64,000 bases of DNA from contig NZ_BOQE01000001.1 in assembly GCF_023705585.1 (NCBI RefSeq), positions 1,315,341 through 1,379,340 on the forward strand, in the 5' to 3' direction. The notes beneath the pieces are model-generated. The model saw only the letters and a list, made by a program, of their open reading frames with translations. It did not search any database and was not told where the DNA came from. Shown here one piece after another: positions 1-64,000 of this stretch. The translations under genes and the position numbers were made by a program. Source of the stretch: Collibacillus ludicampi (lineage in GTDB: Bacteria; Bacillota; Bacilli; Tumebacillales; BOQE01). Each line of letters begins with the position of its first letter. Position 1 is the first letter of the stretch.

Positions 1-528
1 TTCATAGCGTTGCAAAAATGTATTTTGAGACGTCAAACAGCCGTAGACGAGTGAGCAGTGGCTCAAATGCTGGTAAATCCGATTCTCGCCATAAGCATCC
101 AGCATCTTGTTCACATGCTTTTCCACATCGGGATAATTCAACGGATTCCACCTTTCCCTCAGTGCATCAGTGGCATCCGCAGCCACATAGAAACGATTCT
201 TGTGCCACACGACGGCTGTATAACCGAATAAGGGAAGCGGTTCCGCCCCTTCGCGCTTCACATAGCCGGGCAGTAAGAGTCGTGTATACCCTTGTGGAAG
301 CAATGCGCCCACAGCGGACACATCCCCGGGCATCACTACCGTCTCTCCTGTTTTCTTATCGATTCCGACGGCCTTGGTTCCTGGAAGCGAAACCAGGGTG
401 GCTCCCTCGGGTAAAGGTATTAATTCTTCTTCAAGGATGTCTGTCAGCATATTCCCTGTACGCCCCAAGGGCGCAAGAGCAGGATCATCAAAGATCTGGC
501 CCTCTTTATCTGCATAAACGATGTTCAC
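1..528 (-). CDS. Radical SAM family protein, N-terminal part (runs off left edge)
   Basis: I read 176 codons from a GTG start at 528 to the window edge. The frame is open and protein-like: it opens with NIVYADKEGQIFDD, has a compact LPEGATLVSLPG segment, and near the edge reads SHCSLVYGCLTSQN. That layout matches an uncharacterised radical SAM family of Bacilli whose CxxxCxxC cluster motif follows about here; the motif itself lies outside the window, so the assignment rests on family recall. The ATG at 530 is followed at once by TGA, so GTG is the start, with GGAAG about six bases upstream. It lies downstream of rho on the same strand. Partial gene; function otherwise unknown. Confidence 0.65.
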   Translation of the reverse strand, partial: MNIVYADKEGQIFDDPALAPLGRTGNMLTDILEEELIPLPEGATLVSLPGTKAVGIDKKTGETVVMPGDVSAVGALLPQGYTRLLLPGYVKREGAEPLPLFGYTAVVWHKNRFYVAADATDALRERWNPLNYPDVEKHVNKMLDAYGENRIYQHLSHCSLVYGCLTSQNTFLQRYE

Positions 529-590
529 ATGAATCTTCCTTTCAATTGTCCTCCTTTTTGAACACTCATTCAGAGGATGTTCAAAAAGTC
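525..590 (-). promoter_or_regulatory. Hairpin and six-codon upstream ORF before the radical SAM gene
   Basis: A perfect 10-bp inverted repeat (578-587 and 555-564, arms TGTTCAAAAA/TTTTTGAACA) lies just downstream of rho. On the minus strand it is followed directly by GGAGG and a TTG-initiated ORF of six codons (545-525). The TGA of that ORF overlaps the GTG start of the next gene. The hairpin loop contains TCCTC, which could instead pair with the downstream GGAGG. There is no T-run after the hairpin, so it does not look like a normal terminator. Confidence 0.35.
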
Positions 591-603
591 CGGATACTCG
601 CTC

Positions 604-1872
604 CTACCGCGATTTTGACAACTCGCGGCCTTCCTTCATGCCCTCCAGTGTAGCAAGGAACTCCTCGTTTGTCTTTGTTTCTTTCAACTTCTTTAGGAAG
701 ATATCGGTAAAGTTCGGGTCATCGCTCATTGCTTTGCGCAGAGCCCAGATCTTATCCAGTTCTTCCGGCGTTAGCAGCAATTCTTCACGCCGCGTACCCG
801 ATTTGCGAATATCGATCGCCGGAAAAATCCGCTTCTCTGCCAGACGCCGATCCAGATGCAGCTCCATGTTTCCGGTGCCTTTAAATTCTTCGTAGATCAC
901 ATCATCCATGCGTGAACCCGTTTCCACCAATGCAGTCGCGAGGATGGTCAGGGATCCGCCCTCCTCAATATTTCTAGCCGCACCGAAGAATCGTTTCGGA
1001 CGGTGGAAAGCGGCCGGATCAATCCCCCCCGACAAGGTGCGTCCCGATGGAGGAATCACAAGGTTATACGCCCGAGCAAGCCGCGTGATCGAGTCGAGCA
1101 AAATGACCACATCCCGCCCGTGTTCCACAAGGCGCATCGCCCTCTCAAGCACCAGTTCCGCTACTTTAATATGGTTTTCAGGAACCTCGTCAAATGTCGA
1201 TGCGATGACTTCTCCACGCACCGAGCGTTGCATATCGGTCACTTCTTCAGGCCGTTCATCAATCAGCAGCACGAAAAGTTCAATATCGGGATAATTCGTG
1301 GAAATCGAGTTAGCAATCTGTTTGAGCAAGAGGGTTTTACCGGCTTTAGGAGGAGCTACAATCAAACCGCGCTGACCGAGGCCAACAGGTGCTAGCAAAT
1401 CAATAATCCGAGTGGAGAGGTTTTCCGACGTGGTTTCCATGACCAATTTCTTTTGTGGAAACAATGGGGTCAAGGCTGGAAAATGCACTCGTTCCGCCGC
1501 CACTTCCGGGGCTACGCCATTCACGGCTTCCACTTGCAACAATCCGAAGTATCGTTCGTTTTCCTTCGGCGGTCTCACTTTTCCTGAGACTTTGTCACCC
1601 GTTCGCAGGTCAAAGCGTCGAATCTGCGAAGCCGCAACATAAATGTCATCACCGCTTGGGAGATATCCGATCGGGCGGAGAAACCCGTATCCATCCGGCA
1701 TGATTTCGAGAACGCCTTCCATAAACATATAGCCTTCTCGCTCCGCTCTCGCCCGGAGGATCGCGAAGATCAATTCCTTCTTCTTCAGCGTCCCGTAGTA
1801 AGGGATCTGATATTCTTTCGCGAGTTTATAGAGCTCTGTCAATTTTTTGGCTTCCAATTCAGAAATGTGCAA
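604..1872 (-). CDS. rho: Transcription termination factor Rho
   Basis: RNA-dependent hexameric ATPase that terminates transcription. The 422 residues contain the N-terminal helical domain (1-45), the cold-shock RNA-binding domain (about 48-120, with the [15 protein letters not shown] signature), the Walker A loop VAPPKAGKT (172-180) and the Walker B segment [16 protein letters not shown]. Length and order are those of Gram-positive Rho. The start is a TTG at 1872 with AAGGTG eight bases upstream; no ATG fits. An extended -10 (TGATATAAT) lies about 40 bp upstream. The Bacillus order glpX-rho is kept, with two plus-strand genes and others inserted between, and a radical SAM gene follows instead of rpmE. 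Confidence 0.97.
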
Positions 1873-1909
1873 ACTTCTTTCACCTTCTCTTTCAGCTTCT
1901 CTGATACTT

Positions 1910-1920
1910 ATTATATCATG
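1910..1920 (-). promoter_or_regulatory. Extended -10 promoter of rho
   Basis: The minus strand reads TGATATAAT here, a full TGnTATAAT extended -10 element, about 38 bp before the TTG start of rho. I see no good -35, which is common for extended -10 promoters. Confidence 0.5.
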
Positions 1921-2060
1921 TTTACCCGACCATTCCTATCTTATTCGCTGCTAGATTACAAGAGGAAAAGAAAAATTTCCGAACCGTTTCAACGAAGGAT
2001 ACGATCGTTCATCACTATTCTATTCGCCCATTGTGTCTCTCTTAACCAAGCGAAATTCGT

Positions 2061-2066
2061 TATAAT
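2061..2066 (+). promoter_or_regulatory. -10 element of the DUF92 gene
   Basis: A perfect TATAAT on the plus strand lies about 30-50 bp before the plausible starts of the DUF92 protein. The -35 region is weak. A transcript from here would begin near 2073, so the long upstream in-frame extension from 1867 is not coding. Confidence 0.4.
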
Positions 2067-2097
2067 GGGGCTGTTAGGAATGGTAGTACGAGACGAA

Positions 2098-2940
2098 ATG
2101 GGGATCATTACGATGATGGACTGGATTCTGGGATTGATCGGCAGTGCGTGCATTGCGCTTCTCGCTTATTGGAAGCGTTCGTTGTCACAGTCGGGCGCTT
2201 TGGCGGCGGTGGGGGTCGGAACCGTTCTGTATGCCTGGGGCAGCCTCCCTTGGTTCGGAACATTGCTCGCGTTTTTCATCTCATCATCCATTTTATCGAA
2301 ATGGAAACAAAAAGCCAAAGAAGTTCACGAGAATGTTTATGAAAAATCAGGTAAGCGAGATGCAGGGCAAGTATTGGCGAATGGCGGTGCTGCCCTATGT
2401 CTGTGTATAGCCCATCATTTCTTCCCGCATCACGGATGGTGGGCCGCGTTTCTCGGTATCATGGCATCCGTGAACGCAGACACATGGGCAACGGAGATTG
2501 GCGGACTCAGTACGAAATCTCCACGCTCGATTCTCACGGGAAAAAAAGTTCCGCCCGGTACGTCCGGAGGCGTGACACCTCTCGGACTGTTGGCGGCCCT
2601 TTGCGGCAGTTTATTAATAGGTGCTTGTGCCTGGTTGTTTGTATCGGTTTCCCCTGAAGAAGCCAATACCCGACTGTCTTCGGGAGCAACTGGGGTTGGA
2701 TGGATTCCATACCTGTTTACGGCTACGGTTGCAGGAGTCACGGGCGCGTTGGCAGATTCTCTCCTTGGCGCCCGCCTTCAAGTGATGTATCGATGTTCCG
2801 TTTGTGGAAAGGACGTGGAACGTATCCTGCACTGCGGCAAACCGACGGTATGGATAAGGGGAGTCCGATGGATGAATAACGACATGGTCAATTTCTTGAG
2901 TTCGCTGCTCGGCGGACTGGTCGCCTTATGGCTAGGCTAG
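2098..2940 (+). CDS. DUF92 (TIGR00297) integral membrane protein
   Basis: Polytopic membrane protein of about 280 residues with five to six hydrophobic segments and the conserved DUF92 cores SVNADTWATEIG and PPGTSGGVTPLG. Members have been annotated as phytyl/dolichol-phosphate related proteins, but the role in Firmicutes is not settled. A long in-frame extension begins at 1867, but its sequence is not protein-like and a TATAAT at 2061 lies inside it. Starts at 2065, 2080, 2098 and 2113 are all possible and no ribosome site is decisive. It is divergent from rho and convergent with glpX. Confidence 0.8.
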   Translation: MGIITMMDWILGLIGSACIALLAYWKRSLSQSGALAAVGVGTVLYAWGSLPWFGTLLAFFISSSILSKWKQKAKEVHENVYEKSGKRDAGQVLANGGAALCLCIAHHFFPHHGWWAAFLGIMASVNADTWATEIGGLSTKSPRSILTGKKVPPGTSGGVTPLGLLAALCGSLLIGACAWLFVSVSPEEANTRLSSGATGVGWIPYLFTATVAGVTGALADSLLGARLQVMYRCSVCGKDVERILHCGKPTVWIRGVRWMNNDMVNFLSSLLGGLVALWLG

Positions 2941-2956
2941 ACCGTGTTCATGGCGC

Positions 2957-2985
2957 GAAAAAACTCCCTCGCCTTAGCGAGGGAG
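2957..2985 (-). terminator. Rho-independent terminator of glpX, stop codon in the loop
   Basis: Perfect 9-bp stem CTCCCTCGC/GCGAGGGAG (2964-2972, 2977-2985), 4-base loop, then seven T on the minus strand. The glpX TAA stop (2974-2976) lies in the loop, so the last glpX codons form one arm of the hairpin. Confidence 0.9.
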
Positions 2986-3951
2986 TCCTGTCGCTCTCAC
3001 TGCCCGTTCCATGTTGTGTCTCGTCTCGACGAACCTTACAGTTCCCGTTTTTGCACGCATAACGACCGTATGGCTCATGGCTACGTCATTTCCAAGGAAG
3101 CGTACACCGCGAAGCAGGTCGCCATCCGTGACGCCTGACGCTGCAAAAATGCAATCATCCCCTGCCACCAGATCTTCAAGCAAGAGTTTCCGCCCCGGTT
3201 CGATTCCCATGTCGATACACTTCTGGCGTTGCGATTCATCTTCAGGAAGCAGGCGTCCTTGGAAATCGCCGCCCATACACTTCAATGCAGCGGCAGCCAA
3301 AACGCCTTCCGGCGCTCCTCCGATTCCTAACATAACGTCGATACCCAGTTCCGGAAACGCAGTCGCTAGAGCTGCCGCGACGTCACCGTCGCTGATTAAT
3401 TTCACGCGCGCGCCCGCTTTTCTCACTTCATCTATGATCGCTTGATGACGCGGCCGATCCAGCAGAACGACCGTAAGATCACTCATCGCTTTCCCTTTGG
3501 CGGCTGCCACCACTTTCAAGTTCGCGGCCACGGGCCAATCGAGATCGATTTTTCCACTTGCTTCCGGCCCGACGGCGATTTTTTGCATGTACATATCGGG
3601 GGCATGCAGAATATTCCCTCGATCAGCGATGGCTACACAAGTCAATGCACCGGGCAATCCTTTGGCCACGAGGTTCGTTCCTTCCAAAGGATCGACAGCA
3701 ATATCCACTTCAGGGTCGCCCTCCGTGCCGCATCCCAGTCTCTCACCGGTATAAAGCTGAGGAGCCTCGTCCATTTCGCCTTCGCCGATGACCACAGTCG
3801 CCCTCATATTGACCGTATCGAACATTCTTCTCATTGCGTCGGTCGCAGCGCCATCCGCCTCGTTTTTCTGTCCGAGCCCTAACCATCTCGCAGCCGCCAA
3901 GGCTGCCGTTTCAGTCACACGTACGATTTCTAACGTTAAACTGCGCTCCAT
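2974..3951 (-). CDS. glpX: Class II fructose-1,6-bisphosphatase
   Basis: Hydrolyses fructose 1,6-bisphosphate to fructose 6-phosphate in gluconeogenesis. The 325 residues carry the GlpX-type metal and phosphate motifs [12 protein letters not shown] (57-68) and DPLEGTN (87-93), and a later [16 protein letters not shown] segment. The ATG at 3951 has GGGAG nine bases upstream. The gene sits in the ancestral fba-tal-glpX-rho neighbourhood, with the dap and peptidase genes inserted between it and tal. Its last codons and TAA lie inside the terminator hairpin. Confidence 0.96.
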
Positions 3952-4085
3952 TTGTCACACTCCCGTTCATGCGTTTGCGACTATTATTATAGCACTTTTA
4001 AAACTATGTGCTACACTTTTCTTCTCGGCAGGATTCGACAAAAGGGATGCAGAATCAAGAGTGTCGTAGAGGATGGTGGATCCAA

Positions 4086-5624
4086 ATGAGCGACCGGAAA
4101 CATAAACGCAAACTTTTTCTTGTGTCTGGCAGTATGACCGTTTTCTTAACGACTCTCGTCCTCTTGTTGGTCTTGCGTCCCACACAAGGATGGCTCACCC
4201 TGCTGGAAGACAAGTGGAAGGTTCTTCAACCCCGCTTTTTCCTCGACACTCTCGCACACACGCAAACAGAGGGGAATCCCGAAAGGGAAACCAAGACATT
4301 GACCTACATGATCGACGCAGAGTTGGATACGCAAAATCACGAACTTAAAGGTCATGTCGCCGTAACTCTTCCCTCCGGAAATTACCGTGACATACCCTTT
4401 TATTTGTATCCATCTCCCGATCAGCCTATGCGCATCGTCAGCGTGGAGTGGAACCAAAGACCCGCCCATTACCGCGTGGATCCGAATCAATTACAGGTGA
4501 AGCTCCCTGTTTCTTACAAAGGTTCACCTACGCTAGATATTCGTTTTGTTACACCGATCCCCCGCGCTGGAACACGATTCGGAGAATTCAATGGCATCTG
4601 GTCACTCGACTATTGGTATCCGATTGTGGCTGTACAGCGCGATGGGAAGTGGATACAAAAACCTGTTCCGAAAGGATTCGGCGATCCTTTTCTGATGGAT
4701 CTTGCCAATTATACAGTACGATTGCGTTACCCGAAAGGCTTTACCTGGTTCGCCAGCGGTCCGGCTGTTCAGGAAATTTCATATGGGAGTCAAATGGTAA
4801 CCGAATGGAAAATCGATTCTGTACGCAATTTTACCTTGATCGGATCGCCTACCTTTCTGAAAAAACAATGGAAGACAGCCGACGGGGTGGACATATCGGT
4901 AGCCTCTCAAACCGATAACCATCTCGATCAACTGGTAGACGTGACGAAACATGCGATCGATACCTACACGAAACGATACGGGGCTTTCGCATATCCCGTA
5001 CTCTCGGTCGTTCAAATGCCTGAAGGTACCGTATTCGCGCATGAATACCCGAATCTCGCGCTCTTCTCTCGTGCGATCTGGAGTTGGGGCACCGGGGAGC
5101 GGTGGATTGCGCATGAAATCGCACATGCCTGGTGGTTTTCTTCCGTCGGTACGTATAAAGCGCTCGACCCGTGGCTGGATGAAGGTCTTGCCGATTATTC
5201 GGCTCGGCTGTATTTGGAAGACCGTTACGGCAAAGAGCGCTATCGGGCTGAAATCAAACAAGACTGGACGCTCTTCGTAGAACAAAGAGGATATTCACCG
5301 CGGGATCTCGGTCGCTCGATCGGACCGATTACCAAACAAACCACACAACCCTACATGTCCTTTTCCGAAGAGGATTCTTATTACTATCTCGAATATCTGC
5401 GGCCGGTCTTAATGTACCATGACTTGCGCATGCATATGGGAGATGACAAGTTTTTCGCTTTTCTCAAACAGTTTTATCTGAAAAATCGCTTGCATACCGT
5501 TTCGCGTGCCGACCTGGAACATGCACTCGCTGACGTCGCTCCTGATGAGGTTCAACGCCTTAACCTCTGGCTCGACAGTCCGAATCAGGAGTTGATCGCC
5601 AAGGTTCAAGGGGATTTTCAATAA
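4086..5624 (+). CDS. Membrane-anchored M1-like zinc metallopeptidase
   Basis: With the ATG at 4086 the protein has 512 residues. A basic N-terminus (MSDRKHKRK) and one hydrophobic stretch (about 13-30) suggest a signal anchor with an external catalytic domain. The gluzincin motif HEIAH (343-347) is followed 18 residues later by E366 in WLDEGLADY, the exact M1 aminopeptidase spacing. The upstream FAHEYPNLA segment stands where M1 enzymes have the GAMEN motif. GGTGGA lies six bases before 4086; a start at 4047 is also possible. The substrate is unknown. It stands alone on the plus strand between glpX and dapL. Confidence 0.85.
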   Translation: MSDRKHKRKLFLVSGSMTVFLTTLVLLLVLRPTQGWLTLLEDKWKVLQPRFFLDTLAHTQTEGNPERETKTLTYMIDAELDTQNHELKGHVAVTLPSGNYRDIPFYLYPSPDQPMRIVSVEWNQRPAHYRVDPNQLQVKLPVSYKGSPTLDIRFVTPIPRAGTRFGEFNGIWSLDYWYPIVAVQRDGKWIQKPVPKGFGDPFLMDLANYTVRLRYPKGFTWFASGPAVQEISYGSQMVTEWKIDSVRNFTLIGSPTFLKKQWKTADGVDISVASQTDNHLDQLVDVTKHAIDTYTKRYGAFAYPVLSVVQMPEGTVFAHEYPNLALFSRAIWSWGTGERWIAHEIAHAWWFSSVGTYKALDPWLDEGLADYSARLYLEDRYGKERYRAEIKQDWTLFVEQRGYSPRDLGRSIGPITKQTTQPYMSFSEEDSYYYLEYLRPVLMYHDLRMHMGDDKFFAFLKQFYLKNRLHTVSRADLEHALADVAPDEVQRLNLWLDSPNQELIAKVQGDFQ

Positions 5625-5663
5625 AATCCTTCCATTGGTCATCCAATGAAGCGAAGACATAGG

Positions 5664-5710
5664 GAAAAAATCAGGCGTAACAAAACCGTTCCCCGCGATT
5701 TTGTTACGCC
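5664..5710 (-). terminator. Terminator of the dapH-dapL operon
   Basis: Perfect 12-bp stem GGCGTAACAAAA/TTTTGTTACGCC (5674-5685, 5699-5710), followed on the minus strand by a T-run (5670-5665). It lies just past the dapL stop and may also stop plus-strand transcripts from the peptidase gene. Confidence 0.85.
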
Positions 5711-5729
5711 CGTTTCTTGATAACGATTG

Positions 5730-6872
5730 TTACCGAACCCCATCCGATTTCCATGTCAGATATTTCGTCAATAATTCAATCGCAATGTCGATCGCCTTCT
5801 CATTCGGCTCGATCTTTGCATGATGCAAACCGTACGGCGTCTCAACACCCAGCCAAAACATGAATCCCGGGATCTCTGAAAGGAAATAGCCGAAGTCTTC
5901 GCCTGTCATCGCTTCCCGGCACTCGATCAGTTCCACGTTTCCGTTTTCTCTCACCCAACCCATGAATTCCCTCGTGATCGTTTCTTCATTGTACACTTGG
6001 CGGTAATTGGCTCCGTAATCGATCGTTGCTTTGCATTCAAAACCAGCTTCTACGCCTCTCACAAGGGATTCGATGCGCGCTTTAATCTTGGCCATGGATT
6101 CCATGGACAGCGTGCGAATCGTTCCTTCCAGGCGTGCCTTTTCCGCAATGATATTCTGTTTCGTGCCGCCTTCGATTTTTCCGACGGTAACGACCGCGGA
6201 ATCCAACGGGTCGATATTTCGTGAAACGATGCTTTGGATCTGTGTGAGCAGATGAGCCGCCGCAACCACCATATCATTCGCTTGATGAGGAAAAGCGGCA
6301 TGTCCGCCGCGCCCTACCAAATCGATAAAAAGCTCAGACGTATTAGCGAAAAGGATCCCCGGCCGGGTCGCGATCGTTCCTACCGGGTATTCGGGGGCAA
6401 TATGGAGGGCAAATATAGTATCGGGCCTCCATTCGGCAAACTCCTTGCTCTCAAGCATCGGTTGCGCTCCGCCTGGACCTTCTTCGGCAGGCTGAAAAAT
6501 AAAAATCAGGTCGTCATTGATTGGATGATGAATAAAATGTGTTAACACACCGAGGGCAATCGCCATATGAAAATCATGGCCGCAAGCATGCATATACCCC
6601 GGATGTGTAGAGCGGAACGGGTAGGTAGTGTCCTCCTCGATCGGCAGGCCATCCATATCGGCTCTGTATCCCAGGCGTTTCGCGGGATTTTTCCCTTTGA
6701 TTCTGACCAGAATACCTGTCCGCCATGTTTTGATTTCCATCCGTTCTTGCGGTAAAGCGGCTAAATAATCGAGCAAGAACCGCTGTGTTTTAAATTCGGA
6801 GAAACCGGGTTCAGGAATCTGGTGCAGTTGCCTGCGAATGTCGATAAACGGATGTCCGGTTGTACTCGACAT
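5730..6872 (-). CDS. dapL: N-acetyl-diaminopimelate deacetylase
   Basis: M20-family amidohydrolase (380 residues) that removes acetate from N-acetyl-LL-diaminopimelate, a late step of the acetylase route to lysine and cell-wall diaminopimelate. Metal-site motifs are visible: [12 protein letters not shown] (about 92-103), [11 protein letters not shown] and a C-terminal [10 protein letters not shown]. The assignment over other M20 hydrolases (IAA-amino acid or hippurate hydrolase type) rests on the gene directly following dapH with a TAATG stop-start overlap at 6872, as in Bacillus. The gene ends in a strong terminator. Confidence 0.92.
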
Positions 6873-7582
6873 TATAATTGACGCAGCTCCTGTTTGATTT
6901 CTGTCTTGGCTTTGGTTTTCTCGTCGATCGTTTTAATCACGCGAGCGGGTGTGCCCGCAACGACGACATTGGCTGGAACATCTTCGATAACGACAGCGCC
7001 CGCAGCGACGACAGAGCCTTTGCCCACGCGAACACCTTCCAAAATAACCGCGTTTGCTCCAACGACGACATCATCTTCAATGACCACAGGTGTCGCTGAA
7101 GGGGGTTCGATTACGCCTGCGATGACTGCTCCCGCACCGATGTGACAGTTCTTGCCGATGATCCCGCGACCGCCAACGACCGCGTTCATGTCGATCATGG
7201 TTCCTTCGCCGATCACTGCACCGATATTGATCACGGCCCCCATCATGATAACCGCATTGTTGCCAATCTCCACTTGATCGCGGATGATGGCGCCCGGCTC
7301 GATGCGCGCATGGATATTTTTCAGATCAAGCAACGGAATCGCTGAATTGCGTCGGTCATTCTCAACCACATAATCCTCGATCTTGTCTTTGTTTCCTTCG
7401 AGTACCGCTTGAATCTCATTCCAATCGCCAAACAAAACGCCCGTATTTCCATTGATGAACGTTTTGACTTGTGACCCAAAGTCGATACCTTCCAGGTTCC
7501 CTTTGATATACACCTTTACAGGCGTTGTTTTTTTGCTCTTTTGGATAAACTCGATGATTTGTTGTGCATCCATAATCGTAAT
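6872..7582 (-). CDS. dapH: Tetrahydrodipicolinate N-acetyltransferase, probable ATT start
   Basis: Transfers acetyl from acetyl-CoA to tetrahydrodipicolinate in diaminopimelate and lysine synthesis. The N-terminal DapH domain leads into hexapeptide repeats of a left-handed beta-helix ([18 protein letters not shown] onwards). The first in-frame ATG is at 7573, but it lies 16 bases after the only Shine-Dalgarno, GAAAGGAG (7590-7597). An ATT at 7580-7582 lies exactly seven bases after it. Starting there gives 236 residues and an N-terminus ([10 protein letters not shown]) collinear with Bacillus DapH (MKMMDANEII). The far upstream ATG at 7654 gives a non-homologous extension. The stop overlaps the dapL ATG. 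Confidence 0.93.
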
Positions 7583-7827
7583 CTTATGACTCCTTTCTCT
7601 TTTTAAATCATGAAAGCATTTCGTCACATTGAGTATAACATTTCTATTATACACGGATCAGGCGAACAAACATATGAGCGAACGAATTTTGTAAAGCTAT
7701 TCATCAAAGGCTATACGTGAAAAAATGACAACGATAGACAAGCTTCCATGTCAATCCTCAAAAACTATGATAAGATAAATGCTATAAACCATCCTTCCTT
7801 CAGACAAACAAAGAGAGGAGGACTCCC

Positions 7828-8148
7828 ATGGACGAAATCAAAGTTTTGTTACACAAAATCCTGGAAAGACTCGATATCCAAGGAGCAACGATCGAACAAA
7901 TGAAAGGAGAAATCGCAGACATAAAAGAAGATATCGCTGTAATGAAAAAGGATATTGCAGATATGCAAACAGATATCGTTATGATGAAAAAGGATATCGA
8001 CGTTATGAAAAAAGATATCGCAGAAATGAAAAAAGATATCAATGAGTTGAAAATGACCTCTTGGCGGCAAGAAAAAATTATTGAAACACTTTCTCTCCGT
8101 TCCATTGAGCAGGAGAGCGAAATCCGAGAATTGAAACGTATCAAGTAA
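7828..8148 (+). CDS. Small heptad-repeat coiled-coil protein
   Basis: A 106-residue acidic/basic protein made almost wholly of heptads. From about residue 24 the seven-residue unit resembling MKKDIAD recurs about seven times, giving I and M/V at the a/d positions of a continuous coiled coil. There are no cysteines, signal peptide or membrane segment. The start is clear: GAGAGGAGGACTCCC before the ATG. It stands alone between the divergent dapH and the convergent deacetylase. Similar small coiled-coil proteins occur in Bacilli without known function; oligomer formation is inference. Confidence 0.75.
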   Translation: MDEIKVLLHKILERLDIQGATIEQMKGEIADIKEDIAVMKKDIADMQTDIVMMKKDIDVMKKDIAEMKKDINELKMTSWRQEKIIETLSLRSIEQESEIRELKRIK

Positions 8149-8216
8149 TAGGTTTTTCCTTAACCAAGGATCCCTCTCTCACGGAACCTCTCAGATGTCT
8201 CATACTATATCCCTCA

Positions 8217-8981
8217 TCAATTCTTAAACGCTGGAATCTCGAGCAATTGAGGGATCGTCACGAGCGAATACCCTTTCGCTTTCAGCATCCGGATCAGTTC
8301 CGGCAGGGATTCGACCGTGTGCTTCAATGCCTTCGGGCCGGCGCTGTGTTCCAGAATGATGCCGCCCGGTTGAATCGTTCTGTTGACGATCTCGATGATC
8401 TCGGCAGCATTCTTACTCTTCCAGTCAAGTGTATCTACTGACCAATCGATCACTTTATAATCCATAGAAGCGATCTGCAAAACATTATCAGTGGAAGCGG
8501 CGCCGTAAGGAGGGCGAAACAGAAGGGTGTGATAACCCACGATCTTCGATAACGTCTGTTCGGTTTGTACGATTTCATGGCGAATCTCTTCCGGTGTAAG
8601 CCTGGTCAATAACCGATGATCCCAGGAGTGGTTCCCAATCACATGTCCCTCTTCCGCGATGCGTTTCACGATTGCGGGATACTTCTTTGAACTTTTTCCC
8701 ACAAGAAAAAAAGTCGCTTTCACTCCTTCTTTTTTCAAGATATCAAGAATTTGCGGCGTAAATTGTAGATCCGGTCCGTCGTCAAAAGTCAAGGCCACCT
8801 CTTTTTTGGAAAGAGGGCCATTCCGAAAAAGGACACCGGCTGGAAGCGATTTTGAGGGAGACGTTTGCATCGTATGAGCCCCTGTGTTGATCGTATCGGC
8901 GGACGCACCTGCTTCTGCGATGAGAAACGTAAGCCCGATGATTGCAATGAAAGAGAGACAAAGGCGCTTACAATGCCTCAT
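8217..8981 (-). CDS. Secreted polysaccharide deacetylase (NodB domain)
   Basis: A 254-residue protein with a signal peptide (about 1-27, ending AGASA) and a NodB homology domain. The five motifs of carbohydrate esterase family 4 are visible: TFDDGPD (metal-binding Asp pair), HSWDH, RPPYGA, DWSVDTLDW and ILEHSAG. It probably removes N-acetyl groups from peptidoglycan or another surface glycan outside the cell; the PdaA/PdaB-type sporulation role is possible but not shown. The ATG at 8981 follows GGAGGGGG by five bases; a GTG six codons upstream overlaps that site and is rejected. Confidence 0.9.
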   Translation of the reverse strand: MRHCKRLCLSFIAIIGLTFLIAEAGASADTINTGAHTMQTSPSKSLPAGVLFRNGPLSKKEVALTFDDGPDLQFTPQILDILKKEGVKATFFLVGKSSKKYPAIVKRIAEEGHVIGNHSWDHRLLTRLTPEEIRHEIVQTEQTLSKIVGYHTLLFRPPYGAASTDNVLQIASMDYKVIDWSVDTLDWKSKNAAEIIEIVNRTIQPGGIILEHSAGPKALKHTVESLPELIRMLKAKGYSLVTIPQLLEIPAFKN

Positions 8982-9073
8982 TCGAACCCCCTCCACAACG
9001 ATTTGATGATGTTAGGTTGTGAGAAACCGGTGGAGATATGCGGTAGAAAGAGCGCCACTTTCTGGTCCTTCGT

Positions 9074-9109
9074 GAAAAAGGCACTCCCCGCAAAGCGGAA
9101 GAGTGCCTT
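9074..9109 (-). terminator. Terminator of fba-tal
   Basis: Stem AAGGCACTC/GAGTGCCTT (9078-9086, 9101-9109) with a T-run on the minus strand, 17 bases past the tal stop. The loop holds a short GC-rich inner helix. Confidence 0.85.
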
Positions 9110-9125
9110 ATGTAGAAAACCAGGA

Positions 9126-9770
9126 TTATTTATCCATTTTGCTCCAATCTGCCAGAAACCGCTCGATTCCTTGGTCGGTCAACGGGTGTTTGATCATTTT
9201 CTCGATCACCCCGAATGGACATGTGGCGATATGAGCGCCTGCGAGAGCGGCTTCCGTCACATGGACAGGGTGACGCACGGATGCGGCAATGATTTCGGTA
9301 TCCAATGCGTGAATGCGGAATATATCTGCGATATCACGGATCAAATGCATGCCGTTTTCGGAGATATCATCCAAACGCCCGATGAACGGGGAGACGAACG
9401 TTGCACCCGCACGTGCCGCCAACAATGCCTGGTTCGCCGTGAAAACGAGAGTGACATTCGTTTTAATGCCTCTGGATGCAAAAATCTTGGTAGCTTTCAA
9501 CCCTTCCGCCGTCATCGGAACCTTGATGACAATGTTGGGATGAATGGCCGCCAACTTCTCTCCTTCTTCAATCATGCCGTTGGCATCGAGAGAAACCACT
9601 TCCGCTGATATGGGACCATCAACGATCGCGACGATTTCTTTTAATACCTGGAAAAAATCGCGGCCTTCCTTCGCTACAAGGCTCGGATTCGTCGTCACGC
9701 CGGAGATCACGCCCATATCATTCGCCAGACGAATCTCCTCAACATTCGCCGTATCGATAAAAAATTTCAT
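9126..9770 (-). CDS. tal: Transaldolase (TalC/fructose-6-phosphate aldolase-like)
   Basis: A 214-residue short-form transaldolase of the pentose phosphate pathway. It opens with [13 protein letters not shown], has [14 protein letters not shown], the Schiff-base lysine in [11 protein letters not shown], and [15 protein letters not shown]. Short transaldolases and fructose-6-phosphate aldolases cannot be separated by eye; linkage to fba as in Bacillus subtilis (ywjH) favours transaldolase. The ATG at 9770 lies eight bases after GAAGGAG. It follows fba by 24 bases and shares its terminator. Confidence 0.93.
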
Positions 9771-9794
9771 CGATGTCACTCCTTCAAATGAGGA

Positions 9795-10649
9795 CTAAGC
9801 CCGGTTGTTCGAACCGAAGAGACGGATCTTCTCGCGGACGACTTCTTTGATCGCTTCACGCGCGGGTCCGAGAATCTTGCGCGGATCATACACTTTCGCA
9901 TCGTTGTTCAAAATTTCGCGGACTTTCGCCGTAAATGCGATTTGATTCTCTGTGTTCACATTGATTTTGGATACGCCAAGCGAGATCGCTTTGCGGATAT
10001 CTTCATCCGGAATGCCGCTGCCTCCGTGCAATACGAGAGGTACGCCTGTGAGATCGCGGATTTTGGCGAGACGGTCAAAGGCGAGTTCCGGTTTTCCTTT
10101 GTACGGACCATGTGCGGAACCGATTGCGGGCGCCAACGCATCGATTCCTGTTTCTTGTACAAGGCGTTGCGCTTCCTCCGGAACCGCGAGGGAAGCTTCA
10201 CGCTCATCGACAGTCAAGTCATCTTCCGTACCGCCGATTCGGCCAAGCTCGCCTTCCACATCGATGCCGAGCACATGACAAGCATCCACAACCTGCTTGG
10301 TCTTAGCGATGTTTTCTTCCAGCGGATAGTGGGATGCGTCGATCATGATGGACGAGAAACCGGCACGGATACATTTGAGCACGACTTGATAAGAGGAACC
10401 GTGATCGAGATGCAGGATCACAGGTACACTCGCTTTCTCGGCAGCCGCTTTCGCCATCGCCACCGTGTATTCGAGACCCATATATTTCATGGCACCTTCC
10501 GATACGCCGAGAATCACGGGGGATCGTTCTTCTTCCGCTACCTCGACGATCGCTTGCAGAAACTCTAGGTTGTTCACGTTAAATTGGCCAACGGCGTACC
10601 CATTCTTGAGTCCATCGTTCAGCACTTCTTTAAATGATGCAAAGCCCAT
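9795..10649 (-). CDS. fba: Class II fructose-bisphosphate aldolase
   Basis: Zinc aldolase that splits fructose 1,6-bisphosphate into dihydroxyacetone phosphate and glyceraldehyde 3-phosphate. The 284 residues match the Bacillus FbaA length. Visible motifs include VILHLDHG (zinc and catalytic Asp-His), VEGELGRIGG, IGSAHGPYKG and LVLHGGSGIPD. The ATG at 10649 has GAGGGAG six bases upstream; an upstream GTG six codons earlier has none. The gene keeps its Bacillus position just before tal, but kce and kal now separate it from spo0F. Confidence 0.97.
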   Translation of the reverse strand: MGFASFKEVLNDGLKNGYAVGQFNVNNLEFLQAIVEVAEEERSPVILGVSEGAMKYMGLEYTVAMAKAAAEKASVPVILHLDHGSSYQVVLKCIRAGFSSIMIDASHYPLEENIAKTKQVVDACHVLGIDVEGELGRIGGTEDDLTVDEREASLAVPEEAQRLVQETGIDALAPAIGSAHGPYKGKPELAFDRLAKIRDLTGVPLVLHGGSGIPDEDIRKAISLGVSKINVNTENQIAFTAKVREILNNDAKVYDPRKILGPAREAIKEVVREKIRLFGSNNRA

Positions 10650-10698
10650 TCTGGCTCCCTCCCTCAAATAATGCCACTACTCTTTTTCCCCTATCTTA

Positions 10699-11520
10699 TC
10701 ATGAATGGGATAGGAGACCAAGTATCTTGCGCGCATCTTTCGGGCTGGCGACCTCGCGACCCAGTTCCTTCGCGATACGCACCACGCGCTCGACCAATTG
10801 CGCGTTACTTTCGGCAAGAACACCTTTTGTATAGTAGATATTGTCTTCCAAACCGACACGCACGTGGCCGCCGAGAAGGATCGCCATCGTAGCCATCGGC
10901 AACTGCGCTCTTCCAACGCCCGCCACCGACCATGTCGCATTTGGCGGGATGGATTCTACCATATGAAGCAAATTCTTGGGAGTGGCAGGAATCCCGCCGG
11001 GTACACCCATGACGAAGTCGAAATGCAACGGCTCTTGGATGAGACCTTTTTTCAATAATCGTAAACCGTTATGTATCATTCCCACATCAAAAATCTCCAA
11101 TTCAGGTTTTACACCGTATTGGGATAGGGTCTTCGCAAATTGTTCGATATCGGAAGGCGTATTCATGAACACATCTTGACCGAAGTTGACAGTTCCCGTC
11201 GTCAATGTCGCCATTTCCGGACGCAAAGTAACCGGCTGAATGCGCTCCTCGGCCGTCATCCCCACGGCGCCGCCCGTCGAAACCTGAATGATAATCTCGC
11301 ATTTGGCTCGTATCTTTTCGATAATTTCCCGATACACCTCTTTATCTTGAGTAGGCGTGCCGTCCTCGAGACGGCCATGGATATGCACAATGGATGCTCC
11401 TGCAAGATAAGCTTCATAAGCCGCTTGGGCGATCTCGTCGGGTGTAACGGGCAGGCGCGGATGATCCTCTTTGGTGACTTCCGCGCCTGTGAGCGCACAT
11501 GTGATGATCAGTTTCTCCAT
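10699..11520 (-). CDS. kce: 3-keto-5-aminohexanoate cleavage enzyme (BKACE family)
   Basis: Zn-dependent enzyme that converts 3-keto-5-aminohexanoate plus acetyl-CoA to acetoacetate and L-3-aminobutyryl-CoA in lysine fermentation. The 273 residues show the family signatures: MEKLIITCALTGAEV, the zinc-binding HIHGR with QVSTGGAVGM after it, and TGTVNFGQDVFMNTP. The BKACE family has several substrates, but the neighbouring kal and the kam/kdd genes in the same window support Kce. The ATG at 11520 follows GGGAGG by eight bases. It lies 22 bases after kal and is presumably cotranscribed. Confidence 0.92.
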   Translation of the reverse strand: MEKLIITCALTGAEVTKEDHPRLPVTPDEIAQAAYEAYLAGASIVHIHGRLEDGTPTQDKEVYREIIEKIRAKCEIIIQVSTGGAVGMTAEERIQPVTLRPEMATLTTGTVNFGQDVFMNTPSDIEQFAKTLSQYGVKPELEIFDVGMIHNGLRLLKKGLIQEPLHFDFVMGVPGGIPATPKNLLHMVESIPPNATWSVAGVGRAQLPMATMAILLGGHVRVGLEDNIYYTKGVLAESNAQLVERVVRIAKELGREVASPKDARKILGLLSHS

Positions 11521-11542
11521 GTGAATTCCTCCCTTCCTACCC

Positions 11543-11944
11543 TTACGGCGAAACGTTCGCGCGTCTTTGTTTTTCTTTTGGCACGACACAAGTGCCTCTG
11601 GCATAGCAGACCAATTCCGGTTCTGAAAGAACATCCGCTGCCGATGGATTCTGTGCGTCCACATTCGCCCGGATCACTTTATAAGCGTGAAATTCCATCG
11701 CTCTCGACGTATTGCCCACTCTCGTGATTTTTCCGTATGCTTCGATATAATCGCCAGCGTACACGGGAGCTTTGAATTCCACACAATCATAGGCTACAAA
11801 TAGGCCTTCGTCTCCATCATGGCGAATCAATAATTCCGTTGCGACATCCCCGAACAGTCCCAAGATACGTGCGCCATCGACAAGATTACCGCCGTAATGC
11901 GCATCGTGTGAACTCATGCGAATACGAATCATGGCTTGCTCCAT
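11543..11944 (-). CDS. kal: 3-aminobutyryl-CoA ammonia lyase
   Basis: Hot-dog-fold enzyme of 133 residues that removes ammonia from L-3-aminobutyryl-CoA to give crotonyl-CoA, the last lysine-specific step. It shows the Kal core [20 protein letters not shown] and [21 protein letters not shown]. The ATG at 11944 lies eight bases after GAGGGGAG. Promoter elements TTGAGA and TACTAT and a perfect cre-like site lie upstream, so the kal-kce pair has its own control, separate from the kamA cluster 20 kb away. Crotonyl-CoA then feeds the Acd/Crt/Hbd/Thl set. Confidence 0.92.
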
Positions 11945-11974
11945 ATCTTCTTCTCCCCTCGGAACCATTTACTA

Positions 11975-12002
11975 ATAGTATTCAAAAATTCACACTTCTC
12001 AA
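11975..12002 (-). promoter_or_regulatory. Promoter of kal-kce
   Basis: On the minus strand, -35 TTGAGA (12002-11997), a 16-bp spacer and -10 TACTAT (11980-11975), ending about 30 bp before the kal ATG. Confidence 0.45.
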
Positions 12003-12054
12003 CCCTGTTCTTTCTGCTTACACTCTCATTCCACCTGCATGATTCATGTTTCGC

Positions 12055-12070
12055 TTGAAAGCGCATACAT
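12055..12070. promoter_or_regulatory. Catabolite-responsive element (cre) upstream of kal-kce
   Basis: TTGAAAGCGCATACAT fits the Bacillus cre consensus WTGNAARCGNWWWCAW at all 16 positions. It lies between spo0F and kal, about 55 bp upstream of the kal -35. CcpA binding there is inference; regulation of kal-kce is more likely than of spo0F because the site is downstream of spo0F. Confidence 0.6.
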
Positions 12071-12095
12071 TCTCCAAAAAAAGAGGCCCCATTTC

Positions 12096-12461
12096 CTATG
12101 AGACCATTTGCGCATGAACCGCCATTCTCAACTCATCGATATCAAACGGCTTGGTAAAATGCGTGATCGCGCCCAGTGCTGTTGCCTCTTTGATTAAATC
12201 CAATTCACCATAAGCGGTCATCATGATCACTTTCGTATCCGGTTCAATCTTGCGGATACGGCGCAGGATTTCCAATCCGTCCATCCCGGGAATCTTCATA
12301 TCCAACAGGACAAGATCCGGTTTCTCGTTCGCGATGATTTCAAGCGCTACCTGCCCGCTCGGTGCCTGAAAGATCGTATATCCTTCTTTGCTCAATACTT
12401 CCTGTAACAACACGCGGATGCCATATTGGTCATCGACGATCAGCACTTTTTTCTTCTCCAT
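12096..12461 (-). CDS. spo0F: Sporulation phosphorelay response regulator Spo0F
   Basis: Single-domain receiver of 121 residues that carries phosphate from sporulation kinases to Spo0B. The acidic pocket D10/D11, the phosphorylated D54 in [12 protein letters not shown]82 and K104 in FTKPF are all at their usual places, and there is no output domain. The ATG at 12461 follows a G-rich Shine-Dalgarno by about five bases. It would normally neighbour fba and pyrG; here kal-kce separate it from fba, and a decayed repeat, the M3-like gene and tpx separate it from pyrG. Confidence 0.95.
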
Positions 12462-12484
12462 CAAGTCCCCCCCTTTTCAGGTCT

Positions 12485-12620
12485 AACATGTGTGGTTTGG
12501 TGGGCTCAAGCTTTCGTTCATGCCCTGTGGAGGTCGCCGCTCGCAACACCAACAACTCTCACGTAATCATTCGCTTTTTTGTATGGATTTCCCTCTTTTA
12601 CACGCAAAAAAGGTATCCAT
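12485..12620. repeat. Decayed copy of the nested-palindrome repeat (copy 1)
   Basis: Between spo0F and the M3-like gene the sequence TGTGGTTTGGTGGGC, then CGTTCATG, GTGGAGGTCG and CTCGCA matches in order the left part of the repeat seen at 56385 and 41790. The right arms are barely recognisable (CACGCAAA near 12600). Oldest-looking copy. Confidence 0.5.
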
Positions 12621-14126
12621 TCAAACGGACGGGTGCTCATTCGCAGATCCCCATACATCCTGAATGTCCTTGAGAAAATTGGATGTATCCAATGGGATAT
12701 TCAGTTTCTCGCACCATTCTTCGATCGTATAAGTGGCGCCGAACGACCACATCTGTTTTAGCTCCCTGCCTGCTTGCTGATCCCGAAACCAGCGGTTTCC
12801 ATACTGCGTCTGCAAGCGGGAACACAATTGACTGGCAAACATCCATGAGCGCAAAAGACGCGCAGAAGCAAACGGATGCAGAATATCTTCCAGGTACGTT
12901 TCTTTGGTATACACCGCACCCGTTGCCCGGGACATCATTTGCACGTAACGTTCAGCCATTCCCTCAAGGCTTTGGGCCGCATATAGATCAAGCTCGTACA
13001 AAAACATCCCGGCGTATTTTCGCCAACGATATAACTTGCGAAAGAGAGAATACTCGTAGAACTCTGTGCGTACGGCTTCATCCATATCCAAATGGTGCTC
13101 CGTCCAATCCTTATTGGTTATCAAGTCCTGTAGAACATATCCATACGCATGCGGCAAGGACGGATCTCCGAGAAGCTTGTACATCCAAGGAAGATCTTCT
13201 CGTATATGCGCAAAATATTCGGCTCGTCCCGCCTCATGAAGAATCTCGCAATACTGCGACAATCCGCCTTTCGGGTAGATGACCAAATAAATTTCTTTCG
13301 GTATTAACAAGGGGGAACAACAACAAGACGATTTGTTCACTCGTTTCTCAACATCCATGACGATGCTGGCTTGCTGCAAGATATTAATCCCTAAGCCGTA
13401 TAATGTGTCTTCCAGCGTAGGCAACAGTTCGATTTCACGAAAATACAAATCGTACTTCCGACCGGACAATACAGGATACAGGTGATGCCTCTCTACCCCT
13501 TTCCCATCAGTTCCTTTGGGTATGTAAGTAGCAAACGCTTTCTGATAGAGTGCATCCGTTTTCGCGAGAAAGTCTTTCATCTGTTCCTCTAGAGCGGTCA
13601 GTTGAATACCGGACAATTTCTCGTAAAGTGCCCGGTAATGGGGAAACCCTTGCTGTTTCGCTTGTTCCTGTAAGCGCAAAAAACGCTCTTCACGCAACGG
13701 ATGTAAAACCGTTTCCATCGCATTGACTCGTTGGCAAAGTTCATGCCGTTTCTCATCTTCCGTCTCCGTCCAGATGAGTGACCGTGCCCGCGATAAAGGA
13801 ACCGACCTTCCCTCCCAGGCCACCTCTAGCTTGTTTTCCAATTGCTCAATCGCCTGGGTGCTATCACGCAACATCGATTCGATCGTCTGAAAGAACAGAT
13901 ATCTATAAACATACAAGAGTGGGCGCCTGTCTTCTTCCTTACTCTCCGAAGAAGACAACGCATTGCGCATCGTCTCTACATTCATAAACGTGAATAAATC
14001 TTCAGATTCTTCACGATGATCCTCGTTCGTTTTCTCTTTCTTCCCCGCGCTCGCGTAATAAAACTTCCGGCACATCGACCGAATGGAGTGTTCCAAGCGG
14101 CTGAATATGTGTTGCAGATCCCCCAT
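12621..14126 (-). CDS. M3-peptidase-like protein with degenerate zinc motif
   Basis: A 501-residue, largely helical protein. Its C-terminal half resembles M3/oligoendopeptidase-F proteins around ILHEAGRAEYF (about 295-305), followed by SLPHAYGYVLQDLI. In active M3 enzymes the motif is HExGH; here the second histidine is arginine, so zinc binding is probably lost. An unusual Cys triplet (SSCCCSP, about 267-273) precedes it. The start is uncertain: the ATG at 14126 is 13 bases from GGAGGAG, and an ATG at 14156 lies upstream of it. Possibly a regulator or scaffold derived from a peptidase; function unknown. Confidence 0.7.
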   Translation of the reverse strand: MGDLQHIFSRLEHSIRSMCRKFYYASAGKKEKTNEDHREESEDLFTFMNVETMRNALSSSESKEEDRRPLLYVYRYLFFQTIESMLRDSTQAIEQLENKLEVAWEGRSVPLSRARSLIWTETEDEKRHELCQRVNAMETVLHPLREERFLRLQEQAKQQGFPHYRALYEKLSGIQLTALEEQMKDFLAKTDALYQKAFATYIPKGTDGKGVERHHLYPVLSGRKYDLYFREIELLPTLEDTLYGLGINILQQASIVMDVEKRVNKSSCCCSPLLIPKEIYLVIYPKGGLSQYCEILHEAGRAEYFAHIREDLPWMYKLLGDPSLPHAYGYVLQDLITNKDWTEHHLDMDEAVRTEFYEYSLFRKLYRWRKYAGMFLYELDLYAAQSLEGMAERYVQMMSRATGAVYTKETYLEDILHPFASARLLRSWMFASQLCSRLQTQYGNRWFRDQQAGRELKQMWSFGATYTIEEWCEKLNIPLDTSNFLKDIQDVWGSANEHPSV

Positions 14127-14412
14127 ACTCTCTATTACACTCCTCCCAACGAGCAAAACAAAAAGACCCGAGCTCGACGCTTACGATTCGATGTCATGGT
14201 GCGGGAAACCACCTCCAACAGTTTTCGATTTGTGTATTCACTGATACATGGAGGGATTTTCACGGGCGATTATGTTAAAGATATTCGGGCTTCTGCGTAT
14301 TATTCCTGCCTGACTGCGTCGAGAAATACCGATTTTCCATATATTTTATCGCAAATGATTTCGTTTATTTTAAATAAAATGAATTTTCTTATAAAACAAA
14401 ACAGGCTGAGAA
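14127..14412. other. Intergenic leader region between tpx and the M3-like gene
   Basis: AT-rich in its tpx-proximal half. On the minus strand GGAGGTGG precedes an ATG at about 14197 that opens a 20-codon basic ORF (MTSNRKRRARVFLF...). Its TAA lies nine bases before the ATG of the M3-like gene, so it could be a translationally coupled leader peptide. I see no other gene. Confidence 0.3.
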
Positions 14413-14416
14413 AGAA

Positions 14417-14455
14417 AAAAGAGCCTCACCCTCGCGAGAGGAGAAAGACTCACTG
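14417..14455 (-). terminator. Probable terminator of tpx
   Basis: On the minus strand a GC-rich imperfect hairpin with a TCGC loop is followed by a run of six T near 14418. It lies about 25 bases past the tpx stop. Confidence 0.6.
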
Positions 14456-14478
14456 TAGGAATCAGCCTCTTATATGCT

Positions 14479-15000
14479 TTACAAGACAGATTTTGCAGCC
14501 TCTATCGCCGCTTCGTAGTTCGGATGGTTGGTCACTTCAGGCACGTATTCGACATAAACCACTTTGTCGTTTTTATCGATGACGAACACCGCGCGAGCCA
14601 GAAGACGCAATTCCTTAATCGCAACCCCGTAGTTGATGCCGAATGATAGGTCGCGATGGTCAGACAATGTTTGTACGTTCTCGATGCCCGCTGCACCGCA
14701 CCAACGCTTTTGCGCGAAAGGCAGATCCACGGAAATCGTCAAGACTTTGACCCCCGGCAGACTTGCCGCCTCTTCGTTGAAACGACGGGTTTGCGCATCG
14801 CATACGCCGGTATCGAGGGACGGTACAACGGAGATCAGTCGAACGGATCCTTTAGAACTGTCCAATGTCACTTGGGAGAGGTCGTTTGCCAGAACAGTAA
14901 AGTCTGGAGCTTGATCGCCCACTTTCACTTCATTGCCGAGCAGTGTGACCGGATTCCCTTTAAAAGTAACCGTGTTTTTACGTTCCGCAATTGCAGTCAT
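14479..15000 (-). CDS. tpx: Thiol peroxidase Tpx
   Basis: Atypical 2-Cys peroxiredoxin (173 residues) that reduces hydroperoxides with electrons from thioredoxin. The peroxidatic cysteine lies in [17 protein letters not shown] and the resolving cysteine in [14 protein letters not shown], the Tpx pattern. The family opening [24 protein letters not shown] is intact. The ATG at 15000 follows AAGGAGG at a good distance. It is monocistronic, between a terminator and the pyrG terminator. Confidence 0.96.
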
Positions 15001-15111
15001 TGTTTAAGCCTCCTTATATTCAAGCGTGATTGATTATGTACGGGCACAAAATACCCTTACTGATGTAAATTGTACTATGGAATGCAGGTTCTGTCTGTGG
15101 CGATGCTTACG

Positions 15112-15140
15112 AAAAAAGGGCCGGAAATATTCCCGACCCT
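15112..15140 (-). terminator. Terminator of pyrG
   Basis: Minus-strand hairpin AGGGTCGG/CCGGCCCT with an 8-base loop, followed by six T (15117-15112), 25-50 bases past the pyrG stop. Confidence 0.85.
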
Positions 15141-15164
15141 GGTTTCGAGCGATAGAAGCGAATT

Positions 15165-16802
<1,638 letters not shown>

Positions 16803-16810
16803 CTAAAAAC

Positions 16811-16845
16811 AAAAAAAAACTAAAAGCTGCTTTCTTTTAGTTTTT
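16811..16845 (-). terminator. Leader terminator (attenuator) of pyrG
   Basis: Perfect 12-bp stem AAAAACTAAAAG/CTTTTAGTTTTT (16834-16845, 16815-16826), 7-base loop AAAGCAG, then an extended T-run. It lies about 25 bp downstream of the pyrG -10 and about 30 bp before the ATG, so it is inside the pyrG leader. It could equally terminate read-through from rpoE. Confidence 0.75.
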
Positions 16846-16868
16846 CCAACTCGTGAATATCCTCATGT

Positions 16869-16897
16869 ATGATATCGTTCCGTCCGACTGCTGTCAA
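16869..16897 (-). promoter_or_regulatory. Sigma-A promoter of pyrG
   Basis: -35 TTGACA (16897-16892), 17-bp spacer, -10 TATCAT (16874-16869) on the minus strand, in the rpoE-pyrG gap. Confidence 0.85.
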
Positions 16898-16965
16898 GAG
16901 CAAAGCACGATTAGCCGCTTTCCGATTTCCGGATCGCGGCTGGTAAAACCTGTATGTCATTATGA

Positions 16966-17469
16966 TTAAAAGTCATCGTCTTCATCTTCGAATGCTTCCG
17001 CATCCTCATCATCCAAATCCTCGACCCCAAACGTCTCTTCGAGTTCGTCTTCATTGAAGTCGAGATCTTCTTCTTCCATGTCTCCGAATTCGATATCTTC
17101 TTCCAGTTCCTCATCCGCATACAGATCTGCATCTTCATCGTCATCTTCCCAATCAACATCTTTGCGGATGAACTGCTTGGCGCCCGCTTTATCCATCGTT
17201 TTATCGACGGGATACCAACGTTTTAGCCCCCACACGTTATTTCCGATATTGAGGAACCGGCCGTCTACGTTGATCTCTGTATATAAACGCGCGATGACTT
17301 CATTCACTTCTTCAGGAGTCATGTCGCGCAGACGAGCAACTTCTGCCATCAGATCACGATAATAATAAGGTTTATTCGTTTCTTTCAAAATATCGTACGC
17401 AAGGTCGACAAGCGGCATCTCCCTTGCCGTTTCCTTATCAATCGTCAAAACTCGTGCCTCTTCAGACAT
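16966..17469 (-). CDS. rpoE: RNA polymerase delta subunit
   Basis: Gram-positive RNA polymerase accessory subunit that speeds recycling and sharpens promoter selection. The N-terminal HARE-HTH domain (about 1-90) contains LVDLAYDILKETNKPYYYRDLMAEVA and GRFLNIGNNVWGLKRWYP. The C-terminal 70 residues are almost all Asp and Glu, the disordered acidic tail. With the ATG at 17469 (GGAG eight bases upstream) the length is 167. Gene order rpoE-pyrG is as in Bacillus. Confidence 0.96.
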   Translation of the reverse strand: MSEEARVLTIDKETAREMPLVDLAYDILKETNKPYYYRDLMAEVARLRDMTPEEVNEVIARLYTEINVDGRFLNIGNNVWGLKRWYPVDKTMDKAGAKQFIRKDVDWEDDDEDADLYADEELEEDIEFGDMEEEDLDFNEDELEETFGVEDLDDEDAEAFEDEDDDF

Positions 17470-17587
17470 CGGTTCCACTCCTTCTAAGAGGGGTATCAGG
17501 GATAAAAACCCATGCGCGTCTGATCACATGGGAAGTAGAGGTAGTATACCATACTCTGATGTACGCTGCAATCTCCGGAGAGATCCT

Positions 17588-18532
17588 CTACACTTTCAAT
17601 AAGCGCCGGAGAACGATATCGGCGACTTCGTAAGGATCCGTGCGCCCTTCTTCCACATCCGATAGCGTTGTGGCCCATTTCGGGTCTGCTTGAATCAAAC
17701 TTTTGATTTTCCGACCGATCTCTGCGTCAATAATACTGAGGATTTCATCCTGGCGCTGTTTTTGCCGTTTGTTTGCCAGACGTCCGCTCTCTTTGAGAAA
17801 CGCAAGATGGCGTTCGCACTCGCACCACAATTCTTTGATTCCCATATTATCCCGTGAAGCCACTTTTAAAACCGGCGGACGAAATTCGAAGTCATGGACG
17901 AGGTCAAGCATGTGATTGACCGCCTGTACTGTCTTGTCCGCACCGGGCAAGTCCGCCTTATTGACAACAAAGATATCGGCAATTTCCATAATGCCCGCTT
18001 TCATGCTTTGAATATGATCCCCTGCACTCGGATGCAGAACGACGACCGTTGTGTCTGCCACATGCATAATATCAAGTTCCGATTGCCCGACACCGACCGT
18101 CTCAATAAAAATGACGTCGCTGCCGAACGCATCAAGCACGCGTACCGCTTCACGCGTAGCCTTCGCCAAGCCTCCGAGCGATCCGCGTGTCCCCATGGAA
18201 CGGATAAATACACCGGGATCCAATGCGTGCTTTCCCATGCGTACACGATCGCCCAGGATCGCTCCACCCGTAAAGGGGGAAGTCGGATCGACAGCAATGA
18301 TGCCCACTGTTTTTCCCATTTTCCGCAATAATGAAATCAATCGATCGGTCAAGGAGCTTTTGCCCGCCCCCGGCGATCCTGTCAAGCCCACCAGATACGC
18401 GCGTCCTGTATGCGGATGGATATCCTTCAGAATTTCTTTCTTTTCCTGCGTGTCGTTTTCAATATGTGTAATGGCTCTGGCAGCCGCACGTTTATCCCCT
18501 TTTAGCAATCGTTCAACCAGTTCATGCACCAT
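17588..18532 (-). CDS. meaB: MeaB/ArgK-type G3E GTPase (mutase chaperone)
   Basis: P-loop GTPase of about 314 residues that protects or reloads adenosylcobalamin-dependent acyl-CoA mutases. It shows Walker A GLTGSPGAGKSS, the DPTSPFTGGAILGDRVRM switch, ETVGVGQSE and the NKAD base-specificity motif. The ATG at 18532 has AGGTGAT upstream; a longer start at 18580 is not supported. No acyl-CoA mutase is in the window; the only B12 enzyme here is KamDE. It follows the acd operon on the same strand, so a link to acyl-CoA metabolism is likely. Confidence 0.92.
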   Translation of the reverse strand: MVHELVERLLKGDKRAAARAITHIENDTQEKKEILKDIHPHTGRAYLVGLTGSPGAGKSSLTDRLISLLRKMGKTVGIIAVDPTSPFTGGAILGDRVRMGKHALDPGVFIRSMGTRGSLGGLAKATREAVRVLDAFGSDVIFIETVGVGQSELDIMHVADTTVVVLHPSAGDHIQSMKAGIMEIADIFVVNKADLPGADKTVQAVNHMLDLVHDFEFRPPVLKVASRDNMGIKELWCECERHLAFLKESGRLANKRQKQRQDEILSIIDAEIGRKIKSLIQADPKWATTLSDVEEGRTDPYEVADIVLRRLLKV

Positions 18533-18657
18533 GATCACCTGTATCGAAAAGTAAGGCCTGTCGCCAAAGCGTACAGGCACTTTCTACTATTATATACTTT
18601 TTTAACGCTGTTTTCTCATCTTATTTCCTTTGGAATACCTCGAATCTTTCCTTTTGT

Positions 18658-19803
18658 CTATTTTAACAAATGATTCGCGATCACCATGCGTTGAATTTCC
18701 TGTGTACCTTCATAAATTTGAGTGATTTTCGCGTCGCGCATAAAGCGTTCGACCGGATATTCCCGCGAATACCCGTATCCGCCAAAGATCTGTACCGCTT
18801 CCGTAGTGACTTCCATTGCCGTATCACCTGCAAACACTTTCGACATCGCAGAAGCCTTTCCATATGGAAGTCCCTGATCTTCCAGCCATGCTGCTTGGTA
18901 GGTTAACAATCTCGCGGCTTCAATTTTCGTAGCCATGTCGGCCAGCTTGAATTGGATCGCTTGATTCGCGGCGATCGGTTTGCCAAATTGTTCGCGTTCC
19001 TTTGCATAGGAAAGAGCATGGTCTAACGCTCCTTGAGCAATGCCGACCGCTTGTGCGGCGATCCCGTTGCGTCCTCCATCAAGTGTCATCATGGCTATTT
19101 TGAAGCCAAATCCTTCATCGCCCAGCCGATTTTCAACGGGCACTTGACAATTTTCAAAAATGATTTCTGTCGTCGGCGATGATTTGATTCCCATTTTTTT
19201 CTCTTTTTTGCCGACATGGAAGCCCGGAAAATCCTTTTCGACGATGAAAGCGGTGACCCCCCGCGTTCTTTGGGAGCGGTCGGTGGAAGCGAAAACGACA
19301 TAGATTTCCGCCTCGCCGCCGTTAGTGATGAATATTTTTGAACCATTCAGGATATAGTGGGAGCCATCTTCCGATAAAACCGCCGTCGTGCGCATACCGC
19401 CGGCATCCGAGCCGGAACCTGGTTCTGTAAGCCCGAATGCGCCGATCTTCGTACCTTCCGCCAAAGGGCGAAGGTATTTTTGCTTTTGTTCTTCCGAACC
19501 GAACTTATAAATCGGCCATCCGGCGAGCGATGTTTGTACCGATAATGTGACACCGATCGAGGCGTCGATCCGCGACAGCTCTTCCACCGCAATCACATAG
19601 GAGAGAAAATCGAGCCCCGCGCCCCCGTATTCCTCAGGCCAAGGAATGCCGCAGAGACCGATCTCCGCCATCTTATCAAAGATCGAACGGTCGAAAACCT
19701 CTTCTTCATCGCGTTGTGCCGCTGTTGGCGCCACTTCTTTCAAGGCAAATTCACGCACGAGTTTACGGATTTCCTGTTGTTCTTGCGTCAAATTGAAATT
19801 CAC
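18658..19803 (-). CDS. acd: Short-chain (butyryl-type) acyl-CoA dehydrogenase
   Basis: FAD enzyme of 381 residues that interconverts acyl-CoA and trans-2-enoyl-CoA. Typical signatures are [14 protein letters not shown] (substrate/FAD loop), [17 protein letters not shown] and the C-terminal [16 protein letters not shown]. The catalytic Glu is E365 in YEGT, the position used by short-chain enzymes. GTG start at 19803 with GGGAGG before it. In context it would reduce crotonyl-CoA from lysine to butyryl-CoA, or run the reverse in fatty acid breakdown; the direction cannot be told from sequence. Confidence 0.95.
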
Positions 19804-19821
19804 GGTGATTCCTCCCGGATG

Positions 19822-20604
19822 TTATTTCCCTTCGAAACGGGCAGACCGTTTTTCCAGAAAAGCGCTCATTCCTTCTTTTTGATCTTCTGTCGCGAAGCAC
19901 AGAGCAAACAGTTCCGCTTCGTGACTTAAAGCGCGATCGATGTCCATATTGACGCCTTCATTGACAGACTGCTTGCTCAATTTGATCGCCACAGGCGCTT
20001 TTTGGGCAATTTTCTTGGCCAATTCTTTAGCTTTCGGCAAAAGTTCAGCCGCTTCATACACATGATTCACCAGGCCGATCGCCGCGGCCCGTTCTGCCGA
20101 GATCATATCTCCGGTCATGAGCAATTCCTTGGCGATCCCCGCACCGACCAACCTCTGGAGACGTTGCGTCCCCCCGAAGCCGGCAATGACACCGAGATTC
20201 ACTTCCGGTTGCCCGAATTTGGCGTTGACGGAGGCCAGGCGAATATCGCATGCCATCGCCAACTCGCATCCTCCGCCCAAAGCATAGCCATTGACCGCCG
20301 CGATGGTGGGTTGCGCCAACCGCTCGATCTTCGTCATCACCGCTTGTCCCAGACGGGCAAATGCTCTCGCTTCGTGAGGGGTCATGACGCGCATCTCGGA
20401 GATGTCCGCTCCTGCCACAAAAGCTTTATCCCCCGCGCCCGTGAGAATGAGCGCATGTACGGACGAATCGTTCTCCACCTGTTCCAATGCGGAAGATAGT
20501 TCGAGGAGAAGGGCCTTGTTTAAAGCGTTCAACGCTTTTGGCCGATTTAAGGTGATGACGGCGATACCATCCTCTTTCGTGAAAAGCAGATGCTCAAACG
20601 ACAT
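19822..20604 (-). CDS. crt: Enoyl-CoA hydratase/crotonase
   Basis: Crotonase-fold enzyme of 260 residues that hydrates enoyl-CoA to 3-hydroxyacyl-CoA. Visible are the oxyanion-hole loop AFVAGADISEM, YALGGGCELAMACDIRLAS with the first catalytic Glu, and FGQPEVNLG with the second. The ATG at 20604 follows AGGGGGAA. It lies between hbd and acd, 11 and 18 bases away, in one operon. Confidence 0.95.
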   Translation of the reverse strand: MSFEHLLFTKEDGIAVITLNRPKALNALNKALLLELSSALEQVENDSSVHALILTGAGDKAFVAGADISEMRVMTPHEARAFARLGQAVMTKIERLAQPTIAAVNGYALGGGCELAMACDIRLASVNAKFGQPEVNLGVIAGFGGTQRLQRLVGAGIAKELLMTGDMISAERAAAIGLVNHVYEAAELLPKAKELAKKIAQKAPVAIKLSKQSVNEGVNMDIDRALSHEAELFALCFATEDQKEGMSAFLEKRSARFEGK

Positions 20605-20615
20605 GATCGTTCCCC

Positions 20616-21470
20616 CTAGTTCTCATACACATAAAATCCGCGTCCCGTTTTTCTTCCCAACCAACCCGCCTTCACATACTTGCGCAAGAGCGGGCAGGGG
20701 CGGTATTTCGAATCGCCGAGTCCTTCGTACAGCACTTCCATGATGGCGAGACAGGTATCGAGACCGATAAAATCGGCCAGTGTCAACGGACCCATGGGAT
20801 GATTCATCCCCAGTTTCATGACCGTATCAATCGATTCGACATCGGCAACTCCTTCGTACAAGCAATAGATCGCTTCATTGATCATCGGCAGAAGAATGCG
20901 ATTCGACACAAATCCCGGGAAGTCGTTTACGAGGCAAGGAACCTTGCCCATTTTCTTCGCGAGATCTTCGATCGTTTGATATACTTCGTCAGCCGTAGCT
21001 AGTCCGCGAATGACTTCGACCAACTTCATCACGGGAACCGGGTTCATAAAATGCATGCCGATCACCCGTTCAGGACGCTTCGTCACGGCTGCGATCTCTG
21101 TGATCGGAAGAGAAGATGTGTTGCTCGCAAGAATCGCTTCCTTCGGACATATTTCATCGAGCTTGCGGAAGATATCCGTTTTGATCTCCATGTTTTCAGT
21201 CACGGCTTCGATCGCCAGGTGTACATCTTTCGCATCCGTCAAATCGCAGGATGGTGTAATGCGTGACAAAATCGCCTGTTTTTCTTCTTCCGTCTTGCGT
21301 CCTTTCTCCACGTCGCGCGTCAAATTTTTTGTGATGGTGGCAAGTCCGCGGGAGACGAATTCTTCTTTGATGTCGTTCAGTATCACTTCAAGACCGGATT
21401 GTGCAGCCACTTGTGCAATACCGGACCCCATTTGTCCGGCCCCTACAACGATAATTTTGCGTACGTCCAT
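20616..21470 (-). CDS. hbd: 3-hydroxybutyryl-CoA dehydrogenase
   Basis: NAD(P)-dependent enzyme of 284 residues, linking acetoacetyl-CoA and 3-hydroxybutyryl-CoA. The N-terminal Rossmann motif is [13 protein letters not shown]; the catalytic His is in [18 protein letters not shown]; the C-terminal domain has [17 protein letters not shown] and ends [16 protein letters not shown]. Good ribosome site GGAGGAG. Second enzyme of the thl-hbd-crt-acd run. Confidence 0.96.
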
Positions 21471-21504
21471 GTGTTTCTCTCCTCCGTTGGTATAATTCCT
21501 CTAC

Positions 21505-22683
21505 TCAATCCACCCGCAGTAAAATCGCATCCCCTTGTGCGGCACCTGAACAGATGGCAGCGATGCCCAATCCTCCACCGCGGCGGCGCAATTCATGGAT
21601 CAATGCCCCGATAATCCGGGCGCCGGAAGCGCCGATCGGGTGTCCAAGCGCGATGGCCCCGCCGTTGACGTTTACCTTCTCCTCATCCCACCCGACGATC
21701 TTTCCGGACGTGAGCGTTACGGCAGCAAACGCTTCATTCACTTCAAAGAGATGAATGTCTGAGAGTTTATACCCCGTTTTTTGCAACAGCTTGTTGATGG
21801 CAAGTCCGGGTGTCGTAGCAATATATGGGGCTTCGGCACCGACAGCCGCATGTCCAAGAATGGTCGCAAGTGCCGTTTTCCCTTCCGCTTTCGCACGTTC
21901 TTCCTCCATCAGAACCAGCGCAGCGGCTCCGTCATTGACACCTGGAGCGTTTCCTGCTGTCACGGTTCCATCCTTTTTAAATACAGGCGGCAGGGCGGCC
22001 AGTTTCTCCAATGAGGTATCGCGGCGAGGTGCTTCATCCGTATGCACGACAGTCGTTCCCTTCTTCCCGGGGACTTCCACAGGAACGATCTCCGCCGCCA
22101 TGCGTCCTTCATCGATGGCCGCAATCGCCCGCTGATGAGAACGAAGAGCCCAAGCATCCTGCGCTTCCCGGCTGATCCCGTATTCGGCGGCTACGACCGA
22201 CCCATGCACGGCCATATGCACATTGTGGAAAGCGCATGTTAAACCGTCATATGTCATCAGATCGAGCACCGTCTGGTCTCCCATTCGGTAACCCCATCTT
22301 GCATTCGGCAGGATATACGGGGCATTTGACATGGATTCCATTCCGCCCGCGACGATCACCTCCGCATCACCGGAACGAATGATCTGATCAGCGAGTGTCA
22401 CCGCGCGCATGCCGGATGCGCACACTTTGTTGATCGTCTCTGTCGGCGTCGTCCAAGGCAATCCTGCCTGAATGGCCGCTTGGCGTGAAGGGATTTGTCC
22501 GGCTCCCCCCTGCAAGACCATCCCCATGATCACTTCATCCACTTGTTCTGGGGAAACGTCGGCCCTTTCCAATGCACCGCGGATCGCGGTTGCACCGAGC
22601 GATACGGCGCTGAGCGGAGCCAGATGTCCGCCGAATCGCCCGAAAGGTGTGCGTGCCGTACTTACAATCACCGCTTTTTTCAT
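21505..22683 (-). CDS. thl: Acetyl-CoA C-acetyltransferase (thiolase)
   Basis: Degradative-type thiolase of 392 residues that joins or cleaves acetyl-CoA units. The acyl-accepting cysteine is in [12 protein letters not shown] (about residue 88), the His in [17 protein letters not shown] and the second Cys in [15 protein letters not shown]. The ATG at 22683 has AGGGGTG upstream. It would handle acetoacetyl-CoA, including that derived from the acetoacetate released by Kce. Confidence 0.96.
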
Positions 22684-22708
22684 CTTTTCACACCCCTGTC
22701 ATCTTGAT

Positions 22709-24748
22709 CTAAATCGCCATATTTAACAGCTCTACGACATCGTATGTGGCGATCTGTTCTTCAACCCCTTTTTGCTTCGTGCCGTCGATCATCATCGTCA
22801 TACAATACGGACAAGCGGTTCCGATCGCCGTACATCCGGTTTCCAGCGCTTGTTCCGTGCGCATGACATTGATCCTTTCGCCGATCGTTTCTTCCTTCCA
22901 CATGGAACCGCCGCCCGCTCCGCAGCACATCCCTTTCTCTTTGTTTCGTTCCATCTCCACAAGCTTGATGCCTGGAATTTTTTCGAGAATGTAACGGGGT
23001 GCGGAGTATACGCCGTTATACCGTCCGAGATAACAAGAATCATGATAGGTGATGACTTGATCGACTTCTTTCGTCGGTTTCAAGCGGCCTTCATCAATCA
23101 ACTTGGCGAGCAATTCAGTCGCATGAAGGACTTCCGCTTGAAAACCGAACGCCGGGTATTCGTTTTTAAATGTGTTATATGCATGCGGATCTGTCGTCAC
23201 GATTTTCTTCACGTTATAAGCTTTAAAGATTTCGATGTTCGCTTCCACCAACGTTTGATACAGCAATTCGTTGCCAAGACGTCTCGCCGAATCACCGTCG
23301 CTCTCTTCCTCATTGCCGAGTATCGCGAAATCCACCCCTGCCTCATTGAGCAGACGTACAAACGCTTGTGCGATCTTCTGGTTGCGCGGATCGAAGGAAG
23401 CGGCCGATCCCACATAGTAGAGATATTCCACTTCACCGTCCACTTCAGCCATGGTGCGCACTTGGAGGCCCTTCGCCCAATCGGCGCGCGTATTCCGATT
23501 TTGGCCCCATTCATTGGAATGGCGTTCAAGGTTTGTAAACGCACGGTTGACTTCGGCGGATGCCTTCCCCTCCGTGAGCACCAGATAGCGGCGCAGATCG
23601 ATGATCTTATCCACGTGTTCATTAAACACGGGGCACGCTTCTTCACACGCGCGGCAAGTGGTGCAGGACCAAATTTCGTCTTCCGTATACACGTCACCGA
23701 TCAACTGCGGCAGTTCTTCCAGACCCGCGGCCACTTCCGTTTGCAATACCAGATTTCCCGTTTGGTTTCCGCGGGCGGTCAACAAACGGTCGCCGACATC
23801 GGTGAGATGATCCCTCATCTTCAGAATCAAATATTTCGGCGAGAGAGGTTTACCGGACAATGTCGCCGGACAATTCACATGGCAACGTCCACACTCCGTA
23901 CAAGCATAACCATCCAACAGTTGTTTCCAAGTGAATTGGTCAATGCGGCCCACACCAAACTCTTCGATCGTTTCATCGCTCAGATCGAGCGTTTTCAGCT
24001 GCCCGTTCGGTCTCATTTTACGGAAATATACGTTAAAGGCGGCCGCGATCATGTGTAAATGTTTCGAACGCGGGATGAAGATCAGAAATCCGAACAGGAT
24101 GAAAAGGTGCGCCCAAATGAAGATTTCTCGCAGTACGACCAGCAGGGTTTCATTACCACTCGCAAAAAGGGTTCCAAGGCCGGATGCCACAGGAGACGCC
24201 CATCCCCCATGCGACTGATGAATCGCTTCATTCAATCCTAAAGTGATCAAATCGGTCACGATCAGTCCGAGGATCAAATAGAGAATCAAAAAAGCATCAA
24301 ACGAATTATCCAAACGCATCGGTTTGATCAGATAGCGTCTGATCAGGGCGATGGCAATCGCCGCGATGACCAGTATCGAGAACAACTCATGCATGAACGT
24401 AAACCAGGCGGCTTCACCGATCAAAGGCAAATGGAAGCCAAAGATGTTATACGTAATGAAGTCGAGCGTACCGAAAGATAAAACGATAAAACCCCAAAAG
24501 ATCACGAAGTGACCGATTCCCGCCGGATCGGCCAAGACTTTCGCCTGTCCCAGCACATATTTGAAGAATGAACGAATGCGATGCTCTTGCTGATCCGACC
24601 GGTCTTCCGGTTGGCCGAGCATCAAATACAAATACTTCTTGCGGAAGGCGATCGTGAACATGTAAAGGGAGTAGCCCGCCACAATCAGAAAAAGTAACAC
24701 ACGCACCCAGTACAAGAACCCCACATCCTTTCTAAAAATGTTATCCAT
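22709..24748 (-). CDS. fadF: FadF-like membrane iron-sulfur oxidoreductase
   Basis: About 679 residues: an N-terminal membrane part with five to six hydrophobic helices, two ferredoxin-type [4Fe-4S] motifs (CTECGRCHVNCP and CTTCRACEEACP), and C-terminal CCG cysteine-rich domains (YHDSCYLGRYNGVYS, GMCCGAGGG) like heterodisulfide reductase subunit D. This is the fadF/acdA pairing of Bacillus; it likely passes electrons from acyl-CoA dehydrogenase and ETF to quinone. The ATG at 24781 falls inside a FadR-type operator, so I prefer 24748, although no good ribosome site is seen there. First gene of the acyl-CoA operon. Confidence 0.9.
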   Translation of the reverse strand: MDNIFRKDVGFLYWVRVLLFLIVAGYSLYMFTIAFRKKYLYLMLGQPEDRSDQQEHRIRSFFKYVLGQAKVLADPAGIGHFVIFWGFIVLSFGTLDFITYNIFGFHLPLIGEAAWFTFMHELFSILVIAAIAIALIRRYLIKPMRLDNSFDAFLILYLILGLIVTDLITLGLNEAIHQSHGGWASPVASGLGTLFASGNETLLVVLREIFIWAHLFILFGFLIFIPRSKHLHMIAAAFNVYFRKMRPNGQLKTLDLSDETIEEFGVGRIDQFTWKQLLDGYACTECGRCHVNCPATLSGKPLSPKYLILKMRDHLTDVGDRLLTARGNQTGNLVLQTEVAAGLEELPQLIGDVYTEDEIWSCTTCRACEEACPVFNEHVDKIIDLRRYLVLTEGKASAEVNRAFTNLERHSNEWGQNRNTRADWAKGLQVRTMAEVDGEVEYLYYVGSAASFDPRNQKIAQAFVRLLNEAGVDFAILGNEEESDGDSARRLGNELLYQTLVEANIEIFKAYNVKKIVTTDPHAYNTFKNEYPAFGFQAEVLHATELLAKLIDEGRLKPTKEVDQVITYHDSCYLGRYNGVYSAPRYILEKIPGIKLVEMERNKEKGMCCGAGGGSMWKEETIGERINVMRTEQALETGCTAIGTACPYCMTMMIDGTKQKGVEEQIATYDVVELLNMAI

Positions 24749-24766
24749 TTGGAACACGTTCTTGAA

Positions 24767-24784
24767 TGAATGAGCTCTCATTCA
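24767..24784. promoter_or_regulatory. FadR-type operator ahead of the acyl-CoA operon
   Basis: TGAATGA-GCTC-TCATTCA, a perfect 7+7 palindrome extended by two more pairs (24765-24786). It matches the arms of the Bacillus FadR consensus TGAATGAMTANTCATTCA; the four central bases differ from it. It lies about 20 bp upstream of the chosen fadF start. Repression relieved by long-chain acyl-CoA is the expected behaviour. Confidence 0.8.
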
Positions 24785-24895
24785 TTTTTCTACCAAACGA
24801 CAGGTAGATAGATGTCGCAAATATTCTTACTTATACTTATACACGAATTTGCTTAAAAGTTCGATAAGAAAAACAAGTCCCGTTCCCTGATTATC

Positions 24896-24909
24896 TTGAA
24901 AACGCTTCA
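24896..24909. promoter_or_regulatory. Weak cre-like site upstream of fadF
   Basis: TTGAAAACGCTTCA resembles a cre box but breaks the consensus at two positions on the right side. It lies about 110 bp upstream of the FadR operator. Low confidence. Confidence 0.25.
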
Positions 24910-25020
24910 CGATATCTTCGTTTTGTTCGTTATTTCATATGGTTTTAACTTCATCACGTTTCTAGCTCCGGAAATCAAACGCCAGAAGTACAATCTCAGA
25001 AAGATGATCAGCCGTCCCAT
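24907..25020 (-). CDS. Possible 37-residue small protein upstream of fadF
   Basis: On the minus strand GGAGAAGG precedes an ATG at 25020 that opens a 37-codon frame, starting MGRLIIFLRLYFWRLISGA and ending with a lysine-rich tail. The first 20 residues are hydrophobic/aromatic with spaced arginines, consistent with a small membrane or amphipathic peptide. It lies between the fadF operator region and the divergent DUF5316 gene. I know of no homologue. Could be chance. Confidence 0.3.
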   Translation of the reverse strand: MGRLIIFLRLYFWRLISGARNVMKLKPYEITNKTKIS

Positions 25021-25066
25021 GAAACCTTCTCCTTGTTCTCTTTTATGTCGGAATTATAAAAAATAA

Positions 25067-25095
25067 TTGACATGAAATGGTTATTGCGATGTATA
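25067..25095 (+). promoter_or_regulatory. Putative promoter for DUF5316-nhaC
   Basis: A consensus TTGACA near 25067 is followed after 17 bp by TGTATA (or TATATT slightly later). It lies about 150 bp before the DUF5316 ATG. The -10 is poor. Confidence 0.3.
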
Positions 25096-25240
25096 TTAAC
25101 TTTGCCGACACCTCCTTATCGTTTCCTTGTCTCATTCACTCAACGAGATACTTGGGCAAACCATTCTCTCATCGGACTTTCAATACGGAAATTCCGCTCG
25201 TTCACCACGCATGCGAGCTAGTCAAAGGAGGCCGATCTTC

Positions 25241-25531
25241 ATGAAACCTTTTTTATTTGGAAGCAGTCTGTCCATTCTTGTACTTATACTTTCTGTGGTC
25301 ACTCATCATGGATCCATGGTTCTTGATATATGTGGATGGATCGGCTACAGCAGTTGGCTGGGTGCTGGTATCGTAACAGGAGCTTTTGTGAACGGAGACC
25401 GGATGAGGGCGAACTTCCATATGGAAGACAAAGAGGATCGAAGAAAAAGGCTACAATGGTCGAATGTGTTATTTCTCTTCGGGCTTCCGAATGTTATAGC
25501 AAACATTGTTGCATTATTCGTACTACGATGA
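25241..25531 (+). CDS. DUF5316 family small membrane protein
   Basis: A 96-residue protein with two hydrophobic segments near the N-terminus, a conserved-looking GAFVNGDRMRANFHMEDKEDRRKR loop, and a third hydrophobic helix (VLFLFGLPNVIANIVALFVL). This matches DUF5316 proteins of Bacilli, of unknown function. The ATG at 25241 follows AAAGGAGG by ten bases; the longer frame from 25127 is not protein-like. It lies 140 bp before nhaC on the same strand. Confidence 0.75.
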   Translation: MKPFLFGSSLSILVLILSVVTHHGSMVLDICGWIGYSSWLGAGIVTGAFVNGDRMRANFHMEDKEDRRKRLQWSNVLFLFGLPNVIANIVALFVLR

Positions 25532-25673
25532 GGACTTGTCCTTCATACATGAATCAAAAGAGTTCAGCGGCTGACATGGATCGAATTCGCGGCTTGTTCG
25601 TGCCGGAGAAATCATGTTTAAATGAAGAGGTACCAAATTTTGACGATCTATCATGAGGAGGGAATGAATACGG

Positions 25674-27059
25674 ATGAACAAAACCCGAACCGTTCCTTTG
25701 TCATTGTCCGTCATACCATTTCTTGTTTCCATCGCCGGATTGATCGCTGCATTGAAATTTATAAACATCCCTTTGTATTCCGGGCTTGCGGCGGGATGGC
25801 TGACAGCCGTAGTGATATCTCTCTCCCATGGAGGAACATTTAGGTCTGTGGTCCGCGCAACGTATCAAGGAATGAAGAGCACTTTTTTCGTTGTCGCCAT
25901 TCTCTTGCTGATTGCTGGAATCATTTCGGCATGGCTTGCTTCCGGGACGGTTCCTGCCATGATTTTCTATGGGATTCAATTGATTCACCCAAAGTTTCTC
26001 GTTGTGACCGCTTTTTTACTCGCGGCGGTTTCTTCGATGACCCTGGGCTCTTCAGTGGCTACCCTCTCCACTATGGGGGTTGCGATCGCGGATATGGCGC
26101 AAGTGCTAAACCTCTCGCCCGCGTTGATTGGCGGCGCTCTCATCTCCGGTGCGATGGTTGGAGATCGCACATCGCCCGTATCAGGAACATTTCACCTGGT
26201 TGCCCATATGACAGAAACCAAAGCGGAAGAAAATTATAAACCGATGTGGCAGACAGGAATACCGATGGTTATCGTTTGTATCCTTCTCTATTTTTTTCTT
26301 GGATATGGAAAAGTGTCCGGCAGTTTCAATCCTATGAACCACCCGTTTTTGCAAGAATTGATCCGGCATTTTCAGATGCCCTGGTACGTGATCATTCCCC
26401 CTATTCTGGTGCTCGTATTGGCGGTGTTTCGCGTTCCGATCATGCTGAATCTGGGAGTCGGTACTGTTTTGGGTATCTTCTTCGCCGTCACATGGCAAGG
26501 GGATTCGTGGCTTTCGGTTTTGCGTTCCCTCTGGCTCGGTTATGATCTTCAAGTGAACGGACAAGTGTTGCTCCATGGCGGCGGCATTTGGCCGATGTTC
26601 AACGAAGTTCTACTGATCGTCGCGGCGGGTGCTTTAAATGGGGTTATGGAGGAAAGTGGTATGTTGCATGCGATCCTTGATTCGTTACTGCAGCGCATCC
26701 ACTCGAAAAGCGGATTGATCGGCGCGACTGTGTTACTAAGTATCTCTATGTCATTACTGGCATGCAATCAGTCATTATCCGTGATTGTGCCGGGACGCAC
26801 TCTTCGTTCCACATTTGAGAAACTTGGAGTTCCTTCTCGTTATCTGGTGAGAAGTTTGGCGGACTCAGGCGTTGTTGTTTCACCGCTCATCCCTTGGAAT
26901 TTGCACGGGATCCTTTGCTCTGCGGCCATGAGTATCCCGACGGTCGTTTACTTCCCTTGTGCATTCTTTCTGTGGGGTCTCCCCATCCTAACGCTTCTTC
27001 TCGCCTTTTGCCCGAGAAGGTTGTCGTTCAAATGGAATCAGCATGGCCATTCGATTTGA
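25674..27059 (+). CDS. nhaC: NhaC-family Na+/H+ antiporter
   Basis: Membrane protein of 461 residues with about 11 hydrophobic helices. It shows NhaC hallmarks: LVVTAFLLAAVSSMTLGSSVATLSTMGVA, GGALISGAMVGDRTSPVSGTFHLVA with charged residues in a helix, and CNQSLSVIVPGRTLR near the end. It exchanges Na+ for H+, though relatives swap malate/lactate or lysine, so the substrate is not certain. The ATG at 25674 has AGGAGGG 10-11 bases upstream. Confidence 0.9.
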   Translation: MNKTRTVPLSLSVIPFLVSIAGLIAALKFINIPLYSGLAAGWLTAVVISLSHGGTFRSVVRATYQGMKSTFFVVAILLLIAGIISAWLASGTVPAMIFYGIQLIHPKFLVVTAFLLAAVSSMTLGSSVATLSTMGVAIADMAQVLNLSPALIGGALISGAMVGDRTSPVSGTFHLVAHMTETKAEENYKPMWQTGIPMVIVCILLYFFLGYGKVSGSFNPMNHPFLQELIRHFQMPWYVIIPPILVLVLAVFRVPIMLNLGVGTVLGIFFAVTWQGDSWLSVLRSLWLGYDLQVNGQVLLHGGGIWPMFNEVLLIVAAGALNGVMEESGMLHAILDSLLQRIHSKSGLIGATVLLSISMSLLACNQSLSVIVPGRTLRSTFEKLGVPSRYLVRSLADSGVVVSPLIPWNLHGILCSAAMSIPTVVYFPCAFFLWGLPILTLLLAFCPRRLSFKWNQHGHSI

Positions 27060-27167
27060 GGCCCAGTTTAAATAGAATACCTCATGGTTTCACAGAGATA
27101 TCTTGATGCCTTTTTTGTTAAACGATGGGTAAAAGAGGTGCGCACCAAGCCAATTTGGGAGAGTTAT

Positions 27168-27185
27168 ATACTATCCAGATAGTAT
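27168..27185. promoter_or_regulatory. Palindromic operator of the first TetR gene
   Basis: Perfect 8+8 palindrome ATACTATC-CA-GATAGTAT just upstream of an extended -10 (TGATATAAT, 27196-27204). It covers the -35 position, as expected for an autorepressor site. Confidence 0.6.
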
Positions 27186-27271
27186 TCAATTTTTATGATA
27201 TAATATTAAGTGTAACTGTCAACCATTTTTTAAAATCATTTGGGATCGTTCTACGAGGTGTACAATTAACA

Positions 27272-27859
27272 ATGAACAAACACAAGATAAAAAAAGAGAT
27301 CTCATTTCAAAAATTTATGGAAGCATCTTTGAAAGTTTTTGCTGAAAAGGGTTATGAAAAAGCCTCATTAGACGATATAGCTAGAGAGGCTGGTTACACA
27401 AAAGGTGCATTTTATATTCACTTTTCCAGCAAAGAAGAATTATTCCTGAAACTGATGAAGTCCAGATTAGAAGTTTTTAAACAACAGTTTTTGGAGTCTT
27501 TTACGCCCGGGGAAAACATAGAGGATACGGTCAGAGCAGGGGTAGCACTTTTTGTTCATCTAACGAAAAAGGATAATTGGGCACCGTTATACTTTGAATT
27601 TTGTGTTAATGCCATAAGAAATGATAGTATCAAGAAACATATGGCTGATCACTACCAAGATTGGATTGAGACGATCATTTTTATTTTAAAGCAGTCAAAA
27701 GAATGTAAGAGTTGCAAAGATGATGTATTAAAGCAACTAGCTGCGACCATAATCGCCTTATTAGACGGTTATCATTTACAAGAAAGTATTTCGCCAAATT
27801 CCATGAGTCAAGATACGATCTCCAAATCGATTGTAAATGTAATCCATTCCATTTGTTAA
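27272..27859 (+). CDS. TetR/AcrR family transcriptional regulator
   Basis: A 195-residue protein with an N-terminal TetR HTH (FMEASLKVFAEKGYEKASLDDIAREAGYTKGAFYIHFSSKEELF, about 10-55) and a helical ligand domain. Codon use is clearly more AT-rich than its neighbours, which suggests recent acquisition. Start at 27272 with GAGGTG 12 bases upstream. An 18-bp palindrome over its -35 suggests autoregulation. Its partner gene is not obvious; the MFS gene next door is convergent. A 12-bp hairpin follows at 27866-27898. Confidence 0.88.
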   Translation: MNKHKIKKEISFQKFMEASLKVFAEKGYEKASLDDIAREAGYTKGAFYIHFSSKEELFLKLMKSRLEVFKQQFLESFTPGENIEDTVRAGVALFVHLTKKDNWAPLYFEFCVNAIRNDSIKKHMADHYQDWIETIIFILKQSKECKSCKDDVLKQLAATIIALLDGYHLQESISPNSMSQDTISKSIVNVIHSIC

Positions 27860-27865
27860 ATTCTT

Positions 27866-27898
27866 ATTCCGCAGTCTAACGATACGAGACTGCGGAAT
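27866..27898. terminator. Hairpin between convergent tetR and MFS genes
   Basis: Perfect 12-bp stem ATTCCGCAGTCT/AGACTGCGGAAT with a 9-base loop, directly after the tetR stop and before the convergent MFS stop. No long T-run on either side, so it may be a weak bidirectional terminator. Confidence 0.55.
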
Positions 27899-27939
27899 GG
27901 TTACAATGAAGGGCCTCTATTGGTTGATTCTCGCTGAAG

Positions 27940-29169
27940 TTACGAACCTCGATTCAAATACCTCCGCCCAGAGACAAGAACAAGCATACCGAGGAATACA
28001 GCGACTGCGGCGACATAGTACGATACACTCGGAGCGTAACGCTCCGCAAGTTTACCGGCAAGCCAAGGTGCGATGGCACCGCCGACAAACCGTACGAAAC
28101 TGTAAGCGGCCGAAGCAATTCCCCGTTCAACCGGTGCGACATGCATGACCGCTGTGGTAATTAAAGTGGTATTGATCCCCATGAGTCCTCCGGCAACGAT
28201 GATCAGAACGATGAGAACCGTTCGGGAAGAGATCTCATATCCCAAGATGTCGATGAAAGGTGTATGTGCGGAAACGATCAATCCCATCGTCGCCAAATCA
28301 AGGGCAAACAAAAGCAGCATCGCGTACAGGATCTTCTGTGTGCTGAATCGGCTTTGCAATTGTGGTGTGAGAAATACGGAAGTTATCGCCAACAATACTC
28401 CCCAACCGAAGAACACGTAACCGAGACCATGCGCATCCATGTTTAATACAAAAGGAGAAAAAGCCAAAAGAGTAAAAAAGCCGAAATTATAGAAAAGTGC
28501 AGTGATCGCCATGGTCAATAGTCCACCATATCGCAAAGCGCGGATCGGGTCAAGCACCGAACTTTTTCGCTGCGGTTTCGCGAGATTCGGGAGCAATGTA
28601 AGTACGGAAATAAAGCCAATAGCCATAAGTATCGCGACACCGAAGAACGGCCCGCGCCAACTGATTCCCCCGAGCCAGCCACCGAGCAACGGTCCGGTAG
28701 ACATACCAAGTCCAAGAGCGGCTTCATAAAGAATGATTGCACCTGCCGTGCCGCCACTAGCCAAACCGACGATCGCAGCAAGAGCCGTTGCGATAAATAA
28801 CGCGTTACCCAGTCCCCATCCGGCCCGAAACCATACGATCTGTCCAATCGAATGGGAAGAACCCGCTAATGCAGCGAATAAGACAATAAGAAAGAGTCCC
28901 GTAAGCAATGTCCACTTGGTTCCGATTCGGCTCGAGACCGCACCGGTGATCAACATGGCCACACCCGTAATCAGCATGTAGCTCGTAAACAAGAGCTCGA
29001 CCTGGCTGGGATTCGCATGTAACTGTGCTGCAATGGCTGGTAAAATCGGATCGACCAAGCCAAGTCCCATAAACGCGATGACACAGGCGAATGCTACTGC
29101 CCAAACGGCCTTCGGTTGACGGAGACTGACTTGATGGCTCATATGGTTCGCTGTTTCAATGGATGGCAC
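27940..29169 (-). CDS. MFS multidrug-type efflux transporter
   Basis: A 409-residue protein with 12 predicted membrane helices. It shows the antiporter signature of the drug:H+ family: a motif-A-like SSRIGTKWTLLTG loop, and GLGMSTGPLLGGWLGGISWRGPFF (motif C region). The GTG at 29169 lies nine bases after GGAGG and is preferred to the long N-terminal extension from 29265. It is divergent from a TetR gene, with two inverted repeats in between, so that regulator probably controls it. The substrate is unknown. Confidence 0.88.
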   Translation of the reverse strand: MPSIETANHMSHQVSLRQPKAVWAVAFACVIAFMGLGLVDPILPAIAAQLHANPSQVELLFTSYMLITGVAMLITGAVSSRIGTKWTLLTGLFLIVLFAALAGSSHSIGQIVWFRAGWGLGNALFIATALAAIVGLASGGTAGAIILYEAALGLGMSTGPLLGGWLGGISWRGPFFGVAILMAIGFISVLTLLPNLAKPQRKSSVLDPIRALRYGGLLTMAITALFYNFGFFTLLAFSPFVLNMDAHGLGYVFFGWGVLLAITSVFLTPQLQSRFSTQKILYAMLLLFALDLATMGLIVSAHTPFIDILGYEISSRTVLIVLIIVAGGLMGINTTLITTAVMHVAPVERGIASAAYSFVRFVGGAIAPWLAGKLAERYAPSVSYYVAAVAVFLGMLVLVSGRRYLNRGS

Positions 29170-29306
29170 CCTGATCAACCTCCGTTTGCAAAAATAATTG
29201 TTTGATAAAAGAAATAGAAAGAGCACTGCGCATGGAGACGTGAAAAGGCTTCCGCTATGAAGCACTGTTTTCTCGCATAGCGCATCAAGCGAAACCTTTT
29301 ATAGAC

Positions 29307-29396
29307 ATGTTGTTTATTTATCAACATAATGTTAATTATATAGATAGCAAGAGATTTTTCAATCGACACATTTTATAATTATGTTGATTATTCAAC
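29307..29396. promoter_or_regulatory. Two inverted repeats in the divergent MFS/TetR gap
   Basis: ATGTTG-N9-CAACAT at 29307-29327 and GTTGA-TTAT-TCAAC at 29383-29396 share the half-site GTTG/CAAC. They lie between divergent starts and are candidate operators for the adjacent TetR protein. Confidence 0.45.
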
Positions 29397-29450
29397 TGAC
29401 CGGATAATCATGTTGTATAAAGTAAAGAAATTAAACAAGGGGATGCCATC

Positions 29451-30059
29451 ATGTCGATAAACAAAAAACTTGACCCACGCGTAAAAAGAACACATCAACT
29501 TTTGAGGGAAGCACTCATTGCGTTAATGTGTGAAAAGGGTTATGATGCGATCACTGTACAGGATATTGCCCAGCGAGCGACTCTCAATCGCGCTACATTT
29601 TACCTCCACTTTCGGGACAAGGAAGATTTATTGCAACAGACGATTGACGATATCCTGAATGATCTAAGTTCCGGCATGACGTCGGTAGCGATCGCCGAAA
29701 AGGAAGATGAGCCTCATCCGGACTTGATTTATATTTTTGAACATGTGTCCCGCAATTCCGACTTTTATAAAGTAATGCTCGGTAAAAATGGATTACCGGG
29801 ATTTATGTTTCGTTTGTCAGATATGATCAGCCGAAGGTTACACGAAAAGATTGCCGCCAGACAACCGGACGAAAATCAACTCAAAGTGGCCAAGGATATC
29901 TTCACAAGCTACGTCACTTGGGCTTATCTGGGGGTGATCGTTTGGTGGCTGGAAAATGATATGCCGTATACACCCAAATACATGGCGACCCAGCTGACAC
30001 TCTTACGAATCCAACATCGAAGGTTGCTTTTCGGGGAACATAAAGAACAAATGCCTTAA
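29451..30059 (+). CDS. TetR/AcrR family regulator of the divergent MFS gene
   Basis: 202 residues with a TetR HTH (REALIALMCEKGYDAITVQDIAQRATLNRATFYLHFRDKEDLL, about 18-62) and a C-terminal helical domain of the TetR_C_8-like type (TWAYLGVIVWWLENDMPYTPKYMATQLTLL). The ATG at 29451 has AAGGGGATGCC before it. Divergent placement from an MFS exporter and shared inverted repeats support a local repressor role. Confidence 0.9.
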   Translation: MSINKKLDPRVKRTHQLLREALIALMCEKGYDAITVQDIAQRATLNRATFYLHFRDKEDLLQQTIDDILNDLSSGMTSVAIAEKEDEPHPDLIYIFEHVSRNSDFYKVMLGKNGLPGFMFRLSDMISRRLHEKIAARQPDENQLKVAKDIFTSYVTWAYLGVIVWWLENDMPYTPKYMATQLTLLRIQHRRLLFGEHKEQMP

Positions 30060-30062
30060 TCC

Positions 30063-30602
30063 CTACGATTCTCCGATTTCTCGGATTTTTTTCTTCATCT
30101 GAGCGATCGTCAGATGATCGAAGACCCGAAATCCTTCTTCAAGCGCGATCGTCCTTCCGTTTGAATCTAAAGGATATACACCTTGCCAGATGCCGACAAG
30201 GCTATAGTATGTTGTGCCTACAATCGGTTTGAGAAAAAAGACATAATCATGTTTGAATAACGGACCAGGGTATATTTTCAATAAGGGATCATCCTTTTTC
30301 GGAGGGGGAATGAGCCCCGGTTGCACGATTTGGATCGTAGGATGAGGCAACGTCCCCTTTAACACGTCTTTGACTTGAAGCGTCTGAACGTAATTGACTT
30401 CTCGCCCCTTCTTTACATAGGCACGACTCGTTTGGATGGGAACCGCATGAACAATCAGCGTTGCAGTTTTTACCAGTTCCTTCTCCGTTTTCACTCTCGT
30501 GGTATTCACATGGATTTCGCCAATCGATTGAATCGCATAAACGGGTGAAGTGAAAAAAGTCAAAAGAATAAGCAGGGTAAGTGCATGTACCAATCGTTTC
30601 AT
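30063..30602 (-). CDS. Secreted protein of unknown function
   Basis: A 179-residue protein with a clear signal peptide (MKRLVHALTLLILLTFFTSPVYA). The mature part is beta-rich: it begins IQSIGEIHVNTTRV, has a VKGTLPHPTIQIVQPG-type segment and YYSLVGIWQGVYPLDSNGRT. This resembles Bacillus secreted proteins of unknown function and I do not recognise a family. It is convergent with the TetR gene, only three bases from its stop. GGGAGGAG precedes the ATG. Confidence 0.7.
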   Translation of the reverse strand: MKRLVHALTLLILLTFFTSPVYAIQSIGEIHVNTTRVKTEKELVKTATLIVHAVPIQTSRAYVKKGREVNYVQTLQVKDVLKGTLPHPTIQIVQPGLIPPPKKDDPLLKIYPGPLFKHDYVFFLKPIVGTTYYSLVGIWQGVYPLDSNGRTIALEEGFRVFDHLTIAQMKKKIREIGES

Positions 30603-30685
30603 GATGATCTCCTCCCTTCACTCGTTTTAAGATTTCATATTCGACGGATTTTTATTTGCCTGACCAAATCCAAAAATCCACCTTG

Positions 30686-31015
30686 AAGATTAGTGCTTGG
30701 GTGGATGTATCGCTTTGCGCTTGGGTTCTTTAAGGCATATTCTTTGCGCTCATGCTCCGTGAAGGCCGTCTCGCATAGAACAAAAAATCAAATGTAGCGA
30801 GACGACCTTCAAGGTCGCTATTACGCGCAAAGAATATGCCCTCTGAAACGGTTTAAAAGAAGCGGAACGACCTTCAACTCACCTCTGCGCTGCAAAGCGA
30901 TACATCCACCCAAAAGCCACTCGGTTTCTTGTAGAAGTCTCAAACTTCTCTTCCCACACGAGACCCTTTTCATCCTCTGATGGCGTCGCTTGCAGAATGA
31001 GTGGCTATGAAAAGA
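30686..31015 (+). repeat. Nested-palindrome repeat, copy 2
   Basis: Near-complete copy. Outer arms pair over 19 bp without mismatch (30699-30717 with 30893-30911). Inner arms pair over 16 bp (30734-30749 with 30825-30840) and over 14 bp with one mismatch (30761-30774 with 30797-30810). A non-palindromic tail follows (TTTTCATCCTCTGATGGCG, ending GAGTGGCTAT near 31008). It lies downstream of kamE. Confidence 0.85.
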
Positions 31016-31063
31016 GCCGCGTATTGCCTTTCTGCATGCAATTCGCGGCTCTTCGTCTATCTT

Positions 31064-31825
31064 TCACTTGTCAGCCAATCCACGTTTGACGATTTCCTGT
31101 ACGATAAAGGAAGCCACATCAGGTGCCAGTGTACCAGGGCCGAAGCCAGCGTCATAGCCCAATTCCAAAGCGAGCTCATGGGAGATGCGCGGACCGCCAC
31201 AGATCAGAACGATATTTTTGCGCAATCCCTCCGCTTCCAGCAATTCAACAAGTCGACTCAAATTCGGAATATGAACATCTTTTTGTGTCACGACTTGCGA
31301 GACGAGCAGGGCGTCTGCTTTCAGTTCGATTGCTTTCGCGATCAGATCTTCATTTTCCACCTGGGCTCCCAGATTGTAGGCATTTATCATCGGATAGCGT
31401 TCCAGTCCATATTCACCCGCATAGCCTTTCATATTCATGATGGCATCGATGCCCACCGTATGTGCGTCCGTGCCGGTGCACGCACCGATGACCACGATCT
31501 TGCGGCCGATCCGTTCCTTGATAAATTCATTGATCTCATAAAAATTCATGCGCGGGGAATCGACTTTGGCCACTTGTATTTTCGTGTAATCGACCGTATG
31601 GCGGCACTTGCCGTACAAAACGAAAAATGTATACCCTTCCCCCATGTCGGTCATGTGGACCACAGAAGGTTCCATTACACCCATCTTCATCGCTAACTGC
31701 CTGGCCGCTTCCGCCGCTTCTTCACCATGAGGGACAGGAAGGGAGAAACTCAGTTGAACGACACCGTCATCCATCGTATCGCCATAAGGCCGCACGCGAG
31801 TGAGATCCACTTGCTTCGTATTCAT
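31064..31825 (-). CDS. kamE: Lysine 5,6-aminomutase, beta (B12-binding) subunit
   Basis: Small subunit (253 residues) of the adenosylcobalamin- and PLP-dependent mutase that moves the terminal amino group of beta-lysine (or D-lysine) to the adjacent carbon. The cobalamin motif DxHxxG is D120-A-H-T-V-G125, and K133 in MNMKGYAGEYGLERY is at the position of the Schiff-base lysine. C-terminal Rossmann-like B12 domain is complete. The ATG overlaps the kamD stop by four bases (ATGA). Last gene of the operon. Confidence 0.96.
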   Translation of the reverse strand: MNTKQVDLTRVRPYGDTMDDGVVQLSFSLPVPHGEEAAEAARQLAMKMGVMEPSVVHMTDMGEGYTFFVLYGKCRHTVDYTKIQVAKVDSPRMNFYEINEFIKERIGRKIVVIGACTGTDAHTVGIDAIMNMKGYAGEYGLERYPMINAYNLGAQVENEDLIAKAIELKADALLVSQVVTQKDVHIPNLSRLVELLEAEGLRKNIVLICGGPRISHELALELGYDAGFGPGTLAPDVASFIVQEIVKRGLADK

Positions 31826-33396
31826 ACATTCACCTCTTGTTCCAACCCCAGTTCCTTGCGCAGTAAAATTTCAAACGGATTGTAGTAGTTTTCTGCCCGC
31901 ATGACCACGCCATTGAGCCCTTTTCCGCCCGTTAGCGTTCGCTTCACATCGGCGAAAACGCCACGGGACAGCGCTTCGAGCAAGCCCATGTCACGGATCT
32001 CTTCCAGCAGGCGGGTCGCCTCATCCAATACCTGATGGGCGCGCCGCACGATGATCCCGTCCGGTTTGAATTGAATCTCGTCCCCCAGATGGCGCATGTT
32101 GTTGAACACGTATTTGGCCGTTTCAATCGCGATTTGCCTGTCATGCATTAAAGGGGTGTGAATGGCTTCTGTCATCATGCCAAGGAGCTGAATTCCTTGA
32201 TGAGACATGATTCCCACAACGTTGAATAACGTGTCTTGTACGAGCCCACGAAAAATATTACCTGTCATGTGTTTGGTTGGCGGCATGTATTTTAACGGCG
32301 CGTTGGGGAAGATTTCGCGCGCCATCTGCGCCTGTGCGAGCTCGAGCAAAAAACCGTCTTCGATCATCGGGTTCATCTCGAATGCATGGCCAAGCCCCAT
32401 CTGCTCGGCAGGCAAGCCCGAACGAAAAGCCATCTGTTCATTGATAAACTGGCTCGCCAGGACGGTATGTGCCGCTTGCACCGCATCGGCGGTTGTCAGG
32501 TAGTTATCCTCGCCCGTGTTGATGATGATTCCGGCGTAAGCGTTGATCATACGCGAGAAGTGTTGATCCACGAGTGTGCGCTGCATGTTGATATCGCGGA
32601 ATAAAATCCCGTACAGCGCGTCGTTCAACATGACATCCAAACGTTCCAATGCTCCCATCGCCGCGATTTCCGGCATACAAAGCCCCGAACAGTAGTTGCA
32701 TAAGCGGATATATCGGCCCAATTCCTCGCCAACTTCATCCAGTGCCTTACGCATGATGCGGAAATTTTCCTGTGTCGCAAACGTGCCTCCAAAACCTTCC
32801 GTCGTGGGTCCGTAGGGTACATAATCGAGCAGAGATTGGCCGGTCGAGCGAATCACAGCGATGATATCGGCACCTTGTCTTGCTGCCGTACGCGCCTGGA
32901 TCACATCTTCATAGATATTTCCCGTCGCCACGATCACGTAAATATAAGGTTGTTTCCCCTCACCGAGGCGTTGCAAGTATTCCTCACGCTTTTGCCTGTT
33001 CGCGCGGATGCGGGCAAGCGACTGTGCCGCCAATTCGATCGCCTTTTGTTGGATCAGATGTTCAGGCGCTTTCGGCAGTTGAAAGAGGTGTAAACGTCCC
33101 GATGCCACTGCTTCTCCCACTTCTTGAACCGTCAAATTTTCCTGCAAGATCGCGTTCACAAAATATGTGGCGATCCCTTCTGACAATTTTCCCGCTTCCA
33201 GCGCCTGATCGACGACCACGTTCGCAAGAGGCACAAAATCAGCATCTACCCCGTCCAATCCGAATAAACGCAAAACAGTCCGTTCCACCGCCACCGTTGT
33301 TCGCGCCAATATAAAATCGGTGATATTGTCTGCAATCGCGGAAGCTGCGGAACGAGCACGCTCGATCTGTTTCGGATCCAGAAACAATTTGCTCAT
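31822..33396 (-). CDS. kamD: Lysine 5,6-aminomutase, alpha subunit
   Basis: Large catalytic subunit (524 residues) of lysine 5,6-aminomutase. It has the TIM-barrel core of the family, with the conserved GTGGRPLLDYVPYG-like segment here reading STGQSLLDYVPYGPTTEGFGGTFATQENF, then RLCNYCSGLCMPEIA, and LKYMPPTKHMTGNIF. The ATG at 33396 follows AAAGGGG; the ATG at 33417 has no ribosome site. A repeat copy separates it from kamC, so cotranscription across that 390-bp gap is uncertain. Confidence 0.96.
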   Translation of the reverse strand: MSKLFLDPKQIERARSAASAIADNITDFILARTTVAVERTVLRLFGLDGVDADFVPLANVVVDQALEAGKLSEGIATYFVNAILQENLTVQEVGEAVASGRLHLFQLPKAPEHLIQQKAIELAAQSLARIRANRQKREEYLQRLGEGKQPYIYVIVATGNIYEDVIQARTAARQGADIIAVIRSTGQSLLDYVPYGPTTEGFGGTFATQENFRIMRKALDEVGEELGRYIRLCNYCSGLCMPEIAAMGALERLDVMLNDALYGILFRDINMQRTLVDQHFSRMINAYAGIIINTGEDNYLTTADAVQAAHTVLASQFINEQMAFRSGLPAEQMGLGHAFEMNPMIEDGFLLELAQAQMAREIFPNAPLKYMPPTKHMTGNIFRGLVQDTLFNVVGIMSHQGIQLLGMMTEAIHTPLMHDRQIAIETAKYVFNNMRHLGDEIQFKPDGIIVRRAHQVLDEATRLLEEIRDMGLLEALSRGVFADVKRTLTGGKGLNGVVMRAENYYNPFEILLRKELGLEQEVNV

Positions 33397-33421
33397 CGTG
33401 CTGCTTTCCCCTTTCATCTAT

Positions 33422-33803
33422 CCTGATAACTAGTGCTTGGGTGGATGTATCGCTTTGCGCTTGGGTTCGATGAAGGTCGTCTTTGGGGCATATGCTTTGC
33501 GCTCATGCTTCGTGAAGGTCGTCATTGCGGGCATATGCTTGGCGTTCATGCTCCGTGGAGGTCTTCTCGCTCGGAATATCTTTAGTTGTTGCGAGACGAC
33601 CTTCAAAGTCGCTATTACGCGCAAAGCATATACCCCATAACGTCCAAAAGGAAGCGGAACGACCTTCAACTCACCTCTGCGCTGCAAAGCGATACTATCC
33701 ACCCAAAAGCCACTCCGTTTCTTCTGGTAGCTTTAAACTTCCAAACACAAGAAACTTTACATCCTCTCATGGCGCCGTTTGCTACATCAGTGACTAACTT
33801 GAC
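33422..33803 (+). repeat. Nested-palindrome repeat, copy 3 (inside the kam operon)
   Basis: Full copy with an extra left unit: head AACTAGTGCTTGGGTGG at 33428, then two left units (33486 on, 33529 on), one right unit (33590-33634), outer right arm (33680-33702), and tail to about 33803. It fills the kamC-kamD gap and the kamC stop codon lies in its tail. Confidence 0.85.
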
Positions 33804-35463
33804 GATCCTTCGGTGTCGAATTAGCGGCGTGAAGATCTAACTGTTCTCCCAGATGTGTACGTCCATAGCGAATGATAGCCTTGGGGAGTCCCAGATGTTC
33901 AGCTATCCAGAGCGCATCCTGCGGTACTTGTTCTCGCTCCGTTCGCAACGGTACGATGCGATAATCCATCGCTTGCTGCAGTTGCACAAGCATATCACCT
34001 GCCTGATGCAGGCGGATCTCCTCTTTCTTTTCATGAGCGAGACCGATCACCCGATATGCTTGAATTCCTGGCACTTTCGCGACTGCTGCAAAGTGGGTGG
34101 CCACAAATGCGGAATGTTCCGTCGTCAGCAGATGGCGGACAAGTCCTACGGCAATCGCCTCCCCTTCCTGCGGATTGGTCGTACGCGCGACTTCATCCAT
34201 GAGGAATAGCCCTTCTCCCGTTTCGCCCAAAATGTCAACCAAGCGTTTCACTTCACCGCCAAACGATGAAAGGCCGTGTTCACTCGTTTGCTCATCACCG
34301 CCGAGAAAACGGATGCGCTCGACAGGGCGAAAGGTATATGCGCGTACAGGGACGTGAAAACCATATTGAGCCAATCCCTGCAGAAGTGCCATCGTTTTGA
34401 GCGCGACGGATTTCCCCCCCATATTTGGTCCCGTCACTACGCCAACACCGCGCTGGAACGTGAGAGAAAGCGGTGTGTAGCGACCGCCTTTTTCACATAC
34501 CTGCTTTTCGATCCAAGGATGCACCGCATCTTCGATCAGCCAACCCCATTCATTCCATTTCGGCTCAACAGCTTTCCATCGATTGGCCCATTCACTTTTG
34601 GCAACAAGCCAATCCAAACGGCCAAACGCCTGATGCACCTGTCGCAAACGATCAACCTCAGGAAGAAAGTGACGGCTGATCTCTTGCAAAACTTCCTTTT
34701 CAACCGCTTCCAACTGCTCCATCAAAACTTGTTCTTTCTCTTTCAATTTCTCGATGTCAGTGCTGTCGACAATACGGAAGATCACTTCCCACGCATTTTC
34801 CGCCTGCCTGATCAAGGATCGGTCTTCATTTGCGAGTGCCAACATGTCGCGGTCATTTTTATCCCAAATATATTCACCTTCGCGATTGGGCAAGCGGCCG
34901 TAGCGCGCATGAAGAACGTCATACAGTTCTTTGCGCATTTTGCGGATCTCCGCGCGAACCTCATCACACGCGTTGCGCAGTTGTGCCAAACGCGGATCAT
35001 ATCCGTCATCAATGGAAAAATCGGGCTTCAACTCTGCGGATGGGTTCAGCAAGCGAAGCAGTCGCTCCCAATCGACGTCGGTCATCCATGAAAACAAGAT
35101 TTGTTTTTCCCGCAGTGACTCTTGAAGTCCCCGTCCTGTCCAAAGGAACTGTTTGATTTCAAAGAAATCAACCACTCTGAGCGGCATGCCCTTGACGAGG
35201 AGTGCGAGTTGTTGTTCGACTGGCCGCAAGCTTTGCAACCGATTGCGCAGGGTCTCAGCGAAGTCTCTGTCCTCAAGCGCTATGCGCATCTGTTTAACGG
35301 CGTTCATTTCCTCTTGCCAAGCGATCCGATCATTCGGGCCAAACGGAAGCAATCGATTTTTATAATGTTTCCCCAGCGATGAATAAGGGCACGCTTGTGC
35401 CCATACCTGTTCCCAATGCACCTGTATCTTTGTTTTTTCATCCAGAAGATGGTAGGCGGGCAC
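33787..35463 (-). CDS. kamC: MutS-like ATPase of the lysine aminomutase cluster (KamC)
   Basis: About 558 residues with MutS-type helical lever regions and a C-terminal MutS domain V ATPase: Walker A GPNMGGKS (about 344-351), DEQTSEHGLSSFGGE signature, Walker B LFLMDEVARTTNPQEG. No mismatch-recognition domain is visible. Such proteins sit in lysine-fermentation clusters beside KamB; a role in reactivating or assembling the B12 mutase is plausible but inferred. The GTG at 35463 has GGAGG eight bases upstream and overlaps kamB by 26 bases. The last seven codons and stop are in the repeat tail. Confidence 0.85.
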   Translation of the reverse strand: MPAYHLLDEKTKIQVHWEQVWAQACPYSSLGKHYKNRLLPFGPNDRIAWQEEMNAVKQMRIALEDRDFAETLRNRLQSLRPVEQQLALLVKGMPLRVVDFFEIKQFLWTGRGLQESLREKQILFSWMTDVDWERLLRLLNPSAELKPDFSIDDGYDPRLAQLRNACDEVRAEIRKMRKELYDVLHARYGRLPNREGEYIWDKNDRDMLALANEDRSLIRQAENAWEVIFRIVDSTDIEKLKEKEQVLMEQLEAVEKEVLQEISRHFLPEVDRLRQVHQAFGRLDWLVAKSEWANRWKAVEPKWNEWGWLIEDAVHPWIEKQVCEKGGRYTPLSLTFQRGVGVVTGPNMGGKSVALKTMALLQGLAQYGFHVPVRAYTFRPVERIRFLGGDEQTSEHGLSSFGGEVKRLVDILGETGEGLFLMDEVARTTNPQEGEAIAVGLVRHLLTTEHSAFVATHFAAVAKVPGIQAYRVIGLAHEKKEEIRLHQAGDMLVQLQQAMDYRIVPLRTEREQVPQDALWIAEHLGLPKAIIRYGRTHLGEQLDLHAANSTPKDRQVSH

Positions 35464-36493
35464 GCGCGTCACCTCCAATTCCCGCTTTGACATCCATAAC
35501 AGGGAGTTCTCCCGCCACTTCGCGAATCCGTTCCACGAGTGCTTCCCTCGGCAAATCATATCCCGCGATCGAATGGGGGTTCACCGCGATGGCCAATACG
35601 CGCGTTTCTTTACCTATTAAAAGACGATGCCCACGCCGTACATAAGAACGCCAAGCTTTCGCCGTCACAAAAACGTGTGTCGCGTCAGGAACGAGTAACG
35701 AAAATCCTCTGGGCATTCCCTCCATTTGAGCCAATACGCGATCGGTAACCGCTCCGGGTATGCAAAGCGCCTGCGCGTCCTGCGGCCAGTTCGCGTCGAG
35801 ACACAAATGGCCCGTTAATGAAGAGGTTTGCGCAAGAACGGCAGGAGCACAGGAAGGACCGCCCGCTACCGGTCGCCCGTACTGCTCCGCTAAATCCAGC
35901 AGGCGGCATTCCCACTCCTCGTTCGCCCGCGGCAACCGGAAGCGCCATAACCATTCGGCTGTCTGACGCACCACTTGGTCGACAGAGCGGCCTGCCACCG
36001 CACCGGTTACCAAGATGACACCATCGGTCACATCGGGTGATGCCGCGATCATGCGATCAAAAGCACCATCCACAAGATGCAAATCAACACCTTTGGCATC
36101 AAAACGTGCGAGCACATCTTTCACGTGCTGCATTTGGCGAATTCCAGCCAAGATGACCGTACCGCTTCGTTTCACGCGTGCGATATAGACCTCTCCGAGA
36201 GGGGAATCGATTCCCGTCGCCTCTTCCAGTACAAGTTCAGCGGTTCCCTCTGTTAACATCTGAGCGGAAGACGCCACGAGGGCGCCTGCCGGTACAACGA
36301 CTTCCGGTTTCGGCACCCCCATGATCGCATCCATTCGTTCGCCATCCACGCCGATGCTTTGAATCGAAACTTTTACTCCCTCTTGCTCCGCTTGTGCCAG
36401 CAGATCATTCAGCACGGTCGTCTTGCCCGCGTGTTTGGCAATCCCGACAATCGCTATACGCTTGGCACCAGCCTCCTTCACGACGGTTAACAT
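35438..36493 (-). CDS. kamB: KamB, P-loop protein of the lysine aminomutase cluster
   Basis: About 351 residues with an N-terminal P-loop (VGIAKHAGKTT, about 16-26) and a conserved AGALVASSAQMLTEGTAELVLEEATGIDSPLGEV segment. Proteins of this type occur next to kamA/kamC in amino-acid fermenters and are described only as cluster proteins; an ATP-dependent chaperone or reactivase role for KamDE is inference. ATGs at 36502 and 36493 both exist; GGAAGG is better placed for 36493. It begins 24 bases after kamA. Confidence 0.82.
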   Translation of the reverse strand: MLTVVKEAGAKRIAIVGIAKHAGKTTVLNDLLAQAEQEGVKVSIQSIGVDGERMDAIMGVPKPEVVVPAGALVASSAQMLTEGTAELVLEEATGIDSPLGEVYIARVKRSGTVILAGIRQMQHVKDVLARFDAKGVDLHLVDGAFDRMIAASPDVTDGVILVTGAVAGRSVDQVVRQTAEWLWRFRLPRANEEWECRLLDLAEQYGRPVAGGPSCAPAVLAQTSSLTGHLCLDANWPQDAQALCIPGAVTDRVLAQMEGMPRGFSLLVPDATHVFVTAKAWRSYVRRGHRLLIGKETRVLAIAVNPHSIAGYDLPREALVERIREVAGELPVMDVKAGIGGDARARLPSSG

Positions 36494-36516
36494 CTCATCC
36501 ATTCCTTCCGGAAGCT

Positions 36517-37809
36517 TTATTCCTGCTCACGGCGTCTCCGTTTTAATCCTTTCGGTTCAAGAGACAATGCTTGATCGTTGAGAAGCTTTCCTAGTCCAAT
36601 GTTTTGTTCATGATGGTTATGCGTACAAGTGGGAGGACAGCCTTTGTCTTCATATACAGGCTCATGGTAAACCGAGATGACTCCTTCAAAGTTACGCAGC
36701 ACGACTTTACCATGACCTTGCGAGATCAAATATTGCGGCATGACGGGGATCTTACCGCCCCCACCCGGTGCATCCACAACAAAGGTCGGCACCGCATATC
36801 CGGATGTATGACCGCGCAATTGTTCCATGATCTCCAATCCTTTGGATACGGTCGTACGGAAATGCTCAATGCCCTCAGAGAGGTCACATTGATAGATATA
36901 GTAAGGACGAATCCGGTTTTTCACGAGTTCATGCATCAGTTTTTTCATGATATGCACGCAATCGTTGACTCCACGCATCAGCACGGTTTGGTTGCCAAGC
37001 GGAATCCCCGCATCCACGATTTTATGGCAAGCTTCTACCGCTTCAGGCGTGAGTTCATCCGGATGGTTAAAATGCGTATTAATCCAGATCGGATGATACT
37101 TGCGCAACATATTCAAGAGATTATCCGTGATTCGCTGCGGGAAGACGACGGGTGCGCGTGTGCCGATGCGAATGATCTCCACATGAGGAATCGCACGCAA
37201 GTTCGAAATGATATATTCCAAGATCTTATCATTGACAAGCAGACCGTCGCCCCCGGAAAGCAACACGTCGCGAACCTGAGGCGTACGACGGATGTAGTCG
37301 ATCGCCGCATCCAGTTGCGGTTTGGGAACCGCATGACCCACCTGTCCCGAAAAACGGCGGCGCGTGCAATGGCGGCAATACATCGAACATTGGTTTGTAA
37401 TTAAGAACAGCACGCGATCAGGATAACGGTGAGTGAGACCCGGTGCGGGTGCATCTTCATCTTCCGAAAGCGGATCTTCCATATCCCAGGGGGATCGTGT
37501 CATCTCCGCGGATAAGGGAACCGCCTGTAGACGGATCGGGCAATTCGGATCATCCGGATCCATCAACATCGCGTAGTAGGGTGTGATCCTTAGCGGCATC
37601 GATTCATTCACATGCTTTGCGCCTTCAATTTCGTCTTCGGTCAGATTGATCACTTTTGCAAGATCTTCCACCGTGTTGATCGTATGCGTCAATTGCCACA
37701 TCCAATCGTTCCATTGTTCATCCGTAACATCTTTCCACAATTCGATATCGCGGAAGTGGCGTTTTTTCTTACCGTAAAGGTATTTCAAATCTTTCTCTGC
37801 AAGACTCAT
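36517..37809 (-). CDS. kamA: Lysine 2,3-aminomutase
   Basis: Radical SAM, PLP-dependent enzyme (430 residues) that turns L-lysine into L-beta-lysine, the first step of lysine fermentation. The cluster motif is C141-x3-C145-x2-C148 (CSMYCRHCTRRRF). The PLP lysine is K353 in DAPGGGGKIPVMP, and D309 and D346 match the lysine-binding aspartates of clostridial KamA. A Cys/His-rich tail (CPPTCTHNHHE) could bind the structural zinc. AAAAGGAGG precedes the ATG. Second gene after kdd. Confidence 0.97.
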   Translation of the reverse strand: MSLAEKDLKYLYGKKKRHFRDIELWKDVTDEQWNDWMWQLTHTINTVEDLAKVINLTEDEIEGAKHVNESMPLRITPYYAMLMDPDDPNCPIRLQAVPLSAEMTRSPWDMEDPLSEDEDAPAPGLTHRYPDRVLFLITNQCSMYCRHCTRRRFSGQVGHAVPKPQLDAAIDYIRRTPQVRDVLLSGGDGLLVNDKILEYIISNLRAIPHVEIIRIGTRAPVVFPQRITDNLLNMLRKYHPIWINTHFNHPDELTPEAVEACHKIVDAGIPLGNQTVLMRGVNDCVHIMKKLMHELVKNRIRPYYIYQCDLSEGIEHFRTTVSKGLEIMEQLRGHTSGYAVPTFVVDAPGGGGKIPVMPQYLISQGHGKVVLRNFEGVISVYHEPVYEDKGCPPTCTHNHHEQNIGLGKLLNDQALSLEPKGLKRRRREQE

Positions 37810-37859
37810 GTCTACTTCCTCCTTTTATCAGATGTATCTATGAATTCCGAATCCTTTAA

Positions 37860-38897
37860 TCAAGCGTATTTCTCACTGAAGATGCGCAACAGTTCAGGGC
37901 ACTCACGAACCAGGGAGAGTGACAGTTCCGCGTGCCCCTTCGTATATCCGTTTCCGATGACCATGGTGATATCTTTGCCCACGCCTTCCGCACTCAAGGC
38001 GGCTGCCGTAAACGATGTCGACATGGAGAAAAAGTAAACCATTCCCTCGTCACGGGTCGCGAGTATCGATGACATCTCTGTTCCCGGTACGTTGACACAA
38101 TTGATCGTCACATCCGCAAATTGCCCGTTGGTCGCGCGCTCGATCGCACGCATAACGGAAACGGCGTCGGTCGCATCGAGGTTTATTACCTCATCCGCCC
38201 ACCCCAACCCGCGCAACAATTGGCATCCTTTTTCCCCGTATTCCACGGCGATGATACGACCTTCCGGCCCCGCCGATAAGCGCGCCTGACGCAGGACCAG
38301 CAAACCCGACTTCCCTCCTGCGCCAAGGACGACCACCGTCTGGCCTTTTTGTACCCATCTTGCGGTCTGAGCGGGTGCGCCACAGACGTCCAGAACGGCT
38401 AGTGCAACTTTATCTGGAAGATCGGCCGGCAATTTGGCGTAAAGGCCGCTTTCAAACAAAATCGCCTTTCCTTTGATGTCGACTTGGGCACGATCCGTGT
38501 CAATCTTGAGGATCTCGTCAATCGTCAGAGGGGTGAGGGACAGTGAGACCAGTGTAGCGATGCGTTCTCCCACTTCAAGATTCACTTTTCCACACAGGTC
38601 TTCCCCGATTTGTTCCACTCTGCCGATCAGCATCCCCCCGGAACCGGTCACAGGATTATGATGCTTGCCTCGATCTGCAACCGTCTTCCGCATGATCTCG
38701 GCGATCTTATTCACATCTCCGTTCGCTTGGTTACGCATCTGCACAAAGGAAGCAGAGTCGATATTTAATGTTTCAACGTCAATGAGAATTTCGTTGCTGT
38801 AGCAAATCGGTGTATTATCGATGCGCCATGCTGGCTGAGGCATCGCACCTGCGGGCTCGATCACCCGGTGCAGCCCGTAGCGGTCACCTTTCTTCAA
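37860..38897 (-). CDS. kdd: L-erythro-3,5-diaminohexanoate dehydrogenase
   Basis: Oxidatively deaminates 3,5-diaminohexanoate to 3-keto-5-aminohexanoate. The 345 residues open MKKGDRYGLHRVIEPAGAMPQPAW, and carry a dinucleotide-binding VVVLGAGGKSGLLVL segment. Length and both signatures fit Kdd. The start is TTG at 38897, ten bases after AAGGAGG; no ATG is available. It is the first gene after a near-consensus sigma-54 promoter, and its product feeds Kce, encoded 27 kb away. Confidence 0.95.
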   Translation of the reverse strand: MKKGDRYGLHRVIEPAGAMPQPAWRIDNTPICYSNEILIDVETLNIDSASFVQMRNQANGDVNKIAEIMRKTVADRGKHHNPVTGSGGMLIGRVEQIGEDLCGKVNLEVGERIATLVSLSLTPLTIDEILKIDTDRAQVDIKGKAILFESGLYAKLPADLPDKVALAVLDVCGAPAQTARWVQKGQTVVVLGAGGKSGLLVLRQARLSAGPEGRIIAVEYGEKGCQLLRGLGWADEVINLDATDAVSVMRAIERATNGQFADVTINCVNVPGTEMSSILATRDEGMVYFFSMSTSFTAAALSAEGVGKDITMVIGNGYTKGHAELSLSLVRECPELLRIFSEKYA

Positions 38898-38946
38898 ATG
38901 CGCGGCCTCCTTTGATCCTTTTGTCTTCTGTCGCTCTCTTTTTTAT

Positions 38947-38963
38947 TGCAAAACTTGTGCCAA
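38947..38963 (-). promoter_or_regulatory. Sigma-54 promoter of kdd-kamABCDE
   Basis: The minus strand reads TTGGCAC-AAGTT-TTGCA, matching the -24/-12 consensus (TTGGCACN5TTGCW) in bases and spacing. It lies about 50 bp before kdd, and the gene immediately upstream encodes a sigma-54 activator. Confidence 0.9.
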
Positions 38964-38978
38964 CCAAATGAAACCAAG

Positions 38979-39017
38979 AAAAATGGCGCTTAACCGCATA
39001 CATCGTGCGGCAGCGCC
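38979..39017 (-). terminator. Terminator of the sigma-54 activator gene
   Basis: Minus-strand hairpin with stem GGCGCT-G-CCGC / GCGG-TTA-AGCGCC (39017-38985), followed by ATTTTTC. It lies just upstream of the kdd sigma-54 promoter and would insulate it. Confidence 0.7.
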
Positions 39018-39034
39018 GAATTTTCGCAAATGAG

Positions 39035-39054
39035 AGTGCCGGATTTTTGGCACT
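39035..39054. promoter_or_regulatory. Candidate activator-binding site (UAS) for kdd
   Basis: Inverted repeat AGTGCC-N8-GGCACT about 75 bp upstream of the sigma-54 -24 element, a usual enhancer distance. A related half-site pair, GGCAC-TCTT-GTGC, occurs at 40713-40725 upstream of the activator gene itself. Confidence 0.5.
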
Positions 39055-39082
39055 GCTCGAAAATTGCCTTTTTTCTCGCCAG

Positions 39083-40648
39083 TCAATCGTTACTTATTTC
39101 TGAAGAAGGAACGTTTCCCTTTATTTTATCAAGTTTATATTGCAGCGTTTGCCGGGGAATGCCTAACAGTTTGGCTGCTCTTTGCACGTTGCCTCGCGTC
39201 TCTTGCAACGCCGTCCGAATCATGTACTGTTCGACCTCCTGCACCGCCGCACGGAGCGTGCGGCCTTTAAGGAACGATTGCCAGAAGGAATCCGGATGGC
39301 CGCTCCTTGGCCGCTCCTCTCTATGATCCGTTGGCTCATGTCCATCATTCTCCTGAAACATCCTTCTGTTAACCTGTTGACCACCATTTGCTCCCGCTTG
39401 AAACGAGTTTCCGTCTTTCGTTTCCTGTTTCGCTTTTCTGACAATTTGCCACGGAAGGTGCTCCACTTCGATGAGATCGTCGCTCACTTGGTTCATGGCC
39501 CCCTCAATCGCGTGTTCCAATTCCCGTACATTACCGGGCCAATCGTAAGAAAGCAACAGTTTCTCCGCGGTGGGGCTTACCCCTTTGACCGAGAGTCCGA
39601 ACCTGTGATTGTAATCATCAATAAAGTGTTGGATGAGCAGGCCGATATCCTCCTTTCTTTCGCGCAAAGGAGGCAGTTGCAGAGAAACCACGTTGACGCG
39701 GTAATACAAATCGGCACGTATCATCCCTTGTTCAACCGCCGCCAGCGGGTTTGCGTTTGTGGCTGCAATGATGCGTACATCGACCGGGATCACTTTTGTA
39801 TCGCCGACCCTGCGAATACATCCATCTTGTAATACACGCAAAAGTTTCGCTTGCAATTCTAGCGGCATGCTGTTTAATTCATCCAGAAACAAAGTGCCCT
39901 CATGTGCCAATTCGAATAATCCCGGGCGGTTTTCTGCTCCCGTGAAACTGCCTTTCACCGTTCCGAAAAGAATCCCTTCCAAGAGAGAAGCCGGGAGCGC
40001 CGCACAATTTTGTGCGATAAACGGCTTGTTTTTGCGCGGACTTGCGTGATGAATGGCTTGTACAAACAGTTCCTTCCCTGTGCCTGTCTCGCCGTACACC
40101 AAAATCGGTGAAGATGTGGAAGCCGCGCGCTTCGCGATATCTTTAAGTCTCTTCATCTGCTCATTTCTCGTAAGGATATCATCAAATGTATAACGTACCT
40201 GCATGGGGGAACGGTCGGTGCGTTTCGCGGGTGACGCGAGCAATTTCGCTTGCAGATCAAGCAATTTTTCCGTCAGTTCTTTTACACGCGTCAAATCCCT
40301 GGATACTTCCAGCGCCCCGATCACGCGCCCTTGCGAACGAATCGGCAGTGTCGTATTGACGGTATGCACTTTCCTTCCGCGAAAATTGGTATACGTTTGT
40401 GGCTTGTGATAAATCGCTTCACCCGTTTCAATGACTTTCAGCAAAGTACTGGTGTCATTCATCAAGGATGGAAATACTTCCAATACATGTTTTCCTATGA
40501 CTTCCTCCGGCCGTAAACCATCAAGCCTTGCCGCGACTTCGTTATAATAGATCGAGATCCCTTCCCGATTGACTGCGTGGATCCCTTCATCGATCGAGCC
40601 CAAGATCGCTTTCAGCATCTCCGCCATTTCTCTCAGATCCTGTTCCAT
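39083..40648 (-). CDS. Sigma-54-dependent activator (PAS, AAA+, Fis HTH)
   Basis: 521 residues. An N-terminal PAS sensor (about 8-125), AAA+ domain with Walker A GETGTGKE (186-193), the sigma-54 contact loop as GSFTGA (233-238, usually GAFTGA), Walker B GTLFLDELNS, and a C-terminal Fis-type HTH (VQRAAKLLGIPRQTLQYKLDK). It most resembles RocR-type activators of amino-acid catabolism. Location beside the sigma-54 promoter of kdd argues that it senses lysine or a product and turns on the cluster. ATG at 40648 after AGGGGG. Confidence 0.93.
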   Translation of the reverse strand: MEQDLREMAEMLKAILGSIDEGIHAVNREGISIYYNEVAARLDGLRPEEVIGKHVLEVFPSLMNDTSTLLKVIETGEAIYHKPQTYTNFRGRKVHTVNTTLPIRSQGRVIGALEVSRDLTRVKELTEKLLDLQAKLLASPAKRTDRSPMQVRYTFDDILTRNEQMKRLKDIAKRAASTSSPILVYGETGTGKELFVQAIHHASPRKNKPFIAQNCAALPASLLEGILFGTVKGSFTGAENRPGLFELAHEGTLFLDELNSMPLELQAKLLRVLQDGCIRRVGDTKVIPVDVRIIAATNANPLAAVEQGMIRADLYYRVNVVSLQLPPLRERKEDIGLLIQHFIDDYNHRFGLSVKGVSPTAEKLLLSYDWPGNVRELEHAIEGAMNQVSDDLIEVEHLPWQIVRKAKQETKDGNSFQAGANGGQQVNRRMFQENDGHEPTDHREERPRSGHPDSFWQSFLKGRTLRAAVQEVEQYMIRTALQETRGNVQRAAKLLGIPRQTLQYKLDKIKGNVPSSEISND

Positions 40649-40686
40649 ACAAAGGCCCCCTCGCCTGCAAAACACTATCAGATTCT

Positions 40687-40692
40687 ATTATA
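40687..40692 (-). promoter_or_regulatory. -10 element of the activator gene
   Basis: Perfect TATAAT on the minus strand about 40 bp before the activator ATG. The -35 region is weak and overlaps a GGCAC/GTGC inverted repeat at 40713-40725, so autoregulation is possible. Confidence 0.35.
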
Positions 40693-40775
40693 AGTGAATT
40701 TACCAGACTGTTGGCACTCTTGTGCTGAAAATTGGGCAGAATGGATGAGTGAAGTCGAAATCATTTGCGTCCTCT

Positions 40776-40967
40776 TTATTTCTTTCGCTGTTGGTATCTC
40801 AAAATGACAGGAATACGCTTCTTGATTAACTGGCCGATTTTCCCGCAATCTTTGGTCGAAAGATTCCCCCAGTACCCGTCGTTGGACAAAGGAATCCCGA
40901 GTTCACGGGCAATTTCCCATTTCATTTGCTCGATCATCTGCTTGACTTGCGGATCTTCGATATTCAT
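40776..40967 (-). CDS. Alpha/beta-type small acid-soluble spore protein
   Basis: 63 residues with the SASP signature MKWEIARELGIPL (the EIA-RE stretch is the usual GPR protease site) and the second conserved helix KDCGKIGQLIKKRI. Binds and protects DNA in the forespore and is degraded at germination. It is more divergent than the major SASPs, with NDGYWGNLSTKDCG between the helices. The ATG at 40967 has AAAGGTG upstream. It is convergent-adjacent to no gene on the plus strand and probably monocistronic. Confidence 0.85.
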   Translation of the reverse strand: MNIEDPQVKQMIEQMKWEIARELGIPLSNDGYWGNLSTKDCGKIGQLIKKRIPVILRYQQRKK

Positions 40968-41001
40968 CGCCAACACCTTTGCTTCAGGGCTTGAAGGATA
41001 C

Positions 41002-41187
41002 TCATGTCCAGAATCGGCTGATCCAATCGCTCAACCATCGAAAGAGAACGGAGCCTAACCAGATCCCAACGATACCAAGAATTCCGGACAGGACTGGCGG
41101 AGCAGGAAGGGGAAGTTTGAACATCGTAAAAATGACACCTACAATGATACCGGTAAGCAAGGAGAGAAACGGTGTTTTCCATTCCAT
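41002..41187 (-). CDS. XapX domain small membrane protein (DUF1427)
   Basis: 61 residues: two membrane helices joined by the XapX signature KLPLPAPPVLSGILGIVGIWLG. XapX is named after a xanthosine-cluster ORF and its function is unknown. The ATG at 41187 is preferred to the in-frame start 12 codons upstream. It lies 34 bases before the SASP gene on the same strand. Confidence 0.8.
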   Translation of the reverse strand: MEWKTPFLSLLTGIIVGVIFTMFKLPLPAPPVLSGILGIVGIWLGSVLFRWLSDWISRFWT

Positions 41188-41327
41188 AGAATCCCGGACT
41201 CCTTCCCGATAGATGTGATCCAAAGGATCCCTGGTTTCTTCTGATTCTTACACGATTCGGGGTGTAACGTATACCGACCGAATGATGGGAATGATCGTGT
41301 CATTTATGTTGAAACGTGTAATTTCAC

Positions 41328-41759
41328 CTAATCTTTTGAAATAGTTTTCACTTTTATTTGCAAATTCATGCGGCTCTTCTCGCCTTCCATCTCCATCGTA
41401 TACTCGATACATATCCGTGCTTCGTCATCCCCTATGAAATGATCCATTTTCTCTGTTTCAATCCAAAATCCTAAATTTCCGTAAGGGGTTTGGTATTGCC
41501 CGGAAAATTGTTTGTCTAATTGGTAGACGTGGCGCATGTTGATTTCCCCTTGGCGGATGAGGGTAATATCATTCTGCGCGACTTTTAATGTCGTCTGTGT
41601 ATTTCCTAAACCCGATTCATTATTTTCCTGATAATGGAAGTATTGGACATCGCCTTTTACGTACCAAAAACCTTCGAATGTTTGATTATACGTTTGGGTA
41701 GAGCCATCAGAAAGAGTTTGCGTGGTGTTTACTATGATCTTTACTGGCTTTTTTATCAT
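41328..41759 (-). CDS. DUF1934 (YwiB-like) protein
   Basis: 143 residues predicted as an antiparallel beta barrel of the calycin-like DUF1934 fold; it begins KKPVKIIVNTTQTLSDGS and contains EGFWYVKGDVQYFHYQE and GEINMRHVYQLDKQFSGQYQTPYG. The Bacillus homologue ywiB lies close to speE-speB, as here. Function unknown. The ATG at 41759 is right beside the left end of a repeat copy, so its promoter must lie in or beyond the repeat. Confidence 0.85.
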   Translation of the reverse strand: MIKKPVKIIVNTTQTLSDGSTQTYNQTFEGFWYVKGDVQYFHYQENNESGLGNTQTTLKVAQNDITLIRQGEINMRHVYQLDKQFSGQYQTPYGNLGFWIETEKMDHFIGDDEARICIEYTMEMEGEKSRMNLQIKVKTISKD

Positions 41760-41779
41760 GGGTATGACTGTCCTTTCTA

Positions 41780-42180
41780 TTTTGAAAGCTTGTGGTTTGG
41801 TGGGGATGCCTCTTTGCGCTTGGGTTCGGTGAAGGTCGTCTCAGCGGGCATATGATTGGCGTTCATGCTCCGTGAAGGTCGTCTCGCATGGAATCATAAT
41901 CATATGTTGCGAGACGACCTTCAAAGTCGCTATTACGCGCAATGCATATACCCTTTTACGTCCGAAAGGAAGCGAGACGACCTCCAAAGTCGCTGTTTCA
42001 CGCCAAGCACATGCCCTCTTACCTGTTTAAAGGAAGCGGAACGACCTTCAACTCACTTCTACGCTGCAAAGCGATACGATCCACCCAAAAGCCACTTTGT
42101 GTCTGGTGGTAGCCTCAAAATACTCTTTCCGCATAAGAAACTTTTCATCCTCTGATGGTGCCGCTTGCTGCAAGGTTGTG
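41780..42180 (+). repeat. Nested-palindrome repeat, copy 4
   Basis: Long copy: head TTGTGGTTTGGTGG (41790 on), a left outer unit and one more left unit, perfect 15-bp hairpin (41874-41888 with 41908-41922), then two right units (41905-41950, 41970-42014), the outer right arm (42063-42085) and the tail (TTTTCATCCTCTGATGG at 42142). It has replaced the 5' part of the ATPase gene to its right. Confidence 0.85.
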
Positions 42181-42189
42181 GACTCTCCA

Positions 42190-42663
42190 TCGGACCTGAG
42201 CCGATTCATACGTTTATCGTGGTTTCCTAAAATCACGAACGGTTTTTTTCTCAGAGCTGAATCTTTTCATCAATTTGCCACCCATATAGATGAAATAGGG
42301 GCTCAAGCATTTTATGGCGGTCAGTCACTTCATGAACAGTCTCATGGGGAAGCATTTCTATCGTTATTGCGAAACCGCTTTGGCAAAAAAGGAATTTATT
42401 TGCTTGATGAACCGGAATCCGCCTTATCTCCAGCCCGACAACTCGCATTTTTACGATTGCTTCATGAACTTGTGACTGTTGGTGAATCACAATTCATTAT
42501 AGCCACACATTCTCCTATCATTTTAGGCTATCCAAATGCCTCGATTCTAAATTTCGATACTCATCCGATCTCTCCTATATGTTATGAAGAGACCACTCAC
42601 TATTCTATTACACGTAGATTTTTGGAAAACAGGGAGCATGTATTAAAGCTGCTGTTGGAATAA
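42190..42663 (+). pseudogene. 5'-truncated AAA ATPase gene (COG3910-like)
   Basis: About 155 C-terminal codons of a predicted ABC/RecF-type ATPase remain. Recognisable are NGFFLRAESFHQFATHIDE, GGQSLHEQSHGEAFLSLL (signature motif), YLLDEPESALSP (Walker B) and FIIATHSPIILGYPNA. The family is about 240 residues, so the N-terminal third with the Walker A loop is missing. Homology begins just where the repeat tail ends (about 42185). No start codon with a ribosome site is present. A terminator follows. Confidence 0.8.
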
Positions 42664-42666
42664 AGA

Positions 42667-42693
42667 AAAAGGAGGCGGTTCATACCTCCTTTT
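42667..42693. terminator. Bidirectional terminator after the ATPase remnant
   Basis: AAAAGGAGG/CCTCCTTTT (42667-42675, 42685-42693) with a 9-base loop and A/T runs on both sides. Confidence 0.75.
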
Positions 42694-42885
42694 AAAGTGA
42701 AATTTCAACATCAGCTTCATTCAATAAATGCTCGCATAGTGCAATAAATTTTCCTTGACTGTACATGGCTTGTAGCAAACTAATAATATGCTTTTTATTT
42801 TGAGACTATCGTTACGGAAGTCTCTTCTGAAATGATTAACAAGGACGGGAAATCCGTTGTGGAATGTACCGTTACCTTGGATTAA
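42692..42885. pseudogene. Two short coding remnants
   Basis: On the minus strand a frame ending ...SQGKFIALCEHLLNEADVEISL, stop at 42692, has coding character for about 34 codons but no start. On the plus strand, 42802-42885 reads ETIVTEVSSEMINKDGKSVV... and ends in TAA; it resembles the C-terminus of a hot-dog/MaoC-like protein. Both appear to be leftovers of larger genes. Low confidence in family. Confidence 0.35.
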
Positions 42886-42889
42886 ATCC

Positions 42890-42925
42890 AAAAGAGCCCC
42901 CTCTTGCTAGACAAAAGGGGGCTCA
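42890..42925 (-). terminator. Terminator of speE-speB
   Basis: Stem GAGCCCCC/GGGGGCTC on the minus strand followed by TTTT, directly after the speB stop. Confidence 0.85.
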
Positions 42926-42927
42926 CC

Positions 42928-43812
42928 TTATTTCACGAGTCCGAGAAGCACTTCACGGATCACTTTGGATGCGAGAATCTGTGTTTGTTCCGTAGGATCG
43001 ATCCCCGGTGAAACTTCGACCAAGTCAAGTCCGACCACGTGGATACCCGATTTAGCCATCTCATGGATGGACTGCAACAATTCAAGAGAGGTGATTCCGC
43101 CGGGTTCCGCTGTACCGGTACCGGGGGCAAATGCCGGATCAACGACATCGATGTCGATGGTGACATAGACGGGACGCCCCTGCAATTCTGGCAGGACTTG
43201 TTTCAACGGTTCAAGAACCGTAAAAGGATAGAAGTTCGTGTTGGCGCGCGCCCACTGAAACTCTTCCTTCGTACCCGAACGGATCCCGAATTGGTATACG
43301 TTTTTCGCGCCGATGATATCGCAAGCCTTGCGGATCACGGATGCGTGGGAATAAGGTTCGCCTTCGTAATGTTCACGCAAGTCGGCGTGCGCATCGATAT
43401 GAATGAGCGCGAGGTTCTCGTATTTTTTTGCGACCGCTTGGATCGGTCCCCAGGATACCAGGTGTTCTCCGCCGATGCCAAGAGGAAACTTTCCATCCTT
43501 CACGATACGACCCACATATTCCGCAATCATTTCAATCGATCGGGACGGATTGCCGAATGGAAGAGGAATATCTCCCGCATCGAAGTATTTGACATCTTCC
43601 AAAAGCTTATCCAGATAAGGGCTATATTCCTCCAGACCGATGGAAACTTCACGCACGCGGGTGGGGCCTAAGCGCGTACCGGCGCGAAAAGAAACCGTCC
43701 AATCCATGGGCATTCCGTAAATCACAGCCTGAGCCGCTTCATAATCTTGCGTCGCGCCAATAAATTCGCCGCCGTTATACGCCGGATCAAACTTCATCGG
43801 GTGGAAAGCCAT
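42928..43812 (-). CDS. speB: Agmatinase (agmatine ureohydrolase)
   Basis: Mn-dependent ureohydrolase (294 residues) that converts agmatine to putrescine and urea. The two metal motifs are HIDAHADLR and TIDIDVVDPAFAPGTGTAEPGG, with GIGGEHLV upstream. SpeB rather than arginase is favoured by linkage to speE. The ATG overlaps the speE stop (TAATG at 43812). Confidence 0.96.
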   Translation of the reverse strand: MAFHPMKFDPAYNGGEFIGATQDYEAAQAVIYGMPMDWTVSFRAGTRLGPTRVREVSIGLEEYSPYLDKLLEDVKYFDAGDIPLPFGNPSRSIEMIAEYVGRIVKDGKFPLGIGGEHLVSWGPIQAVAKKYENLALIHIDAHADLREHYEGEPYSHASVIRKACDIIGAKNVYQFGIRSGTKEEFQWARANTNFYPFTVLEPLKQVLPELQGRPVYVTIDIDVVDPAFAPGTGTAEPGGITSLELLQSIHEMAKSGIHVVGLDLVEVSPGIDPTEQTQILASKVIREVLLGLVK

Positions 43813-44645
43813 TACTTCAACAGCTCCTCAACAAATTTAGGTAAGCGGAAGATCGATTTATGGATGCTTGGGCTATAATACTTCGTATTCGGCGGATCAA
43901 ACAGTTTCGCTTCATCAACATGTAATGGATCATATTTTTTCGATCCCATCGTGAAGCTCCAAAGGCCCGATGGATACGTGGGGATCGATACGGTATACAA
44001 GCGAGTGACAGGAAAAATCGCAGCGATATCTTTATACACGCGGCGAATCAACTCCTGATTGAACCATGGGGATTCCGTTTGTGCCACCATGATGCCGTCC
44101 TCTTTCAACGCTTCAAAAATCGCCTGGTAGAAGTCGCGGGCAAACAACCCCACCGCCGGACCTACAGGTTCTGTGGAATCCACGAGGATCACGTCATATT
44201 CGTTTTTATTCTCCTGAACATGCTTGATGCCGTCGATCACTTGAACATCGACGCGCGGATTGCCTGTCAATTCGCTCGCGATTTGCGGCAGGTACTGTTT
44301 CGAAACTTCGATCACACGACCGTCAATTTCCGCGAGTACCGCTTTTTCAACGGACGGGTGTTTCACGATTTCACGGATCGCGCCGCCGTCTCCTCCGCCG
44401 ACGACCAAAACCTTTTTCGGATTCGGGTGTGTGTTCAGCGCGACATGTGCGATCATTTCGTGATAAACGAATTCATCTTTATCTGTGGTCATCACCATGC
44501 CGTCCAAGACGAGCATCTTTCCCCATTGGAGCGTATCCAGCATGGCGATATCCTGAAACTCGGATTTTTCCGTATGTAACGTTTCTTTGATTTTCGCTGT
44601 TATTCCGAAATTCTCTGTTTGTTTTTCCGTATACCATAGATCCAT
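43812..44645 (-). CDS. speE: Spermidine synthase
   Basis: Aminopropyltransferase of 277 residues, joining decarboxylated SAM and putrescine. It shows the family motifs [50 protein letters not shown] and the substrate loop [13 protein letters not shown]. The ATG at 44645 is nine bases after AAAGGGG. It is upstream of and coupled to speB, as in Bacillus, and divergent from the class A PBP gene. Confidence 0.97.
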
Positions 44646-44812
44646 GGGAGGGTGTCCCCTTTCCTCTAAAAAATCTCGCAAAATTCGCTACGTATTATAC
44701 CAGAACTGGTCAGAAAATAAACCCCTTTCCTCCATTCACTTACAAAGTTTATCTCTCCCCAATCATGTACATACTGGAAAGTAGACGAGCTTGCTACGAA
44801 AGAGGGATGCGT

Positions 44813-46921
44813 ATGCCCATATCCACAAAGTCATCCGATCTCTCAAGTGACACACTGCATGGAACTCCACCAACAGCCTATCCCAGCAGAGTACAACGGC
44901 GCAGGAGGAGAGGCGGGTTCATCTTCGCCTTTTTCTCGCTGGTTTTCCTTATTTCTATGGCAGCCGGCAGTCTTTTTTATCTCTACTTGCGATATGCACC
45001 GCTGCCTCCCAGTAACGTAGCCAACACCTCGACCGTAATCGCTGATGACGGAACAGTCCTGACCGATCTGTTTAGAGGTGGACAGAACCGCTTGAAGGTT
45101 CCATTGCAAGAAATTCCCCTTTATTTGCGTGAAGCTACGATCGCTGTGGAGGACGACCAATTTTATTCCCATCACGGATTTAATTTAACGAGTATCGCCA
45201 GGGCTCTTTATGTGAACTTCAAAGAAGGGCGCATCGTTGAAGGTGGTTCAACGATTACCCAACAACTAGCAAAAAAACTTTACTTCTCTGATGATCGAAC
45301 CTTCACACGCAAGCTCAAGGAAGCCGTCCGGACCATGCAGTTGGAAATCAATTATTCGAAGGATCAGATTCTCGATCAATATTTGAACATTATCTATTAT
45401 GGGGAAGGAGCATACGGAGTCGAAGCTGCGGCGCAGACGTACTTCGGAAAATCCGTGCAGGATTTGGATCTCGCGGAATCGGCGATGCTCGCGGGTCTCC
45501 CGAATAGTCCGAGCAGCCTTTCACCTTTTCAGAATGAAAAAGGAGCGAAAGAACGGCAACGAATCGTTCTCGATGCGATGGTCAAACAAGGATATATCAC
45601 GAAACAACAAGCGGATGACGCGTATCATGAACCTCTGAAATATGCGACAAAGCATTCATTGAATGCCAACGCACCGCATTTCACCAATTTGGCCGCCACT
45701 GAAGCAAAAAACGCGCTTGGCCTGCAGGATAACGAACTGGCTCTAGGCGGGTATAAAATCCATACCACTCTGGATCCCAACATGCAAAAATTGGCGGAGG
45801 ACGCGGTGGCCAAATATATGCCGAGAGGAGATCTAGAGGTTGCCCTTGTGGCGATTGATCCGAAAACGGGGGCCTTGAAAGCGATGGTGGGAGGGCGTCA
45901 TTTTAAAGATCCTGGTTTCAATCACGTGCTGGCTAAAAGGCAACCAGGATCATCGTTCAAGCCGATACTCTATCTGACAGCTCTCAACAATGGTTATACC
46001 CCCGCCACACGCATCAAAAGCGAACCGACGACGATCAAATATGGAGCGGATGGCGAAAAAACGTACGAAGTCAAAAACTTTGCGGATCAATACGTCCATG
46101 ATTTCATCGATATGCGAACCGCGATCTCACGTTCCGACAACGTGTATGCAGTTACGACGAACATGGACGTAGGCCCTGATAAAGTAGTGGAAGAGGCTAG
46201 AAAACTGGGAATCGAGAGCCCGTTGCAGCCATATCCATCACTTGCTCTCGGTGCTTTTCCCGTTTCTCCTCTTGAAATGGCGCGGGCCTATTCGGCCTTG
46301 GCGAACGGTGGGCAAAAGGTGCAGATTCATGCCGTTTCATCCATTGAGAATGCTTATAATAAAAATGTTTACCAGTTTCAGAGCACTCCGGAACAAGTAG
46401 CAGACCCGAAACTTACGTTTATCCTTTCCGATTTGATGAAAGGCGTTTTCGAACCGGGAGGAACCGCTTATCGAGTCGCAAAAATGATCGATCGCCCCGT
46501 TGCGGGAAAGACAGGTACAACCGATACGGATGCCTGGATGATCGGCTATACACCCGACCTGGTGACCGTCGTATGGATTGGATACGATAAGGATCGGTTG
46601 CTCTCGCAAGAAGAATCGCATCTCGCAGCCCCAATCTGGGCTGAATTTATGAAACAGGCGTTGGCCCGCCAAGAGAAAACAGATTTCCAGAAGCCTGAGG
46701 GAGTCATCCAAGTAGCGATTGATCCCACCACGGGTCAACTGGCTACACCCAACTGCCCATCCCAACATCTTGAGTACTTCGTGGCCGGTACGGAGCCTAC
46801 CGAAGAATGTTCGGAACACCCGGCATCCCTCCCGGGGAAGCTGCGAAAAAAACTAGGAGAAGGCAGTTCAACTCTGCATAAAGTGTGGGACTACCTCACA
46901 GGCGGAAAAGAAAATCCCTGA
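44813..46921 (+). CDS. pbpG: Class A penicillin-binding protein (transglycosylase/transpeptidase)
   Basis: 702 residues. A Ser/Thr-rich cytoplasmic N-terminus, an RRRRRGG stop and one membrane helix (about 35-57), then a GT51 transglycosylase domain (AVEDDQFYSHHGFN, GGSTITQQLAKKLYF) and a transpeptidase domain with the active Ser in PGSSFKP, the SRSDN motif and KTGTT. Polymerises and cross-links peptidoglycan outside the membrane. It is the positional match of Bacillus pbpG (ywhE) next to speE; the symbol is by position. ATGs at 44807 and 44813; the ribosome site AGAGGG better serves 44813. Confidence 0.93.
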   Translation: MPISTKSSDLSSDTLHGTPPTAYPSRVQRRRRRGGFIFAFFSLVFLISMAAGSLFYLYLRYAPLPPSNVANTSTVIADDGTVLTDLFRGGQNRLKVPLQEIPLYLREATIAVEDDQFYSHHGFNLTSIARALYVNFKEGRIVEGGSTITQQLAKKLYFSDDRTFTRKLKEAVRTMQLEINYSKDQILDQYLNIIYYGEGAYGVEAAAQTYFGKSVQDLDLAESAMLAGLPNSPSSLSPFQNEKGAKERQRIVLDAMVKQGYITKQQADDAYHEPLKYATKHSLNANAPHFTNLAATEAKNALGLQDNELALGGYKIHTTLDPNMQKLAEDAVAKYMPRGDLEVALVAIDPKTGALKAMVGGRHFKDPGFNHVLAKRQPGSSFKPILYLTALNNGYTPATRIKSEPTTIKYGADGEKTYEVKNFADQYVHDFIDMRTAISRSDNVYAVTTNMDVGPDKVVEEARKLGIESPLQPYPSLALGAFPVSPLEMARAYSALANGGQKVQIHAVSSIENAYNKNVYQFQSTPEQVADPKLTFILSDLMKGVFEPGGTAYRVAKMIDRPVAGKTGTTDTDAWMIGYTPDLVTVVWIGYDKDRLLSQEESHLAAPIWAEFMKQALARQEKTDFQKPEGVIQVAIDPTTGQLATPNCPSQHLEYFVAGTEPTEECSEHPASLPGKLRKKLGEGSSTLHKVWDYLTGGKENP

Positions 46922-46964
46922 CGCGTCTCCATTCTTGACGCATCATTATACGAAGAAAAGGTTG

Positions 46965-47051
46965 TACCCCTGGCCGCATTCAGTGTCAGCTGAGGATGAA
47001 AATTTTCTCATGCGCAATGTGATAAACCTACCCAAGCACTCAATTTCAAAG
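46965..47051 (-). repeat. Remnant of the nested-palindrome repeat, copy 5
   Basis: Read on the minus strand it begins TTGAAATTGAGTGCTTGGGTAGG (head), then a short centre with TTGCGC, and ends TTTTCATCCTC...GCGGCCA (tail). The palindromic arms are missing, as if deleted internally. Confidence 0.6.
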
Positions 47052-47106
47052 TTGATTTAGTATTCATCACTGTAGAAAGATACAGTCTACGCGTTCACAC
47101 ATAGGA

Positions 47107-47125
47107 CCACGGATGCATTCCGTGG
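47107..47125 (+). terminator. Hairpin upstream of aspartate aminotransferase
   Basis: CCACGGA-TGCAT-TCCGTGG followed by CTCTTTG. It is about 70 bp before the aminotransferase ATG. The T-run is poor; it may be a weak terminator or attenuator. Confidence 0.35.
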
Positions 47126-47197
47126 CTCTTTGCTGTTGACTTGCTTTCCTTTTTTGGCGTATGTTTAGATCAATATGAAGCTATGGAGGGAAACTCA

Positions 47198-48385
47198 ATG
47201 CCATTCGGACTTTCTAACCGGGTCAAGGAAATCGCTCCTTCCCCTACGCTTGCGATCGATACGAAAACGAAACAGATGATTGCCGAAGGAGTAGACGTGA
47301 TCAACTTAAGTGTTGGCGAGCCTGACTTCAACACGCCGAAACCAGCTTGCGATGCAGCCGTCGAAGCGATTTACTGCGGATTTACCAAATATACGGCCGT
47401 ACCGGGTATAGTCGAACTCCGCAAGGCGATCGCCGAGAAACTGGAACGGGAAAATGGTGTCACGTATTCTCCCGATGAAATTATCGTGTCTTCCGGCGGT
47501 AAACATTCTCTATACAACATTTTTGTCGCAATCATCAACCCTGGTGATGAAGTCATCGTTCCGGCGCCTTATTGGGTGAGCTATCCGGAAATGATCCGAC
47601 TTGTCGGCGGTGTTCCTGTCATCGTTGAAACGGACGAATCCACTGGATTCAAGGTGACACCCGAAATGCTCTCCGCCGCCATCACTGAGAAAACGAAAGC
47701 ACTCGTTCTCAATACGCCTTCCAACCCAACCGGCGCCGTTTATTCGCCCGACGAGATCCGCGCACTGGCTAAAGTTATCGAACAGCATGAGTTTTATGTG
47801 ATCTCAGACGAGATTTATGAGAAACTCCTGTACGATGCCGAACACCTGTCATCCGCAGCAGTTTCTGAAGGTATGAAGAAGCGGACGTTGTTAGTCAACG
47901 GTTTCTCCAAAGCGTTTTCCATGACGGGGTGGCGCATGGGATATGTGGCCGGTGATCGTGCGATCATCAAGGCGATGACCAGTTTTCAAAGCCAGACGAC
48001 ATCCAATCCTGTCTCTATTTCACAGAAGGCTGCGATTGCTGCCCTCAACAGCTTTGATCCTGAAATGGTAACAGAATTCCGCCGCCGCCGTGACTTTGTG
48101 CTCAGGCGATTGGAAGAGATGCCACTGATTCGTTGTATCGAACCCCAAGGCGCGTTTTACGCATTTCCAAATATCGCTGATATCCTGGGTAAAAGTTATA
48201 ACGGGCAAACGATCGACTCCTCGGATACGTTAGCCGAACTTCTGCTCACCGAGTCGAAGATCGCGTTGGTTCCCGGCAGCGGATTTGGAGCACCGAATAA
48301 CATTCGGATCTCTTACGCGACTTCGATGGCAAACCTAGAGAAAGCGATGGATCGTTTGGAATCATTCCTCAAAAACGTTCGCTAA
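47198..48385 (+). CDS. aspC: Class I aspartate aminotransferase
   Basis: PLP enzyme of 395 residues exchanging amino groups between aspartate and 2-oxoglutarate, type Ib as in Bacilli. It shows VINLSVGEPDFNTP, LNTPSNPTGAVYS, the Schiff-base lysine in NGFSKAFSMTGWRMGYVAG and PGSGFG...IRISYA. The ATG at 47198 lies eight bases after GGAGGG. A strong terminator follows. Other aminotransferase substrates cannot be excluded. Confidence 0.93.
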   Translation: MPFGLSNRVKEIAPSPTLAIDTKTKQMIAEGVDVINLSVGEPDFNTPKPACDAAVEAIYCGFTKYTAVPGIVELRKAIAEKLERENGVTYSPDEIIVSSGGKHSLYNIFVAIINPGDEVIVPAPYWVSYPEMIRLVGGVPVIVETDESTGFKVTPEMLSAAITEKTKALVLNTPSNPTGAVYSPDEIRALAKVIEQHEFYVISDEIYEKLLYDAEHLSSAAVSEGMKKRTLLVNGFSKAFSMTGWRMGYVAGDRAIIKAMTSFQSQTTSNPVSISQKAAIAALNSFDPEMVTEFRRRRDFVLRRLEEMPLIRCIEPQGAFYAFPNIADILGKSYNGQTIDSSDTLAELLLTESKIALVPGSGFGAPNNIRISYATSMANLEKAMDRLESFLKNVR

Positions 48386-48393
48386 AATCCCCG

Positions 48394-48428
48394 GACCCGA
48401 TTCACATAGAGTGAACGGGTCTTTTTTT
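48394..48428 (+). terminator. Terminator of aspC
   Basis: Stem GACCCGATTCAC/GTGAACGGGTC with one mismatch region and a 5-base loop, then seven T (48422-48428). Confidence 0.9.
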
Positions 48429-48517
48429 ATGTATTCTTCCCAGATATAACGACAACAGAAGACGGAAGCATGGAGAAGTTAAACGAATACACCGACCCAA
48501 GCAGCTTTTTTATGATA

Positions 48518-48548
48518 TGACAAAGGTTGTCACACGACGACAAATTGT
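48518..48548. promoter_or_regulatory. Paired GACAA/TTGTC palindromes upstream of an RHH gene
   Basis: GACAA-AGG-TTGTC (48518-48530) and GACAA-A-TTGTC (48538-48548), centres about 19 bp apart, so on the same face of the helix. They lie 70-100 bp before a gene whose product has a ribbon-helix-helix N-terminus, a natural autorepressor layout. Confidence 0.45.
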
Positions 48549-48614
48549 CTGAAGGATTCGACTACTGTTCGCGGAGAATTCTCTGTATAACGATTCACGG
48601 AAAGGGGGAGCTTG

Positions 48615-49016
48615 ATGAGACCTTCTACATTACGAACGACGGTTTCGGATGATGTCAAACGAAAGTTTGTGGCTCGCTGCCGTGAACTCAATATGTCTAA
48701 AAGCGAGGTCTTGCGTCACTTGATTCACTCTTTTCTTATGAACCCTCATCCTCTGATGACTGACACGGCTGCCACTGCGGAAATCCAACTTCAAAGCAAC
48801 CGTCAGGATCCGCCGCCATATGCAAGCCATGAAAATCTTGATGAGTTGACCCTAACATATATGGACAACGCCCCTGCAATCAACGACCATCTGGTCCATT
48901 CATCCGTTGATCTTGAAAACCACAAAGAGCTTCCTGACCTCGTCATTTGTGAACAGCGCTTGACAATCTTTGGACGAGAATACGTACTCAAAACGTCAGA
49001 TGATCCTAGTTTCTAG
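48615..49016 (+). CDS. Ribbon-helix-helix DNA-binding protein of unknown role
   Basis: 133 residues. The N-terminus (LRTTVSDDVKRKFVARCRELNMSKSEVLRHLIHSFL, about 5-40) has the strand-helix-helix pattern of Arc/MetJ/CopG-type RHH domains. The rest has no recognisable domain and ends LTIFGREYVLKTSDDPSF. AAAGGGGGAG precedes the ATG at 48615. It stands alone between two terminators. The paired palindromes upstream suggest autoregulation. Antitoxin is possible but no toxin gene follows. Confidence 0.7.
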   Translation: MRPSTLRTTVSDDVKRKFVARCRELNMSKSEVLRHLIHSFLMNPHPLMTDTAATAEIQLQSNRQDPPPYASHENLDELTLTYMDNAPAINDHLVHSSVDLENHKELPDLVICEQRLTIFGREYVLKTSDDPSF

Positions 49017-49025
49017 CCAGCAATC

Positions 49026-49051
49026 AGGCCGTCCTTCTCACGGGACGGCCT
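49026..49051 (+). terminator. Terminator of the RHH gene
   Basis: GGCCGTCC/GGACGGCC hairpin followed by TTTCTTC; it also lies at the 3' end of the convergent small gene at 49062. Confidence 0.8.
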
Positions 49052-49061
49052 TTCTTCATCA

Positions 49062-49280
49062 TCAGCATTCGTCACTTCCTTCAAGTTTGCCATCGCCATC
49101 GGCAAATTTCCCGTCGTTCACAATTTGGATGAACCCCGCCTGACTCAATTGATCAAGCACTTCAAATAAACTGTCTTTTTTTTCCGCAGGCAACTTGGAA
49201 ACAAAAGAGTTGATTTCACGCTCGCTCCTTTTTTTAATGAAATGAATACCTCCGTGCTTTGCGTACATCGAATCATTCAT
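49062..49280 (-). CDS. Small hypothetical protein
   Basis: 72 residues, charged, no cysteine cluster except the final Cys, no membrane segment. It contains IHFIKKRSEREINSFVSKLPAEKKDSLFEVLDQLSQAGFIQIVNDG, which predicts helix-helix-strand, wing-like. The ATG at 49280 follows AAAAAGGGGGG. Family not recognised. Divergent from the gene at 49437. Confidence 0.6.
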   Translation of the reverse strand: MNDSMYAKHGGIHFIKKRSEREINSFVSKLPAEKKDSLFEVLDQLSQAGFIQIVNDGKFADGDGKLEGSDEC

Positions 49281-49436
49281 TCGTGTCCCCCCTTTTTCGC
49301 TACATGTCAATGCTAGTATGCCCAACTCTGGTTGAATCCCACACAGGTTGACATCCAATCCCATACGATACAAAGGAGAGTATCGCACGGACTTGGAATA
49401 CGATCGCTCATGATACCTTGCGAGGGGGTGAACCTC

Positions 49437-49880
49437 ATGAGTTCCCGACGTAACAAAAGAACAAGGGAAGACTTTCAACTTGTGAAAGCGGCCCTGCCTG
49501 TCAAAACGAAAAATGGAGGCAAAAAGAAAGGCAACTCATCCAAAGCGAAGGGCGCCAAAAAAACACCAAAGTCCGCTCCCCTGACTCTACAGCTGCCCAA
49601 TCCCAATTCGCCTACGTTCGTTCAAGACTCCATGAGATCCATCTCGAATTTACGCAATCTGTGCAAGAATTGCCTTAAATATATCCAAAAGGCCGATTCC
49701 ATCTTGGATACCCTGTTTAGCAGCGCTAATTCCTTGCATGAAACGGGACTGTTACAGAAACTTATGCAGAGCAAAGGGAAAAACCTCTCGACGGGTGATT
49801 GGACGACGATTTTATTGACCCTAATGAACACACCGCTTGGTTCCTCTCTATTGAAGAAACCGGACGGAGATGAGAGGTAA
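49437..49880 (+). CDS. Hypothetical basic protein
   Basis: 147 residues. The N-terminal 50 are strongly basic and low-complexity (Lys, Gly, Ser-rich: KKKGNSSKAKGAKKTPKS), then a helical C-terminal half with CKNCLKYIQKADSILDTLFSSANSLHETGLLQKLM. A basic tail plus helical domain would suit nucleic-acid binding or a spore-core protein, but this is a guess. GAGGGGG precedes the ATG at 49437. A perfect terminator follows. Family not recognised. Confidence 0.6.
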   Translation: MSSRRNKRTREDFQLVKAALPVKTKNGGKKKGNSSKAKGAKKTPKSAPLTLQLPNPNSPTFVQDSMRSISNLRNLCKNCLKYIQKADSILDTLFSSANSLHETGLLQKLMQSKGKNLSTGDWTTILLTLMNTPLGSSLLKKPDGDER

Positions 49881-49929
49881 GGTTCCCCTTCTTATTTACC
49901 CTGCTGATAGGGACTTGTTCATGCTTTGA

Positions 49930-49954
49930 CCGATGGATGAACCATCGGTTTTTT
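49930..49954 (+). terminator. Terminator after the basic protein gene
   Basis: CCGATGG-ATGAA-CCATCGG followed by six T. Confidence 0.9.
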
Positions 49955-49983
49955 GGATGTTTACGAACTATATGTCCATGACG

Positions 49984-50012
49984 AAAGGGTTCCGAGTCAA
50001 ACGGAACCCTTT
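49984..50012. terminator. Second hairpin after the basic protein gene
   Basis: AAAGGGTTCCG/CGGAACCCTTT with a 7-base loop, just outside the tail end of a repeat copy. Perfect 11-bp stem, but no long T-run on either strand. Confidence 0.5.
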
Positions 50013-50019
50013 CTGTGTT

Positions 50020-50270
50020 TTCATGATAGCCACCCCTGCCGCAAGCAGCGCCATTAGAGGATGAAAAGTTTATTGTGCAGGAAGAGAGATTTAAAGCAGC
50101 CATAAGCAACAGAGTGACTTTTGGGTGGGTTGTATCGCTTTGCAGCGCAGAGGTGAGTGGAAGGTCGTTCCGCAACCTCTATTAAGAATCCGGGCGGGAC
50201 GACCTTCATCGAACCCAAGCGCAAAGCGATACATCCACACAAGCACTAGTTTACAAGGTGTACGGCCTTC
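50020..50270 (-). repeat. Nested-palindrome repeat, copy 6 (reverse orientation)
   Basis: Same element in the opposite direction: tail at 50024-50075 (GATAGCCACC...GCGCCATTAGAGGATG), right outer arm GGTTGTATCGCTTTGCAGCGC, a single short unit (AAGGTCGTTCCG), left outer arm and head CAAGCACTAGTTTACAAG at 50241-50258. The inner units are largely missing. Confidence 0.75.
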
Positions 50271-50309
50271 ATCTGACCGTGATTCAAACGGCTGACAACG
50301 GGCGTGATA

Positions 50310-50717
50310 TCAATCTTTTGGATTCACCATTTTTTTCATTTCTTTTAGCATCTGGTCATCGACTTTGCCTTTACCGTATTTCTTCACAAGCTCATCAACA
50401 TTGGCAGTAGGTTCCCCACCTTTGGTCGCATCCTTGTACGCCTTTACAAAGGCGTTCAAGCGCTCTTCACTGACCGGGATTTTGAATTTTTCGGCGAAAC
50501 TTTTCGCCATATTTTTCACGTTTTCAGGATCCTTCCATTGCTCAGGTGTTGTATTTTTCACTTTATTGATCATATCGAATAAACTACCTTTATTCACATT
50601 CTTTAAGCGTTCTTTGAGTAAATCCACCCCGCCCACTTGGGAACCCGATGCTCCTGATTGTTGCGTCTGTGCGGATGTAGCCTTCTTGTTTTCTGTGTTT
50701 TTCCTCTTCTTCGCCAC
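50310..50717 (-). CDS. Hypothetical protein, possibly SpoVIF-like
   Basis: 135 residues. A basic, Gln/Ser/Thr-rich N-terminus is followed by SLFDMINKVKNTTPEQWKDPENVKNMAKSFAEKFKIPVSEERLNAFVKAYK and a second DELVKKYG..DDQMLKEMKKM part. The pattern of small helix, NVK...A.K..IPVSEE and final K..D resembles stage VI sporulation protein F of Bacilli, but I am not sure. The GTG at 50717 follows GGGAGG; no ATG fits. Confidence 0.55.
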   Translation of the reverse strand: MAKKRKNTENKKATSAQTQQSGASGSQVGGVDLLKERLKNVNKGSLFDMINKVKNTTPEQWKDPENVKNMAKSFAEKFKIPVSEERLNAFVKAYKDATKGGEPTANVDELVKKYGKGKVDDQMLKEMKKMVNPKD

Positions 50718-50903
50718 AGAACAAACCTCCCATCTCATAATGTGGCGTTACAATTCCTTTATCATCCTATGGCATACACTCGCTCGACGCACCGGATAGA
50801 AGCCCAGGAGCTTCCGATCGATTAATAAGTGATACATACGACTATACAGCTTGCTCACCTTCTGCATAGAATATTACGTATCAACTGGAGAGGCGGAAGT
50901 CAC

Positions 50904-51554
50904 ATGGCTTTTTTCGTCACGTACGGTGATTCTGTACCTGCAGGATATGGCGTCCCTATTGCATGTAACTTCATCTCGGTCATACAAAAAAGGTTATCAT
51001 CATCTCGCAACCATCCCGTACAAGCTATCAATCTGAGCATACCGGGATTGAACACCTTCGGCCTTCTGGAGATGCTTGCAAGCGGTGATGGGATGGCGCT
51101 TCTCCCTTCCTCTTCCTTCATTATCGTTTATATTGGAGGCAATGATTTGATTGATTCCCTGCCCCTTTTGCTCTCAAAGGGAAAGCGCGTTCTTCCTAAA
51201 GTCATTCAAATGTCGCAACAGATATTCACTCGTACACTGCAAGTCATTCATCGACATACAAGATCCCCTATCTTAGTCGGCACGTTATACAATCCTTTCC
51301 CGAATTCCCCAATCGCAGTGGAAGCTGTTTCCCTTTATAATCAGCAAGTCATCATTCCGGCCGCTCAAGCCGCTTACACTCGAATCGTACCTGTAAATGA
51401 AGCCTTTCTCGGGCGCGAATCCGTTTTGATTCAAGGATACTCTTCCGGGATCGCAGGGCAACATGGAACTCACGGAATTGAATATCCCATCCATCCCAAC
51501 CTTGCCGGCCACCGCGTGATCGCAGAACAATTTTTAAACTGTCTAGGAAACTAG
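50904..51554 (+). CDS. SGNH/GDSL-type hydrolase
   Basis: 216 residues of the lipase/esterase SGNH fold: block I FVTYGDSVPAGYG with the nucleophilic Ser, block II glycine in INLSIPGLNTFG, block III IVYIGGNDLID, and block V EYPIHPNLAGHRVIAEQF with the catalytic Asp-less IHPN His. No signal peptide. The substrate is unknown. The ATG at 50904 has GGAGAGGCGG upstream. Its TAG stop (51552-51554) lies within the head of a repeat copy. Confidence 0.88.
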   Translation: MAFFVTYGDSVPAGYGVPIACNFISVIQKRLSSSRNHPVQAINLSIPGLNTFGLLEMLASGDGMALLPSSSFIIVYIGGNDLIDSLPLLLSKGKRVLPKVIQMSQQIFTRTLQVIHRHTRSPILVGTLYNPFPNSPIAVEAVSLYNQQVIIPAAQAAYTRIVPVNEAFLGRESVLIQGYSSGIAGQHGTHGIEYPIHPNLAGHRVIAEQFLNCLGN

Positions 51555-51872
51555 CGCTTGAGTGGATATATCGTTTTGCGCTTGGGTTCAATGAAGGTCG
51601 TCTTTGAGACATATGCTTGGCATTCACGCTCCTTGAAGGTGTCTCAGCGGGTATATGTATCGCGCTCATGTTCCCTAAAGGTCGACTCAGCGGGCATATG
51701 ATTGGCGTTCATGCTCCGTGGAGGTCGCTTTTTCACGCCAATCAAATGCCCTTTATCTATTTAAAAGGAACGAGACGACCTTCAAAGTCGCTATGACGCG
51801 CAAAGCAGTACGCCTACCCAAAGACACCTTTCAACTTGATGGCGCCGCTCGTAACATGAGTGGCTATCTTTG
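51546..51872 (+). repeat. Nested-palindrome repeat, copy 7
   Basis: Copy with three tandem left units (51609, 51652 and 51692 onwards) and two right units. Inner arms GGGCATATGATTGGCGT (51692-51708) and ACGCCAATCAAATGCCC (51735-51751) pair with one mismatch. The tail is shortened (TTGATGGCGCCGCTCG, then GAGTGGCTATCTTTGAAAG). Confidence 0.85.
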
Positions 51873-51922
51873 AAAGTTTACCTCCCATATGAACCCACGA
51901 ATGAATCAGAAAGCCAGATATT

Positions 51923-51962
51923 AAAAAAGCAAGAGGTTACGTCTCGCAACCTCTTGCTTTTT
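51923..51962. terminator. Bidirectional terminator of the parM-parR operon
   Basis: GCAAGAGGTT/AACCTCTTGC with A- and T-runs on both sides (51929-51957). It lies 115 bp past the parR-like stop on the minus strand. Confidence 0.85.
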
Positions 51963-52077
51963 CTTTCTGTGAAGACAGTTTCCGTTTGCAGTTCATTGTA
52001 CATCCTTCCGGCGGATCACGGAAGTCAGGATATTCCCCAGGGAATAACTATGAGTATTCCCTTTCCGTCAAAATTCG

Positions 52078-52431
52078 TCACTTCCGGCCAAAATTCCGAA
52101 TCTGTTCGAGCAAACTTTCACGGCTGGGAAGCACGGGTTCTTTGCTGCGTACTTGAGTCCGTTTTTGTGTTGTTGTGGATGGTGTCGTTTTTGCGGTGGT
52201 TTTCGGTAATAGAACAGGATCTTGACTTTTCCAGCGATCCATCCATTCCTGCGGTATAAAACGAAGTAAATCCTGCATTTGGATCATCATTTGTTCCGCT
52301 TCCATGCCCCGTTTCAGCAGTTCGCGGATGACGTGAGATCGGTTGCGCGCATTGCCGATTCTCTCAAGAATATCAGCATCTTCCACTTCATCCAGGCTGA
52401 AAGTGATCCGGCGCAATCCAGATTCAGACAT
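52078..52431 (-). CDS. ParR-like ribbon-helix-helix protein
   Basis: 117 residues. The N-terminus RRITFSLDEVEDADILERIGNARNRSHVIRELLKRGM (about 7-43) is a strand-helix-helix RHH domain like those of StbB/ParR partition adaptors. The C-terminal half is Thr/Lys/Pro-rich and probably disordered, ending SRESLLEQIRNFGRK, a short helix that could contact the filament as in ParR. It starts two bases after the actin-like gene, so the two are translationally linked. Adaptor role is inferred from context. Confidence 0.78.
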   Translation of the reverse strand: MSESGLRRITFSLDEVEDADILERIGNARNRSHVIRELLKRGMEAEQMMIQMQDLLRFIPQEWMDRWKSQDPVLLPKTTAKTTPSTTTQKRTQVRSKEPVLPSRESLLEQIRNFGRK

Positions 52432-52433
52432 AC

Positions 52434-53534
52434 TTATGCCTCCGTTTTACCTGCTGCCGCTTCGTCTGCTTCTTCCCCGAAAATATATCGTGCAATATTC
52501 AAGAATCCTTGTGAATTGCCGAAACGTGCATGCACCTTTTTGTTGGTTAATTCAATATTTGGACCATACGCTTTCAGATATGGGAATAATACTTCACCGC
52601 CTCCACCGGTAATATATACCTTATCGAATTGACTCAGGTTTTCATTCCATGCCTGTACAAACACTTCATTAGCAATGGCAGTTGCCAAATCTTGTTTGAG
52701 AGATTCCAGTTCTGACATCAACTCTTCATCCGCACGCATCCCTGTCGTCTTGCCCGTCCAAGCCAATTCATCTGCCTGCGCGTTCGTTAATTTGCGGTTT
52801 GTATTACGGATCGCTTGCGTGATCCGGTTCATTCCAAGATCAGTGATGCCGTCACTCATCGCCGGTACTGGCTCATAACCTTCGAACACCGCATAGTCGG
52901 TGGTCTTCATACCGATGTCGAGGATGGCTACCAGCCCGTTTTCCACATCATCCATGCTCTTTCCTTGTTCCAGGAGCATGCCCAGAACCACGCCGAGTCC
53001 CTGAGGAGCAACGAGCACGTTTTTGATGCGAATTCTTTTCTCTACACCTTTATACGGCCCTTCGTGATAAGCGACCTCGAAGACGCGGTTCTGCAAGCTT
53101 TCCGTCAGAGGTCCTTGTTGTTCGGCAAAATAAGAAACGGCCAATCCTGTGCACAGGTTGACTTCATACTCGCCGCTCACATCCGGTGTAGCGATCGCAA
53201 GGGCTGTCGCTAACAAAGCGCGGAACTTGGGATCATCAACCTTATTCTCCGTTAAAACATAGTCAACCCGACTTAAACCGGAGCGTAAAGCTTTGGATCC
53301 AACCACCCATTCAACGGAAGGCAACGCGTTTTCAGATATTGATACATGCAAGCTGTCAAGAACATCCACATTTGCCGTTTTGATCTTTGAGAAAAGTGAT
53401 TGCATTCCTTTTAATGTATCTTTCGGCGCTTTCTCCGCAACAGAAGGAAACGCCTGCGGTTTTTTCACGCTTGAACTCACCTTTGTATAACCATATCCGG
53501 CATCGAGTCCAACATAAATCGGTCGTTTCGCCAT
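52434..53534 (-). CDS. Actin-like ATPase of the ParM/StbA/Alp7A type
   Basis: 366 residues of the ASKHA actin fold: phosphate-1 GLDAGYGYTKV (9-19), phosphate-2 ILDIGMKTTDYAVF (204-217), and the adenosine motif VYITGGGGEVLFP (306-318). Such proteins form filaments that push or align DNA in type II partition systems. It is followed at once by an RHH adaptor and preceded by a repeat-rich AT region. The ATG at 53534 follows GGAGTTGAG; the longer start at 53555 lies over that site. A Glu/Ala-rich tail ends the protein. Confidence 0.88.
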   Translation of the reverse strand: MAKRPIYVGLDAGYGYTKVSSSVKKPQAFPSVAEKAPKDTLKGMQSLFSKIKTANVDVLDSLHVSISENALPSVEWVVGSKALRSGLSRVDYVLTENKVDDPKFRALLATALAIATPDVSGEYEVNLCTGLAVSYFAEQQGPLTESLQNRVFEVAYHEGPYKGVEKRIRIKNVLVAPQGLGVVLGMLLEQGKSMDDVENGLVAILDIGMKTTDYAVFEGYEPVPAMSDGITDLGMNRITQAIRNTNRKLTNAQADELAWTGKTTGMRADEELMSELESLKQDLATAIANEVFVQAWNENLSQFDKVYITGGGGEVLFPYLKAYGPNIELTNKKVHARFGNSQGFLNIARYIFGEEADEAAAGKTEA

Positions 53535-53639
53535 ATTCTCAACTCCTATGTACAAGTTTGTATACCTATTCTACCTAAATTTTTCGTTTTAAGGGAGAGT
53601 TTTATAATGACTGCATCCTATTTCTTCGTATCTTTTCTC

Positions 53640-54075
53640 AAAAAGAATGATGAAATAAGAAAAAGTATGACCTTGTACGAAAATCTGAGTTCCTTCTTTT
53701 TGTTCGACATAAGCAGACCAAAAATATAAGAATACATAAGAAGTTATATGAAAATATATGATCCAGTTTTAATTGATCATATAAAATATGAATTGATAAG
53801 AAATAGTATGATTAAGTAAGAATCCCACCTCACCTAGACCCTCTCCTTCATTATAATCTATGAATATTTACGAAAATGTAAGCTAAGATAAGACTTTAAC
53901 TCACATTATAATAATTTATCATATTTTTTATGAATAAATAAGAGATCATATGAATTTGCGGCTAGTAAACCTTCTCTCGTTCGCTTATTTATGACTATTT
54001 AAGACTAATTAAGAAATTATAAGAATAAATCTCAATAGTGATGATTATATAAGATAAATTCATATGAAGTGATAT
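53640..54075. repeat. AT-rich direct-repeat array upstream of parM (candidate parC centromere)
   Basis: The hexamer ATAAGA occurs on the plus strand at 53655, 53726, 53736, 53796, 53888, 53938, 54019 and 54049, with near matches (ATAAGC 53709, GTAAGA 53816, TTAAGA about 54009). I found no copy in the opposite orientation. Many are preceded by TATGAAT. The stretch is the most AT-rich in the window and holds no ORF. Position directly upstream of an actin/RHH operon is where type II par systems have parC. Confidence 0.6.
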
Positions 54076-54340
54076 TTTTTCATCTCTCGTTAGAACAAAA
54101 CAGACTTGCTATGACTGATACAAAGGAAAAGCTGTAATTTGGCTTATAACGGCCGATTTTAGTGTAAGGAAGCATTTTTGATGGGGGGAACATCGAATAT
54201 ACAAAAAGATCGGGGGTCAAAAGAGGGACAAAATTCGATAGTATTCATCAAATGATTCGACGATTCGATGAAAAACGACTGCATTTGCTATTGTCATTAC
54301 TCAGCGCGAAGGCGAAATCAACAAGTACAAAAACAAGATC
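54076..54340. other. Region between the repeat array and a decayed palindrome repeat
   Basis: No clear gene. On the plus strand a frame from about 54166 reads DGGNIEYTKRSGVKRGT then a helical stretch (FDSIHQMIRRFDEKRLHLLL) and runs on into the repeat. It lacks a convincing start and is probably a remnant. Confidence 0.3.
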
Positions 54341-54600
54341 TGCATCACGCTCGTGTTTCGTGAAGACCGTCTTACTGGGCGTATGCTTTGCGTTCATGTT
54401 CCGTGGAGGTCATCGTCTCGCATGAAATACGATCCAATATTGCGAGATTACCTGCAAAACCGCTATTTCACGCAAAACAAATACACCTTTAGCGTTCCAA
54501 AGATGCGAAATGACAATCAAAGTCACTATTACGAGCCGAGTAGATGTTACTTTACTTTCAGAAATCAACAAGACAACCGCTCGTCGAAAAAAACTGCCCG
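54341..54600 (+). repeat. Decayed nested-palindrome repeat, copy 8
   Basis: GGGCGTATGCTTTGCGTTCATGTTCCGTGGAGGTC (left unit), then CGTCTCGCA, TGCGAGATTACC, CGCTATTTCACGCAAAAC (right unit) and a second, more decayed right unit. Head and tail not recognisable. Confidence 0.65.
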
Positions 54601-54679
54601 ATGATACCCGATCACCAGGCAGCCAAATATTCATCCGATCGTCATGACTATTTGGGAGGAAAACTTCCGATCTGGCAAA

Positions 54680-55201
54680 TTATTCCCCCCTATATTCTAC
54701 AAGCGTAAAACCTTCCTTCTGCAATGCTTTCTTGGCATCCGCAATATTTTCCGGATCCTCAGAGCTCACCGTATGATAATGCAGGCCACCCGAGACTTCC
54801 GAGAATAACGGGATCGATGCCCTGTCCCATTTTTCGACAAAATTCTTCACGTCTTTAGGTGTGGAGATCCCAAGAAACCCTCTTATTCTTCCATAAATGG
54901 GGTGATCGATAAAAACATCCTCAACACGAACATGATGGGCCACAAGAATTTCCAGCTCCCGTCTCAACTGTTCGGGAGTATGAATGATTCCCAGTACTTC
55001 TCGCCATTCTTGCGGGCTCTCGGTACATACATAACCGTGCGTCGTACTGACAATCTCATGTCCGTCCTTGCGCAGGAACGCAATATCTTGTACGATGGTC
55101 TGACGGCTGACACCTACACGCTCTGCAAGCTGGGAGCCAGACAATGGTTCGTCTATAGACCTTAAAAGTTCGAGCAACTTTTTCCTGCGTTCCGAAGACA
55201 C
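54680..55201 (-). CDS. niaR: NAD biosynthesis repressor NiaR
   Basis: 173 residues with an N-terminal HTH_11 domain (LLELLRSIDEPLSGSQLAERVGVSRQTIVQDIAFLR, about 8-45) and a C-terminal 3H domain with its three conserved histidines (AHHVRVEDVFIDHPIYGRI, GGLHYHTVSS). It binds nicotinic acid and represses NAD genes. The GTG at 55201 follows GAGGAGGG. It is 29 bases downstream of nadA, in the same operon, with a NiaR-like site ahead of nadB. Confidence 0.95.
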   Translation of the reverse strand: MSSERRKKLLELLRSIDEPLSGSQLAERVGVSRQTIVQDIAFLRKDGHEIVSTTHGYVCTESPQEWREVLGIIHTPEQLRRELEILVAHHVRVEDVFIDHPIYGRIRGFLGISTPKDVKNFVEKWDRASIPLFSEVSGGLHYHTVSSEDPENIADAKKALQKEGFTLVEYRGE

Positions 55202-55230
55202 CAAACTCCCTCCTCGTAGAAAAATCACGT

Positions 55231-56334
55231 TTACGATAGGGAAAGCATACGATCAATGGCGACCTTCGCCCACTGTGCCGTTTCACGGTCTACGCGAATG
55301 ACATTTTCCTCTTTCCCATTCACCAAATTTTCAAGAGAACGCAACAAATGAGGCCGGTCAATCCGATTCATCGTCAAACAAGGGCATATCATCGAATTCA
55401 GTGAGATAATAAATTGCTCCGGATGTTCCTGCGCCAATCGATTCACAAGATTGTGTTCCGTTCCAATCGCCCATTTCGTCCCTGCGGGCGCCTTACGGAT
55501 CGCTTTAATGATATAATCAGTGGAACCCGCTTCGTCCGCGAGTTGAACGGTTTCGTACATACATTCCGGATGTACGATCACACGAATATCTGGATACTGT
55601 TCCCGTACCTGATGGACATGCTTCGGTTCAAATTTTTGATGAACGGAACAATGACCTTTCCATAAGATCATACGAGGCTCTTCTTGCCCATGAGGAAATT
55701 CAAGTTCCATTCGCTTTGGATCATATACGCACATCTGGCTTAAAGGAATTCCCAATTTCACTCCTGTATTGCGTCCCAAATGTTGATCCGGCAAAAAGAG
55801 AACTTTCGCTTTCTGGTTGAAAGCATAAGTGAGAATCCGTTCCGCATTCGAAGATGTAACGGTCAGCCCGCCATGTTGACCCACAAACGCTTTGATTGCT
55901 GCCGTCGAATTCACATACGTGACCGGGATGATCGTATCTCCATAGAGGGAAGTCAGCACATCCCAGCATTCCTCAACTTCTTCGAGGTCGGCCATATCCG
56001 CCATGGAACAACCCGCGTTCATATCAGGCAGGATGACGATTTGATCATCCCCCGTGAGAATATCCGTCGTTTCCGCCATGAAATGAACACCGCAGAAAAC
56101 GACATACTCACTTTCCTTCAAATCGGCCGCAATGCGCGCCAATTGAAGAGAATCTCCACGATAGTCTGCGAAACGAATCACATCGTCTCTTTGATAGTGA
56201 TGACCGAGAATGGTCAATCGATGGCCCAATTCTTTCTTGGCGTCGGCAATTCGCTGATCGAGTTCTTCCGATGAAATCGCAAGATCATCCGCTGTTACAA
56301 TTCCGTCAAGCGCGCATTGAGATTCAAGATTCAT
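55231..56334 (-). CDS. nadA: Quinolinate synthase A
   Basis: [4Fe-4S] enzyme (367 residues) that condenses iminoaspartate with dihydroxyacetone phosphate. Bacillus-type NadA signatures include LTILGHHYQRDDVI, VVFCGVHFMAETTDIL, PDMNAGCSMADM, VIVHPECMYETV and ISLNSMICPCLTMNRID; the cysteines in the CGV, ECM and CPC motifs are the cluster ligands. The ATG at 56334 has GGGGGAA upstream. The upstream extension of the frame enters a repeat copy and is not coding. Confidence 0.96.
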   Translation of the reverse strand: MNLESQCALDGIVTADDLAISSEELDQRIADAKKELGHRLTILGHHYQRDDVIRFADYRGDSLQLARIAADLKESEYVVFCGVHFMAETTDILTGDDQIVILPDMNAGCSMADMADLEEVEECWDVLTSLYGDTIIPVTYVNSTAAIKAFVGQHGGLTVTSSNAERILTYAFNQKAKVLFLPDQHLGRNTGVKLGIPLSQMCVYDPKRMELEFPHGQEEPRMILWKGHCSVHQKFEPKHVHQVREQYPDIRVIVHPECMYETVQLADEAGSTDYIIKAIRKAPAGTKWAIGTEHNLVNRLAQEHPEQFIISLNSMICPCLTMNRIDRPHLLRSLENLVNGKEENVIRVDRETAQWAKVAIDRMLSLS

Positions 56335-56374
56335 TGTTTTTATTCCCCCTATCATAGAGCAGTGGTCATAGCTA

Positions 56375-56582
56375 TCTTGACAATGTGTAGTTTGGCGGGC
56401 GTATGCTTTGCGTTCGCGCTCCGTGGAGGTCGTCTCGCACGGAACAATGTTCAGATGTCGCGAGACGACCTCCAAAGTCGCTGTCTCACCCAAAGCATTA
56501 CGCCCACCCAATGTCACTTTTCATCCTCTGATGGCGCCGCTTGCGGCATGGAGGGCTATCTTGAAAACCAGTGCTTAGGTGA
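56375..56582 (+). repeat. Nested-palindrome repeat, copy 9 (between nadB and nadA)
   Basis: Compact copy with a single unit: GGGCGTATGCTTTG (56397-56410) pairs with CAAAGCATTACGCCC (56491-56505, one extra base), and GGAGGTCGTCTCGC (56425-56438) pairs perfectly with 56460-56473. Tail 56519-56560, then a second head-like CAGTGCTTAGGTG. CTATCTTGAMAA occurs on both flanks (56372 and 56557). The nadB stop is at its right edge. Confidence 0.85.
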
Positions 56583-58118
56583 CTATGCAGAAAAAACAAA
56601 TTGGTCACTTTTTACTTGCAGCGAATGGCGTTGCTGCTCATTATTCTCTTCAGGATAGTCGCTGCGAAAATGCGAGCCTCGACTTTCACGACGCCACAAA
56701 GCTGCTCTCGCCACCAACAAAGCCGATACGAGAAGATTGCGGTCTGCAAGCGTTTTCGCCTCTTCCAGCCACTCTTCAATTTTGCCGCATGCTTCCTGTA
56801 AACGTCTGCCCTCACGAATCAGTCCAACCTCTTCCCACATCAAGCTTTGAACGCGAGCAAGCAGGGATGCAGTCGGCTGCACGGACAGATTCGCTATATA
56901 TTCGCTTGAGAAGGAAGGTTCATGCGCTTTCTCAAGCGATCGTACCTCTGCCAACGCCTCAGCCGTACGTCTGGCAAAAGCGGCCCCTTCAAGCAACGAA
57001 TTGCTCGCCAAGCGATTCGCACCGTGAACGCCCGAGGACGCGACTTCTCCAACGGCAAACAATCGCGGCAGAGTCGTACGCCCGTTCGTATCGGTTTTGA
57101 TTCCCCCCATCGTATAGTGGGCCGCCGGCACAACCGGTATCAAATCGCGCGCGGGATCGATTCCGTGTTTTTTGCAAAGTTGCGTAATAGTCGGAAAGCG
57201 TTTCGCAAAATGAGAGATCGAGCGAGCATCGAGATAAACGTTTTTCCCGGCATTGTATTCCGTAAAAATCGCTCTGGCAACGATATCACGGGAAGCTAAA
57301 TCCTTCCATGGATGATAGCGTCCCATGAAGGCTTCGCCCGCGCTGTTAACAAGTACAGCACCTTCACCGCGAACCGCTTCCGAGATCAATGGCATAGGAT
57401 TCGTATCTACTTTCAAAGCAGTGGGATGAAATTGCACAAACTCCATATCCTGAAGTTCCGCTCCCGCCTGGTAAGCCATCGCATATCCGCTGCCATAGAT
57501 CCCTGGATCGTTCGTCGTGTAACGGTATAATTGTCCGAGACCGCCATTCGCCAAAACGACAGTCTTCCCTTGAAAATAAAGAGGGCCTAATTCATGGTCA
57601 ACCGCAACGAGTCCTTGACATTCCCCGTCAACCACGATCAATTCCGCTGCATAACAATGCTCGAAAATGTCGATCCGTGGCGATGTGAGCACATGTTTAG
57701 CGAGTACATCGACAATCGCCTTTCCCGTAGCATCGCCGCCGGCATGGACGATTCTGTTTTTCCCATGCGCTCCTTCTCTACCTAAAACAAGTTCCCCCGT
57801 TTTGTCCCGATCGAAAGGAACTCCCAAATCCACAAGAAGCCGGATCATGTCCGGCGCGGCATGTACAAGCGTGTCCACTGCCGAGTAGTCAGAGAGTCCG
57901 GAACCGGTACGAAGTGTATCGTCTCTATGCAAGTCCGGGCTATCATCGTTACCGATTGCGGCCGCGATTCCTCCCTGTGCAAACCGGCTGTTACCGTCGC
58001 CGATTCGATCTTTAGTAACGAGAGAAACCCTTCCATAGCGGGAGGCAAACAAACTTACCGTCAAACCGGCAATCCCCGAACCGACAACCACGTAATCGGT
58101 TTGGATCAATCTCGACAT
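56583..58118 (-). CDS. nadB: L-aspartate oxidase
   Basis: FAD enzyme (511 residues) oxidising aspartate to iminoaspartate for quinolinate synthesis. Motifs: VVVGSGIAGLTVSLFA, SRFAQGGIAAA, QFHPTAL, ISEAVRGEGAVLVN, GEVASSGVHGANRLASNSLLEG. The ATG at 58118 gives the expected N-terminus. The last codons (SDQFVFSA, TAG) lie at the edge of a repeat copy, so the native C-terminus may have been altered. Usual partner nadC is absent from this position. Confidence 0.95.
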   Translation of the reverse strand: MSRLIQTDYVVVGSGIAGLTVSLFASRYGRVSLVTKDRIGDGNSRFAQGGIAAAIGNDDSPDLHRDDTLRTGSGLSDYSAVDTLVHAAPDMIRLLVDLGVPFDRDKTGELVLGREGAHGKNRIVHAGGDATGKAIVDVLAKHVLTSPRIDIFEHCYAAELIVVDGECQGLVAVDHELGPLYFQGKTVVLANGGLGQLYRYTTNDPGIYGSGYAMAYQAGAELQDMEFVQFHPTALKVDTNPMPLISEAVRGEGAVLVNSAGEAFMGRYHPWKDLASRDIVARAIFTEYNAGKNVYLDARSISHFAKRFPTITQLCKKHGIDPARDLIPVVPAAHYTMGGIKTDTNGRTTLPRLFAVGEVASSGVHGANRLASNSLLEGAAFARRTAEALAEVRSLEKAHEPSFSSEYIANLSVQPTASLLARVQSLMWEEVGLIREGRRLQEACGKIEEWLEEAKTLADRNLLVSALLVARAALWRRESRGSHFRSDYPEENNEQQRHSLQVKSDQFVFSA

Positions 58119-58171
58119 GATAGAATCCTTCTTTCCGTCAATTTGCTTTCTATTATCATAGAGAGACCTAT

Positions 58172-58190
58172 CACCTGTCAATACACCTGT
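58172..58190. promoter_or_regulatory. NiaR-type operator between nadB and nifS
   Basis: CACCTGTCAATACACCTGT: the heptamer CACCTGT twice at 12-bp spacing (minus strand ACAGGTG...GACAGGTG). This resembles the NiaR box of Bacillus nad promoters and lies in the divergent gap between nadB and the cysteine desulfurase gene. Confidence 0.75.
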
Positions 58191-58359
58191 AAAGTCACAT
58201 AATAGTCATATTTTTTCCATCTGTCGTTGACACTAAGGAGCAGCTCTCTCTATAATGGCCCTAAAGTAACCTGATGACGCGTAGAATTCTTGGTTCGCGA
58301 TATGATAGATAGGAGAACCGCAAAACTTATCATTGACATTTTGAAACGGGGTGTGAACC

Positions 58360-59532
58360 TTGCAAGTTTCACGGTACTTCGATCACGCAGCGACAACGCC
58401 ACTGCGGCGGGAAGTCTTGGAAGAGATGGAGCCCTTTCTGACCACGCTTTTTGGCAATCCCAGCAGTCTTCACCAGTTCGGCTTGACCGTCAAAGAAGCG
58501 GTTGAAAAGGCCAGAGAGACGGTCGCGCATGCGATCGGCGCACGCCCAAAAGAGATTATATTCACCGGGAGTGGGACAGAATCTGACAACATCGCCGTTC
58601 TAGGAACTGCCCGCTACTTGCGCCAACAAAAAAAAGGGAACCATATCATCGTGAGTCAAATCGAGCATCCAGCCGTCCTGGAAGCGGCCCGCGCATTAGA
58701 ACGGGAAGGGTTTGAAGTGACCTATCTGCCTGTGGATGAAAACGGACGCGTTTCGATCATAGAGTTGGAACGTGAACTCCGTCCAGAAACGATCTTGGTA
58801 AGCATCATGCATGCAAATAATGTGACGGGTACGGTACAACCGATCGCTGAAATCGGATCCTTGTTACATGAAAGACACGTGATTTTCCATACAGACGCGA
58901 TACAAAGTTTCGGTAAAATCCCCGTGGATGTGAATGATCTTCATGTCGATCTACTTTCCATCAACGCACATAAGTTGGGTGGACCGAAAGGGATTGCCGC
59001 TCTCTATATGCGAAAAGGAATCCGTGTGACGCCGCTCGTATACGGAGGCGGACAGGAACGCGGCATCCGACCGGCGACACAAAATGTCGCAGGTATTGTG
59101 GGGTTTGCGAAAGCGGCGGAATTGGCTATGACGGAAAGGGTGAGGGAACAAGAACGGCTTGAACGATTGCGTTCCCGTTTGCTCGACAAACTTCAATCAT
59201 CCATCAGCGGGCTTAAAATGAATGGTGATACCAAGTACCACCTTCCAAATATAATCAATATCAGTGTAGATCAAATTGAAGGCCAAGCGTTGATGCTTGA
59301 GCTGGATCGCCTGGGATTTGCCACTTCCAGCGGTTCCGCTTGCAGTTCAGGTAATCATGAACCATCCTATGTTCTCCTTGCCATGAATAAATCAACGGAA
59401 CATGCATTGGAAAGCCTGCGCATATCAATGGGATCCAGCACGACGGAACAATCCGTTGACGAGTTGGCCGAGGCGTTACACCAAGTGGTTACGGAATGGA
59501 GACGCGCCAGAAATATTCCATTTACCCACTAG
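58360..59532 (+). CDS. nifS: NifS-type cysteine desulfurase for NadA
   Basis: PLP enzyme of 390 residues that supplies sulfur for Fe-S cluster assembly. It opens RYFDHAATTPLRREVLEEM, has the Schiff-base lysine in INAHKLGGPKG and the active Cys in SSGSACSSGNHEPS. Divergent from nadB with a shared NiaR-type site, as for Bacillus nifS, where it loads the NadA cluster. The start is TTG at 58360 with GGGGTG upstream. Confidence 0.95.
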   Translation: MQVSRYFDHAATTPLRREVLEEMEPFLTTLFGNPSSLHQFGLTVKEAVEKARETVAHAIGARPKEIIFTGSGTESDNIAVLGTARYLRQQKKGNHIIVSQIEHPAVLEAARALEREGFEVTYLPVDENGRVSIIELERELRPETILVSIMHANNVTGTVQPIAEIGSLLHERHVIFHTDAIQSFGKIPVDVNDLHVDLLSINAHKLGGPKGIAALYMRKGIRVTPLVYGGGQERGIRPATQNVAGIVGFAKAAELAMTERVREQERLERLRSRLLDKLQSSISGLKMNGDTKYHLPNIINISVDQIEGQALMLELDRLGFATSSGSACSSGNHEPSYVLLAMNKSTEHALESLRISMGSSTTEQSVDELAEALHQVVTEWRRARNIPFTH

Positions 59533-59872
59533 TCCCATCGTTACCTGTCATTTTGTCATGAGGGCGATTTTTCGTCCTCATCCATCTGAAATCAGAGTAG
59601 ACAGAAAATTTTGTTTATAATAGAATAGAATTGACCATTCTTCCGTATAATCTATAAACGTATGGCCACTTGACGTTCATGTCGGTTACTGCATCCTCTT
59701 ACATTTGTCGACAATCGACCAAAGAAAGAAGGTGATAAATGAAAGCCCTTTCATAATCTTTGGGGAGGTGACTTGCTTTTCCTGAAAATAGTGACCCCGC
59801 ACTTAACGTATAGCTGATCCAATCGTTCATCCATGTTTATCATTTCAATGATTATGGGAGGGGTGATATTGT
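59533..59872 (+). promoter_or_regulatory. Leader region of the MHS transporter with two mini-ORFs
   Basis: 340-bp gap. It contains a hairpin (ATGAGG...CCTCAT at 59559-59582), then two short ORFs with good ribosome sites: AAGAAGGTGATAA before ATG at 59738 (five codons), and GGGGAGGTGAC before TTG at about 59774 (14 codons). Both stop well before the transporter ATG, which has its own GGGAGGGGTG. They might be leader peptides. Confidence 0.35.
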
Positions 59873-61219
59873 ATGGTACATGATGAAAGAACAGGTCAAC
59901 TCGATTCTTCACTCTACAAGAGCCAAGCGAAAAAAGCCGCGATTGCCAGCACGATCGGCACAGCAATTGAATGGTATGATTTTTTCCTTTATGGTACAGC
60001 TTCCGCGTTGATCTTTCCAAAATTGTTTTTCCCGCAGTCTGACCCCTACGTTGGTACCTTGCAATCATTCACGACATTTTTTCTCGGTTTTGTTGCTCGT
60101 CCCATCGGAGCCGCGATTTTCGGACATTACGGCGACCGTATCGGACGCAAAGCGACTCTCATCATCACGCTGCTGCTCATGGGAATCAGCAGTACGATCA
60201 TTGGTTTGATGCCCACATATGACAGTATCGGTTTCTGGGCTCCTTTCTTCCTTACGGTGCTGCGTGTACTGCAAGGAATCGGTGTCGGGGGCGAATGGGG
60301 AGGTTCCGTCTTGCTTTCAATGGAATGGGGAAATAGGAGAAAGCGCGGCTTGATGGCCAGTTGGCCGCAAACAGGTGTAGGATTGGGGCTCCTCCTATCC
60401 TCAAGTTTAGTGACACTATTTATCAATCTAACCGGAAACAGTTTCAACTCATGGGGGTGGCGTATTCCCTTCTTACTGAGTATCGTACTCGTTGCGATAG
60501 GCTTATTCATCCGTTTGAACGTCCTCGAAACCCCACAGTTCAGCAAAGTCCTGGAAGAGAAGACAGTCGCGCGGCAACCCGTGGCAGAGGTTATCAAGAA
60601 TAACTGGAAAGAGATCATTTTGTCTGCATTTGTGCGCATGGCGGAACAGGCACCTTTTTATATCTTTATCACATTTGTCATCAGTTATGGAACACAACAA
60701 CTTCATATGTCCCGACAATTCCTCGTAAACGCAACGCTGGTGGGTTCCTTGCTTTCTCTCGTAAGCGTACCGTTCTTCGGCTATTTGTCAGACTTCATCG
60801 GCCGTAAGCGCATGTATATGATCGGCGCTGTCGCGACACTGTTGTGGGCCTTCCCGTATTTCGGACTTCTCAACACCCGAATTCCCGCTCTCGTCTTCCT
60901 TGCCGTTGTCATTTCTTTGATCCCGCACGATATGCTCTATGGCCCGCAAGCGGCTCTCATCGCGGAAAACTTTCCAACAAAGTTACGATACAGCGGTTCA
61001 TCCCTCGGTTATCAACTCGCTTCCATCATCGCTGGCGGCCCGGCACCATTGATTGCCGCCTACTTACTCCACACTTTCGGCAGTTCAACTGCGATTAGCC
61101 TTTACATCATCTTCAACTGTATCATCACGATGATCGCCACAGCTATGCTGAAAGAACGCTCGCAACAAGAAAATCTTGAATTACCACACGAAACACCCTC
61201 CGCTTCGTTGCATTCGTAA
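59873..61219 (+). CDS. MFS transporter of the metabolite:H+ symporter family
   Basis: 448 residues with 12 membrane helices. MHS signatures: IGTAIEWYDFFLYGTASAL at helix 1, VARPIGAAIFGHYGDRIGRKATLI (motif A), VLRVLQGIGVGGEWGGSVLLSMEW, and a second GYLSDFIGRKRMYMIG. Relatives carry shikimate, proline/betaine, alpha-ketoglutarate or citrate, so the substrate is open. The ATG at 59873 follows a strong ribosome site. Convergent with the APC permease. Confidence 0.92.
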   Translation: MVHDERTGQLDSSLYKSQAKKAAIASTIGTAIEWYDFFLYGTASALIFPKLFFPQSDPYVGTLQSFTTFFLGFVARPIGAAIFGHYGDRIGRKATLIITLLLMGISSTIIGLMPTYDSIGFWAPFFLTVLRVLQGIGVGGEWGGSVLLSMEWGNRRKRGLMASWPQTGVGLGLLLSSSLVTLFINLTGNSFNSWGWRIPFLLSIVLVAIGLFIRLNVLETPQFSKVLEEKTVARQPVAEVIKNNWKEIILSAFVRMAEQAPFYIFITFVISYGTQQLHMSRQFLVNATLVGSLLSLVSVPFFGYLSDFIGRKRMYMIGAVATLLWAFPYFGLLNTRIPALVFLAVVISLIPHDMLYGPQAALIAENFPTKLRYSGSSLGYQLASIIAGGPAPLIAAYLLHTFGSSTAISLYIIFNCIITMIATAMLKERSQQENLELPHETPSASLHS

Positions 61220-61250
61220 GATACCGAAATGATCAAAAGCGTTTGGAAAA

Positions 61251-61319
61251 GGGAGAGGACTAGACCTCTCCCTGATCGACATTGATCGTTTCAATGAAAA
61301 AGAGGGGCTTGTACCCCTC
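61251..61319 (-). terminator. Tandem terminators between the convergent transporters
   Basis: GGGAGAGG-N6-CCTCTCCC (61251-61272, then TTTTCC on the minus strand) and GAGGGG-N6-CCCCTC (61302-61319, then TTTTTC on the minus strand). Both have T-runs in the minus direction; the first may also act on the plus-strand transcript. Confidence 0.8.
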
Positions 61320-61342
61320 CGAATGATAAGAATATTTGAATC

Positions 61343-62929
61343 TTATTCGTGTTTCATTTCTTGATTCAGACTTTCAGCTTCTTTCAATTGTTCCGTAAAG
61401 TAAGCGGAACGAATCGCCCACATATAAAACACTAAAGCACTGACAGCAACGACTACCATATCCCAACCGTACGAGATGACATTATGTCCGCCAAATCGAT
61501 CGCTGCCGAGATAGGAAATGAGCATCATGTAAAGAAGGTAGCAAACGAGCCATAAACCCGCTTTGAAATTGCGTGAAAAAGTTTCCTTTCCTCGCTTGGC
61601 TTCATAATAAAAATAAATGGGAAGGCCGATCAACATGACGAACAATACTTGTCCAGTTAATGGCCATCTGGACCAATACAAAATCAGCGACGAAACAATA
61701 AAGGCGATCGGAGCGATGACAACCAGACCTTTTGTTTTAAGAGGACGACGGTAATGGGGAACCAGTTTGCGCAATGACATCGCTGTAACGGGCCCCGCCA
61801 TATAGCTGACGACCGTCGCTACCGATATGACTTCCACAAGCTCTCCCCATCCGCGGAACACATACATGAACAGAAATGAGACCGCCAAGTTTAACCACAT
61901 GGCAGGACGGGGTACCTTGTACAACGGATGAACGGTTCCGAAAATCTTTGGAAAGTAACCATTCTTCTCCATTCCGTAAATCATTCTTGCAGTAGAAGCC
62001 GTGTAGACGATCCCCGTACCCGAAGGCGAGATCACGGCGTCGGCGAACAGAGCGACCGCCAGCCAACCGACCCCAAGGATCATTGCCAGATCGGCAAACG
62101 GTGACTTCAACTGTAACCCAGCCCATCCGTTCGCTAACAGGTTTGAAGGAACGCTGCCGATGAACACGAACTGAAGGAAGAAATAAAGCACGCCTGCCAG
62201 AAGCAGAGATAATACGACAGCAAAAGGAACATTGCGGCCCGGGTTTTTCGCTTCTCCCGCAAGATTGATCGGTGTTTGAAAACCGTTAAACGCGAACACG
62301 ATACCCGATGTTGCAATCGCGGTCAAAACGCCTGACCACCCGTCCGGCATGAACCCACCAGGAGCTTGCGTGAAATTGTTTGTCTTAAAACCGGCTATAT
62401 AGATGCCTACAACTGTCAATAGCGGAACGACAAATTTAATGACTGTGACAATGGTATTCGATTTCGCAAACAATGCGACCGTCCAATAGTTGAGAAAGAA
62501 ATAAACGAATACCAATAATGATGCTAAGACGAGTCCTGACATTGTCAAATGACGGCCATCATACATCCCCTGCGCCCACGCCCATGGCCATGAGCTCATA
62601 TACTGCACGGAAGCTTCCGCTTCGATGGGAATCACAGAGACGATAGCAATCCAGTTCGCCCAACCAGCGATAAACCCGACAAACGAACCGTGGGAGTATT
62701 GGGGATAGCGCACCATCCCTCCCGACTCAGGAAACATACCTCCTAACTCCGCATAGGAAAGAGCGATACAAATAATGATCAGACACCCGATGATCCATGA
62801 ATAGATCGCTGCGGGGCCGGCTACTTTTGCCGCTTTCCATGCGCCGAACAACCAACCTGAACCGATAATAGAGCCCAATCCCGTCATGGTTAACGCGAAG
62901 AGCCCTATATCCCGCTTCAAATTTTCCAT
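61343..62929 (-). CDS. APC-superfamily amino acid permease
   Basis: 528 residues with about 12-14 membrane helices. The helix 1 signature is LTMTGLGSIIGSGWLFGAWKAAKVAGP, with an SGGMVRYPQYSHGSFVGFIAGWANWIA segment after it, typical of aspartate/tyrosine/tryptophan-type APC permeases. The substrate cannot be set from sequence. The ATG at 62929 follows GGGCGGAG by four bases; the frame upstream of it is AT-rich and not protein-like. Confidence 0.9.
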   Translation of the reverse strand: MENLKRDIGLFALTMTGLGSIIGSGWLFGAWKAAKVAGPAAIYSWIIGCLIIICIALSYAELGGMFPESGGMVRYPQYSHGSFVGFIAGWANWIAIVSVIPIEAEASVQYMSSWPWAWAQGMYDGRHLTMSGLVLASLLVFVYFFLNYWTVALFAKSNTIVTVIKFVVPLLTVVGIYIAGFKTNNFTQAPGGFMPDGWSGVLTAIATSGIVFAFNGFQTPINLAGEAKNPGRNVPFAVVLSLLLAGVLYFFLQFVFIGSVPSNLLANGWAGLQLKSPFADLAMILGVGWLAVALFADAVISPSGTGIVYTASTARMIYGMEKNGYFPKIFGTVHPLYKVPRPAMWLNLAVSFLFMYVFRGWGELVEVISVATVVSYMAGPVTAMSLRKLVPHYRRPLKTKGLVVIAPIAFIVSSLILYWSRWPLTGQVLFVMLIGLPIYFYYEAKRGKETFSRNFKAGLWLVCYLLYMMLISYLGSDRFGGHNVISYGWDMVVVAVSALVFYMWAIRSAYFTEQLKEAESLNQEMKHE

Positions 62930-63136
62930 GAATCTCCGCCCTTCTTTAAACCTCATTTGATAAAATATTTTACTAAACAGTTTTACAAAAATCAAACAAA
63001 TGGTTAGTAGTATTTAAGAAATTTTAAACCGAAACACTTTGCATGAAACATGGACGATAAAAAAACTTCAATCGATGTAGCTTGCGAAACAAAGAATGGA
63101 TCAGCCAAAGACCGTTAGGAAAAATGCGGAGCGGTG

Positions 63137-63171
63137 AAAAAACCGGATTCATCCACGGAATGAATCCGGTT
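63137..63171 (-). terminator. Terminator of the spore coat genes
   Basis: Perfect 12-bp stem AACCGGATTCAT/ATGAATCCGGTT (63141-63152, 63160-63171), then T-run on the minus strand. Confidence 0.9.
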
Positions 63172-63177
63172 GTTCGT

Positions 63178-63522
63178 TTACTGCATCATCGTTGGATATG
63201 GAAACTGGGTGGAATAATTGCTAAACTGCTGGTACGCCTGATCGATTTTTTGTTGCTCTTCCGCTTCAAGATTGTACCAGCCTTTCTGAAACATCATATT
63301 GAACATTTCGCGCGCACACTGATGTGTTTCATTTAAGATCGTCATGATGTCCTGATGGAGTGTGTCATGACTCGCTTCCCGTGCAGCGATATTGATACTG
63401 TCCGTCAGATACTTCTCCGTGGCAAGGACATCATTCAAGCGGTCACGATCATTCATGAGTGGACCTTTCACTTGCGGTTCATTCGCCGATTTCGGATTCC
63501 CAATCTGATTTTGTTGCTGCAT
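63178..63522 (-). CDS. CotF-family spore coat protein
   Basis: 114 residues with the coat-F helical domain MNDRDRLNDVLATEKYLTDSINIAAREASHDTLHQDIMTILNETHQCAREMFNMMFQKGWY, which is a four-helix bundle relative. The C-terminal tail is Gln/Tyr-rich (YQQFSNYSTQFPYP). Located on the spore coat. It follows another coat-like gene by 12 bases. Confidence 0.9.
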   Translation of the reverse strand: MQQQNQIGNPKSANEPQVKGPLMNDRDRLNDVLATEKYLTDSINIAAREASHDTLHQDIMTILNETHQCAREMFNMMFQKGWYNLEAEEQQKIDQAYQQFSNYSTQFPYPTMMQ

Positions 63523-63534
63523 AGCAGAACCCCC

Positions 63535-63825
63535 CTATTGATTCTGTGGAGACTTTGGCATACGGATCATCGCCTGGGTGTTATTTGTCTGCAAATGTTT
63601 AAGAAGCAAGTTGTAATGCCGCTGGTGCATTTGCCCTGCCCGATCAATTGCCGACCTTACTTGCGGGTCTGTGCATTCCTGTGCATAGTGGGCACATTTT
63701 TTCATCGCCAAAAGAGTCCAGGACAGTTGATCCCTGAGATACAGATAATCTTTGGTCGTGACGACATCGGGCGGAGTCATCATCACAGGTTGTTGCCCCG
63801 TTTGTCCCATCATCTGCTGTTTCAT
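63535..63825 (-). CDS. Spore coat-like protein (CotF relative)
   Basis: 96 residues. After a Gln/Met-rich start (MKQQMMGQTGQQPVMMTPP) comes TTKDYLYLRDQLSWTLLAMKKCAHYAQECTDPQVRSAIDRAGQMHQRHYNLLLKHL, a helical hairpin of the kind found in short coat-F/ferritin-like spore proteins. Paired with the CotF gene in one operon. No ligand set for iron is apparent. Confidence 0.8.
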   Translation of the reverse strand: MKQQMMGQTGQQPVMMTPPDVVTTKDYLYLRDQLSWTLLAMKKCAHYAQECTDPQVRSAIDRAGQMHQRHYNLLLKHLQTNNTQAMIRMPKSPQNQ

Positions 63826-63890
63826 TGAGGTTTGCCCCTTTCCTTGCCTTCATTTTCACGTATAGTTTGAAACAAAACGCACACTCCCAT

Positions 63891-64000
63891 TCAGAAACGC
63901 GGCAGATTGTCGAGATTGTTCTCTTTGATGCCATCCGGTTCTGAGCGAAGTATGTCCCTGCCGTATTTACGAAAGACATCCACATGCTCCAAGTTGCCAC
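63891..64000 (-). CDS. C-terminal end of an unknown protein (runs off right edge)
   Basis: Of the three minus-strand frames, the one ending at 63891 reads GNLEHVDVFRKYGRDIL...NLPRF, charged and protein-like, with 35 codons in the window. It stops 65 bases before the coat gene pair. Another frame is also open through the edge but reads less like a protein. Family not recognised. Confidence 0.45.
   Translation of the reverse strand, partial: GNLEHVDVFRKYGRDILRSEPDGIKENNLDNLPRF

Follow-up and report, generated by a model that had tools for sequence, protein, structure and literature searches.

The window considered here (the whole stretch of Collibacillus ludicampi DNA that was analysed, 64 kb in length) carries non-coding repeats of nested-palindrome layout, which raises the question of what kind of element they are. 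A preliminary description listed nine places and left three options open, namely a non-autonomous mobile element, a REP/BIME-like array, or a structured RNA. Further searches confirmed that the observation is real and that the copies in the window are part of a genome-wide family. The genome holds at least 138 clusters of the element, and the covariance-model search that had been proposed, run on the whole genome and on genomes of the order, recovered at least 150 hairpin matches genome-wide (at least two places being counted on both strands) together with a relative in one further genome. BLAST returned at least 71 pieces of the element, with 40 of 204 candidate places scored. Patterns for the tail and the right unit matched the genome 103 and 205 times, respectively, with up to three mismatches allowed; the same patterns written backwards as controls had no genome matches.

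With profiles derived from copies elsewhere in the genome, eight of the nine listed places were clearly matched, the ninth (12485–12620) giving only a weak match. Four extra weak matches in the window (5.9–8.8 bits at E < 0.5) were not counted as copies, and the window read backwards, as a control, gave one profile match of 6.2 bits. The weakly matched place, 12486–12545 on the + strand, is what remains of the left half of a type-2 element (GTGTGGTTTGGTGGGC... left unit); 12510–12538 was matched by profile (12.9 bits, E 0.0036) and the rest was recognised by eye. Module matches delimit three type-1 elements on the + strand, with the strings H-L-R-O-T at 30678–31013, H-L-L-R-O-T at 33418–33806 (final 3 bases by eye), and H-L-R-R-O-T with a decayed right end at 41777–42180. 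The − strand carries a remnant at 46958–47053 that retains head and tail and has lost its interior (profile T 26.1 bits, H 24.3 bits), as well as a short type-1 element, H-O-T, at 50017–50260 (module matches). The profile matches themselves spanned 41777–42178 for the third type-1 element and 50018–50260 for the short one. A type-1 head, several left units, a right unit and a tail follow at 51540–51874 (+, module matches), and a decayed copy with recognisable left and right units (L 40.8 bits, R 23.3 bits) lies at 54338–54546 (+). The last place, 56375–56582, had been taken for a single copy; it is instead a type-2 element, h2-L-R-T, at 56372–56567 (+, module matches), and then a type-1 head remnant at 56556–56581 (+, H match 13.9 bits) that adjoins the type-2 tail via one CTATCTTGAAAAC motif.

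Copies throughout the genome are built from a head, 0–4 inverted 43-bp units per arm (one to three had been proposed), an outer arm, and a tail of ~55 nt. The modular build of the preliminary description was upheld, and its single type of outer arm was not: there are two element types, which have the units and the tail in common and differ in their outer arms. Type-1 copies measure 183–543 bp (median 335, n = 79), and many module strings are partial copies. The suggestion that units expand and contract fits these data, with the addition that the unit numbers of the two arms are mostly matched; left and right numbers are equal in 85 of 122 copies (46 in shuffles, with a maximum of 64 in 5000) and unequal in the other 37. 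Two conversions to a perfect palindrome were also found, with arms of 43 and 47 bp.

The head starts and the tail ends with direct copies of one motif, CTAYYTTGAAAAY, which was seen in strict, non-composite sets of ends; on the left, where type 1 alone was used, these sets retained 78 of 103, and on the right 75 of 101. By eye, the same motif is present at type-2 left ends in many of the rows listed. The information per base is 0.94–1.14 bits on the left and 0.25–0.54 bits on the right for TTGAAAA, and 0.42–0.69 and 0.49–0.85 bits, respectively, for CTA. The outermost 13 bp are direct repeats, inverted arms beginning only further inward, and element end and target have a 12-bp motif in common, the target motif being CTAYYTTGAAAA. 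Copies are also stacked, in that for 30 of 126 tails a head, or the remnant of one, follows through a single shared motif.

Nested insertions offer a view of the target before insertion. Where a copy sits inside an inverted unit of locus L116, the joined flanks have the intact target length of 76 of 105 comparable copies. At a second nested insertion, L089, the joined flanks are 6–8 nt shorter than in 86 of 95 comparable copies and show a 2-nt gap against one relative, which a small loss of target sequence or a subsequent deletion may explain; L089 failed a recount, which reduced an initial two clean empty sites to one (L116). Both nested insertions have 8 bp common to their two junctions and are readable as 8-bp duplications, a reading opposed solely by the population test. 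There, the smallest p over 15 positions was 0.064 for 48 strict left–right pairs, and for 62 looser pairs, in which some composites were still included, the smallest p was 0.032; these tests, which are blind to 2–3 bp inside the invariant TTG, rule out a target duplication at the population level. At position −14, left–right agreement was rarer than in shuffles (p 0.9985). Taken with a probability of roughly 0.68, the family consists of apparently non-autonomous mobile DNA elements, which is the best supported of the three original options given its ends, nested insertion and stacking. Copy number, covarying fold, matched unit numbers, intergenic placement, biased orientation and the relative in a second genome count in its favour as well.

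The elements are supported by covariation as forming a long, ladder-like hairpin of stacked 43-bp rungs, folded from a single strand. In the hairpin alignment, in which 93.4% of cells are paired, 14 of 34 pairs have changed on both sides (7.4 in shuffles, none of 500 being as high; 6–7 in slid controls), and complementarity of the inner arms is 0.788 within a copy vs 0.740 between copies (z 16.3). Among IS200/IS605-type features, the main hairpin is supported and the tail hairpin is without support in the consensus fold, RNAalifold giving no consensus pair for it.

Of 14 genomes of the order, two contained the family, that of C. ludicampi being one of them, with up to 150 candidates scored per genome and the nearest comparison genomes being at the level of the same order. 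The second genome, from another family, carries a relative that has diverged but folds similarly: among six sequences, 13 of 36 pairs have changed on both sides, and all 11 of 11 BLAST copies lie outside ORFs. The RNAalifold covariation term for the relative is slightly unfavourable (+0.79). The default structure of model R2 includes one doubtful small hairpin. A search of the class, which scored nine candidates per genome under strict filters, yielded weak negatives. Rfam gave no match in the window above the gathering threshold and, at five copy-bearing loci, nothing besides a SAM riboswitch separate from the element (E up to 0.1). Plasmid and phage sequences held no match to the element. 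Neither did IMG/VR, searched with two exact patterns, nor GTDB r220, also searched with exact patterns; with ~20–25 specified bases, such patterns miss diverged relatives. The second GTDB pattern is present in loci of genome G004, which is thus not in, or was left out of, the GTDB r220 collection. The preliminary description, which knew of no described family with this layout, named a match to a known IS, MITE or Rfam family as its refutation; no such match came from Rfam, plasmids, phages or the two IMG/VR patterns.

Could the copies instead be structured RNAs or mRNA 3′-end elements, such as bidirectional terminators or stability hairpins, that selection keeps in place, their spread being ancient and secondary? 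The covarying fold would fit, as would the position of the copies: none of 136 element blocks lies inside a predicted ORF, elements are enriched in convergent gaps (22 of 110 gaps with an element vs 24 of 189 without), and elements in tandem-gene contexts are antisense more often than sense (72:22, p 2e-7). By eye, TTTTC follows the hairpin on both strands. The element strand is also biased to lagging over leading (94:39, p 2e-6); genes on the lagging strand have 11 antisense vs 6 sense elements (p 0.33), gene-neutral contexts have 27 lagging vs 12 leading (p 0.024), and the effects of genes and of replication on orientation are confounded. Against an RNA stand the presence of the family in just two genomes of the order, the stacking and nesting of copies in one another, and the many partial strings. 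Terminator-like hairpins (−8 kcal/mol or better) occur at 16 of 100 tail sides vs 12 of 100 head sides, which rules out that tails lie at intrinsic terminators. The original structured-RNA option is half right: covariation supports the fold, but the conversion of two copies to perfect palindromes, like the way the elements are inserted, favours DNA over RNA, and there is no Rfam match. We regard this alternative as unlikely.

If the elements are mobile DNA, an enzyme would be needed to move them. Y1_Tnp (PF01797; TnpA/RAYT) had no match in the genome, while the control was positive in 5 of 14 known genomes. Recombinase-type matches comprise 18 tyrosine recombinases, 5 serine recombinases, 4 IS110 and 2 reverse transcriptases, and within ~1.5 kb of them the only element module is one marginal tail-like match of 9.9 bits. 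Lone heads and tails in the stretches read included no recognisable autonomous copy, and the 23 single-module strings appear on inspection to be remnants, stacked heads or mirror matches. The mobilising enzyme is absent from the genome, belongs to a family other than those tested, or is a tested one without linked ends. A MITE moved by a DDE transposase, with terminal inverted repeats and target duplications, would likewise be small, palindromic and high in copy number; we consider it very unlikely here, as the outermost sequences are direct rather than inverted copies of one motif and no duplication was detected. Least probable of all is an element of the IS110 kind, in which a bridge RNA guides target and donor matching and the fold would be that guide RNA: target and end do have a 12-bp motif in common and the genome does contain IS110 transposase matches, but there are only four, one with an internal stop and others short, and no element module lies near any of them.

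For the preferred reading, non-autonomous mobile DNA, we propose that an enzyme acting in trans would recognise the folded strand via its conserved asymmetric internal loops (GCTC..G opposite CAAAgTCGC), and that donor and target would be joined between CTAYY and TTGAAAA. Insertion would take place at a short motif, with one orientation preferred relative to the replication fork, in a process akin to IS200/IS605-type HUH transposition or to another folded-substrate recombination. Rungs may come and go as paired shells, and an imperfect palindrome may at times be made perfect by template switching during replication. More speculatively, and with rather more doubt than belief on our part, this could be a new folded-DNA mobile element in which the repeated-loop ladder hairpin is the substrate of a non-Y1 single-strand recombinase; if so, substrates would vary in their number of rungs, and one system would be at work in two families of the order. 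Interspersed palindromic repeats with a missing mobiliser are common in bacteria. This repeat family, with its recognisable ends, one clean empty site, target motif and covarying fold, and with a relative in a second bacterial family of the order, allows a direct search for the mechanism as well as for the mobiliser.

How does the family compare with known repeats? Neither REP/BIME/REPIN sequences nor IS200/IS605 derivatives are known to produce target duplications. The C. ludicampi element resembles them in being palindromic, in its presumed folded-strand substrate and in its replication-strand bias, as these are described in the cited accounts (PMC6006769, PMC8266576, PMC3116915). Of the traits of an IS200/IS605-derived element, a short motif and the absence of a detected duplication were observed, a clean empty site was seen at one of two nested insertions, and the main hairpin was supported but the tail hairpin was not; no TnpA was found in the genome, and no autonomous copy sharing the ends was recognised in the stretches read. 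The REP/BIME-like option accordingly holds as an analogy and fails as membership, because no Y1 (TnpA/RAYT) transposase of the kind that mobilises REPs was found in the genome; type-1 copies also far exceed REPs, given as 20–40 bp (PMC3733652). BOX elements of streptococci are described as modular, with ends that stay fixed while the number of modules between them varies; one genome has 125 copies, another species surrounds the same boxB with other end modules (boxE/boxF), copies are clustered and inserted into one another, and the termini are inverted, with target duplications (PMC3049150). Fixed ends and a variable inner-module number recur in C. ludicampi, whereas its two ends repeat a single motif directly, with no duplication detected, and both arms carry units, those of one arm pairing with those of the other. 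The bcr1–bcr18 repeats of the Bacillus cereus group have the motif TTTAT, as opposed to CTAYYTTGAAAA and a ladder hairpin here. Judged by analogy, and with BOX and bcr compared by description, the family looks like one that works as BOX, bcr and REP-type repeats do but is distinct from them.

The nine places between 12485 and 56590 of the window at which the preliminary description had placed copies or remnants of a nested-palindrome repeat are all genuine, the first of them (12485–12620) being weak at 12.9 bits, and they belong to one family spread genome-wide. BLAST with one copy as query returned 71 pieces from 40 scored places (204 candidates), while patterns for the tail and the right unit, allowing up to three mismatches, matched the genome 103 and 205 times, respectively; the same two patterns written backwards gave no match in the same genome search. 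The places among the BLAST and pattern matches listed form at least 138 clusters. We read the sequence of 100 of the 104 stretches around clusters outside the window, and these together with the window held 181 module strings in 101 regions, 23 of them consisting of a single module. A covariance model gave at least 150 matches genome-wide, a count that includes at least two perfect palindromes counted on both strands, and every scored candidate matched. The window also holds about seven head-to-tail 21-bp units of seven residues each (7899–8045), located in ORFs of both strands (7828–8148, plus; 7800–8144, minus), and, outside the family, an inverted repeat whose 28-nt arms are separated by 98 nt (53930–54083).

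Type-1 elements run from a head (H) through left units (L) and inverted right units (R) to an outer right arm (O) and a tail (T). Their commonest strings are HOT (33), HLROT (18) and HLLRROT (10), and the 79 copies with both ends measure 183–543 bp (median 335). Type-2 elements place a different head (TGTGTAGTTTGG) and a different outer arm around the same units, with the same tail (LRT 22, LLRRT 7); among the copies listed, those of the LRT form are mostly 184–187 bp from join to join. Of 122 copies, 85 have as many left as right units (shuffling would give 46), and 37 do not. Arms within one copy also match each other better than arms between copies, with z = 16.3 for inner units (117 copies), z = 5.6 for outer units (33 copies) and z = 8.5 for H with O (87 copies). 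Given these matched numbers and this within-copy fit, units have been gained, lost or altered mostly as paired shells of one hairpin.

We evaluated this fold on 60 of 113 inner hairpins of suitable length, in which 93.4% of cells were paired and 14 of 34 pairs carried double-sided changes; shuffles gave 7.4 (none of 500 reached 14), and the pairing when slid gave 6–7. Unaided, RNAalifold recovered 24 pairs, 9 with double changes, and a covariation term of −1. The unit consensus conserves two asymmetric internal loops (GCTC.CG opposite CAAAgTCGC). A tail hairpin is present in folds of consensus sequences and absent from the consensus fold of 60 of the 126 tails. Two copies (at L088 and L148) contain perfect palindromes with arms of 47 and 43 bp, in which one arm has been swapped for the mirror of the other; this would be the expected product of replication template switching, and points to hairpin formation in DNA.

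The motif CTAYYTTGAAAAY stands at both element ends in direct orientation. In the strict end sets (78 of 103 type-1 left ends, 75 of 101 right ends), left ends carry a strong TTGAAAA and right ends a strong CTA, the other half of the motif being weaker in each case, which is the pattern expected if donor and target were joined between CTAYY and TTGAAAA. Left and right ends showed no positive correlation across 48 strict pairs (the smallest p was 0.064, and at one position they agreed less than in the shuffles, p = 0.9985), nor did they in 62 looser pairs beyond one of 15 positions (p = 0.032). A target duplication is thus not detectable, although one of 2 or 3 bases within TTG is still possible. 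Two copies lie inside other copies, and in each of these insertions 8 bp around the join are common to its two junctions. At the first (L116), the joined flanks align across the junction with uninterrupted relatives, at equal length in 76 of 105 comparable copies. At the second (L089), the joined site is 6–8 nt shorter than in 86 of 95 comparable copies and does not rejoin cleanly, so that the shortfall would reflect a small loss during insertion or else a subsequent deletion within a variable stretch. In 30 of 126 cases the tail passes through one motif straight into a further head, whole or remnant, of the same direction.

No predicted ORF encloses any of the 136 blocks (strings of at least two modules, merged with their neighbours), ORFs being called by length alone (at least 90 aa) and those largely of repeat sequence dropped. 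Several tails finish at, or close to, the adjacent gene's stop codon, and in six cases the tail's CTA provides a TAG stop (distance −12). Copies in tandem gene contexts are antisense rather than sense by 72:22, and in 94 copies the element strand is the lagging one, against 39 in which it is leading, with an origin near 1.495 Mb and a terminus near 3.6 Mb placed from the GC skew of the stretches read, which is noisy near 2.0–2.4 Mb. These gene-orientation and replication-strand effects overlap and are partly confounded: gene-neutral contexts show 27 lagging versus 12 leading copies (p = 0.024), and genes on the lagging strand 11 antisense versus 6 sense (p = 0.33). Convergent gaps account for 22 of 110 with an element versus 24 of 189 without, and terminator-like hairpins occur on 16 of 100 tail sides versus 12 of 100 head sides, with no clear tail enrichment. 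A SAM riboswitch (RF00162, 84.6 bits) lies near repeat copies at L082:2422–2536 (minus).

The family had no match in Rfam, in plasmids or phages (one copy as query), in IMG/VR (exact pattern) or in GTDB r220 (two exact patterns); a DNA search of 40 relatives found no copies, and searches of the openly licensed literature listed no description of it. Under strict filters, the covariance model identified one further genome (G004) among 398 of the class, its own included. This genome, of the same order and a different family, holds about 12 copies (11 places by BLAST, 12 matches with R2, the model used in the order-level search), and none of the 11 BLAST copies lies inside an ORF. Six aligned copies share a fold in which 13 of 36 pairs have double changes, though its covariation term is slightly unfavourable (+0.79). 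By eye, the two best copies (L200 and L202) have the right end CYTTGAAAAT, and the remainder are more diverged or lack it. At another locus there (L211), three related copies lie within 2.5 kb, one beginning 3 nt beyond a neighbouring ORF's stop codon. At E up to 0.05, covariance models found no copies in the order's remaining 12 genomes.

Among candidate mobilising enzymes, Y1_Tnp had no match in the genome, and the other families searched gave 2 reverse-transcriptase, 18 tyrosine-recombinase, 4 IS110 and 5 serine-recombinase matches; apart from a marginal 9.9-bit tail-like match, no element modules lay within about 1.5 kb of these. The stretches read held no recognisable autonomous copy. Three 278-aa tyrosine-recombinase genes on two contigs (L179, L180 and L181), with near-identical scores of 102.4–102.5 bits, are probably a separate mobile element. 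Two adjoining reverse-transcriptase gene pieces (L170 and L171), which we take to resemble group II intron remnants, have no repeat modules nearby.

The best reading of these results is that the family consists of non-autonomous mobile elements with motif-directed insertion, mobilised by an enzyme that these searches did not reveal, and that the inserted substrate is probably a folded single strand. IS200/IS605 elements insert without target duplication, a likeness to the present family. They also resemble it in replication-strand bias and folded substrate (PMC6006769); however, because their defining enzyme is missing from this genome, we do not file the family under IS200/IS605. By analogy with that group, the strand exposed as lagging-strand template would be complementary to the one that reads head to tail. 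The bcr repeats resemble the family in their size and copy number and in having a recombination-like motif (PMC6542083). In modular design the closest match is BOX, which in another species combines a single inner module with alternative end modules (PMC3049150).
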